Below are positions 1 to 36,371 of a stretch of 36,371 nt of DNA, piece after piece (position 1 is the first letter of the stretch; every line of letters begins with the position of its first letter). The translations under genes and the position numbers were made by a program. Source of the stretch: Caldifarciminota bacterium (GTDB taxonomy: Bacteria > Hydrothermota > Tepidihabitantia > Tepidihabitantales > Tepidihabitantaceae); assembly GCA_020352555.1 (NCBI GenBank), contig CP070680.1, positions 3,129,193 through 3,165,563 of the forward strand. Reading direction: 5' to 3'. The notes below the pieces were generated by a model. It had not been told where the DNA came from. It saw nothing but the letters and a program-made list of their open reading frames with translations, and made no database searches.

Positions 1-1399
1 AGAGGATGGTGTCGTGACGCAGCTCGGCCCATGAACCGCCGGACGAAATCAGGGTCTTGTCAGGATAGGCTTCGGACTGGGTGAACCGCGCGACAAGCGG
101 ATGGCGGCGGGCGAGAGGCACAGGTTCGAGATTGAGCTTGAGTGCATAGAGCCAGCCAAAGTAGGCGTTGCGGTTCCAGTCCTCGGCACTGAGCTTCGAG
201 AACTCCTCGGTGAGCTTGTCGAGCTGGGTCAGGTAGTTCTTGTACTGGTCCTGCTGGTAGAGCTCGACCAGAAGTTCGCGAGCGCGTCCAGACCCGAGCA
301 CTGCCAGCACGTCCAGCCCCATCGGCATAGTACGGGGCTTGTTCTGGGTTCCGACGCTCGTATAGACAAGCTCCTGGAGCATGTACGAGTCCGGAATGTA
401 GCGCTGGCTCATCAGCCGCATGCCTTCGGTTTCGACCGGGTCGTCGATGTCGCGGAGGTATGTGGACACGATGGTCGGGGACGACAGGGTTTCGGCTGCA
501 GGGATGAAGAGCCTGATGTTGGAGTCAACAGCCGCCCATTGGTTCAGCGGCTTTGCTGCAGCCATCTCCAGGGCCAGGGTGCGATAGTCCGGGGGCAGCG
601 GGTCTTCGGACTCACCGACCATGTATGCGGTCGGGTCGTAGACACTGGACCAGAGCCCTTCTGCACGCACACCGGATTCGGTCGCTGCTTCCGCCATTGC
701 GTCAGCGAGCAGAATCGCCTGGCGGGTATGGCGGACGGCCAATGCCTGGTCTTCCGGGATGCTGAGCCTGAATGTCATCCGGCCAAGGTACATCATTGCC
801 TTGAAATAGCGCTCGAACTCCTCGGAACGGGTATAATGGCCGCGCGGCTTGTACTGAGAGAAATCTTCGAGCACAAGCATCACTTTCGAAGTGTCGAACC
901 CGGCTGCGGAATCGATGAGCGCACGCTCTGCCAGGACCTGTTGTTCCACTACGGGCGGAATCGGGTACCCGGTGTCGAGAAAACTCAGCGGCACGAGCAG
1001 GAAGGCGACATTGGCTTCTGCTGCTTCGCGGACCGCAAGGCTGGAAGCCTGTTCTGACAGGCCGAGCTGGTGAACGACCAGCGCGGAGAGCATTGTCTGC
1101 ATTGCAGGGGAGAAAAGTTCGAGCTCAGCGACCCGCAACGAATAGTCATAGAGGATGTGGAACACGTGGAGCAGGGGGTCGGTGGTGACCAGGACCGGCA
1201 GGTCCTGGTCAGCAGCCTGTTCGTAGAGCTCGTAGATCTGGTCGAACTCAGTGGTGTGCGCCACCATGCCGTGTTGTCCCAGCACCTTTTTGTCCGCGTC
1301 TCTGAGACGGGCGAGAAGAGCCGGGTTGCTGATGTCGATGCCGGCAAGCAGGCCGGAGCAGGGCAGTACAAGGCCGAGGATGATTGCGGTCGTTCTCAT
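1..1399 (-). CDS. DUF3160-family secreted protein, truncated by the window edge
   Basis: The frame opens with ATG at 1399 and stays open to the first base of the window, so at least 466 residues are visible and the C-terminus is missing. The start encodes a hydrophobic signal peptide (M-R-T-T-A-I-I-L-G-L-V-L, ending near L-L-A-G). Family hallmarks I recognise are V-T-T-D-P-L-L-H-V-F-H near residue 70, a Y-F-K-A-M-M-Y-L-G-R-M segment near residue 190, and a late S-S-G-G-S-W-A-E-L-R-H-D-T segment. Together these fit DUF3160 (PF11369), whose function is not known; members are exported proteins of roughly 600-800 residues. It is transcribed divergently from purE. There is no Shine-Dalgarno sequence before the ATG, and a promoter -10 box sits five bases upstream, so the mRNA may be leaderless. 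The family call is from memory of the motifs. Confidence 0.75.
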   Translation of the reverse strand, partial: MRTTAIILGLVLPCSGLLAGIDISNPALLARLRDADKKVLGQHGMVAHTTEFDQIYELYEQAADQDLPVLVTTDPLLHVFHILYDYSLRVAELELFSPAMQTMLSALVVHQLGLSEQASSLAVREAAEANVAFLLVPLSFLDTGYPIPPVVEQQVLAERALIDSAAGFDTSKVMLVLEDFSQYKPRGHYTRSEEFERYFKAMMYLGRMTFRLSIPEDQALAVRHTRQAILLADAMAEAATESGVRAEGLWSSVYDPTAYMVGESEDPLPPDYRTLALEMAAAKPLNQWAAVDSNIRLFIPAAETLSSPTIVSTYLRDIDDPVETEGMRLMSQRYIPDSYMLQELVYTSVGTQNKPRTMPMGLDVLAVLGSGRARELLVELYQQDQYKNYLTQLDKLTEEFSKLSAEDWNRNAYFGWLYALKLNLEPVPLARRHPLVARFTQSEAYPDKTLISSGGSWAELRHDTIL

Positions 1400-1404
1400 G
1401 CGGC

Positions 1405-1432
1405 ATCTTATTGCAGTCCTCAATTCAGTCAA
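1405..1432 (-). promoter_or_regulatory. Promoter of the DUF3160 gene, probably leaderless
   Basis: On the minus strand TTGACT (1432-1427), a 16-base spacer, then TAAGAT (1410-1405). Only five bases separate the -10 box from the ATG at 1399, so transcription would begin at or next to the start codon. Confidence 0.5.
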
Positions 1433-1451
1433 GAACCATGAGCCCGCGTGC

Positions 1452-1479
1452 TTTACATGGAAGGGCAACCGCATATCAT
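1452..1479 (+). promoter_or_regulatory. Promoter of the purE operon, probably leaderless
   Basis: TTTACA (1452-1457), a 16-base spacer, then TATCAT (1474-1479). Five bases follow before the purE ATG at 1485. It lies back to back with the divergent DUF3160 promoter, in the only 85 bases between the two genes. Confidence 0.5.
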
Positions 1480-1484
1480 GGGGC

Positions 1485-1991
1485 ATGGACAAGAAGCCTC
1501 AGGTTTCAGTAGTCATGGGAAGCGACCGGGACGCTGATGTCATGCACGAGGCGACCCGGGTCCTGGACGAGTTCAACGTTTCCTGGGAAGTGCGCGTCAT
1601 TTCGGCCCACCGTTCGCCTGACCGTTGCCGGGCTTTTGCCCGCAGTGCGGCTAGGCGCGGGGTCAGGGTCGTGATAGCAGGCGCGGGCAGGGCGGCCCAT
1701 CTTGCCGGGGTCATCGCCAGCCACACTGTCCTGCCTGTCGTCGGAGTGCCGCTTGATGCCGGAATGGACGGAATGGACGCTCTGCTCGCCACTGTGCAGA
1801 TGCCGAGAGGGGTGCCGGTGGCCTCGATGGCGGTAGGCGGTACCGGTGCTGCCAACGCAGCGCTTTATGCTGTCGAAATCCTGGCCTTGTCCGACCGGAC
1901 TCTGGCCAGGAAACTGGCAGGATTCAGGAAGAAGCAGGCCGCTTCGGTTGCCGCGAAGTCGAGGTCAGTGTCGCGCAGGCTCAAGGGTTAG
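1485..1991 (+). CDS. purE: N5-carboxyaminoimidazole ribonucleotide mutase (class I PurE)
   Basis: 168 residues, the usual length for bacterial class I PurE. It interconverts N5-CAIR and CAIR in de novo purine synthesis in the cytoplasm. Visible hallmarks are the phosphate-binding G-S-D-R-D-A-D-V-M near residue 10, S-A-H-R-S-P near residue 40, G-A-G-R-A-A-H-L near residue 70 and V-Q-M-P-R-G-V-P-V-A near residue 105. The reading frame extends upstream, but homology begins at M-D-K-K-P-Q, so I take ATG 1485. That start has no clear ribosome-binding site and lies five bases after a -10 box. The lysine-rich tail of about 20 residues is slightly longer than usual. purC follows after two bases, which indicates translational coupling. 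Confidence 0.95.
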   Translation: MDKKPQVSVVMGSDRDADVMHEATRVLDEFNVSWEVRVISAHRSPDRCRAFARSAARRGVRVVIAGAGRAAHLAGVIASHTVLPVVGVPLDAGMDGMDALLATVQMPRGVPVASMAVGGTGAANAALYAVEILALSDRTLARKLAGFRKKQAASVAAKSRSVSRRLKG

Positions 1992-1993
1992 CC

Positions 1994-2881
1994 GTGGCCG
2001 AGCTTCTCAAGACCGAGCTGAGCGGAATTCCGCTCGCGTCCAAGGGCAAGGTGCGTGACATCTATCACGTTGGTACCGACCTGCTGATAGTGGCGACTGA
2101 CAGGATTTCGGCCTTTGACGTTGTCTTGCCGAACGGCATACCGGACAAAGGCAAGGTCCTGACCCAGATGTCCAAGTTCTGGTTCGACCGGTTCGCGAAG
2201 CTGATACCCAACCACCTGGTTGCGGCTGACGTCGATTCGTTCCCCGAGAGCCTGCATCGGTTCAGGGACCAGCTCGAGGGACGTTCGATGCTGGTGCGTC
2301 ACGCAGAGCCGCTGCCGGTAGAGTGCGTGGTGCGGGGATACCTTGCCGGGTCGGGCTGGCGCGAGTACCAGTCCCGGGGTGAGGTGTGCGGCATCAAGCT
2401 GCCCGCAGGCCTGCAGCAGGCTCAGAAACTGCCCGAGGCCCTGTTCACGCCCTCGACCAAGGCCCAGACCGGACACGACGAGAACATATCGCTGGACCAG
2501 GCCGCGGGTATCGTCGGTGATTCGGTCGCCCGGCTGCTGGCCGAGACATCCTTGAGAATCTACAACCAGGCGGTCAGGCACGCCGAGTCCAAGGGCATCA
2601 TCATTGCGGACACCAAGTTCGAATTCGGGTTGTACGACGGCAAGCTGATGCTGATCGACGAACTACTGACTCCGGATTCGTCGCGGTTCTGGAGCGTTAG
2701 TGACCACCGGGTCGGGGTCTCGCCCCCGAGTTTTGACAAGCAGTTCGTCCGCGACTACCTCGATACCCTGGACTGGGACAAGACCCCGCCCGGGCCAGAA
2801 CTGCCCGGCGAAGTGGTCGAGGGAACCGCGAGCCGGTACCGCGAAGCATATCACCGTATCACCGGACAGGAACTGGGATAG
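1994..2881 (+). CDS. purC: Phosphoribosylaminoimidazole-succinocarboxamide synthase (SAICAR synthetase)
   Basis: 295 residues starting at GTG 1994. It joins CAIR and aspartate with ATP to make SAICAR, the step after PurE. The N-terminus shows the family pattern S-K-G-K-V-R-D-I-Y near residue 16 and V-A-T-D-R-I-S-A-F-D near residue 34. Further along are V-R-G-Y-L-A-G-S-G-W-R-E-Y, the I-A-D-T-K-F-E-F-G segment and L-I-D-E-L-L-T-P-D-S-S-R-F-W. The length matches the longer type of PurC found in yeast and many bacteria, rather than the roughly 237-residue enterobacterial form. The start is two bases after the purE stop codon, so the two are one operon. Confidence 0.96.
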   Translation: MAELLKTELSGIPLASKGKVRDIYHVGTDLLIVATDRISAFDVVLPNGIPDKGKVLTQMSKFWFDRFAKLIPNHLVAADVDSFPESLHRFRDQLEGRSMLVRHAEPLPVECVVRGYLAGSGWREYQSRGEVCGIKLPAGLQQAQKLPEALFTPSTKAQTGHDENISLDQAAGIVGDSVARLLAETSLRIYNQAVRHAESKGIIIADTKFEFGLYDGKLMLIDELLTPDSSRFWSVSDHRVGVSPPSFDKQFVRDYLDTLDWDKTPPGPELPGEVVEGTASRYREAYHRITGQELG

Positions 2882-2894
2882 CGCCTGCTCCCGC

Positions 2895-3917
2895 ATGCTG
2901 GTTGCCGACTTCGACTACCACCTGCCGTCTGAACTGATCGCCCAGCATCCGGCACCGGAAAGAGACCGGTCCAGGCTCCTGGTCCTGGAAAGGACGACCG
3001 GCGAGATACGCGACGCCGTGTTCACCGACATCCTCGACTGGCTGAAGCCGGCCGACGTACTGGTCATCAACAACACGAGGGTCATTCCGGCACGGTTGTA
3101 CGGCAGGCTGCCGACCGGCGGCAGGCTGGAGCTGCTGCTGCTGCGCCGGCTCGAGCCTGGTATGTGGGAAGCGCTTTCCCGGCCGGCGCGCAAGGCCCGG
3201 CCAGGAACAGCGGTTGACTTCAACGGGTTCAAGGCCCATGTACTGCGTCGCAAGCCAGCAGGCATGCGGGTGGTCCGGTTTGAGCCTGCGGACATCAGCC
3301 CGCTGCTGAAAGAGCGTGCCGAGCTTGCCCTGCCGCCTTACATTCGCGAGCAGTGCCAGGAGCCCGAGCGCTACCAGACCGTATACTCGCGGTTCGAAGG
3401 GGCTGTGGCAGCGCCGACAGCAGGCCTGCATTTCACGCCAGAGCTGCTGGGCAGGATACGGGCAAAGGGCTGCGGGATTGTCGAGGTGACTCTGCACGCC
3501 GGACTCGGGACGTTCAGGCCGGTCAAGACAGAAACTGTCGAAGAGCATTCGATGCACGCCGAGGAGTTCGAGCTGACCGCCGAGGCTGCAGACAGCCTGA
3601 ACCAGGCTGTTGCCGCGGGCCGGCGCATCGTGTGCGTGGGCACAACCTCGGTCCGGGTGGTCGAAGCTCAGGCCAGGCAAACGGGAGACGGCTGGCGGTT
3701 CGAGCCGTTCAAAGGACAGACCGACCTGTACGTCTACCCTGGGTACGAGTGGAAGGTCTGCGGAGCTCTGCTCACGAACTTCCACCTGCCGAAGTCGACA
3801 CTGCTGATGCTGGTCGCTTCATTCGCCGGGCGCGAGCTGGTGCTTGAGGCCTATCGGCACGCGATCGCCGGGCGATACAGGTTCTACAGCTTCGGTGATG
3901 CGATGCTGATCGTCTAG
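2895..3917 (+). CDS. queA: S-adenosylmethionine:tRNA ribosyltransferase-isomerase
   Basis: 340 residues from ATG 2895, close to the usual 340-360. QueA transfers and isomerises the ribosyl group of S-adenosylmethionine onto preQ1-modified tRNA, giving epoxyqueuosine in the wobble position of GUN anticodons. Recognisable segments are D-F-D-Y-H-L-P-x-E-L-I-A-Q-H-P at the N-terminus, V-I-N-N-T-R-V-I-P-A-R-L near residue 57, the central P-T-A-G-L-H-F-T segment, H-A-G-L-G-T-F-R-P-V and the C-terminal L-T-N-F-H-L-P-K-S-T-L-L-M-L-V. The open frame extends further upstream into purC, but homology begins at M-L-V-A-D-F-D. It starts 13 bases after the purC stop codon. No other queuosine gene lies in the window. 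Confidence 0.96.
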   Translation: MLVADFDYHLPSELIAQHPAPERDRSRLLVLERTTGEIRDAVFTDILDWLKPADVLVINNTRVIPARLYGRLPTGGRLELLLLRRLEPGMWEALSRPARKARPGTAVDFNGFKAHVLRRKPAGMRVVRFEPADISPLLKERAELALPPYIREQCQEPERYQTVYSRFEGAVAAPTAGLHFTPELLGRIRAKGCGIVEVTLHAGLGTFRPVKTETVEEHSMHAEEFELTAEAADSLNQAVAAGRRIVCVGTTSVRVVEAQARQTGDGWRFEPFKGQTDLYVYPGYEWKVCGALLTNFHLPKSTLLMLVASFAGRELVLEAYRHAIAGRYRFYSFGDAMLIV

Positions 3918-3925
3918 GGGAAGAG

Positions 3926-5302
3926 GTGGAGGAACTGAAGGTAGCTCGGCTGCTCGAAGCGACAGGCGGCGAACTGCTGCGCAAGGACAGAGAGGCATTC
4001 ACCGGGGTGTCCATCGATTCGCGAACAGTCAAGCCGGGAGAACTGTTCTTCGCCATCAAGGGCGAGCGGTTCGACGGGCACCAGTATTCGCTCGAGGTCG
4101 CGAAAAGGGGCGCGGCCGGGGTCGTGATATCGGACAAGAGGTTCGCTCCCGGCTCCGGGTTCGCGGTTCTTGTGCCGGACACCCGCAAGGCTTTGAACGA
4201 GCTTGCCGGCCTTTACCGCGGCCTGTTCGACGTCAGGGTCGCGGCAGTGACCGGCAGCAACGGCAAGACCACGACCAGGAACATGCTGGCGACCATTCTG
4301 GCCCGGAGATATCGCGTGCTAGAGCCGGAGGCCAACTTCAACAACGACATCGGGGTTCCGCTGACCGCGTTCCGCATCGACCCGAGCACCGAGGCTGCGG
4401 TATTCGAGATCGAGATGAACGAGTTCGGCGGCACCAAAGCCCTGGCCCGGGTGTGTGTGCCTGAAGTAGGTGTGGTAACCAACATCGGCGACACTCACCT
4501 CGAGACCATGAAGACCCGGGAGGGTGTGGCAAGGGAGAAGGCCGAGCTGGTGGAGGAGCTTCCTGAGCAAGGAACCGCTGTGCTCAATGCCGACGACCGG
4601 CTGGCCGCGGCAATAGGGGAGAAGTTCGGCAACTGCAGCAAGCTGTTGTTCGGTATCCGTGCCAAGGCCGATGTCCATGCGACCGGGATCAAGGACCTGG
4701 GGCTACAGGGCATCGAGTTTCTGCTCAACGGCGAGCACAGGGTGAGTCTGGCCGCGCCCGGCAGGCACAGTGTCTACAACTGTCTCGCCGCGTGTGCTGC
4801 TGCCAGCGCTCTCGGGATGCGCTTCGACGACATGCCCAGGGCGCTGGAAGGATACCAGGGCCCGCCGATGCGGCTCAAGGTCCTGCATCTGGCCGAAGGT
4901 ATCACCCTGCTCGACGATAGCTACAACGCGAATCCGCAGTCGGTCCACGCCGCACTCGACGTGCTCTGCGGCCACGAATGCGCGGGCCAGCGCCTGGTCA
5001 TCCTGGGCGACATGCTCGAGCTCGGGGACGTGTCGCTGCAGGCACACACCGAGATGGGCAACCATGTGGCGAGCTGCGTTGACCGGGCGGTATTCGTGGG
5101 TCCGATGGGCGAGCACGCGGTTTCGGTGGTCCTGAAGAGCGGGGTAGGAGCAGGCAAGCTCCGGTCCTACCGCTCCAGCAAGGACGTTCTGGTTGACCTT
5201 GTTGACATAGTAAGGCCGGCCGATACAATCCTGGTCAAAGGCTCGCGCGCGATGAGAATGGAGCTCATAACCGACGCTATTACAACACAATATGCCCAGT
5301 AG
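3926..5302 (+). CDS. murF: UDP-N-acetylmuramoyl-tripeptide--D-alanyl-D-alanine ligase
   Basis: 458 residues from GTG 3926, preceded by a purine-rich GGGGAAGAGG ribosome-binding site. MurF adds the D-Ala-D-Ala dipeptide to the UDP-MurNAc-tripeptide, the last cytoplasmic step of the peptidoglycan stem. The Mur-ligase N-terminal domain (S-I-D-S-R-T-V-K-P-G-E-L-F-F-A-I) is followed by the ATP-binding loop G-S-N-G-K-T-T-T starting at residue 110. Next come the N-F-N-N-D-I-G-V-P segment typical of MurF, N-I-G-D-T-H-L-E, N-A-D-D, and the C-terminal D-D-S-Y-N-A-N-P-Q-S. No other mur gene is adjacent, so it sits outside the usual division/cell-wall cluster. Its last 11 bases overlap the start of the next gene. 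Confidence 0.95.
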   Translation: MEELKVARLLEATGGELLRKDREAFTGVSIDSRTVKPGELFFAIKGERFDGHQYSLEVAKRGAAGVVISDKRFAPGSGFAVLVPDTRKALNELAGLYRGLFDVRVAAVTGSNGKTTTRNMLATILARRYRVLEPEANFNNDIGVPLTAFRIDPSTEAAVFEIEMNEFGGTKALARVCVPEVGVVTNIGDTHLETMKTREGVAREKAELVEELPEQGTAVLNADDRLAAAIGEKFGNCSKLLFGIRAKADVHATGIKDLGLQGIEFLLNGEHRVSLAAPGRHSVYNCLAACAAASALGMRFDDMPRALEGYQGPPMRLKVLHLAEGITLLDDSYNANPQSVHAALDVLCGHECAGQRLVILGDMLELGDVSLQAHTEMGNHVASCVDRAVFVGPMGEHAVSVVLKSGVGAGKLRSYRSSKDVLVDLVDIVRPADTILVKGSRAMRMELITDAITTQYAQ

Positions 5303-7253
5303 CCCCATCAAGATTACCGACACCACTCTGCGTGACGCGCACCAGTCCTTGTGGGCGACAAGGATGCGGATCGAGGACATGCGGCCGGTCCTGGCCCATA
5401 TCGACAAGGTCGGCTACTACTCGCTTGAAGTGTGGGGAGGAGCGACTTTCGACGTCTGCCTGAGATACCTGAACGAGGACCCGTGGCTGCGTCTGTCGGA
5501 AATCCGCGAGAATATCAAGAACACCAGGCTCCAGATGCTGCTTCGGGGCCAGAACATAGTCGGTTACCGCAACTATCCGGACGACGTGCTTGAGGAGTTC
5601 GTCAGCCACGCCGCTGACCGTGGGCTCGACATCTTCCGGATCTTCGACGCGCTCAACGACGCCCGGAATCTCGAAAAGGCGATCGAGTTCGTCAAGAAGG
5701 CGGACAAGCACGCCCAGGGCACGCTGTGCTATGCAATCAGTCCGGTGCACACGCTCGAGTACTATGTGGACCGGGCTCGCGAGCAGAAAGACATGGGCAT
5801 CGATTCCATCTGCATCAAGGACATGGCCGGGATACTGGCGCCCCAGCCGGCTTTTGACCTGGTGTCAGCTCTCAAGTCAGAACTCGGACTCGTGGTGCAG
5901 CTGCACTGTCACGCTTCGAGCGGGATGGCGGTCGCCGCCTATCTCAAGGCGGCCGAGGCCGGTGTGGACGTAATCGATACCGCGTCCGCGCCCTTGTCTT
6001 TCTCGACATCCCAGCCGGCCGGCGAGACCCTGGCGGCCAGCTTCCGGGGAACAGAACGCGACCCTGAGCTCAACCTTGAGGAGATGGAGTTCGTGCAGAA
6101 GCATTTTGAGAAGGCCGAGTCCGGCCGCTGTATCCAGGGCACCAAGGTCGTTGACGCGATGGTCATCACCCACCAGATACCAGGGGGCATGGCATCAAAC
6201 CTGCTGAACCAGCTGACCGAGCAGAAGGCAGGGGACCGGCTGGCCGAGGTGCTCGACGAGGTGCCGCGGGTGCGCGAAGACCTCGGGTACCCGCCTTTGG
6301 TGACTCCGACCAGTCAGATCGTGGGGGTCCAGGCGGTCATGAACGTGCTGGCGGGTGAGCGGTACAAGCTGATTCCCAATGAGGTCAGGGACTACGTCAA
6401 AGGGCTCTACGGCCGGTCGCCGGCTCCGGTGCGGGAGTCGGTGATGACCAAAATCCTGGGCAAGGAAAAGCCGATCAAGACTCGGCCGGCAGACAGGCTC
6501 GAGCCCCTGATGCCCAAGGTCCGCAAAGACCTGCCCAAGGACCTGGTCGAGAAGGACGAGGACTACATCTCTTACGCCCTTTTCCCAGAGGTTTCGCTCA
6601 ACTACTTCAAGTGGCGCAAGAATCCGACCAAGCCAGAGCCGGACAAGCCCAAGGACCAGGGCAAGTCAGACAAGCCGGCAACCGTCCAGCAAGCTTCCCA
6701 GGTCCAGGCCGGGGTCAAGCCGGACGAGGTCGGAGTCTGGACCGTGCGCGAACTGATCGAACTCACTGCTGCCCACGGCGTGAGTGAGCTGGAATGGGAG
6801 CACAAGAAGGACAAGATCAGAATCCGCCGCGGCGGCGAGCTCTTGCCTGCGGCAGCCGCTCCTTCCGCACCGACACCGCCAAGGACGCCCCCGGCCGTAG
6901 AGAAAGCTGCAGCAGAGCCTGAACCTCGGGCTGTGGAGGAAAAGCCGGAACAAGAGCCCGTGTCGTTCGCCACCGAGCCTGCCCGGCAGCCCGCGGTCGG
7001 GGCAGGGCCGAACGTCGAGGAGGTTACCTCACCGATGGTGGGGACATTCTACCTCAGGCCGAGGCCTGATGCTCCGGCTTTCATCGAGCCGGGCGATGTG
7101 ATTGAGGTCGGACAGACGCTCTGCATCGTCGAGGCGATGAAACTGATGAACGAAATCCAGGCCGAGATGAACTGCCGAGTCATCGAGATACTTGTTCAGG
7201 ACGGCGAATCGGTCGAGTACGGCCAGCCTCTGATACTTATTGAACCTCAGTAG
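5292..7253 (+). CDS. Pyruvate/oxaloacetate carboxyltransferase fused to an AccB-type biotin carrier
   Basis: 653 residues. Residues 5-270 form the HMG-CoA-lyase-like carboxyltransferase domain, with D-T-T-L-R-D-A-H-Q-S-L near residue 9, and with I-K-D-M-A-G and L-H-C-H-A-S-S-G further on. They are followed by the conserved PycB/OadA domain to about residue 450. A charged linker leads to a segment (about 477-516) resembling the N-terminus of acetyl-CoA carboxylase biotin carrier protein. A proline/alanine linker follows, and then a biotinyl domain with S-P-M-V-G-T-F-Y and E-A-M-K-L-M-N, whose biotinylated lysine is Lys617. The carrier half is AccB-like rather than the short domain usual in PycB or OadA. 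It probably moves carboxyl groups between carboxybiotin and pyruvate/oxaloacetate, but no biotin carboxylase or membrane subunit is nearby, so the direction is unclear. It starts inside the murF end (11-base overlap). Confidence 0.9.
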   Translation: MPSSPIKITDTTLRDAHQSLWATRMRIEDMRPVLAHIDKVGYYSLEVWGGATFDVCLRYLNEDPWLRLSEIRENIKNTRLQMLLRGQNIVGYRNYPDDVLEEFVSHAADRGLDIFRIFDALNDARNLEKAIEFVKKADKHAQGTLCYAISPVHTLEYYVDRAREQKDMGIDSICIKDMAGILAPQPAFDLVSALKSELGLVVQLHCHASSGMAVAAYLKAAEAGVDVIDTASAPLSFSTSQPAGETLAASFRGTERDPELNLEEMEFVQKHFEKAESGRCIQGTKVVDAMVITHQIPGGMASNLLNQLTEQKAGDRLAEVLDEVPRVREDLGYPPLVTPTSQIVGVQAVMNVLAGERYKLIPNEVRDYVKGLYGRSPAPVRESVMTKILGKEKPIKTRPADRLEPLMPKVRKDLPKDLVEKDEDYISYALFPEVSLNYFKWRKNPTKPEPDKPKDQGKSDKPATVQQASQVQAGVKPDEVGVWTVRELIELTAAHGVSELEWEHKKDKIRIRRGGELLPAAAAPSAPTPPRTPPAVEKAAAEPEPRAVEEKPEQEPVSFATEPARQPAVGAGPNVEEVTSPMVGTFYLRPRPDAPAFIEPGDVIEVGQTLCIVEAMKLMNEIQAEMNCRVIEILVQDGESVEYGQPLILIEPQ

Positions 7254-7315
7254 GCCGGACTTCTGTCCCGGCACAACAATCCTGCAGTCGGCGGCAGCAC
7301 CCGAAAGGGGGTAGC

Positions 7316-10189
7316 GTGCTTTGTTACAGGAGACTTCTGATACCGGTACTGGTGGCGGCCCTGCCTGTCTGGGCACAGGGTCTTGACCAGGCGACCCGGG
7401 AGAACGTGGGCATGGGATTCCGGGCTCTCGGGATAGGAGAGAATGAGCTCGGTTTCTACAAGCAGTGGGCGACCGACAGCTTCTTCAGGCTGGCGGCTGT
7501 GGACCTTCTGCTGGACGAACCGCTGGAGGTCGCCGGCTACGTGGACTCCTTTGCACAGCGGTTTCTGGCAAACGAGGATAAGCCTTTTGATTTGGCGTGG
7601 TTACAGTGGCAGGAGACCGACGCCGAGCTCAGGCCCGGCGATTCTGCGAAGCTGCGGCAGCAGGTTCTGGCTGCGGCCCGACAGGCTCTGGATGGAACCG
7701 ACATGATGCCGCCCGGTCTGGGCCAGGCGGTCAATGTCATCCTGGCCGGATTCAGGGTCGCAAGCGGGTACAACGACAAGGCCTTGTCAGGGCTCGACGA
7801 GCTGGAGGTCGACCGGCTGCTGGGCGAGGCGCCTGACTTCTGGACCGATGAGGACGATTCGCTCGAGCCGACGATGTGCGGGGTACTGCACCGTGAGTTC
7901 GGCCGCGAGTATGACACGGCTCAGGAAGTCAAGGCCGAGACTTTGCTCAGGTACCTGCGCAAGGTCGACCGCAAGGCGCTTGCCCTGTCCGGGCTCTCGG
8001 TGCTGTTCGCGGTCCAGGAGGCAGAGCGTCTGCTCACAGAAGAGCCGCTGGCCTTCCCCCACGAGATGGAGGCCGAGTTCGTATCAGGCAGGGAAGGGCC
8101 GGTGCTCTTCGAGGCTGAGACCGAGTTCGGGCTGGTGACCGTGGGCGGATTCGGCAATGACCGGTACGAGCGGGATCGCTGCCTGGTCATCGACCTTGGC
8201 GGCAATGACGTGCATGCCAGCCGCGGGGCAGGAGGAATCGGCAGGCTGGGTGGAGCCTTCTCGGTGTGTATCGACCTGGAAGGCGATGACCTGTATTGCT
8301 CGGAACGGGCCTTTGCACAGGGAGCGGCCATCATGGGAACCGGGGTCCTGCTTGACCGGTCAGGCAACGACACCTACCGGGCCAAGCACTGCAGTCAGGG
8401 CGCCGGGATACTGGGTACCGGTGTGCTGTGCGACCTGGGCGGCCGCGACCAGTACTCTGGCGGATGTTTCAGCCAGGCTGCAGGTCATGTCGGGGTCGGG
8501 CTCCTGATCGACGACCAGGGCAATGACGTCTATCGGTGCTTCTGCCACGGCCAGGCGTTCGCCTCAACCTGGGGACACGGCCTGCTGCTCGAAGGTGAAG
8601 GCAATGACCTCTACTACTCGGGCGGTGAGTACACCCATGACCCGCTGCTGCCCAAGGAGTACCGGTCGCTGTCACAGGGATTCTCCATCGGCTGGCGGCC
8701 CGATGCCTCGGGCGGCATCGGTTTCCTGTGCGACCGGTCAGGCAACGACTTCTACAATGCCGAGGTGTTTGCCCAGGGGACCAGCTACTGGTACTCTTTG
8801 GGCGCGCTCTGGGACGGAGCAGGATACGACCACTACAGCGCCGAGCAGTATTCCCAGGGTGCGGGCATCCACCTTGCGGTCGGATGCCTGATCGACAACG
8901 ACGGCAACGACTCCTACTACTCGCGGCTGGGCCCGAGCCAGGGCGAAGGTCACGACCTTTCGGTCGGGGTGCTTGTCGACCGCAAAGGCCACGACGTGTA
9001 CCATGCTTCTGGTGGCCAGGGCACCGCACTCACGAACTCGGTCGGGCTGTTCGTGGACCTGACCGGCAACGACGTCTATTCATCTACTGAAAGGCTGGCC
9101 CTGGCCGGCGGCAGACCGGCCCGGGGGTTTGCCAGCATCGGCAGCTTCCTTGATGCGGAAGGCGAGGATTTCTACACCGGAGCGAGCGTCGGCTCGAATC
9201 TCGGGGCATGGACCAACGGCACCTATGGTGCGGGCATCGACCTCAAGGGCGAACGGGTGGCCGGTGACGAGGCAGACGAAGGCGACACCCTTGAACCCGA
9301 GTCCGACAGCCTGGACCTGCCGATCGATTCCATCTTCAAGTATGCGGCGACGTGGGAAGTCGGCAATGCCCGTGCCAAAGTGAAGCAGGCCAGAAAGCAG
9401 CTGAGTGCGCTCGGGAGCGAGGCGATCGAGTGGGTGTTCGAGAACAAGGCGGACTCAAAGGACGGGCTCGAATCCCGGGCGGTCGAGCAACTTCTCAAGG
9501 ACCACCCGGACATTGCCAAGCCGTATCTGTTCAGGGCGCTGCGCCACGACAAGCTCAGGGCACGGGCCAACGCCGTCTACTGGCTCGGCAAGCTCGAGGC
9601 CGAAGCCGAGGACGCGGTGGACTCGCTGTTCCTGGCCATGAAGCAGGAGCGGGCCAGTCCGCGATGGGTCGCTCGCGCCCTGGGTGAGATCGGCGATTCG
9701 CTGGTCGTTCCCAGAATCCTTTTCCTGCTCGAGGACGAGTACGAGCCGTCGCGGATCGTGACAGCAGAGGCCTGCGGCAAGCTCAAGAACCCGGTGGCGA
9801 TACCTGAGCTCATCCGGGCGCTCGATGACCGGCTGTTCACTGTGCGCTCGGCTGCCGAAGCCGCGCTCGAAGGAATCGGCAAGCCTGTGCTGGAACCCGT
9901 GCTCTACGCGATGCTGACCCTCAGGCCGCCGGCGCTCGGTCATGCGCTCCGCGCTGCGGGCAGGGTGGCGGCCGGGCTCGACACCCTGCAAGACCGGGAA
10001 CTCAGGGTCCAGTGCCGGAAACTGTTCTTGTCCAAGGTCGGGCACGAGTCCGAGTTTGTGCGAATGACGGCAGTGGAGGCGCTGGATGCGTTGATGGACG
10101 GACCGCTCAGGCGTGAACTCGAGGCCGCGCGTGCGGTGGAGACCAACCGGTTCGTGCTCGCGGCGTTCGACAAAGCCCTGTCCGAGTAG
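7316..10189 (+). CDS. Secreted protein with G-x-D-x-Y solenoid repeats and HEAT repeats
   Basis: 957 residues from GTG 7316, which follows the ribosome-binding site AAAGGGGG. Residues 1-21 are a signal peptide (R-R-L-L-I-P-V-L-V-A-A-L-P-V-W-A-Q). Residues 25-275 look helical. Residues about 290-620 hold twelve copies of a motif with core G-(N/D)-D-x-Y, mostly 26-28 residues apart, alternating with Q-G-A-G and G-x-G-x-L-x-D, as expected for a beta-solenoid. Residues about 680-955 look like HEAT repeats, with recurring A-x-x-A-L-x-x-I-G and R-x-x-A-x-x-A-L patterns. The domains suggest an extracytoplasmic scaffold or binding protein rather than an enzyme. I do not recognise a named family, and no function can be stated. 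It follows the carboxyltransferase gene after 62 bases and converges with the SGNH hydrolase gene. Confidence 0.85.
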   Translation: MLCYRRLLIPVLVAALPVWAQGLDQATRENVGMGFRALGIGENELGFYKQWATDSFFRLAAVDLLLDEPLEVAGYVDSFAQRFLANEDKPFDLAWLQWQETDAELRPGDSAKLRQQVLAAARQALDGTDMMPPGLGQAVNVILAGFRVASGYNDKALSGLDELEVDRLLGEAPDFWTDEDDSLEPTMCGVLHREFGREYDTAQEVKAETLLRYLRKVDRKALALSGLSVLFAVQEAERLLTEEPLAFPHEMEAEFVSGREGPVLFEAETEFGLVTVGGFGNDRYERDRCLVIDLGGNDVHASRGAGGIGRLGGAFSVCIDLEGDDLYCSERAFAQGAAIMGTGVLLDRSGNDTYRAKHCSQGAGILGTGVLCDLGGRDQYSGGCFSQAAGHVGVGLLIDDQGNDVYRCFCHGQAFASTWGHGLLLEGEGNDLYYSGGEYTHDPLLPKEYRSLSQGFSIGWRPDASGGIGFLCDRSGNDFYNAEVFAQGTSYWYSLGALWDGAGYDHYSAEQYSQGAGIHLAVGCLIDNDGNDSYYSRLGPSQGEGHDLSVGVLVDRKGHDVYHASGGQGTALTNSVGLFVDLTGNDVYSSTERLALAGGRPARGFASIGSFLDAEGEDFYTGASVGSNLGAWTNGTYGAGIDLKGERVAGDEADEGDTLEPESDSLDLPIDSIFKYAATWEVGNARAKVKQARKQLSALGSEAIEWVFENKADSKDGLESRAVEQLLKDHPDIAKPYLFRALRHDKLRARANAVYWLGKLEAEAEDAVDSLFLAMKQERASPRWVARALGEIGDSLVVPRILFLLEDEYEPSRIVTAEACGKLKNPVAIPELIRALDDRLFTVRSAAEAALEGIGKPVLEPVLYAMLTLRPPALGHALRAAGRVAAGLDTLQDRELRVQCRKLFLSKVGHESEFVRMTAVEALDALMDGPLRRELEAARAVETNRFVLAAFDKALSE
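8201..9175 (+). repeat. Twelve G-x-D-x-Y coding repeats of about 80 bases
   Basis: GGN-NNN-GA(C/T) repeat cores start at 8201, 8282, 8363, 8441, 8519, 8600, 8741, 8822, 8903, 8987, 9065 and 9161. The spacing is 78-84 bases, except for two longer gaps of 141 and 96 bases where loops are inserted. All are in frame within the 957-residue secreted protein. Confidence 0.85.
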
Positions 10190-10228
10190 CGCAGCAGCGG
10201 TCGTCCATCGCTGTGAGCAGCCTTCGTC

Positions 10229-11236
10229 CTACCTGAGCAGGACCAGGCGCTGCGGGGGACTGGTGCGCGGCACAGGCTCGGCGAAGTAGACACCGGCCGG
10301 CACCTTGTGTCCGGCCGAATTCGTACCGTCCCAGAGCACGCTTCCTTGTGCTTCCAGATGCCTGACCACACGTCCCTGAAGGTCCTGGATTCTGACCGAG
10401 AAGAGTCCTTGGCCTTTCAGGGTCACAGCTTGTTTGAACGGGTTGGGCCTTGCTGTGAAGGCGGCAGGGGACAAGGCTGGCGGTTCTGACTCCGAGACAA
10501 CGAGCACGGCCCGCTCAGCCGCGAGTTGCAGGAATCTGGCATCAGCAGTGTCCAGGCCTGCGGTGTAGTTGAGACCTACCGGGCTGGACTCGAACAAGGC
10601 CGCGTAGAAGGTGCAGGCAGCGAGATAGGTGCCTTTGACCGTCGCGTGGCACTTGTCAGACTGCCACAGCTCGACGAGCGGGTCGCGCCTGCGGGCAACC
10701 GCCCAGGCCTCGCCCACCGGCGACAGCCGCGCACCGAGTTCTGTGGCGATCATCCGGTAGGCAGCAGACACCGAGTCCTGCATGTGGAAGTAGTCCCGGA
10801 ACTCAGGGCTGGTATGGCCCCCGAGTTCGTGAATACCACCGTCCTGCCATCCCCATGTCATGTAGAGGGCGGTGCTGCAGCCATGGTCCTGGATCATCGA
10901 GTCCAGTGTCCGGATAGAAGGGTACATGCTGTTGAACCGCCAGTGCTCGATCACCGGCACCTGGCTCTGCTCCTGGAGCGCAACATAGTCCCAGGTTCCG
11001 AGTGCGATCTTCTCCAGGGTCTGCGGCTCGACAACGTGCTGCTCAAGCCAGAACCCGCCCGGTGCGCTCATGTCGACCATTGCGTGCTTGGCGCCGGCCT
11101 GGGCCAGGAGAGAGAACATCCCGGGCAGGTCGTTGGTATGGACATGGCTGTTGCCCACGAAAAGGACCGCCAGACTGTCAGGCGATGCTGCGGCAATTGG
11201 GCAGATGGCGAGCAGCAAAGCGACGACGAGTCTCAT
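10229..11236 (-). CDS. Secreted SGNH/GDSL-type hydrolase with C-terminal FlgD-like domain
   Basis: 335 residues with a signal peptide (M-R-L-V-V-A-L-L-L-A-I-C-P-I-A-A-A). The catalytic-serine block G-N-S-H-V-H-T-N-D-L-P lies near residue 28 and the late D-K-C-H-A-T block near residue 205, which fits an SGNH esterase. L-Q-E-Q-S in between recalls the DUF4886 type. The last 80 residues carry N-P-F, V-R-I-Q-D-L-Q-G-R-V-V-R, W-D-G-T-N-S-A-G and V-P-A-G-V-Y-F. This is the pattern of FlgD_ig or type-9-like C-terminal domains that are common on exported FCB-group proteins. The substrate is unknown, but a carbohydrate ester is plausible. Its ATG overlaps the stop codon of the upstream nuclease gene as ATGA, so the two are translationally coupled. 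Confidence 0.82.
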   Translation of the reverse strand: MRLVVALLLAICPIAAASPDSLAVLFVGNSHVHTNDLPGMFSLLAQAGAKHAMVDMSAPGGFWLEQHVVEPQTLEKIALGTWDYVALQEQSQVPVIEHWRFNSMYPSIRTLDSMIQDHGCSTALYMTWGWQDGGIHELGGHTSPEFRDYFHMQDSVSAAYRMIATELGARLSPVGEAWAVARRRDPLVELWQSDKCHATVKGTYLAACTFYAALFESSPVGLNYTAGLDTADARFLQLAAERAVLVVSESEPPALSPAAFTARPNPFKQAVTLKGQGLFSVRIQDLQGRVVRHLEAQGSVLWDGTNSAGHKVPAGVYFAEPVPRTSPPQRLVLLR

Positions 11237-11712
11237 GCGCCGACATCCTCCGGCTTCACAGCAGCTTTGTCAATGTCGTGCTCCCAGACCACCCTGAGAC
11301 GGAAGCCCTGCTTTGCCGCATAGCGTTTCTTGTCCAGGTCGTGGAGCACGTTGCGGCGCTGGTCAGGGGTCAGGGACTCGACCGGGTGGAACCTCGGGTC
11401 TGCGTGCCAGTACGTTCCGTGGACCTCGACCAGAGACCGGTCTTCGACCCTGAAGTCGTAGACGTACCGGCCGAGCCGGAACTGCCACTGGTAGTCGATG
11501 CCCCAGGAGTCCATCATCGCGGCAAGTTTGGCCTCGAGCCGGTTGTGACTCCGGGACGGGACACCGGTCACTCGGGTGGCCTTTGATGCCTTCACCGCCT
11601 TGTGCCAGGCGACCGCACGGTCTACTGCCCGCCTGACCCTTGCCCTTCGCCTTGCCTCGGCCCGAGGGCTCAGCCTGCCGCGGCCGCTACCGGTCAGGTC
11701 CGGGGTCTTCAT
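11233..11712 (-). CDS. Vsr/DUF559-like endonuclease-fold protein
   Basis: 159 residues from ATG 11712, where a basic N-terminus begins. Residues 57-145 show the Vsr/DUF559 pattern: R-L-E at 58-60, G-I-D-Y-Q-W-Q, Y-D-F with Asp86, V-E-V-H-G-T-Y-W-H with Glu96 and His98, a D-K-K-R-Y stretch and a final R-V-V-W-E-H-D. The PD-(D/E)xK-type residues (Asp86, Glu96) are present, so it could be active in mismatch repair or restriction. No methyltransferase lies nearby, so a Vsr role tied to a methylase is not supported here. The reading frame is open upstream to 11886, but that stretch lacks protein-like composition. It is coupled by ATGA to the secreted hydrolase gene, a pairing I cannot explain. Confidence 0.75.
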   Translation of the reverse strand: MKTPDLTGSGRGRLSPRAEARRRARVRRAVDRAVAWHKAVKASKATRVTGVPSRSHNRLEAKLAAMMDSWGIDYQWQFRLGRYVYDFRVEDRSLVEVHGTYWHADPRFHPVESLTPDQRRNVLHDLDKKRYAAKQGFRLRVVWEHDIDKAAVKPEDVGA

Positions 11713-11946
11713 GCTACGCGCCGGGCCCAGACCGCACAGTGGTCCGGGTAGTGTTTGTCCCGCTGAAACAGTCCAGACCGGGGACAAGCGAAGTGTCAAG
11801 GTTGAGGCAGAATTGAGGCCGCCGGGACTGCAGGAGGAGGTGGTGAGCGCAGTCCCAGCGGCCGAAACAGACGAGTGCCATCTCAAGCACTCGTCGATAG
11901 CTGTCTGATGATGCGCCTTTGTGCCGTCCTGTCAAGCAGAGTATGG
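11713..11946 (-). other. Intergenic region with a possible promoter for the nuclease-hydrolase pair
   Basis: I see no gene in these 234 bases. On the minus strand TTGACA (11935-11930), a 16-base spacer and CATCAT (11913-11908) make a fair promoter, which would give a leader of about 190 bases before the nuclease ATG. No terminator hairpin with a T-run is visible. Confidence 0.35.
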
Positions 11947-12417
11947 TCAGCTGCTGAGAGTCCGGCCCAGCTCGACGGCCCAGGCCCGTACCTTGTCGGG
12001 CTCGTGGTTGTTGTCCGTAATCTCGCCCTTCTTCTTGTACCAGCCGCCGAATGCCTCGGCTGCGACCGGTGCAGTCTTCATCTTCTTCGACAGGACCCGG
12101 TCGATGTACTTGGCGCGGGCTTCTTCGTACTGCTTGGGGTCACCTGCCCGCATCGAGGACAGGAACACGGCCACCTTCTTGCCCGTGAAGTCGGTGCCCA
12201 GGAAGCGCTTGGCCCGGCCATACCACATGCCGATGCGGATGCCCGAACCGATGACCACGTTGTCATAGCCTGAGATGTCGGGTCTCTTGTTCTCATGCAG
12301 GTCCACGACGTCGACATCATGCCCGTAGTCGGTCTTCAGTACCTCGGCGATAATCGAAGCTGACTTCGAGGTTGCTCCACCTTTGCTCGCGTAGGCTATC
12401 AGAGTTTTGCCTGGCAA
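11947..12417 (-). CDS. Flavodoxin-domain protein (HemG-like)
   Basis: 156 residues. The N-terminus K-T-L-I-A-Y-A-S-K-G-G-A-T-S-K-S is an FMN phosphate-binding loop of the flavodoxin type, followed by Y-D-N-V-V-I-G-S-G-I-R-I-G-M-W, V-A-V-F-L-S-S-M-R and G-G-W-Y-K-K-K. This fits the flavodoxin_5 group, which includes the protoporphyrinogen oxidase HemG, but small electron-transfer flavodoxins look the same at this level. The start is TTG 12417, supported by a strong GGGAGG Shine-Dalgarno sequence five bases upstream. That sequence lies between this gene and the cupin gene, which ends 17 bases away. It is probably the last gene of the operon running leftward from 14331. Confidence 0.8.
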   Translation of the reverse strand: MPGKTLIAYASKGGATSKSASIIAEVLKTDYGHDVDVVDLHENKRPDISGYDNVVIGSGIRIGMWYGRAKRFLGTDFTGKKVAVFLSSMRAGDPKQYEEARAKYIDRVLSKKMKTAPVAAEAFGGWYKKKGEITDNNHEPDKVRAWAVELGRTLSS

Positions 12418-12434
12418 GAAGTCCTCCCTGGTTT

Positions 12435-12815
12435 CTAGGTATCGCTGCCGGTCGGTTCTATGCCTGAAGTTTCGACCATCAGGACCACGGTCTTCTTCGG
12501 TGCCCGGGGCCGGTGTCTTGTGCCCTTCGGCACGGTCACGCCCTGCCTCGGTCCGAGCTCGATGACCCGGTCTTCGAGGTCGATGAACAACCTGCCTTCG
12601 AGCACGAGGAAGAACTCATCGTCATCATCGTGCTTGTGCCAGTGGAACTCACCGTGCAAGCCACAGAGCCGCACCACGCTCGAGTTCACCTGTGTCAGGG
12701 TCCGGTTCCACCACTGCTCGCTCCGCGCCGCGACAACGCTCGAGAGGTCGATGACCTCGAGCGGCTTGTGCATCACGGTCAGGTCGATGTCGTACTTCTG
12801 GCGCCTGCCGCTCAC
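12435..12815 (-). CDS. Small cupin-domain protein
   Basis: 126 residues from GTG 12815; an internal ATG at 12773 (M-H-K-P-L-E-V) is an alternative start. It shows the cupin metal site H-W-H-K-H followed by five acidic residues and E-F-F-L-V-L-E-G in motif 1. Motif 2 is G-V-T-V-P-K-G-T-R-H-R-P. The sequence Q-V-N-S-S-V-V-R-L-C-G-L-H-G-E-F matches a widespread family of single-domain cupins whose substrate is generally not known. It is followed closely by the flavodoxin gene, so the two are likely co-transcribed. Confidence 0.85.
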   Translation of the reverse strand: MSGRRQKYDIDLTVMHKPLEVIDLSSVVAARSEQWWNRTLTQVNSSVVRLCGLHGEFHWHKHDDDDEFFLVLEGRLFIDLEDRVIELGPRQGVTVPKGTRHRPRAPKKTVVLMVETSGIEPTGSDT

Positions 12816-12880
12816 TGGCTACTGCTTCCCACTGTCTGTCTGAGGGAGTCCTGTCGTGTCGACCGAAGTGGAGACATCTC

Positions 12881-13570
12881 TCAGCTGTCTGTGGGAGGAA
12901 CGTAGAAAAGCATTACTTCGGACAACGCGCAATTGACCTGTTCCGGCCAGGTCTCCCGGCCAATGTCTTGGACAGATGTGCCGGTGACTTCGAGCGTGAG
13001 ATGTCTGCTCTCAAGGTCAGGCAGTTCAAATACGTCGTGTGACGTGTCCTGTATGAAGAAGCACACCTGGCCCACACCGCTCGCCTGCCTCAGACAAAGC
13101 GGCACCGGCCCGGTCAGTTCGATTTCCCGGACGTATGCTTCTGAGTCTTCGGCAGACGGGTCGACCTGCAGCCGGATGCGTCTTGCTGCGTTGTTGCCGC
13201 CCGCTGTGCCCCAGGCGTGGGTATGGCGATTGAAGATGACAAGCCGGTTGAACTCCACCGGCTGCTCAAACGAGAGTTCGATGACAGGCTTCTCAATGCC
13301 CGGCTTGCTGGACCACGCGGTCCATGGGTCGCCATCAGTCAAAGCCTCGATGCCTGGCTGATATGCGGCCGAGTCCACCGTGACACTGGCCGACAATGCC
13401 AGATTCTCGCCCCATGATTCGGGCGGCTCGAACACGAAATCGGACGAGTCAGGACACAGCCGAGCGAGGGCCGAGTCCAACTCGACAGTGTCGCCGTCAA
13501 GCAGGACCAGGACAGGTTCTCCTGCGACCAGAAGAAAGGGGAGAAGGAGAAGGGGCAGGAGTTTCGGCAT
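12881..13570 (-). CDS. Exported protein with discoidin/galactose-binding-like domain
   Basis: 229 residues from ATG 13570. The signal peptide is M-P-K-L-L-P-L-L-L-L-P-F-L-L-V-A-G. From about residue 55 it reads N-L-A-L-S-A-S-V-T-V-D-S, then G-I-E-A-L-T-D-G-D-P-W-T-A-W-S-S, then F-N-R-L-V-I-F-N-R-H. This is the usual beginning of an F5/8-type-C (discoidin) or NADase-type glycan-binding beta-sandwich. No catalytic domain is present, so it is most likely a binding protein in the periplasm or at the surface. It starts two bases after the stop codon of the upstream barrel-like gene, without its own clear ribosome-binding site, suggesting coupling. The frame extends upstream to 13747, but that part overlaps the upstream gene and is not coding. 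Confidence 0.72.
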   Translation of the reverse strand: MPKLLPLLLLPFLLVAGEPVLVLLDGDTVELDSALARLCPDSSDFVFEPPESWGENLALSASVTVDSAAYQPGIEALTDGDPWTAWSSKPGIEKPVIELSFEQPVEFNRLVIFNRHTHAWGTAGGNNAARRIRLQVDPSAEDSEAYVREIELTGPVPLCLRQASGVGQVCFFIQDTSHDVFELPDLESRHLTLEVTGTSVQDIGRETWPEQVNCALSEVMLFYVPPTDS

Positions 13571-13572
13571 GA

Positions 13573-14331
13573 CTAATTGCGGCTTCGATTGCGGATTCGG
13601 CCGGTCGTCTTGATGCGCCAGGTCAGACCAGCAGACAGGCCGAACCCTCGAAGGGGCTGTGAGCCGGCCGTCGAACCTGTAGACCTGCCGTTCTCTACGT
13701 ATTCCGATCCGTCCCATCTCTGGGAAACTCGGCTCTTGCGGGTCCAATGCAGCAGCAGCCGCTGCAGATTGACTTCAACTGCAGCTCGTCGAGTCAGATT
13801 GTATCCAAACCCGAGTGCACCCGTCGCGTCGGCGCCATTCTCCCATACTTCAGTGTAGCTTCCTTCACCGTATGATGTCCGGTTTGAGCGAGACCGAAAG
13901 AGGTGGTAGCCGACTCCGATTTCAGCCCGGGCGTACCCCGCGTGGTAGCTGCGCTCGGCGCAAGGGGCGACGACCACACGCAGGCCTTCGATGAAGTCCT
14001 TGCTGGTGTAGACCTCAATCGGGATTTCGGTTCTGTCGACGGCGGCTGCCTGGACGTATCCAACTCGCAGTTCGACGCCGGGCTTCATGCCCATGTGCAG
14101 ATCCAGACTCTGCCAGCGCAAGCCGACCATTGCGTCGAAGGGATGCGCATCCTCATCGAGGACCCTATAGACCGCATCCTGACCGAACCTTGCGACCAGA
14201 CTCAGGTACTCCTCGTGCGTCGCGTGCCTTGAGGCGGTCGTGACTGCAACATCAGCTAAGGGGACTTCTCGGTTGTCATCTGCCAGCGCCCCCGAGGTAA
14301 GCGCGAGCAGGACGACTAGTAGTACTATCAC
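13573..14331 (-). CDS. Predicted outer-membrane beta-barrel protein
   Basis: 252 residues from GTG 14331, with GGAG five bases upstream. The longer frame to 14451 lacks a ribosome-binding site, whereas the GTG start puts the signal peptide (V-I-V-L-L-V-V-L-L-A-L-T-S-G-A-L-A) at the N-terminus. Several alternating hydrophobic stretches with G-x-G-Y and aromatic ends follow (E-L-R-V-G-Y-V, A-E-I-G-V-G-Y-H-L-F, G-A-L-G-F-G-Y-N-L, G-F-G-L-S-A-G-L-T-W-R). They are typical of small outer-membrane barrels. The C-terminus adds a basic tail (R-I-R-N-R-S-R-N) beyond the last strand, which is unusual. No specific family is recognised. It heads a likely operon with the discoidin-like, cupin and flavodoxin genes. 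Confidence 0.6.
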   Translation of the reverse strand: MIVLLVVLLALTSGALADDNREVPLADVAVTTASRHATHEEYLSLVARFGQDAVYRVLDEDAHPFDAMVGLRWQSLDLHMGMKPGVELRVGYVQAAAVDRTEIPIEVYTSKDFIEGLRVVVAPCAERSYHAGYARAEIGVGYHLFRSRSNRTSYGEGSYTEVWENGADATGALGFGYNLTRRAAVEVNLQRLLLHWTRKSRVSQRWDGSEYVENGRSTGSTAGSQPLRGFGLSAGLTWRIKTTGRIRNRSRN

Positions 14332-14451
14332 GGTGTCTCCTGTGTCAATTCTCCTCCCGTCCTGCTGGCCGGACGCAGTGGCAGCGGCGGGGATCGCAGG
14401 CAGCCAGCGGTGAGCGGTCAGCGGTAGGCGGTTTGCGTCCTTGCACGCCAT

Positions 14452-14481
14452 AGGTTACGGCAGGCCAACGCCGGTTGTCAA
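14452..14481 (-). promoter_or_regulatory. Possible promoter of the barrel-discoidin-cupin-flavodoxin operon
   Basis: TTGACA (14481-14476), an 18-base spacer and TAACCT (14457-14452) on the minus strand. The -35 box is perfect and the -10 box is poor. It would give a leader of about 110 bases before GTG 14331. Confidence 0.35.
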
Positions 14482-15033
14482 GAATGAGAATGTGATCGAT
14501 AGACAGAGAGACATAATGACCGAGTGGGCCGAAAGCGGGCTTCGGTCAGCGGAGGGGTGTTCGCCCTCGGGTGCGCGCTGTCGACCTTCGCAAGGGTAGG
14601 CGGCGAGGGTTGCAGCGGATCGAGCACCGGCCATCCTTCGTGTGCCAACCCGCACGCTCTTCCGGTTGCTCTTCCAGACGCTCACTCGGGGTCTGCTTCA
14701 AGGTGACTTTCATACTCTCAGCTAGATTGCCACCCGATTCGACACTGGACCTGACAAGGAGGGTGTCTGTCAGCGCCTCGGCTAGCCTGACGACCAAGCT
14801 GAGACTCAAACCATCTCCGAGATTCTGAATCAGAATGCGCATCAATCTGTCGGTCCGTATCTGGGTCAGACTGCAAGCCAGATTGCGACTCGGATTGAGC
14901 TTTGGAGTCTCCTTGGGGGACGAGGGAGGTGCTCCTGTGCTCCAGGGATGCAACGACCTGCAGGCCAATGACTTGGCGTCAAGAATGGCCTTGTTTCGAG
15001 CAGGACCTTATGGGAATATGTCTCAGGAGCATA
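14482..15033. other. Gene-poor intergenic stretch with an inverted repeat
   Basis: I find no convincing gene in these 550 bases. The longest frames (for example the minus frame 14546-14968) have low-complexity or implausible composition. At 14822-14836 there is a perfect inverted repeat, ATTCTGA-A-TCAGAAT, which could be an operator for the downstream helix-turn-helix gene. The surrounding 14720-14915 is rich in recurring GATT and GACTC words, as in a decayed simple repeat. Confidence 0.4.
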
Positions 15034-16019
15034 ATGGTGCAGAAGAGACCTGAGAGCACGTTTGACTTCCCGCCCGAGCTCGGGCAGAGGCGGCGTGAGC
15101 TCAGGCTCAAGGCAGGGCTGACCCAGCAGAGACTGGCCAGTCTGATGGGTCGCAAGGCGCGGGCCATGCAGCCACGAATCGCCCGGCTGGAGACAGGCAA
15201 GATTGAGTTTCCGACTATCGCGTTCATCGCCGACTATCTGCGGGCATGCCGTGCCGGTTTCAGGGATGTGCTCGACATACTGGATGCCTGCACATCAAGA
15301 CCCCACTCTGTGCTCAACCGGCTGCGGCTGTCACCGGCAAGCTCGGTCCGGCAGCAGCTTGCAGTCCACGGGCGCAAGGTGTGGGGCATACTGAACCGCA
15401 CCCGGCTCAAGAACCAGGAAAGGCGTGCAAGCCTGCTGGCACAGGCTGCTGACAGGCTCAAACAGGAGCACCTGGCACCGGTTGACCTGGCGCGCACGGT
15501 CGCACAGCAGGTGACCGAGCTGTTCGACAGGATGGAGCAGTCAGGCGAACTGGACAAGTACCCGACTACTGCTCTGGCAGAGAAGCTGACTGCGCAGTCG
15601 CCGAGGAAGCGGGTCAGAACCGATGTTGACCTGAGCCGTCAGGCCAGCTGGCGACCCTGGGACCTGAGGAGGACGAAATCTACCAGGATATGGAAGCGGC
15701 TCGCGCAGAGGCACGGAACCTGGTGGAAGAAGAAAGTGTGGACAGGGGCCTGGTACGCTGGTACGGCAATGCCTCCTGCGAGTTGATGCAGGTCGCGCGG
15801 CACACCGAGCCGGGCTCAGAGCAGCGCGGCAAGGCGGTCGAGGCCTGCCTGTCCAAAGACCAATACAGGACCTGTGACCGCGAGCTGCTCATGCGTCTGG
15901 CGAGCCGTATCTTTGAGCCCCGCCCCAGGCAACATCAGAAGCCCTGGGACCCCTGCCCGGCAACGCAGCGCTCGACTCCACTCGTATCTCAACTCAGAAC
16001 GCCGCGAACTGACAGGTGA
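15034..16019 (+). pseudogene. Helix-turn-helix (XRE-like) regulator with a frameshift
   Basis: ATG 15034 is preceded by AGGAG. The first 65 residues form an XRE-like DNA-binding domain: L-G-Q-R-R-R-E-L-R-L-K-A-G-L-T-Q-Q-R-L-A-S-L-M-G, then R-I-A-R-L-E-T-G-K, then I-A-D-Y-L. A helical region rich in Q, R and A follows. In this frame the protein ends at 15786, but after about 15630 its composition becomes tryptophan- and lysine-rich and unnatural. The neighbouring frame continues naturally from C-C-T at 15630 (P-E-P-S-G-Q-L-A, then E-E-D-E-I-Y-Q-D-M-E-A-A-R) to a stop at 16017-16019. The simplest reading is the loss of one C in GACC(C)TGAG at about 15630, giving an original protein of about 329 residues. 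A sequencing error or two overlapping genes are alternatives. Confidence 0.6.
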
Positions 16020-16085
16020 CACAGTTCCGGACCGGAAAGGGGAAGGCTCTCAGAGGAGTTCGGGGTCGCGGGCGGTAGAAAAGGT

Positions 16086-17276
16086 TCAGCCGGAAGACTT
16101 GCCGGCTTCGACAGCAGCAGGTTTTCTCTGTGCCCGGTCGGCCGGGAAGAGCCCACGGCGCTCGGCCTCTGCGCACATCCAGTTGGGGATAATGAGTTGC
16201 CCGCCTACTGCATAGTTGTTGGCCACACAGCCGGTCCGGCAGGTCCTTGCGAATATGCACTTTGCGCAGATGCCCGGGAAGGTATCAGCATCTCCCAGTC
16301 CCTGGCGCAGGTGGAGGATCGTCGGATTGTTCAGCCAGATTTCACGGATGCTGTCCTTGTCCAGTCGTCCGTAGACGAACTCGGGATAGGTCGAGCCGAT
16401 GCCGCACAGTGCATACTGGTTGGTGCCCAGGATGCCCAGGATCCCGCGCACGTGGCAGTCGCCGCAGTTGCCGCCGGTGCGGCGCAGGCTGCGAAGCGAG
16501 GACAGTGCCGGGGGGATGTTCAGGATGATTCTCAACGGCGCGCGGGGGCCCAGGTCATAGTCGACATAGCGCGCAAGGGCCATATGCTCATCGAAGTCCA
16601 GGGCCTCGCCGTGCTCGTGCATTTCGGTCCCGCGGCCGGTCTTGGTCACAGGGTTGAGTTTGAGGGATGCAGCGCCGTGCTTGGCGGCTACCTCGGCGAC
16701 CGCCTCGACCTGGCCGCGGTTCCCGCGGTGCACACTCATGATGACTTGACTGTTCTTGAAGCCCGCGTCCTTCAGGAACAACAGCCCGCGCAGGGTTGCT
16801 TCGAATGCGCCGGCTACGCAGCGAAACGTGTCATGGGTCCGGGCGTCGGCTCCGTCCAGGCTGACAGAAACGAATGTGACATTGGTCTTGTCCTTGAGTT
16901 GCCGGGCGGCCTCGGCTGTCAGAAGCGTACCGTTCGTTTCCATGTTCATGCTCAGCCCTTCGGCGGTCAGCAAGTCCACGACCTCCGCGAAACGGGGATG
17001 GAGCATCGGCTCGCCGCCGGTGAGCTTGGCTGCGCGGAGGCCGAGGGTCTTGGCTTCGCGCACGGCCTGACCCAGGGCGTCGATATCGACGAAATGGCCC
17101 GGGTCCGGCTTACCCTTGGTGAACTGCGGTTCGATCCAGCAGTGGCGGCAGCGCATGTTGCAGCTGTCGGACAGGTAGATGTAGAACGACCCCAGCCGGG
17201 GTACGCCTTCGGGCAGGTCCGGAGTCGAACTCTTCTCCGGCGCGACCACCCCATCGGCCGGGTCACACAGCGGCAT
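16086..17276 (-). CDS. Radical SAM/SPASM peptide-modifying enzyme (ScmF-like)
   Basis: 396 residues. The radical SAM motif C-N-M-R-C-R-H-C binds a [4Fe-4S] cluster through Cys39, Cys43 and Cys46. It is followed by L-T-G-G-E-P-M, the M-E-T-N-G-T-L strand and S-V-S-L-D-G-A. A cysteine-rich C-terminal SPASM region (N-C-G-D-C, Y-A-L-C-G-I-G, I-C-A-K-C, C-R-T-G-C, W-M-C) would hold auxiliary clusters. The phrases Y-L-S-D-S-C-N-M-R-C-R-H-C-W-I and I-L-G-I-L-G-T-N-Q-Y-A-L-C-G-I-G recall TIGRFAMs ScmF of the SynChlorMet cassette (from memory). It probably modifies a PqqD-bound precursor peptide, such as those at 25.4-29.9 kb. Its ATG lies 14 bases inside the upstream radical SAM gene, so they are coupled. 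It is the last gene of the run. Confidence 0.85.
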   Translation of the reverse strand: MPLCDPADGVVAPEKSSTPDLPEGVPRLGSFYIYLSDSCNMRCRHCWIEPQFTKGKPDPGHFVDIDALGQAVREAKTLGLRAAKLTGGEPMLHPRFAEVVDLLTAEGLSMNMETNGTLLTAEAARQLKDKTNVTFVSVSLDGADARTHDTFRCVAGAFEATLRGLLFLKDAGFKNSQVIMSVHRGNRGQVEAVAEVAAKHGAASLKLNPVTKTGRGTEMHEHGEALDFDEHMALARYVDYDLGPRAPLRIILNIPPALSSLRSLRRTGGNCGDCHVRGILGILGTNQYALCGIGSTYPEFVYGRLDKDSIREIWLNNPTILHLRQGLGDADTFPGICAKCIFARTCRTGCVANNYAVGGQLIIPNWMCAEAERRGLFPADRAQRKPAAVEAGKSSG

Positions 17277-18411
17277 CGCCCGGTTCCTCCCCTTTGAATA
17301 TCCGATAGCAGACCAACGGGTCGCGTGCGTTCAGAAGTTCGTACTTGGCCATCACCGAACCCGGGCATCCGCCTGAGCAGAACCCGGCATAGGTGCAATC
17401 ATGGCACGTGGGAAGCGAGGTGAGGGGTATCTTGCGCCGGTAGCGCACCGCATTGATGGCCGGGCTGGAACGCCACGCCTCGGCCAGCGAATGGAGCCCG
17501 ATCACGCCCATGGTCAAGGTCGGCAGCAGGTCGCAGGGCACCATGGTCCCGTCGTGCAACACCGCCATCTTGGTGAGGCAGCCGCCACAGGAGTTGAGCA
17601 TTCCCCTTCCCGGCAGGCCATTCTTGCCCTGCGCAAGCGACTCCTCGATCTTGGCGAAGTGCCGGGCCATGGCAAGCGGGCCGGCCTGGGCGTTTATCCT
17701 GCCTTCGTACTGCTCGTTCAGCTCGGTAAGGATGTCCATCGCGCGTAGGCGTTCGGCCGGGGTGAGCACCACGCTCTCGCCGTAGCAGCGCGCCGAACCC
17801 ATCTGCTCGACCTCGTTGGTGCCGAAGCCATCGAGACCGACATCTTCGATCAACAGTCGGGCGATGTTCGGGAGGTCATCGAGGTTGGTCCGGTTCACGG
17901 TAACGCGCACTGTTACCGGCAGTCCGGCCTGCTTGAGCATCCGCAGTCCGGAGAGGGCCCGGTCGAAGCTCTTCGGGGGCCTGCTCTGGTCATGGACCTC
18001 GGCACGCGACCCGTCAATCGAGACCTGGACGTAGTTCAGTCGTAGGCGGCGCTTGCCTTCATCGAATGCTTCCACCGTGTCTTGACTGACAAGCGTGCCG
18101 TTGGTCAGAATGGCGTAGCGCATCCGGTTGGCGATGATGCCGTCAATCAGCTCGAACAGGTCTTCTCGCAGGAAGGCCTCCCCGCCGGAAAGCGTCACCC
18201 GCTGCGCCCCAAGCCCGCCCAGTTCATCGAACAGGGCGAGCCAGCGTTCGGTCGGGAGGTCGCTGCGGCCTGTCATCTCGTCGGCGTAGAAGCAGTAGCG
18301 GCACTTGAGGTTGCAGCGTCCGGTAACGCAGAGACTCAGTTCCCGCGGAGCACGAGACAGCCCGGTAGGCGGCACTGTCAGGTCAGGGACGGTCAGTGCT
18401 TCAGTGCTCAT
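17263..18411 (-). CDS. Radical SAM/SPASM peptide-modifying enzyme (ScmE-like)
   Basis: 382 residues from ATG 18411; a TTG four codons upstream (18423) is an alternative, and neither has a strong ribosome-binding site. The cluster motif is C-N-L-K-C-R-Y-C (Cys33, Cys37, Cys40), followed by T-L-S-G-G-E-A-F and I-L-T-N-G-T-L. The SPASM region contains N-S-C-G-G-C, P-C-D-L-L-P, C-H-D-C-T-Y-A-G-F-C-S-G-G-C-P and a late C-Y-R-I-F. Its layout after two PqqD genes, and its opening R-E-L-S-L-C-V-T-G-R-C-N, resemble ScmE of the SynChlorMet cassette (from memory). It overlaps the upstream PqqD gene by 11 bases and the downstream radical SAM gene by 14. The four genes therefore form one tightly coupled unit. 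Confidence 0.87.
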   Translation of the reverse strand: MSTEALTVPDLTVPPTGLSRAPRELSLCVTGRCNLKCRYCFYADEMTGRSDLPTERWLALFDELGGLGAQRVTLSGGEAFLREDLFELIDGIIANRMRYAILTNGTLVSQDTVEAFDEGKRRLRLNYVQVSIDGSRAEVHDQSRPPKSFDRALSGLRMLKQAGLPVTVRVTVNRTNLDDLPNIARLLIEDVGLDGFGTNEVEQMGSARCYGESVVLTPAERLRAMDILTELNEQYEGRINAQAGPLAMARHFAKIEESLAQGKNGLPGRGMLNSCGGCLTKMAVLHDGTMVPCDLLPTLTMGVIGLHSLAEAWRSSPAINAVRYRRKIPLTSLPTCHDCTYAGFCSGGCPGSVMAKYELLNARDPLVCYRIFKGEEPGDAAV

Positions 18412-18685
18412 TCGGTGCTTCAATGACGAAGTCAGGCACCACTGACTGGATGAACTGCTCCGCGTCCTTCCTTGCCTGTTCGCTCGTCAGGCCCGGATTG
18501 GCGGCTGCCAGGTGACCCGCGATTTCCTCGATAGTCCGGGGAGAGGTCAGCAGCGTCCAGATCGTCAGGCCCGAGGGATTGAGCAGGACCGACTCGTCGG
18601 TATCCGGGTTGTAGAGCATTGCTCCGTCTTCACCCTCGTCAACGCAGGAAACAACATCGTTCGCTCGATAGGTCTTGCCACTCAT
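18401..18685 (-). CDS. PqqD-like peptide-binding protein, second copy
   Basis: 94 residues. It has the PqqD/RRE fold pattern: L-Y-N-P-D-T-D-E-S-V-L-L-N-P-S-G-L-T-I-W-T-L-L in the strand-helix part, I-E-E-I-A-G-H-L in the middle, and a terminal helix with A-E-Q-F-I-Q-S-V-V-P-D-F-V-I. Such proteins bind the leader of a RiPP precursor and present it to a radical SAM enzyme. The ATG overlaps the stop of the other PqqD gene as ATGA, and a GGGGGTG ribosome-binding site precedes it. It differs clearly from its neighbour, so the two probably serve different enzymes or substrates. Confidence 0.85.
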   Translation of the reverse strand: MSGKTYRANDVVSCVDEGEDGAMLYNPDTDESVLLNPSGLTIWTLLTSPRTIEEIAGHLAAANPGLTSEQARKDAEQFIQSVVPDFVIEAPNEH

Positions 18686-18981
18686 CAGGGCACCCCCTTT
18701 AGCGGAATTTCTTGACCGATGAACCCTTCCTCGGCCAGCTTGGCCAGCAGTTCAAGAACGTCTTCGTCCACGGAATCCGGCGCGTCCGGGAATCGGCTGC
18801 GTATCCCTGCGACAATCTCGTCGGTCGTGCGCCTTCCGTCGATCAGCTTCCAGACCATCGCGCCCGTCCTGTTCACGGCCATTGCGCCGGCTGTATCCGG
18901 GTTGACCAGTAGTGTCCATCCGTCATTTCCTTCTTCCTGCACTGCTGCAGGGTTCGGTATTGGTCTGTCGGGAACAGACAT
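18685..18981 (-). CDS. PqqD-like peptide-binding protein, first copy
   Basis: 98 residues. Core segments are L-L-V-N-P-D-T-A-G-A-M-A-V-N-R-T-G, M-V-W-K-L-I-D-G-R-R-T-T-D-E-I-V, and a C-terminal helix V-L-E-L-L-A-K-L-A-E-E-G-F-I. All are typical of PqqD-family RiPP recognition elements and close to ScmD as I remember it. It is the first gene of the PqqD-PqqD-rSAM-rSAM unit. It has no Shine-Dalgarno sequence; its ATG stands five bases after a consensus TATAAT box, so the transcript is probably leaderless. It ends in an ATGA overlap with the second PqqD gene. Confidence 0.87.
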   Translation of the reverse strand: MSVPDRPIPNPAAVQEEGNDGWTLLVNPDTAGAMAVNRTGAMVWKLIDGRRTTDEIVAGIRSRFPDAPDSVDEDVLELLAKLAEEGFIGQEIPLKGVP

Positions 18982-18986
18982 CGCAG

Positions 18987-19015
18987 ATTATATCGAAATC
19001 TAGCAGTTTTGGCAA
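18987..19015 (-). promoter_or_regulatory. Consensus promoter for the PqqD/radical SAM unit, leaderless geometry
   Basis: On the minus strand TTGCCA (19015-19010), exactly 17 bases, then a perfect TATAAT (18992-18987). Five bases follow before the ATG at 18981, so transcription would begin at the start codon. This separates the modification enzymes from the upstream glycosyltransferase transcript. Confidence 0.7.
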
Positions 19016-19119
19016 GCAACTCCGGGTCGTGCCTTGTGCCCTCTGCCGGTCTCCTGATTCCGCCCAACTCACGCCCTGTGAGTGACTTGAACGCGTCATC
19101 TTCGTGCCCCGCATGGCCA

Positions 19120-20514
19120 CTACCCGTTCCGACTCTCTTCGGCAAAGCTTGTCGGATAGCCCTGGAAGTGCTTCGGGTAGTCGTAGCTGAGAACCGGCCC
19201 GAGATTGGGGTACTCCCCCGGGTCAAGGTCGGCCATTCCTTTGAGTTCTGCCCACAGATCTTCGAACCGGGCGACAACGACCTTCATCGAGAACTCGTCT
19301 CTGATCCTCTGCCGTGCGCGCTCACCCATGGTGCGCCTGAGGTCGGCGTTGCCGACAAGGTCGAGGGCTTTCGAGACCAGTTGCCTGACGTCGATCTTCA
19401 GGTCCCGGCTTGACTGGTGAATCAGAGTGTGGTCGTAGGGGTGGCGGAATTGCGCGAGCACGTCGGTTGGTCTCTGTCGCGCCCGCCACTCGACCGGTAT
19501 CCTGAAACCGTGCACCCCGTCCGCCACAATGTCGCGATATCCGTCCCAATCGGTGCAGAGCACGGGCAATCCTGCTGCCATCGCTTCCACCAGTGTCAGC
19601 CCGAGTGATTCTTGCAGGCTGTCGCTCAGGGATACGAAGATGTCCGAGGCGGAGTAGACTGTTGCCTTCTGTTCGTCGGGAAAATCGGTGATCAGCCTGA
19701 CCTTGCCGGACAGTCCCAGTCTCGCCGCTAGATTCAGCACCTGTGTCGACTCACCCTGACTGTCTGCACCTGCGACCACAAGTACCAGCTCGGCCTCAGA
19801 TGCTCTGGTGAGCTGAGCGAAGAACCGCAGGAGGCGGTCGTAGTTCATCTTGGTCAGCCACGATATTCTGCCCAAGGATAGCAGTATCACGGCATGCGGT
19901 GACAGTTCCAGCGCTGTTCTTGCACCGGTCTTGTCCACCGGTCTGAACTCCTCGGTATCGAGCCCGTACGGGATGATGTCCACCCTTCCCCGATAGCGCA
20001 GTTTGCCTTGAGTGCAGGATTCGATCTCCGACATGTAGGCGGTGATGACTTCGGCCGCTGCCCGGGAAGGGGCCACAATGGAGTCGTACGGTCTGCACCC
20101 CTGGTCCAGCAGGCACAGATCGAGGAACTCGCGCGCGTGAGCGATGGTGGCGATAGTATAAGCCCGTCTCGTCACGGGGACCGGCGCATCGCCCAGGAGG
20201 GTTCGGAACACGATCTCCTGGGCAGGCCGGATGGTTTCGAAGTGTAGGATGTCATAGCCGGGAGGCTCGGTCCCTGCCAAATCCTGCAACGGGACCAGCT
20301 CGAGCTTCCCGCTTTCTTGACAGGTGCGCGTGAAGGGATCGAATGACCGGTTCTGGAACGCCGGGTCCGTGTAGTAGTTGTGGTACGCATCAAACGTGCC
20401 GTATCTGAGCAGTCCCCTAGGCCACGCTTCCATCGCGACGTACGCGCCGAGGTATGGCTTCGGGGCGAACAGGTACTTGAAGCCTTCGAGGGTGCAGTAG
20501 AGGTGACGGCTCAT
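19120..20514 (-). CDS. Glycosyltransferase family 4-like protein
   Basis: 464 residues from ATG 20514; TTG 20526 is an in-frame alternative. The C-terminal half has the GT-B pattern: S-L-G-R-I-S-W-L-T-K-M-N-Y near residue 218, A-S-D-I-F-V-S-L-S, and the E-x7-E motif E-S-L-G-L-T-L-V-E followed by A-M-A-A-G-L-P-V-L-C-T-D-W-D-G-Y. I-I-P-Y-G-L-D lies just before the nucleotide-sugar domain. This is a retaining GT4-type enzyme using an NDP-sugar. In this setting it might glycosylate the peptide product or an associated envelope molecule, but nothing in the sequence names the acceptor. It lies between the ABC exporter and the PqqD genes on the same strand. Confidence 0.85.
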   Translation of the reverse strand: MSRHLYCTLEGFKYLFAPKPYLGAYVAMEAWPRGLLRYGTFDAYHNYYTDPAFQNRSFDPFTRTCQESGKLELVPLQDLAGTEPPGYDILHFETIRPAQEIVFRTLLGDAPVPVTRRAYTIATIAHAREFLDLCLLDQGCRPYDSIVAPSRAAAEVITAYMSEIESCTQGKLRYRGRVDIIPYGLDTEEFRPVDKTGARTALELSPHAVILLSLGRISWLTKMNYDRLLRFFAQLTRASEAELVLVVAGADSQGESTQVLNLAARLGLSGKVRLITDFPDEQKATVYSASDIFVSLSDSLQESLGLTLVEAMAAGLPVLCTDWDGYRDIVADGVHGFRIPVEWRARQRPTDVLAQFRHPYDHTLIHQSSRDLKIDVRQLVSKALDLVGNADLRRTMGERARQRIRDEFSMKVVVARFEDLWAELKGMADLDPGEYPNLGPVLSYDYPKHFQGYPTSFAEESRNG

Positions 20515-20618
20515 CTCACTGCACAACGGCAGCCGCGTAGACTCCGGTCAAGGTGCCTGTCCGGTCGGGGACGCGGCTGCAAGGGGACACACTCCGGCAG
20601 AAGCCTGGGGCCAGGAAC

Positions 20619-22445
20619 TCAGCTTCTCTGATACGGAGCGGCTTGGGCCAGATAGAGGCGGGCATAGTGGCCGTTTCGGTCAAGCAGGTCCCGGTGCGTT
20701 CCGTGTTCCCTAACCCGGCCCTTGTCAAGCACATAGATGTAGTCGGCGATCTGGACCGTTGAGAACCGGTGGCTGATGAGGAGCGCGCTGCGGCCCCGGA
20801 TTGCCCGGCGGAACCGCTTGAAAAGCTCCGCTTCGGCCAACGGGTCGAGTGAACTGGTGGGTTCGTCAAGCACCACCAGCTGCGAATCGCGCAGGAACGC
20901 CCGGGCCAGCGCCACCTTCTGCCATTCGCCAATGCTCAGCTCATGACCCTTATCGAACCAGCGGCCCAGCTGCGTGTCGTAGCCATCGGGCAGGCGGCGA
21001 ATCGCCGGGTCTGCACCGGAGCGCTGAGCCGCTTCGACAATCCTCTCCCGATCCGGCTCGGACCGCGCGTCGCCCAGCCAGATGTTCTCCCAGGCCGGCA
21101 GATAGTACTGCGCGTAGTCCTGCAGGATGACGCTGATTCCCTGCCGCCACTTGACCGGGTCCAGTTGGCGAATGTCGATGCCGTCGGCGGTGACCCTGCC
21201 GTCGTCCGGGTCGTAGAGTCGGCACAGCAGTTTAACGAGTGTGGTCTTGCCCGAACCGTTCTCACCGACCAGGGCTACCACCTGGCCGGGTGCGATGGTC
21301 AGGCGAATCGCCTCCAGCACTCTTCTTGGCGAATCTCCCGGGTATGCGAAGCCGATGTCGTGGAACGCAATGCCCCGGGCGATCCGCGCCGGGCACGCGA
21401 GCGGCTTTGCCGGTGCGGTAACCCTGGGCTTCAGGTCGAGGAACTTGTAGAGGTTGGACAGGAAGAGGTTGTCCTCATAGAGCCCGGCGAACCCCTTGAG
21501 TACGGCGCCCACCGAGCTGACGGCAAGCTGGAAAGCCGAGTAGTACATCACGAGGCTGCCGATGGTGATGGTTCCCCGGTACGTCTGATATGCGATATAG
21601 GCAAGGGTCCCGAAGACGGCAAGCGAGGCCCCTGACTGGGCCAGCACTCCGAATAGGATGCGCCGCCTGGTGAGCGCCAGCCTTCCCTTGCGCAGCTGCC
21701 GGCGCAGGACACGGAACCGGTCCCGAAACAGGGACCCGAGATCGAAAAGCCGTACTTCCTTGGCGAAAAACGAATTCGTCAATATCCAGTGGTAGTACCA
21801 CGCCCGACGCTCCTTCTGTGTCTGTTCCTGTTCGAAGCTGTACATCCGGCGCGAGTACTTCAGCCGCACCCACGCTCCCGGCACGGCGACGAAGAGGAGC
21901 ACCGAAGCCACCAAAGGGTTGAAGGCGAACAGCAGACCCGCGACACCGGCCAGCGACACTCCGCTCTGGCCGATCTGGACCAGCCGGTTGACAATGCTTA
22001 TCGGCCTAGACATGGCATTGCCTTGGGCGCGGTGAAGCGTGTCGTGGTAGCGGGAGTCCTCGTAGTACTCCAGGTCGACCTCGACCGACTGGCTGTGGAG
22101 CACATCGGTGACTCTGTCGGTCAGCACCAGGGACTGCGCCTGGCCGGCCAGTTCGGCCAGAGAGCGCGCGAGTGTCGTGAGCAAGGCAACCGCAGCGGCC
22201 AGGATCACCCAGAAGAGCACCGGCAGGAAAGAGGCAGCTCCGTCCTGTGCCGCAAGGCCGGCCTGCAAAGAGTCGATCAGACGTTTCAGAAGGTACAGCC
22301 CGGCAAGGGGAAGCAGACCCTGGGCCACGACCAGAAACAGGTTCACCGTGGCCCAGCCCGGGGCGCAGGTCCAGACTAAGCGGATCGCACGACCGAGGTG
22401 CAGTCCTCTGTGGACCGCTTCCGAGACCTTCGGTCTACCGGGCAC
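20619..22445 (-). CDS. ABC exporter, fused membrane and ATPase domains
   Basis: 608 residues from GTG 22445, with no clear ribosome-binding site. The N-terminal 340 residues contain about six hydrophobic helices. The ATPase domain follows with Walker A G-E-N-G-S-G-K-T-T at 394-402, a Q-loop (L-Q-D-Y-A-Q-Y-Y), the signature L-S-I-G-E-W-Q-K near residue 503, Walker B V-V-L-D-E-P-T near 524 and the switch histidine in S-H-R-F-S-T-V. The variant signature ending E-W-Q-K is frequent in exporters of peptide-like products. There is no N-terminal C39 peptidase, so leader removal must come from elsewhere, most simply from the S26 domains encoded upstream. It follows the nucleotidyltransferase gene after 54 bases. 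Confidence 0.9.
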   Translation of the reverse strand: MPGRPKVSEAVHRGLHLGRAIRLVWTCAPGWATVNLFLVVAQGLLPLAGLYLLKRLIDSLQAGLAAQDGAASFLPVLFWVILAAAVALLTTLARSLAELAGQAQSLVLTDRVTDVLHSQSVEVDLEYYEDSRYHDTLHRAQGNAMSRPISIVNRLVQIGQSGVSLAGVAGLLFAFNPLVASVLLFVAVPGAWVRLKYSRRMYSFEQEQTQKERRAWYYHWILTNSFFAKEVRLFDLGSLFRDRFRVLRRQLRKGRLALTRRRILFGVLAQSGASLAVFGTLAYIAYQTYRGTITIGSLVMYYSAFQLAVSSVGAVLKGFAGLYEDNLFLSNLYKFLDLKPRVTAPAKPLACPARIARGIAFHDIGFAYPGDSPRRVLEAIRLTIAPGQVVALVGENGSGKTTLVKLLCRLYDPDDGRVTADGIDIRQLDPVKWRQGISVILQDYAQYYLPAWENIWLGDARSEPDRERIVEAAQRSGADPAIRRLPDGYDTQLGRWFDKGHELSIGEWQKVALARAFLRDSQLVVLDEPTSSLDPLAEAELFKRFRRAIRGRSALLISHRFSTVQIADYIYVLDKGRVREHGTHRDLLDRNGHYARLYLAQAAPYQRS

Positions 22446-22499
22446 GGACTGAAAGGGCAGAGGGGAAGAAGGAAGGAGAGAAGAAGGACCGGTTTTTCA

Positions 22500-23711
22500 T
22501 CAGGGCCTTGCCGGTCTCAGCCATTTGACAAGCGCGGATATGCCCCCGCGTTCGCGACTACGCACCAGAGCCAGGCTTTGCTTCGCGATACGGGACCCGA
22601 AAGAACGGCCGGCGTCTCTGAGTCGCAGTGCATAGTACGGATAGAGGTGGCGGGATTCGCGGGACGCCGGATACCTCTTGGCCATCTCGTCTCGGGAGAG
22701 GAAGATCCGCTCGCGGGCCTGCCTGAGCTCGTCACCAAAGGGCGCCGCTTCCCGCACGCTGGTGCCGGTGAGAACCGCCTCCTTAGCAGCATCGAATAGG
22801 CGCTGGTCGATCCCCCCTGGGACCAGCCGCTCTAGTATGCTATTGGGCACTTCCGTACCCAGCATACCGACGGCGAGGTGCAAGGTCAAACCCACGTATT
22901 TCGGCGCATGCCACTGGCGGGCGCGGTTCGCGACTTGGGACCAGTCTATTTCACTGCGGAAGCGGCGGATGGTCTCGGAGATGTCGCAGACCGCTTTCGG
23001 TATCCCGAGACCGTGTTGACAGCCGAAATGAACGCACAGATGCAGCAGGAAGTCTTCAGGGGACAGCGTGAGAACATCGACACCGGCCACACTCGACGGC
23101 CGCGCGCGGTTCCAGAGACCGGCGGTGTCAGCCCTGACCGGCCCGGATGGCGTGGCAATCGTCCAGTGAATCTCAACGATCAGGTTACTGTCGGCCAACG
23201 GGGGAATGTGTTTGCTGCGGCGAGTCTCGACCTCCTCACCTTCTTGAGGAGCAAATCCCATGTCGAGCAGGATCAGTCGGGTCCTTGTCAGCTGAGCTCT
23301 CGGGACCATGAGGTCGAAATCGCACATCGGCCTGAGTGCAATGTCGCCGTAGACAGACTCTGCCAGAAACGCTCCTTTCAGGGCGATCACCGGTATGCCA
23401 GAGTTGCGCAGGCGTCGAAGCACGGGCCTGAGCCTGTGATAGCCGCTCGCGTTGGTGTGGGCGCTGCGGAAATAAGCCAGGCGCAGCTGCTCCCAGGCAT
23501 CGGCCGGGACCCGGGCGCGCGCGTCGCACTCCTTCAGGCGCTTGAACAGCAGCGGGGCGAGACTCGCCCTGGCTGCCAGGTCGACGACTTCATGCCAATC
23601 GTCGGCAGTGCTCTGCTGGACCTTTTGCGACTGAAGGGAATCGGCCCGGGCTGACAGGCAACAGAGGAGCAGGTCGACCGGCCCGGAGTCCGCGAATCCG
23701 TTGGCGTTCAT
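22500..23711 (-). CDS. PF14907-type nucleotidyltransferase family protein
   Basis: 403 residues from ATG 23711, which overlaps the preceding stop codon as ATGA; the longer frame to 24053 runs inside the kinase/peptidase gene. The family signature I-P-V-I-A-L-K-G-A-F-L-A, then Y-G-D-I-A-L-R-P-M-C-D-F-D-L-M-V, lies near residues 97-125. It carries the two aspartates of a polymerase-beta-like site. L-H-L-C-V-H-F appears later. PF14907 proteins are repeatedly found beside PqqD and HPr-kinase-like proteins in RiPP-type loci, and their reaction is generally unknown. Translational coupling to the kinase/peptidase fusion suggests the two act together. AMPylation or UMPylation of a peptide or protein is a possible role, by inference only. 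Confidence 0.82.
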   Translation of the reverse strand: MNANGFADSGPVDLLLCCLSARADSLQSQKVQQSTADDWHEVVDLAARASLAPLLFKRLKECDARARVPADAWEQLRLAYFRSAHTNASGYHRLRPVLRRLRNSGIPVIALKGAFLAESVYGDIALRPMCDFDLMVPRAQLTRTRLILLDMGFAPQEGEEVETRRSKHIPPLADSNLIVEIHWTIATPSGPVRADTAGLWNRARPSSVAGVDVLTLSPEDFLLHLCVHFGCQHGLGIPKAVCDISETIRRFRSEIDWSQVANRARQWHAPKYVGLTLHLAVGMLGTEVPNSILERLVPGGIDQRLFDAAKEAVLTGTSVREAAPFGDELRQARERIFLSRDEMAKRYPASRESRHLYPYYALRLRDAGRSFGSRIAKQSLALVRSRERGGISALVKWLRPARP

Positions 23712-25267
23712 TCCCGCACCTCGCTGCTCAAGACCGGGGCAGCGGCTCGCCTCAGTGCCTGTTCGTCCACAAACAGGCGGAACGGTCGCCTGATGCGCCA
23801 CTCGTCGCAGCGGCCGACGTAGCGCCCGATCGTCTGCCTGCCCATCAGCAGCTTCAGTGACATTTGGCGGCGGGCGGCGTAGCATCTGAAACGCACCAAC
23901 CTTGGCCGGAGGTTTGAGGGGAGGAGGCGGTCGAACGGCCCGAGACCGGCCACAAAGTCGTACAGCGCGTGAGGCAGGCTGCCGACGAGTCTTCGGATGC
24001 CTCGGCCCAGAAGCGTACCGCGGCGTACCAGAAGGCTTCTCCGACCCTTCCATCCGCCGTGAACCGCCCTGCGTCTACCCTCGCGCTGCGCAGCCACAAC
24101 GCGTCCGATGATGTCGCCTTGCCGCAGAACCCACGGGTCGTCGGTCGCTATCTTGTTGTCCCCCCGGGTCCGGATTCCGTCCGGACCAACGCCGACGACA
24201 CGGTGCACTATCGTCCTGTCGGTCCCGGGTGGTTTGAAGCACACCACGTCGCCCGGCCGCACTCGCTCTGCGCTGTACGGCTTGACCTCAAGCAGGTCGG
24301 GCTCCCGTAGTGAGGGATCCATGCTCGTACCGGTGTAGACCATTCGCTGTGAATCACCGGCCATCAAGGACTCGACCGACACCGGACTCCAGTCGCGATC
24401 ATCCCGGCCAGACCCTGGCACCGCTTCGACCGGAAGCACCCGCTCGATTTCTTCCCAAAACCGGCCATCGCGGCTGAGGTTCAGCGAATAGGCTGGGACC
24501 GCCGATGCCAGAGCCCTGGCAGCGTTGACACCCCCGTTACAGTGTGCCAGGGCTGTATCTTCCTCGGTCAGTTCACGCGCCTTCAGTGCGAGGTTGACCG
24601 CAGAATCCAAAATCAGGGCAGCTGCCTGGGTCGCGTTGACCGGCTCCAGACGGTCAGCGGGTGATTGAGCAAGGAAGAACATTGCCCGAAGAGGTACCGC
24701 ATGCTCGACAGGCCAGGAACCGCCTGACCCCCGGTCCTTGAAGCGGCTCCAGGTCGGCATTGGATGAGCCCAGAAGCATCCGTTCCGGTCGCGCACCACC
24801 AGGGTCCGGTCGTCGCACAGCGAGCGCCAGGGGAAGCGAAAACGACGACTGGCCGTGCTCTTGCCGGTCTGGCTGGGCCCGGCCATGATGAAGCCGCTGC
24901 CGTGATACTCGGCCAGGGCGGAGTGGAGCAACAGGCCGCCCCCGGACAGGGCCTCACGCGTAACAACCGAATCGATTCGCTCCATCTGGGAAACCCGCGT
25001 CTCCCGGTCGGTCGGTGCGACAAGACGACACACGACCGCACCTGCGGACTCGGCTTCCGAACGGACCGACGCGTCAGGCTGGTCAGATTCTTCGCATACG
25101 GCAACCCACAATTCGCGCCCGCCCTTGCCCGGGCCCAGTCGCATCACTCTTCCCAGCTCTGCTACGATCAGGGCCGCCCGGCCGTCAACCGGGACGATGG
25201 TCCATCGCTGTCCGTCAGCGAACTCGAGTTTCAGACCATGTGGCACTTGAGATACAGCTGATGGCAT
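23708..25267 (-). CDS. HPr-kinase-like domain fused to S26-type signal peptidase, copy 1
   Basis: 519 residues from ATG 25267, without a clear ribosome-binding site. Residues 10-290 form a ScmC/HprK-like ATP-binding domain. It contains L-L-L-H-S-A-L-A-E, the P-loop G-P-S-Q-T-G-K-S-T at 130-138, then W-R-S-L-C-D-D and A-H-P-M-P-T-W-S. Residues 300-395 match the S26 signal-peptidase fold of the SipW/archaeal type. It has T-G-T-S-M-D-P-S-L with candidate catalytic Ser315, V-R-P-G-D-V-V-C-F, V-H-R-V-V-G-V with His355, and T-R-G-D-N with I-I-G-R-V-V. About 120 basic C-terminal residues are unassigned. No membrane helix is evident, which is odd for a signal peptidase. It lies between precursor 1 and the nucleotidyltransferase. 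Phosphorylation plus cleavage of the precursor is a reasonable inference. Confidence 0.82.
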   Translation of the reverse strand: MPSAVSQVPHGLKLEFADGQRWTIVPVDGRAALIVAELGRVMRLGPGKGGRELWVAVCEESDQPDASVRSEAESAGAVVCRLVAPTDRETRVSQMERIDSVVTREALSGGGLLLHSALAEYHGSGFIMAGPSQTGKSTASRRFRFPWRSLCDDRTLVVRDRNGCFWAHPMPTWSRFKDRGSGGSWPVEHAVPLRAMFFLAQSPADRLEPVNATQAAALILDSAVNLALKARELTEEDTALAHCNGGVNAARALASAVPAYSLNLSRDGRFWEEIERVLPVEAVPGSGRDDRDWSPVSVESLMAGDSQRMVYTGTSMDPSLREPDLLEVKPYSAERVRPGDVVCFKPPGTDRTIVHRVVGVGPDGIRTRGDNKIATDDPWVLRQGDIIGRVVAAQREGRRRAVHGGWKGRRSLLVRRGTLLGRGIRRLVGSLPHALYDFVAGLGPFDRLLPSNLRPRLVRFRCYAARRQMSLKLLMGRQTIGRYVGRCDEWRIRRPFRLFVDEQALRRAAAPVLSSEVRE

Positions 25268-25390
25268 TGGGCGCAGGAGTGACGCATGAGGCTGGCCTGC
25301 AGAAGCTGCTCCGCTGGGTGCCGGAAAGCTACCGCTGCTGAATCAGTTGTCTATGCTACCCTTGCCGCTAAGAGCCCGGCGCTTGCGTCC

Positions 25391-25612
25391 CTAGGTACCG
25401 ATGCCAGTGCCGGCGTTGCAGGCCCCGGATCCCGGACTGCCTCCAGGAATGCAGCCAGTGGCATCCGGATTGCTGCCGTCTTGGCAAATACAGGGTTCGC
25501 CGAAGGACCCGACACCGCAGTATCCCCTGGCCATCACGGCCTGGCCGAGGCGTATTGCGCGCGGGGCTTCGTACCTTGCACGGGTTGTGCTCAGACGTAC
25601 TGTGTCCGCCAT
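25391..25612 (-). CDS. RiPP precursor-like peptide 1
   Basis: 73 residues from ATG 25612; GGAGGT lies four bases upstream. The longer in-frame start lacks a ribosome-binding site. The leader ends in Y-E-A-P-R-A-I-R-L-G-Q-A-V-M-A-R-G (residues 14-30), nearly identical to precursor 2. It is followed by a small-residue core with five cysteines (32, 41, 43, 54, 65) in C-x8-C-x-C spacing, many Gly/Ser/Pro and the terminus G-T-G-I-G-T. Y-x-x-P leaders of this kind are bound by PqqD-like proteins. Short size, leader conservation and a variable Cys-rich core, in a locus with radical SAM enzymes, make it a likely modified peptide. Downstream after 123 bases comes kinase/peptidase copy 1. Confidence 0.8.
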   Translation of the reverse strand: MADTVRLSTTRARYEAPRAIRLGQAVMARGYCGVGSFGEPCICQDGSNPDATGCIPGGSPGSGACNAGTGIGT

Positions 25613-25635
25613 GCATACCTCCGATTCCGCTCTAT

Positions 25636-25728
25636 TATTATGGCTGCACAGGGAATATACTCGCCTTGGCCCCCGTGTCAAGAGATTTCTGCGTCAATTT
25701 GGACCCACCTCCAAAGGGTCAGTCAAGG
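25636..25728 (-). promoter_or_regulatory. Promoter module of precursor 1
   Basis: Minus strand, 5' to 3': upstream box CCTTGACTGACCCT (25728-25715), -35 TTGACA (25681-25676), a 16-base spacer, -10 TATATT (25659-25654), then six bases to GCAGCCATAATA (25647-25636), which would be the first bases of the transcript. The predicted leader is about 35 bases. The same four elements precede precursors 2 and 3. Confidence 0.7.
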
Positions 25729-26018
25729 CGTACGATTGTGACCAGGGAGCGGTGTCCAGGGAGGTATTCGGTCCTCTGGCGAGCCTTCACAGCCCTCCGT
25801 GAGAACCAGGGCCTGACCCAGCCCGGCTCGCTGCAGTCAAACTGTGCGGACGCCCGGCCGGCCGACATTCCGCCGCAACCAGCAAGACTCGATCCTACGT
25901 CGTTCTGACTCTGTGGAACCAGATGGTGCAGTAGGTGCTCTGCCGGAGGTCGGAGGCCTGTGCTACTGAATCAGTTGCCTACTGCTGCCCGTGCCGAACT
26001 GAGACCGCTTTCGCGCCC
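25729..26018. other. Non-coding spacer between precursor 2 and the precursor 1 promoter
   Basis: I see no gene here. On the minus strand CAACTGATTCAG (about 25968-25957) after precursor 2 also occurs after precursor 1 (about 25351-25340). This shows that the duplicated unit extends past the precursor stop codon. Confidence 0.5.
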
Positions 26019-26228
26019 CTAGGTGTTGGTACCTGTGTAGCAGCCCTCAGGGGAGCTGCCTGGTTGGCAGCCACAGACGTCCGGACTGCCGCCGTTGTTG
26101 CAGAGGCAAAGGTCGCCGAATGACCCGGGTCCGCAGACTCCCCTGGCCATCACGGCCTGACCAAGGCGTACTGCGCGCGGGGCTTCGTACCTTGCCTGGG
26201 ACGTTCTTGGATGCGTTGTCTCCGCCAT
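26019..26228 (-). CDS. RiPP precursor-like peptide 2
   Basis: 69 residues from ATG 26228, with the same GGAGGTATGC before the ATG as precursor 1. The leader Y-E-A-P-R-A-V-R-L-G-Q-A-V-M-A-R-G (residues 14-30) differs from precursor 1 by one residue. The core keeps C-G-x-G-S-F-G at 32-38 and C-x-C at 41-43, then diverges, with six cysteines in total (32, 41, 43, 52, 54, 63). It ends T-G-T-N-T. It is a clear paralogue of precursor 1 that has changed mainly in the C-terminal half. That is the usual behaviour of RiPP cores. It is transcribed from its own copy of the shared promoter module and has no kinase/peptidase gene directly behind it. Confidence 0.8.
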   Translation of the reverse strand: MAETTHPRTSQARYEAPRAVRLGQAVMARGVCGPGSFGDLCLCNNGGSPDVCGCQPGSSPEGCYTGTNT

Positions 26229-26256
26229 GCATACCTCCGGTTCCTCTTACTCTGTT

Positions 26257-26347
26257 GTATGGCTGCATCGCAATATACACCCCTGGTCCGCCGTGTCAAG
26301 AGATTTCTCTGCTGGTTATGGGGACAAACTCGGAGGGACGGTCAAGG
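26257..26347 (-). promoter_or_regulatory. Promoter module of precursor 2
   Basis: Minus strand: upstream box CCTTGACCGTCCCT (26347-26334), -35 TTGACA (26299-26294), a 16-base spacer, -10 TATATT (26277-26272), five bases, then GCAGCCATAC (26266-26257). The upstream box begins 48 bases before the -35, against 47 at precursor 1. Confidence 0.7.
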
Positions 26348-26404
26348 GTCAGAACCAGAGAACAATACACAAGCCAGCGGCGATGCTCCGTACAAGGCGC
26401 CCGA

Positions 26405-26500
26405 GCGCCAGGCCGTCCCAGGTGGCTTGAAGCGCACCTTGTCGCCGGGCGAGCACCGCCCGGTTGAGGTTGGCCGGTATCAGCTGGAGCCTGGCGGCCC
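26405..26500 (-). pseudogene. Remnant of a third kinase/S26-peptidase gene
   Basis: One minus frame reads S-P-G-D-K-V-R-F-K-P-P-G-T, matching R-P-G-D-V-V-C-F-K-P-P-G-T of the S26 domain in copy 1. Just upstream, a different frame reads L-Q-L-I-P-A-N-L-N-R-A-V where the intact copy has L-E-V-K-P-Y-S-A-E-R-V. The match is therefore broken by a frameshift and flanked by stops. The nucleotide string GGTGGCTTGAAGCGCACC (26420-26437) also resembles the antisense of copy 1. The rest of 26350-26680 shows no clear gene and may be further decayed sequence from the same copy. Confidence 0.55.
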
Positions 26501-26689
26501 GGGTCCGTATAGCAGCAGCAGCCCGGTGCGCTTGCACAGGCTCTTGTGTGTTCCCGTTCAGATAGCTTCGCGTCGCCCGCGACCACACCCCACCCGAAAG
26601 CTGCGGCCCGCAAGCAGGAGGACCCGTTGCCAGGGGGATAGCTGCAGCAGTGAAATGTGTCCTGTGTGCGCTCCCTGGCCGTATTGAGG

Positions 26690-26715
26690 CCGGGGGAGCC
26701 GCAAGGCTCCCCCGG
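26690..26715 (-). terminator. Strong GC hairpin downstream of the lipoprotein gene
   Basis: A perfect 11-bp stem CCGGGGGAGCC/GGCTCCCCCGG with a four-base GCAA loop, starting 35 bases after the lipoprotein stop codon. There is no T-run on either side, so it is a terminator-like or mRNA-stabilising hairpin rather than a textbook intrinsic terminator. Confidence 0.55.
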
Positions 26716-26749
26716 TAGTTGTGCGCCGTCAGGCGCTTGACCAATACGT

Positions 26750-27790
26750 CTATGGGTCTACCTCGATGAAGGCGAACTGCAGTTTCCCTTCGGACTCTTT
26801 CGGCTCCATGATCACGGCCAGCAGTTCGCCCTCTTCGGCCCAGAAGCCTGTCCCGTAGGTGATTGCGTCGTCCGCTATCTGGCCGGCCAGGCCGGCAGGC
26901 TTGCTTGCGTAGTCGCCGAGCAGATACCAGATCGCTCGCTGGAACTCAACCCAGGTCGCATCGGTGTACTTGGACATGTTGTTCAGCAGCCAGTTCACGC
27001 GGTCCCACCGGCGCGGGCCGTACAAGCCGTTCTTGGCACGGTCAGGCAGGGTCGAGCCCTGGCTCGAGTGCAGTTTTACATCGTACCAGATGCCGGTGTC
27101 AATGCTGACGCCCCACTCTGCGCACCAGCCGCGCCAGTAGGCGCTGTCCCAGACGTTGAAGCCAGTGCCGATGCCCTTCAACTCGACGCGGAAATAGCAT
27201 TCCTCGGCTTCCCACGGCCAGTGAAGCAGCATCTCGACCCAGTATGTCGGGAGCTTGACGTCTTTGCCTTCTCTGCGCCAGTACTTGAAACACCCTTTCC
27301 ACTCGCCGCCCCAGCCGGTCTCTTCCTGGTTGGTTTCGGTGTTCCTGACTACGGCGTGGAAGGCCAGAGCGACATAGTATTCGCCTTTGTCCTCGTCGTA
27401 TCCCCAGACTATGCTGTCAAGCGGGATCCTATAGGTGAACTCGGTCACCGCAGGGTCGTGGTCCGTCTGCAGAGGGAAATTGCCCGGAACCAGATGGCCC
27501 TTCTTGTTCCTGGGCAGGTTGGCACAGTCATCGGCCCAGGCCAGCGCACTCTCGGTCATCTCCCACGGGTCGTATATGAGGACGTCGACGACGAGGTCGT
27601 CTCCGTTCTCCCACACCAGCAGCTCGCCGACAGTATCGTTCTGGCCAGCGATGATGTCGAACTCCTGGGGACCAATGCCCGACGTGCGGACCAGCGCATC
27701 CTGGTCTGCCCACATGTCCTCGCAGCCTGTCATGAACAGGCCGGCGGCCGCGATCAGGGCAAGGGGCAGTATCCACAGCCTCTTCTTCAT
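26750..27790 (-). CDS. Lipoprotein with a possible thioester (TED-like) domain
   Basis: 346 residues from ATG 27790, preceded by AAGGAGG. The lipoprotein signal is K-K-R-L-W-I-L-P-L-A-L-I-A-A-A-G-L-F-M-T-G-C, with the lipid-anchor cysteine at residue 23. The middle is rich in Trp, Asp and Glu. In the C-terminal half, W-C-A-E-W-G-V-S-I-D-T-G is followed by Y-D-V-K-L-H-S-S, V-N-W-L-L-N-N and F-Q-R-A-I-W-Y-L-L. These resemble bacterial thioester domains (PF08341/TQXA type), where a Cys and the Gln of a Q-x-A-I-W motif form an internal thioester; both residues are present. If so, it could attach covalently to amines on a surface. The frame continues upstream to 27889, but the ribosome-binding site favours 27790. 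Why it sits inside the peptide locus is unknown. Confidence 0.6.
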   Translation of the reverse strand: MKKRLWILPLALIAAAGLFMTGCEDMWADQDALVRTSGIGPQEFDIIAGQNDTVGELLVWENGDDLVVDVLIYDPWEMTESALAWADDCANLPRNKKGHLVPGNFPLQTDHDPAVTEFTYRIPLDSIVWGYDEDKGEYYVALAFHAVVRNTETNQEETGWGGEWKGCFKYWRREGKDVKLPTYWVEMLLHWPWEAEECYFRVELKGIGTGFNVWDSAYWRGWCAEWGVSIDTGIWYDVKLHSSQGSTLPDRAKNGLYGPRRWDRVNWLLNNMSKYTDATWVEFQRAIWYLLGDYASKPAGLAGQIADDAITYGTGFWAEEGELLAVIMEPKESEGKLQFAFIEVDP

Positions 27791-28034
27791 CTTTTCCTCC
27801 TTCTCACAGCGGGTCGCGGGGATTGGGCGCCGCACGCACGTGTCCGGTGCCTCGGTCGTCACCGCTGTGTGCTTTGCTGTCTCTGCCATGCTGCGGGCGC
27901 GCAGGCGAACAGATGGGCCTGCGCCCGCGGCCTAAAGGGTTTTCCAGTGAGCGAAAGCTACCCCAATGTTGCTGTCGGTCAGGGGTACCGGCTGGGGCAT
28001 CGCAATGCGCTACTCGAGGAGTAACCCATGCCTC
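27791..28034 (-). other. Long 5' leader of the lipoprotein transcript
   Basis: About 240 bases lie between the predicted transcription start and ATG 27790. They include an 8-bp hairpin (GCGCAGGC 27899-27906 with GCCTGCGC 27917-27924). A decayed start, ATGGCAGAGACA, at 27889-27878 matches the beginning of precursor 3 and resembles precursor 2, and it is in frame with the lipoprotein. I cannot assign a known riboswitch class. Confidence 0.4.
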
Positions 28035-28069
28035 GCTGGCATTATGCCAGCCTGATGGAGTCCTGTCAA
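28035..28069 (-). promoter_or_regulatory. Promoter with a palindromic operator over the -10 box
   Basis: Minus strand TTGACA (28069-28064), exactly 17 bases, then CATAAT (28046-28041). The -10 box is the centre of a perfect 17-base palindrome GCTGGCAT-A-ATGCCAGC (28051-28035 on the minus strand), a likely repressor site. It drives the lipoprotein gene. Confidence 0.65.
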
Positions 28070-28113
28070 GCTCGGACGTCAGCCGACCCTCTCGCCGCAT
28101 GGTCACGAGCCGG

Positions 28114-29715
28114 TCATGCTTCGAGCCTCATGGCCGGAAGAACGGCCTGCATCAGCGTGTGCTCGTCCACGAACAGGTGGAAAGGCCGCCGAATGTCCAG
28201 CCTCTTGCGGCGGCTGTCGTAGCATGCGATTGTGCGTCTGCCCATCAGGAGTTTCAGGAACACCCGATAGCTGGTGCCAGTGAACCCGTGTGACCAGAAC
28301 CGGTATGGAACGGCGAAGCGAACCAGCCTTGGCCTGAGGCTCGCGGGGAGGAGGCGGCCGAGCGGACCGAGTCCGGCAAGTACGTCATACAGCGCGTTGG
28401 GCAGGCTTCCGACGAGTCTTCGTGAACCGCGGCCCAGACGGGCGCAGCGAAGTGCCAGAGCACCTCTTCTTCCGCCAGGGACCACCCTGCGTTTACTCTC
28501 CCGCTGAGCAGTCACAACTCGTCCGATGATGTCACCTTTTGGCAGCACCCAAGGGTCGTCCGTTTGCCTGTTGTCCCCTCGCGTGCGGATTCCTTCAGGG
28601 CCAACGTCGATGACACGGTGTGCGACCTTCGTGTCGTTCTCGAGTGACCTGAAGCACACCACGTCGCCCGGCCTCACTCGCCCCGCACCGTACGGCCTGA
28701 CCTCAAGCAGGTCTGGCTCCTGGAGAGTGGGGCTCATGCTTGTGCCGGTGTAGACCATTCGCTCCGAGTCGCGCGCCATCAAAGACTCGGCTGACACCGG
28801 ACCCGGAAGACGACTGCAGTCGTCAGGCTTCGGCAAATCACCGACTGGGAGTACTTTCGCGATCTCTTCCCAGAACCGGCCGCCAGCACTGATTCTGAGC
28901 GAGTACGCCGGGACCGCAGATGCCAGGGCCTTGGCAGCAACTACTCCTTCACTACAGAGCGGTACGAAGGCAGGGTCTGCCTCAGCCAGCTTGAGCGCAA
29001 TCCGCTGAAGGTCCCAGGCAGAATGCACTATCAGGGCGGTTGCCTGGGTTGCGTTAAGGGGCTCCAGTCGGTCGGATGAAGACTGCATCAGGAAGAACAT
29101 CGCCCGAAGGGGTACGGCTTGCTCCACGGCCCACGAGCCGCCCGGGCCTCCATTTCTGAACCGGCTCCAGGTCGGCCATGGATGAGCCCGAAAGCGGCCC
29201 CCTTGAACCCGCACCACCAGGGTTCGGTCATCACTCAGTGAACGCCAGGGGGAGGGGAGACGGCGACAGGCCGTGCTCTTGCCTGTCTCGCTGGGTGCTG
29301 CCAGGATGAAGCCGCTTCCTTGATACTCGGCCAAGGCAGCGTGGAGCAGAAGGCCGCCACCGACCAGGGCCTCACGGGTGATTGCGGTGTCGATTCGCTG
29401 CAACTGACGGACCTGCGACTCCCGGTCGGTCGGCGCGTCAAGCCGACAAACAACCGTGCTCGGGGATTCGGTGTTCTGTCGGTCAAACTCGTCAGGCTCG
29501 TCGTACACCGCAGCCCAAAGCTCCTTGCCAGCCGTGCCCTGGCCCAGGCGCATGACTTTGCCCAGCTCGGCTACGATCGAGGCCGCCCGGTCATCGACCG
29601 GGCGGACGACCCATCGCTGCCCGTCAGCGAGCTCGAGTTTCAGACCATTGTCTGTCACGCTTGTCGGGAGGATGCCGACCTTGCGGCTGAAGCAGCGTTT
29701 CTGGGTCCGACGCAA
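28114..29715 (-). CDS. HPr-kinase-like domain fused to S26-type signal peptidase, copy 2
   Basis: 533 residues from TTG 29715, supported by GGAG four bases upstream. It is a paralogue of the 23708-25267 protein along its whole length. It has L-K-L-E-L-A-D-G-Q-R-W at the N-terminus, the P-loop A-P-S-E-T-G-K-S-T at 140-148, W-R-S-L-S-D-D, A-H-P-W-P-T-W-S, then the S26 part. There T-G-T-S-M-S-P-T-L gives candidate Ser326, A-H-R-V-I-D-V gives His366, and T-R-G-D-N and I-I-G-R-V-V follow. The C-terminal tail ends in a conserved R-R-P-F-H-L-F-V-D-E. Both catalytic regions appear intact, so this is not a dead copy. It follows precursor 3 by 89 bases, repeating the precursor-then-kinase/peptidase order of copy 1. 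Confidence 0.82.
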   Translation of the reverse strand: MRRTQKRCFSRKVGILPTSVTDNGLKLELADGQRWVVRPVDDRAASIVAELGKVMRLGQGTAGKELWAAVYDEPDEFDRQNTESPSTVVCRLDAPTDRESQVRQLQRIDTAITREALVGGGLLLHAALAEYQGSGFILAAPSETGKSTACRRLPSPWRSLSDDRTLVVRVQGGRFRAHPWPTWSRFRNGGPGGSWAVEQAVPLRAMFFLMQSSSDRLEPLNATQATALIVHSAWDLQRIALKLAEADPAFVPLCSEGVVAAKALASAVPAYSLRISAGGRFWEEIAKVLPVGDLPKPDDCSRLPGPVSAESLMARDSERMVYTGTSMSPTLQEPDLLEVRPYGAGRVRPGDVVCFRSLENDTKVAHRVIDVGPEGIRTRGDNRQTDDPWVLPKGDIIGRVVTAQRESKRRVVPGGRRGALALRCARLGRGSRRLVGSLPNALYDVLAGLGPLGRLLPASLRPRLVRFAVPYRFWSHGFTGTSYRVFLKLLMGRRTIACYDSRRKRLDIRRPFHLFVDEHTLMQAVLPAMRLEA

Positions 29716-29804
29716 GTCACTCCGCTATGCCTGGAGGAACTCACTAGCCTGGACTGATTGTTTCCTACTGCGTGCGCCGCAGCAGGGGTCGACTGGTAGC
29801 TCTG

Positions 29805-29945
29805 CTAGTAGATAGGGCTATTGCCGGTCTCCCAGCACACGCCCATCAGCTCGGGCTGAGTGTTGCGGGCTGCGTCGCCCTGAGCTGTCTCTGCATCACG
29901 CAGGCGTACTGCCTTCGGGGGTTCGTATTTCGGTGTCTCTGCCAT
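29805..29945 (-). CDS. RiPP precursor-like peptide 3
   Basis: 46 residues from ATG 29945, with GGAGG six bases upstream. M-A-E-T-P-K-Y-E-P-P-K-A-V-R-L-R-D-A-E-T-A-Q-G aligns with the leaders of precursors 1 and 2 (Y-E-x-P-x-A-x-R-L, then A-x-G). The core is quite different: D-A-A-R-N-T-Q-P-E-L-M-G-V-C-W-E-T-G-N-S-P-I-Y, with one cysteine. Leader, start context and promoter are shared, so the gene is homologous, but its product would be chemically distinct or the core may have shrunk. It directly precedes kinase/peptidase copy 2. Confidence 0.7.
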   Translation of the reverse strand: MAETPKYEPPKAVRLRDAETAQGDAARNTQPELMGVCWETGNSPIY

Positions 29946-30340
29946 ATACATCCTCCGTCTCTCTGTCTCTCTCCAGTTTTGTATTATGGCTGCGTCTGAA
30001 TATTACACCCCCCTCGCCCCCGTGTCAAGATTTTTCTCCTGTCTGATGCAGGTATGCCTCGCAGGGCCGGTCAAGGGGGCACAGGGCGCGTCTGTGGCGC
30101 CGGGACGACGCCTGGAGGCGCGTGGCGCAGGAGCCTGCTGCGGTCTCAGTCAGCGAGTGCGGCTTCTCGGCGGGCGAGGCTGCCAGGACGAGAGGCAGGC
30201 AGTCACTCCCCAGGTCGGAGAGAGGCAGGGGTTCGGTCTTCAGCTACTCTCCTGGCAGATTGCCGTTCTGGCAGCGGCGGGGCCGGCGTGACACAAGTAG
30301 TCGATGTGTGCTGTGCTTGAGCTCCAGTTGCGCCAACGGG
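29946..30340. other. Divergent intergenic region between precursor 3 and the membrane protein gene
   Basis: The left part holds the precursor 3 promoter module (29982-30076). I see no gene in 30077-30340; the plus-strand frame from 30122 runs in frame into the membrane protein gene but lacks a ribosome-binding site and plausible composition. Confidence 0.5.
29982..30076 (-). promoter_or_regulatory. Promoter module of precursor 3
   Basis: Minus strand: upstream box CCTTGACCGGCCCT (30076-30063), -35 TTGACA (30028-30023), a 17-base spacer, -10 TAATAT (30005-30000), six bases, then GCAGCCATAATA (29993-29982). The box-to--35 distance is 48 bases, as at precursor 2. Confidence 0.7.
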
Positions 30341-30369
30341 TTGACATCCGGCCAGCTTTGTGATACAAG
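30341..30369 (+). promoter_or_regulatory. Promoter of the small membrane protein gene
   Basis: TTGACA (30341-30346), 17 bases, TACAAG (30364-30369) with an extended TG three bases before the -10 box. The gene starts at 30398. Confidence 0.5.
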
Positions 30370-30397
30370 CATCGGTAAGGCTTGCCGAGGAGGCACA

Positions 30398-30781
30398 ATG
30401 GCAGAAAAGAACAGAAGCAGGGTAGTCGTCTGGACTGTCGTCGGCATACTGGTCGTTGCTGCGGTCATCTTTCTGATTGTCGCCCGCCGGGGCACTACCC
30501 CTGGCGGCCGCAATGTGTCCACTGAAGACGTGGGTCCTTTCGTGGCGCGCATGCAGTCGCAGATGGCGCGGGAGCGAAATCGCGTCGCGAAACGCCAGTC
30601 CAGATACGGCAGCGACTACGCCGAGGAATTCGCCCAAATCCGGAATCACTTCGACAATGTCAATGCCGGGCTCGCCGAAATCCAGGAACTCACCGACGGA
30701 GAAGAAATCGGCGCGAAGATGAAAGAAATCAAGGGCGAGCTGGGCAAGGCCCGAGACCTGCGCAAGGTGATCGGCAGGTGA
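30398..30781 (+). CDS. Small single-pass membrane protein with helical tail
   Basis: 127 residues from ATG 30398, preceded by AGGAGG. A short basic start (A-E-K-N-R-S-R) leads into one membrane helix, V-V-V-W-T-V-V-G-I-L-V-V-A-A-V-I-F-L-I-V, so the N-terminus is probably cytoplasmic and the rest outside. Residues 45-125 are charged and helix-forming (Q-S-Q-M-A-R-E-R-N-R-V-A-K-R, I-K-G-E-L-G-K-A-R-D-L-R-K-V), which suggests a coiled coil. I do not recognise a family. The gene has its own promoter and diverges from the precursor 3 unit; nothing links it firmly to the peptide locus. Confidence 0.7.
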   Translation: MAEKNRSRVVVWTVVGILVVAAVIFLIVARRGTTPGGRNVSTEDVGPFVARMQSQMARERNRVAKRQSRYGSDYAEEFAQIRNHFDNVNAGLAEIQELTDGEEIGAKMKEIKGELGKARDLRKVIGR

Positions 30782-31086
30782 CCGACCCGGGAAGGACCGG
30801 CATGCGGATTCTCCTTAGACGGCCGGTGCGGGATGCTCGGGCTGAATCTGTGCCGGGGCGGTCGTCGAGGGCGTGGTGTCAGCCACAGTCCTTCTTGCGA
30901 TGCGGCGACCGCCCTTTGACCGCGGCTTCTCAGGGCCCTCACAAGAAGAGCTGAGCAGGCCGTCGACCGCTCGCGTTCCCAGCCTCTGAACCTGAACACA
31001 GGTCAGCAACTGCCGCCGACAGCCTACCCGACCCGGGTCCTAGCCGGCGGATTGATTTCAGCGGCTGTCCCGGTATCCTCGCAGCG
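30782..31086. other. Intergenic region with a doubtful small frame
   Basis: No confident gene. A minus frame from TTG 31009 to 30815 (64 codons, ending A-P-A-Q-I-Q-P-E-H-P-A-P-A-V) has basic and proline/alanine-rich composition, but no ribosome-binding site or homology that I can recognise. Confidence 0.3.
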
Positions 31087-31599
31087 ATGAGAAGGCAGGA
31101 GCCCGGCATCGACCGGGGTATCGGGCGAGAAGTGAAGCTGCGCAGGGCGACCCCTGCGGACAGCGAATTCGCGTTCCAGACCAAGAAGGCGGCCTTGGGC
31201 CGGTACATCGAACAGGTCTGGGGCTGGGATGAGGCGGAACAGCGCCGGTTCCACGAGGACCGCTATGCCAGACGCGAGTACCATGTGATACAGACGTCCG
31301 GCGCCGATGTCGGGATACTGGTCGCCGAGCGCCTGCCCAGCCACATCGCGGTGTACCAGTTGTTCGTCTTGCCCGAGCACCAGGGCAAGGGCCTCGGTAC
31401 CGAATGCATGAAACGCATCCTGGCCGACGCGGCCGCTTTGAAGCTGCCGGTGAGGCTGGATGTGCTGAAGGTGAACCGGCAGGCGCTTCGGTTCTACAGG
31501 GGGCTGGGATTCCGCAGCGTCGACGAGACCGAAACGCACATCAAGATGGAGGGAATCGGGGGAGAGAAGGCGCCTATTCGCCGAGATAGGCCGACTTGA
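31087..31599 (+). CDS. GNAT-family N-acetyltransferase
   Basis: 170 residues from ATG 31087. V-K-L-R-R-A-T-P-A-D begins the fold at residue 16. The acetyl-CoA-binding motif is Q-L-F-V-L-P-E-H-Q-G-K-G-L-G-T, with the R/Q-x-x-G-x-G/A pattern, followed by V-N-R-Q-A-L-R-F-Y-R-G-L-G-F at the C-terminus. The substrate cannot be read from the sequence. The tail overlaps the end of livF on the opposite strand by 26 bases. Confidence 0.88.
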   Translation: MRRQEPGIDRGIGREVKLRRATPADSEFAFQTKKAALGRYIEQVWGWDEAEQRRFHEDRYARREYHVIQTSGADVGILVAERLPSHIAVYQLFVLPEHQGKGLGTECMKRILADAAALKLPVRLDVLKVNRQALRFYRGLGFRSVDETETHIKMEGIGGEKAPIRRDRPT

Positions 31600-32299
31600 C
31601 CCTGGGACTCTCGCGAAGCTCGGCCGCGGTCCCGGACAGCACAACCTCGCCGGTTTCAAGCACATAGACCCGGTGCGCGACCCGGAGTGCCATGTAGGCG
31701 TTCTGCTCCACGAGCAGGATCGAGGTGCCCTGCCGGTTGATCTCGGAGATGATGGAGAATATCTCCTGAACCAGGATAGGGGACAGGCCCATCGATGGCT
31801 CGTCGAGCATCATCAGCCTGGGCCGTGCCATCAGTCCCCTGGCCATGGCCAGCATCTGCAGTTCACCGCCGGACAGGGTGCCTGCGGTCTGACCCAGCCT
31901 TTCTTTGAGCCTGGGAAAGCTCTTGAACACCCGGTCCATTGTTTCGCTGATTTCGGACTTGGGCCGGTTGAACGCGCCGAGCTGGAGGTTCTCCCTGACC
32001 GTCATACCCAAGAACGGCCTGCGGCCTTCAGGCACCTGGGTCAGGCCGAGCCGGACAATCGCGTGCCCGGGCTTGCCGTCGATGCGCCGGCCCAGGAACC
32101 GGATCTCGCCGCCCGAAGGCCGGACCAGGCCTGAGACCGCGTTCAGGGTCGTGGACTTGCCTGCACCGTTGGCACCGATCAGGGTGACGACCTCTCCTTC
32201 ACCGACCTCGAACGAGATGCCGTGCAGGGCCCGAATCGCTCCGTAGCTGACGACCAGGTCCTTGACCGAGAGCAGGACACCGTTGCTCTGCTGTGTCAT
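31574..32299 (-). CDS. livF: Branched-chain amino acid-type ABC transporter ATP-binding protein LivF
   Basis: 241 residues from ATG 32299, the usual LivF length. Walker A is G-A-N-G-A-G-K-S-T, the LivF-specific V-P-E-G-R-R-P-F segment is present, the signature is L-S-G-G-E-L-Q-M, and Walker B is M-M-L-D-E-P-S-M-G-L-S-P. It would energise import of branched-chain amino acids or a related substrate (urea and amides use the same family). The ATG overlaps the livG stop as ATGA, and it is the last gene of the operon. Confidence 0.93.
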   Translation of the reverse strand: MTQQSNGVLLSVKDLVVSYGAIRALHGISFEVGEGEVVTLIGANGAGKSTTLNAVSGLVRPSGGEIRFLGRRIDGKPGHAIVRLGLTQVPEGRRPFLGMTVRENLQLGAFNRPKSEISETMDRVFKSFPRLKERLGQTAGTLSGGELQMLAMARGLMARPRLMMLDEPSMGLSPILVQEIFSIISEINRQGTSILLVEQNAYMALRVAHRVYVLETGEVVLSGTAAELRESPRVKSAYLGE

Positions 32300-33075
32300 T
32301 GCTGGCTCTCCTCGGCCTGCACGCCCAGGTACGCCTCCACGACCTTGGGGTCGCACTGAACCTGTTCCGGCTTGCCGGTGCAGATGATCTCGCCGAACTC
32401 CATGACCACCACCCGCTCGCACACCCCCATGACGACCTTCATCTGGTGCTCGATGAGGAAAACGGTGAGATTGAAACGCTCCTTGATCGACAGAATCAGC
32501 TCCATGAGCTGCCCGACTTCGGACGGGTTCATGCCTGCTGCAGGTTCGTCGAGCAGCAGCAGCTTGGGGTCAGACACCAGGGCCCGGGCGATTTCGAGCC
32601 TGCGCTGCTCGCCGTAGGGCAGGTTGCGGGCCAGCTCGTCCCTCCGCTGGTCCAGGCCCAGGATCGAGAGCAGTTCGAGCGCCCGGTCGGTTGTGCGCTT
32701 CTCCTCGTGCCGGAACTTGGGGCTGCGCAGTATCGAGTGAACCAGCCCGGCTTCGCCGCGGTGGTGGTCTGCGACCCGGACGTTGTCGAGGACCGAGAGC
32801 ATCCCGAACAGCCTGATGTTCTGGAATGTCCGGGCGATTCCGAGCGCGTAGACCCGCCAGGGCCTCATTCCCTGGATCCTGCGGCCCTGGAACTCGATCG
32901 TCCCGGCAACGGGCGCGTGCATCCCGGTCACAAGGTTGAAAACCGTGGTCTTGCCCGCGCCGTTCGGGCCGATGAGCCCGACGAGCTCGTGCGCGTCAAT
33001 GCTCACCGTGAAGTCCTTGACCGCGACCAGGCCGCCGAACTTCATGGTCAGTCCTCTGATGTCTAGCAGGCTCAT
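32296..33075 (-). CDS. livG: Branched-chain amino acid-type ABC transporter ATP-binding protein LivG
   Basis: 259 residues from ATG 33075; the frame continues upstream inside livM but homology starts at M-S-L-L-D-I-R-G-L-T-M-K-F-G-G. Walker A is G-P-N-G-A-G-K-T-T, followed by the LivG-typical R-T-F-Q-N-I-R-L-F. The signature is L-P-Y-G-E-Q-R-R and Walker B is L-L-L-D-E-P-A-A-G-M-N-P. The C-terminal extension, about I-E-H-Q-M-K-V-V-M onwards, is normal for LivG. ATGA overlaps join it to both livM and livF. Confidence 0.93.
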   Translation of the reverse strand: MSLLDIRGLTMKFGGLVAVKDFTVSIDAHELVGLIGPNGAGKTTVFNLVTGMHAPVAGTIEFQGRRIQGMRPWRVYALGIARTFQNIRLFGMLSVLDNVRVADHHRGEAGLVHSILRSPKFRHEEKRTTDRALELLSILGLDQRRDELARNLPYGEQRRLEIARALVSDPKLLLLDEPAAGMNPSEVGQLMELILSIKERFNLTVFLIEHQMKVVMGVCERVVVMEFGEIICTGKPEQVQCDPKVVEAYLGVQAEESQQ

Positions 33076-34055
33076 GTCCGCCTCCGGGCCGACCTGGGCT
33101 TGAGGAATCCGAACTCGGTCCCTGAGAACAGGCCGCCGGGCCGGAATATCATGAACACGACCATGACCAGGGGGTAGATGACCATCCGCCAGTCCTGGAT
33201 CGAGGCGGGCAGAGCGACCCGTAGGCCTTCGAGCAGGAATGTCCAGGCGACCGCAGCGACCAGGGTTCCGGAGATGCTGCCCAGCCCGCCGAGCACCACG
33301 ACCAGCAGCACGTCGATCGACTTGAGGAAGTCGAAGTTGAACGGGTTGAGATAGGCGTACAGGTGGGCGTAGAGCGCGCCGGCCACACCCGCGTACATGC
33401 ACCCGAGCGTGAACCCCAAGGTCTTGTACTTGGTGGTGTTTATGCCGACCGCCTCGGCCGCGAGTTCGTCCTCGCGCACCGATACCAGGGCCCTGCCCAC
33501 ACTGGAGAACACCAGGTTCCTGAGCACGACCGTTGCACCGAGCGCGAACACGAACACCCAGGCGAAGTTGGTGAGCCGCGCGATGCCGGTCATTCCGGCT
33601 GACCCGCCCATCATCGGTATCACCGCGTCAGAGTTGTCGAACAGCACCTTCATGATGATGCCGAACCCCAGGGTCGCGATAGCCAGGTAGTCGGACCGCA
33701 GGCGCAGGATCGGCAGGCCGATGAGGAACGCCACCAGCCCGGCAATCACCGCCCCGGCCGCTATGCCGAGCAAGAGGGTCCAGATGCTGGGGCCCAGGCT
33801 CCGGGTCACCAGTGCCGATGCATAGGCGCCGATGCCGTAGAACGCGGCGTGGCCGAGAGAGAACTGGCCGGTATACCCGTAGACCAGGTTCAGGCCCAGG
33901 GCCGAAACCGCCATGATCCCGGCGAGGCCGGCGACCTGCTGCCAGTAGGGGTTGATGACCTTTGTCGACATCAGTGTCTGCAGCGCGGCGTAAGCCAACA
34001 CGGTCACGATCAGTGCCAGCCAGCCTGGGCTCAGCCTTCGCCTCGTGCCGGTCAT
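33072..34055 (-). CDS. livM: Branched-chain amino acid-type ABC transporter permease LivM
   Basis: 327 residues with eight to ten hydrophobic segments. Family marks are A-V-S-A-L-G-L-N-L-V-Y-G-Y-T-G-Q-F-S-L-G-H near residue 50, R-L-R-S-D-Y-L-A-I-A-T-L-G-F-G near 120, R-E-D-E-L-A-A-E-A-V-G-I near 195 and V-V-L-G-G-L-G-S near 255. LivM pairs with LivH to form the channel. It begins 24 bases after the livH stop and ends in an ATGA overlap with livG. Confidence 0.93.
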   Translation of the reverse strand: MTGTRRRLSPGWLALIVTVLAYAALQTLMSTKVINPYWQQVAGLAGIMAVSALGLNLVYGYTGQFSLGHAAFYGIGAYASALVTRSLGPSIWTLLLGIAAGAVIAGLVAFLIGLPILRLRSDYLAIATLGFGIIMKVLFDNSDAVIPMMGGSAGMTGIARLTNFAWVFVFALGATVVLRNLVFSSVGRALVSVREDELAAEAVGINTTKYKTLGFTLGCMYAGVAGALYAHLYAYLNPFNFDFLKSIDVLLVVVLGGLGSISGTLVAAVAWTFLLEGLRVALPASIQDWRMVIYPLVMVVFMIFRPGGLFSGTEFGFLKPRSARRRT

Positions 34056-34079
34056 TTGTCCTTTATACTTTCCACTTTT

Positions 34080-34964
34080 CTAGACCTTCTCTCTCCCCGG
34101 CCTGCCCAGTATTCCGGTCGGCCGCACGAGCAGCACGATGATGAGCACTCCGAACGCGACCGCGTCGCGCAGGGTAGAGGAGACGTAGGCTGAAGTGAAG
34201 GTCTCGACCACGCCCATGATCACGGCTCCCAGCATCGCGCCCGGGATGATGCCGATCCCGCCCAGGACCGCGGCCACGAACGCCTTGAGCCCGGGCATGA
34301 TGCCCATCAAAGGCTGGATCTGGGGATAGGCGAAACCGAACAGCACACCGCCCGCGCCCGCGAGCGCGGACCCGATCCCGAAGGTGATGGTGATTATCCG
34401 GTCGACGTCGATGCCCATCAGCCTGGAGGTGTCCTTGTCCATCGACACCGCCCGCATCGCCCGCCCGGTCTTGGTGCTGTTGACGAACCAGGTCAGCGCC
34501 ACCATCAGGAGGATCGACACCCCGAACACGATGACGGTGATGTTGGTGATTGACACCCCGCCGAGGTTGAAGGTCCGGACCGCAAACGGCCGCGGAAAGG
34601 CGCGCGGCGCCGGGCCGAATACGAAGTTGAGGTTGGTGAAGTTCTCGATGAAGAGCGAGACCCCCATCGCGGTGATGAGGGCCGAGATGCGGGGTGCGTT
34701 GCGCAGCGGCTTGTAGGCGAGCCGCTCGATCACCATGCCCAGGACCGCGCACCCGACCATCGCCACCAGTATCGCGACAGGGAACGGCAGGGCCCAGTTC
34801 GCCATCGCGAAGAACCCGAGGTAGGCGCCGACCATGAACACGTCGCCGTGCGCGAAGTTGATGAGCTTGACGATGCCGTAGACCATCGTGTAGCCGAGCG
34901 CGATCAGCGCGTAGACGAAACCGAGCTGGAGCCCGTTGATCAGCTGTTGCAGGAAATAAGACAA
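34080..34964 (-). CDS. livH: Branched-chain amino acid-type ABC transporter permease LivH
   Basis: 294 residues. The start is TTG 34964 (S-Y-F-L-Q-Q-L-I-N-G-L-Q-L-G); an ATG five bases upstream is out of frame. Family marks are Y-A-L-I-A-L-G-Y-T-M-V-Y-G-I-V-K-L-I-N-F-A-H-G-D at the N-terminus, R-A-M-R-A-V-S-M-D near the middle and V-L-G-G-I-G-I-I-P-G-A. There is no Shine-Dalgarno sequence; a promoter lies eight bases upstream, so initiation may be leaderless. It is the first gene of livHMGF. The periplasmic binding protein (LivK/LivJ) is not in the window. Confidence 0.93.
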   Translation of the reverse strand: MSYFLQQLINGLQLGFVYALIALGYTMVYGIVKLINFAHGDVFMVGAYLGFFAMANWALPFPVAILVAMVGCAVLGMVIERLAYKPLRNAPRISALITAMGVSLFIENFTNLNFVFGPAPRAFPRPFAVRTFNLGGVSITNITVIVFGVSILLMVALTWFVNSTKTGRAMRAVSMDKDTSRLMGIDVDRIITITFGIGSALAGAGGVLFGFAYPQIQPLMGIMPGLKAFVAAVLGGIGIIPGAMLGAVIMGVVETFTSAYVSSTLRDAVAFGVLIIVLLVRPTGILGRPGREKV

Positions 34965-34972
34965 GGCATGGA

Positions 34973-35001
34973 TAAATAGGGGAAAACCGGGGCCGGGTCA
35001 A
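34973..35001 (-). promoter_or_regulatory. Promoter of the livHMGF operon
   Basis: Minus strand TTGACC (35001-34996), 17 bases, TATTTA (34978-34973). Eight bases separate the -10 box from the TTG start of livH, so the transcript would start at or just before the start codon. Confidence 0.5.
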
Positions 35002-35280
35002 GAGAAACAGGTCCGGGCCGGGCCAGACCCGCGCAACGGGCCGGGCTTGTGCCGGGTCGTCCGCATCCGACATCGCGGAGATCCGGACCAGCCCGCGGCC
35101 GCGCAGGGCCTGCGGCTGTGCGCGGCAGGTCTGCCGGAATGGCAAACCTTGGGCAACACGGGCAGGACCATCCAGTACACAGCGTCTCCGTAAGTGCCTG
35201 TCCGCTCTGCTCTTCGCCCGCTCGGGCGAGGGGATGGAGGTGAGGGTGTCTGCCGGTCCGCCACTCGCTCCTCTCATCTC
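35002..35280. other. Intergenic region between livH and the small-protein gene
   Basis: About 280 GC-rich bases with no gene that I can support. Several short inverted GC words occur around 35090-35140 without a clear hairpin. The plus-strand frame from 35194 runs in frame into the next gene but lacks a ribosome-binding site. Confidence 0.4.
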
Positions 35281-35308
35281 TTGACTTCTTCCCGATTCCT
35301 GTCATACT
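35281..35308 (+). promoter_or_regulatory. Promoter of the small-protein/nucleotidyltransferase pair, leaderless geometry
   Basis: TTGACT (35281-35286), 16 bases, CATACT (35303-35308), then five bases to GTG 35314. The alternative -10 box TACTAT (35305-35310) is also possible. Confidence 0.45.
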
Positions 35309-35313
35309 ATTCC

Positions 35314-35511
35314 GTGGTCAGGAACCCGGCGGCGCTCGAGCGTTTCGAGCTCGACCTTCTGCGCCGCAGCCCGCCCGACTTCAGGCAGAACCTCGCCATC
35401 GTCGAGGCGCTGGCCGAAGAAGCCGGCAGCCTCGGCACCTTCCATCGCCAAGACCCGCTTGAAGGCATCGAGACCGTCATCCGCGTGGCCCGGGCCGTCA
35501 ACAGTGTTTGA
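35314..35511 (+). CDS. Small protein preceding a nucleotidyltransferase, possible antitoxin
   Basis: 65 residues from GTG 35314. The sequence is helical and charged: A-L-E-R-F-E-L-D-L-L-R-R-S-P-P-D-F-R-Q-N, then I-V-E-A-L-A-E-E-A, then G-I-E-T-V-I-R-V-A. I do not recognise a named family. It overlaps the following AbiEii-like nucleotidyltransferase gene by eight bases. This arrangement is typical of toxin-antitoxin pairs in which the first, smaller gene is the antitoxin. The start is chosen because a promoter stands five bases before it and upstream codons look non-coding. Confidence 0.65.
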   Translation: MVRNPAALERFELDLLRRSPPDFRQNLAIVEALAEEAGSLGTFHRQDPLEGIETVIRVARAVNSV

Positions 35512-36076
35512 GACCCTCCTGGCCCGGGTCGCACAGGCCTTGGACAAGGCCGCAATCCCCTACATGGTCATCGGCGGCCAGGCGGTCCAGCTCTACGGCG
35601 AGCCGAGGATGACCCGCGACATCGACCTGACGCTCGGCATGGGAGTGGAAGGGCTGCCGCGCGTGCTGGCGCTCTGTCTGGAGACCGGGCTCAAGGTACT
35701 GGTTTCGGACGAGGAGAAGTTTGTCCAGGAGACAATGGTGCTTCCGGCCCTGGAGGAGAAGAGCGGGATCCGGGTCGACTTCGTGTTCTCGTTCTCGGAA
35801 TACGAACAGCTGGCGCTCGAGCGGGCCAGGACCGAAACGCTGAAAGGACACCCGGTCCGGTTCGCCTCACTCGAAGACCTGGTCGTGCACAAGGTCGTGG
35901 CCGGGCGCGGCCGGGACCTGGAAGACGTGCGCACCATCCTGGTCAAGAACCCGGGCTTTGACCGGGAGTACATCGAACAGTGGCTCGTCGAGCTCGACAA
36001 GGCGCTCAGCACCGGGCATCTCGGGGTTTTCCAGCGGCTGCTCCGCAAGATCGAGCAGGCCAGCTCCGCCTCCTAG
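35504..36076 (+). CDS. AbiEii/DUF6036-like nucleotidyltransferase
   Basis: 190 residues from GTG 35504. The N-terminal third shows I-P-Y-M-V-I-G-G-Q-A-V-Q-L-Y-G, then R-M-T-R-D-I-D-L-T-L. These are the G-G and D-x-D elements of a minimal polymerase-beta nucleotidyltransferase as found in AbiEii toxins and DUF6036 proteins. I-R-V-D-F-V-F-S follows with a third acidic residue. L-E-D-L-V-V-H-K-V-V-A-G-R-G-R-D-L-E-D-V is the usual C-terminal signature of this group. AbiEii-like toxins modify tRNA with nucleotides. Whether this one does is inference from the fold and from the coupled small gene. A GC hairpin follows. Confidence 0.78.
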   Translation: MFETLLARVAQALDKAAIPYMVIGGQAVQLYGEPRMTRDIDLTLGMGVEGLPRVLALCLETGLKVLVSDEEKFVQETMVLPALEEKSGIRVDFVFSFSEYEQLALERARTETLKGHPVRFASLEDLVVHKVVAGRGRDLEDVRTILVKNPGFDREYIEQWLVELDKALSTGHLGVFQRLLRKIEQASSAS

Positions 36077-36129
36077 CGCACCGCCGACCGCACCGTAGCG
36101 ATGTGAAATCCGGGTGCTGTTGTCAAGAA

Positions 36130-36163
36130 GCCCGGCAGGTGCGGGCAGACGCACCCGCCGGGC
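36130..36163 (+). terminator. GC-rich hairpin after the nucleotidyltransferase
   Basis: Stem GCCCGGC (36130-36136) with GCCGGGC (36157-36163), and GGTGCG (36138-36143) with CGCACC (36150-36155), separated by one A/C mismatch; the loop is six bases. No T-run follows, so termination is likely but not certain. Confidence 0.5.
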
Positions 36164-36371
36164 CTGCGCTCAGAAGGCACCGGGATTGAGGTCCAACAGG
36201 AGCCGAGACGCAACGTGAACAGCGTCCCACGCGCCCGACCGCAGTCAGGGCCCGACTGCCGGCACACCAAAGCCTGGCCGGCGCGCTCACGTTGCACACG
36301 TCCGACCTGACCGAGTACTCCACATCCTCAGTCCTGCGTCGTTGAGCCAGGCCTGCACGATCGGTTTAAGC
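36164..36371. other. Non-coding end of window with nested inverted repeats
   Basis: GCAACGTGA (36210-36218) and TCACGTTGC (36287-36295) are perfect complements 68 bases apart. Inside lies the hairpin GCAGTC (36241-36246) with GACTGC (36254-36259). It could be a structured RNA or the end of an element cut by the window. No coding frame is convincing. Confidence 0.4.

Follow-up and report, generated by a model that had tools for sequence, protein, structure and literature searches.

A WOR-3 locus is probably a divergent branch of a predicted, uncharacterised pathway, present in bacteria and archaea, for peptides with a common tandem Cys-x-x-Gly repeat

The closest named relatives of the locus described here are the SynChlorMet genes, which already carry names in protein-family databases. 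Our literature search found no paper that uses the name SynChlorMet, no paper on the system when combinations of PqqD, kinase and radical SAM were sought, and no characterised product or enzyme of the family. PQQ and mycofactocin are cofactors made from precursors, HprK phosphorylates a carrier protein, and the clusters of phosphorylated or glycosylated lasso peptides contain a PqqD-like leader-binding protein and an ABC exporter, as does the present locus. Among lasso peptides, the kinase PadeK acts on its precursor, and pseudomycoidin is phosphorylated by PsmK and then hexosylated by PsmN (PMC9266682). Y/WxxP is the recognition motif of PqqD-like RREs (PMC12710340).

Here we describe a WOR-3 locus lying in a stretch of 36,371 nucleotides, referred to below as the window. 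The locus is real and is almost certainly a ribosomal peptide (RiPP) pathway. Taken as a whole it is probably best explained as a divergent SynChlorMet-like RiPP pathway, divergent because its kinase and peptidase are fused, its three precursors have their own promoters and its precursor-kinase units are duplicated. The products are most likely small Cys-rich peptides that are cross-linked, phosphorylated, trimmed and exported. A preliminary description of this DNA had presented the locus as a candidate new system; the claim of novelty is not supported, since the broader type has its names in NCBIfam (ScmA, C, D, E and F).

Gene content of the locus and its recurrence

Every listed cluster gene was confirmed as an open reading frame, and all lie on the minus strand between positions 16086 and 29951, in agreement with the single orientation noted earlier. 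Domain calls identified two radical SAM proteins, two PqqD proteins, a GT4 glycosyltransferase, an ABC protein, a PF14907 protein and two kinase-S26 fusions. Of two ATGA couplings originally described, that between the second fusion gene (KP2) and the PF14907 gene is a true ATGA overlap; the junction between PqqD1 and PqqD2 instead reads TGATG, a one-base overlap. ScmD, ScmE and ScmF are adjacent and ScmC lies nearby, the arrangement of a SynChlorMet cassette, and short precursors with a conserved leader and a variable core stand beside a leader-binding protein and a maturase, as expected of a RiPP locus in general. The gene set, the conserved active sites, the precursor family and the conserved neighbourhood are all read directly from sequence.

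Through ScmE we found 45 loci in which the gene set recurs; they represent at least nine bacterial phyla and the archaeon Methanothrix and were compared with 33 control radical-SAM loci. PqqD is present in 45/45 of these loci (3/33 controls), ScmF in 44/45 (0/33) and a precursor in 34/45 (0/33). The original identification of a RiPP locus is supported. Many of the 45 loci are cut by contig ends, and it is with this in mind that the counts for the kinase (33/45 against 0/33), the peptidase (30/45 against 0/33), the PF14907 nucleotidyltransferase (20/45 against 1/33) and the ABC exporter (19/45 against 3/33) should be read; the last two were not found in some of the loci that looked complete. 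In other loci the core partners comprise an HprK-type kinase resembling ScmC, an S26 peptidase of the ER/archaeal type, a PF14907 nucleotidyltransferase and an ABC exporter. Relatives G002, G005, G008, G013, G016 and G017 carry the gene set, ScmE not being found in the assembly of G017, which is in 490 pieces. Desulfomonile (locus L108) has a canonical cassette, in which the ScmC, D, E and F cut-offs are all passed and the precursor has CxxG repeats. The neighbourhood survey that the preliminary description had called for thus shows the pieces occurring together in related genomes and far beyond.

Two genes that had been counted as parts of the system fared differently. The GT4 glycosyltransferase (19120..20526, minus strand; domain match) has no counterpart in the other related loci examined; it was rejected as a core component and is kept as a local accessory. 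The lipoprotein (26750..27889, minus strand; likely start near 27790) sits within the locus and had been called thioester-like, a description for which we found neither a Pfam thioester-domain match nor a PDB sequence match. The same genome has three more strong matches, grouped at another site, homologues occur in genomes that lack these kinases, and none of the 45 surveyed ScmE loci contains it. Its membership in the system is therefore unsupported: by sequence it is a dispersed lineage-specific family, probably outside the system. A local link with the cluster may nevertheless exist in WOR-3, because a copy in G013 lies 3 kb from that genome's cluster (L034).

Precursor peptides and their promoters

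The three precursor genes are on the minus strand. A2 (26019..26228; 69 aa) has six Cys and A3 (25391..25612; 73 aa) has five, in CxxG units, and both were detected in the window by a regular expression combining the YxxP leader with CxxG units. A1 (29805..29951; 48 aa), with the leader PKYEPPKAVRLRDAE and the single core unit CWETGNSPIY, was found by homology only (profile E = 7.8e-11); having just one unit, it may be decayed. Each gene has its own predicted promoter on the same strand. That of A1 (30001..30037) is of sigma70 type, with TTGACA and a -10 element, and is a copy of repeat D8; those of A2 (26272..26308) and A3 (25654..25690) both read TTGACA-16-TATATT.

Comparison of 46 precursors defined the leader as YxxP and the core as tandem C-x2/3-G-x2-[A/P] units. 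Gly occurs at C+3/+4 in 216/220 units and is the nearly invariant core residue besides Cys, Cys-Cys spacing is 9-12 in 155 of 181 intervals, and the cores are otherwise variable and multiplied. The next gene found downstream of the precursor was a kinase, a fusion or a peptidase in 33/51 cases, and relatives G002, G008 and G017 have satellite precursor-kinase copies. The regular expression gave 41 matches in 655 kb of relatives' loci versus 0 in 451 kb of control loci, and 2 matches in 20 Markov-shuffled windows. That the small reading frames arose by chance in GC-rich DNA is scarcely credible: A1, short and with one unit, might be so explained, but the same leader and repeat turn up across numerous bacterial phyla and in one archaeon, the control loci yielded none, and the genes have their own promoters, so the comparison already contradicts this reading.

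The window precursors are unmatched by the ScmA precursor model (TIGR04252, cut-off 35). The precursor of a relative's locus (L079) matches it at 21.2 bits (E = 2.5e-4) and is the sole match that we retained, because the hits of this model in relatives' genomes, at E up to 1, are paralleled in 7/14 unrelated control genomes. In verrucomicrobial loci with the same enzymes, the precursor search mostly found no precursor.

Maturation enzymes and proposed pathway

The ScmE-like (17263..18423; likely ATG at 18411) and ScmF-like (16086..17276) radical SAM/SPASM enzymes, both on the minus strand, have ScmE (TIGR04250, 360.4 bits) and ScmF (TIGR04251, 338.2 bits) as their best family matches, each under the curated cut-off of 400; most ScmE proteins of the wider family also score below it, at 320-394 bits. 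PqqD1 (18685..18981) and PqqD2 (18401..18685), also on the minus strand, are ScmD-like leader-binding proteins (TIGR04248, 60.2 and 33.1 bits; cut-off 100). The likeness to SynChlorMet noted in the preliminary description was right in kind, the best matches being ScmC, D, E and F; in the model searches it proposed, ScmC passed (see below) and ScmE and ScmF did not. Pfam matched a SPASM domain in one of the radical SAM proteins, SPASM-type Cys sets are present in both, and the CxxxCxxC and CX2CX5CX3C motifs are kept across loci. In eight loci, mostly of Verrucomicrobiota and Kiritimatiellota, ScmE begins with a PqqD domain, and a separate PqqD-like domain stands beside ScmF. Because of these natural fusions, each PqqD could be assigned to a radical SAM partner: PqqD1 most likely serves ScmE and PqqD2 ScmF.

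Secondary matches of the pair include AhbD, PqqE and mycofactocin maturases, as would be expected if the peptides were raw material for a cofactor, and Cys-rich repeats could equally bind metal in a structural peptide. We consider it quite improbable that the peptides serve in either way in place of being secreted in modified form, since the cores are variable and multiplied and have satellite precursor-kinase copies, needless for a conserved cofactor, and since the neighbourhood includes a leader-type peptidase and an ABC exporter. As to the chemistry, none of the family matches identifies the reaction, and the near-invariant Gly is not open to epimerisation, although it might form a turn; instead of forming thioethers, the pair might epimerise residues or make C-C links, the Cys ending as disulfides or becoming lipidated or glycosylated. 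This reading is unlikely, if still a serious contender: a single Cys in each repeat, at a constant distance from Gly and Ala/Pro, fits a pattern of one cross-link per unit, and the sactipeptide maturase StsB is among the secondary matches. We therefore favour a thioether or other cross-link derived from Cys.

KP1 (28114..29715) and KP2 (23708..25267), on the minus strand and 62% identical, each join a ScmC/HprK-like kinase to an S26 signal-peptidase-like domain. Both kinase halves pass the ScmC cut-off (TIGR04249, 170 and 173 bits; cut-off 125), and the peptidase of KP1 scores 45.9 bits against TIGR02228 (cut-off 51.85). A short remnant of a third copy (26414..26476, minus strand) matches the peptidase region at 62% of 21 aa (tblastn E = 6e-6). 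Across loci the P-loop Lys is kept in 41/41 kinases, and the catalytic Ser and His of the peptidase in 42/44 and 41/44. The profile matches SEC11 (4e-13) and, weakly, HprK (0.004); the predicted model, of moderate confidence (pLDDT 71), resembles PEPCK/HprK and signal peptidase. The fusion, earlier taken as a distinguishing trait, is shared by other WOR-3 genomes, by Methanothrix and by deltaproteobacteria. A single fusion event was considered and set aside; as the grouping of the WOR-3 with the Methanothrix and deltaproteobacterial fusion clades has only 82/47 support, one or two origins are possible. A plasmid collection search gave no match to the kinase-peptidase.

HprK takes a carrier protein as its substrate, and the HprK-like half might, in the same way, regulate expression or the exporter without modifying the peptide. 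The weakness of the HprK match leaves some room for such a role, which we nonetheless regard as improbable: the kinase co-duplicates with precursors (A1-KP1, A3-KP2; satellites in L039 and L041) and is fused to a peptidase, as expected of a peptide-processing enzyme, and the lasso kinase PadeK has its precursor peptide as a substrate (PMC9266682).

The PF14907 nucleotidyltransferase (22500..23711, minus strand; Pfam 1.3e-58), coupled to KP2, keeps its DxD motif in 27/27 cases across loci. Its profile had no match in a PDB sequence search, and its nearest folds were ANT(2'')-Ia, MenT1, LnuA and FKRP, all above E = 0.001. The MsbA-like ABC exporter (20619..22445, minus strand; domain match) has no peptidase-domain match at its N terminus.

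From these components we infer all reactions and their order, the cross-link chemistry, and the product and its role. The three precursors would be made each from its own promoter and held by the YxxP leader on the two PqqD proteins. ScmE and ScmF would act on the repeated core units, most likely giving each unit a single thioether or other cross-link derived from Cys. The ScmC-like kinase would phosphorylate a core Ser or Thr, whose phosphate would receive a sugar or a nucleotide from the PF14907 enzyme. Removal of the leader, near its small-x-Gly end and before the first Cys, would fall to the S26 half of the kinase-peptidase, and the exporter would secrete the product. More broadly, we put forward, tentatively and as somewhat short of probable, a RiPP class that is uncharacterised but widespread, spanning many bacterial phyla as well as methanogenic archaea. 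In it, two radical SAM enzymes, each paired with a PqqD of its own, would make one cross-link in every C-x2/3-G-x2-[A/P] unit. The kinase and the PF14907 enzyme would next phosphorylate that core and phospho-glycosylate or nucleotidylate it, and the peptide would be cut by a signal peptidase of ER type that has been relocated to the cytoplasm and joined to the kinase.

Significance and comparison with known systems

What the comparison provides is a definition of the precursor, a YxxP leader with a tandem C-x2/3-G-x2-[A/P] core, which makes the pathway testable, together with the proposed pairing of the PqqD and radical SAM proteins. The data also suggest that the kinase and the PF14907 enzyme, both familiar from lasso peptides, have a further peptide scaffold, unrelated to the lasso one, as their substrate. 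The sharing of one peptide system between bacteria and methanogens should interest specialists in RiPPs and in microbial ecology.

With SynChlorMet the locus shares the E- and F-type radical SAM/SPASM enzymes, the ScmD-type PqqD and the ScmC-type kinase. It differs in that its ScmD, E and F fall under the equivalog cut-offs and its precursors lack a TIGR04252 match, and in having a fused kinase and peptidase, three precursors, a GT4 and two PqqD proteins, where one was found in the SynChlorMet locus L108. As in the lasso peptides paeninodin and pseudomycoidin, a kinase and a nucleotidyltransferase for the precursor peptide occur in one cluster (PMC9266682); unlike them, the window cluster has a radical SAM pair and CxxG cores, and its ten proteins gave no match to a lasso cyclase (asparagine-synthetase-like) or B2 protease. 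The peptidase has the Ser-His catalytic pair and GDN motif of the ER/archaeal-type signal peptidases (SEC11, S26B) but is fused to a soluble-looking kinase domain and has no N-terminal membrane anchor. Sactipeptides and ranthipeptides (for example streptosactin, made by StsB, and ruminococcin C) likewise depend on SPASM radical SAM enzymes that modify Cys-containing cores while a PqqD-like domain holds the leader, whereas the present locus has two different SPASM enzymes, separate PqqD proteins, a kinase, an S26 peptidase and a nucleotidyltransferase, and the thioethers that characterise those peptides, from Cys-S to C-alpha in sactipeptides, are here putative.

Gene organization and precursor peptides

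The locus is a minus-strand gene run from 29951 down to 16086, in the order A1 (first of three precursor-peptide ORFs, A1 to A3), KP1 (a kinase fused to an S26-type peptidase), lipoprotein, A2, A3, KP2 (a second such fusion, 62% identical to KP1), PF14907 nucleotidyltransferase, ABC exporter, GT4, two PqqD-like proteins (PqqD1 and PqqD2) and two radical SAM-SPASM enzymes, here called ScmE and ScmF. Of a third peptidase copy, only 21 residues remain, at 26414-26476. Of the two ATGA couplings in the preliminary description, that between KP2 and the nucleotidyltransferase stands, whereas PqqD1 and PqqD2 meet at TGATG with one base in common; PqqD2 overlaps ScmE, and ScmE overlaps ScmF. The GT4 protein (19120-20526) exceeds the Pfam cut-off of GT4-conflict (PF20706; 28 bits vs 26). 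The lipoprotein (26750-27889), whose family matched no known domain, has tandem paralogues in its own genome (G000:C1:1276407-1279352) and homologues in other WOR-3 genomes.

All three precursors share the leader YE[A/P]P[R/K]A[V/I]RL; Y/WxxP-type leaders are bound by PqqD-like proteins in several RiPP classes (PMC12710340). A WOR-3 precursor profile had exactly three matches in the own genome. Among the relatives, G002 had seven matches, G008 five, G017 four, G013 three, and G005 and G016 one apiece; it found none in G015, where the kinase-peptidase is likewise missing. With the remaining loci read by eye and by pattern, 46 precursors were collected in total. Their core is a chain of units, usually 3 to 6. 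Gly occupies C+3 or C+4 in 216/220 of them, position G+3 is Ala or Pro in 151/213, and the Cys-to-Cys step is 9 to 12 residues in 155/181 cases; the peptides were partly chosen for Cys and small residues, so that composition is not independent, while Gly position and spacing played no part in the first picks. A stricter pattern was present at 34 of 45 family loci and none of 33 controls (451 kb), with 4 matches in 1.97 Mb of shuffled sequence. The ScmA (SynChlorMet precursor) model aligned over both leader and core of the L079 precursor, under its cut-off (E = 2.5e-4), which suggests that the family precursors are most simply of the ScmA type. Five verrucomicrobial and Kiritimatiellota loci (L094, L097, L098, L099 and L102) have the core enzymes, but a CxxG precursor was not found in them, and their enzymes may act on another peptide.

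A TTGACA or TTGACG box with a near-consensus -10 element lies 40 to 71 bases upstream of 13 of the 15 WOR-3 precursors checked, and on this basis each precursor seems to have strong transcription of its own. In 33/51 cases, the first gene found downstream of a precursor encodes a kinase, fusion or peptidase. Precursor-kinase units in the window are A1-KP1 and A3-KP2; in G002, G008 and G017 there are such units remote from the main enzymes. On the simplest reading, kinase and peptidase would be matched to particular precursors, with ScmE and ScmF common to all.

Distribution and evolution of the gene set

A close ScmE occurs in 6 of the 147 genomes of the phylum, the own genome included. Kinase-peptidase genes were found in six genomes of the window's taxonomic family, from two other genera, and are absent from almost all remaining members of the phylum; relatives in public databases carry the label candidate division WOR-3 (Caldifarciminota). 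An ScmE scan yielded 45 family loci (L067-L111) in Chloroflexota, KSB1, Thermodesulfobacteriota, Myxococcota, Verrucomicrobiota, Kiritimatiellota, Acidobacteriota, Planctomycetota, Fermentibacterota, CSSED10-310 and the archaeon Methanothrix, and, in addition, two more distant Omnitrophota loci.

That the pieces occur together in related genomes was borne out by this survey. The 45 loci contain PqqD (45), ScmF (44), kinase (33), peptidase (30), nucleotidyltransferase (20) and ABC genes (19), counts that are lower bounds because contig ends cut many loci, against 3, 0, 0, 0, 1 and 3 at 33 control loci picked via unrelated radical SAM genes. Neither GT4 nor the lipoprotein was found at any of the 45. 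We conclude that the window's locus is real and coherent, and almost certainly a RiPP locus.

In the ScmE tree the window groups with WOR-3 relatives (support 99/97 with L067, 100/95 for six); the next to join, weakly (82/47), are Methanothrix and deltaproteobacteria. As all fused kinase-peptidases found sit in these weakly joined groups, the fusion would have one or two origins.

Three further loci were noted. In Methanothrix L074 (1-3119) a second cluster on the opposite strand has two radical SAM genes along with genes for PqqD-like and peptidase-like proteins. In the own genome, the gene of an HprK-like kinase that scores 37 bits with ScmC overlaps a radical SAM gene at G000:C1:229115-232256 (L049 7116-10257), possibly another RiPP system, and a 609-aa radical SAM protein lies close to a small S26-type peptidase at G000:C1:47400-50600 (L048 7408-10540).

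Predicted maturation steps

Eight loci have an N-terminal PqqD domain on ScmE and a separate PqqD-like domain adjoining ScmF, and PqqD1 would thus partner ScmE, and PqqD2 ScmF. The radical SAM and SPASM cysteines are kept in both enzymes, save the last SPASM Cys of ScmF (49/91 aligned rows, a rough figure since the rows mix both enzymes). Because each core unit has a single Cys at a fixed distance from Gly and Ala/Pro, one link per unit may be formed.

The P-loop and acidic pair of the kinase are conserved across loci, even in the kinases beyond the fused clade, most of which matched our profile weakly (18 to 65 bits). Against PDB, the kinase-peptidase profile matched SEC11 (4e-13) and HprK (0.004), and the predicted structure (pLDDT 71) resembles PEPCK/HprK and signal peptidases. 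The nearest folds to the PF14907 model (pLDDT 90) are ANT(2'')-Ia, MenT1, LnuA and FKRP. Peptidase catalytic residues are retained across loci (Ser 42/44, His 41/44). A Gly within 5 residues of the first Cys, present in 41/46 precursors and preceded two residues ahead by Ala or Gly in 22, is a plausible signal-peptidase-like cleavage site. A profile search gave no peptidase-domain match at the exporter N terminus, and a separate peptidase would therefore be required.

Relation to SynChlorMet and pseudomycoidin

The suggested likeness to SynChlorMet proved real. A SynChlorMet model was the top NCBIfam match for every core enzyme, and both KP kinase halves passed the ScmC cut-off (173 and 170 bits vs 125), but ScmE (360) and ScmF (338) fell below theirs of 400; the PqqDs reached 60 and 33 bits with ScmD (cut-off 100). 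By the curated cut-offs, the locus is a divergent relative rather than a SynChlorMet equivalog. The wider family is mostly under the ScmE cut-off too: of nine complete ScmE-type proteins from beyond the window's clade, just two passed, L100 (408) and L108 (614), and the still more distant L112 and L113 gave no ScmE-model match at the strict limit applied. Desulfomonile L108, which also scores 209 with ScmC, 115 with ScmD and 677 with ScmF, is a canonical SynChlorMet locus. There a single fused 736-aa ORF (1097-3304) encodes ScmE and ScmF, which supports joint action of the two enzymes.

Judged on sequence, the window's locus is a divergent variant, with putative reactions and product, of a kind that is itself predicted and experimentally uncharacterised. 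The nucleotidyltransferase PsmN of pseudomycoidin is a PF14907 protein, and its pairing with a kinase would be a combination present in the window too. In pseudomycoidin, the kinase PsmK phosphorylates a Ser, to which PsmN then adds a hexose (PMC9266682).
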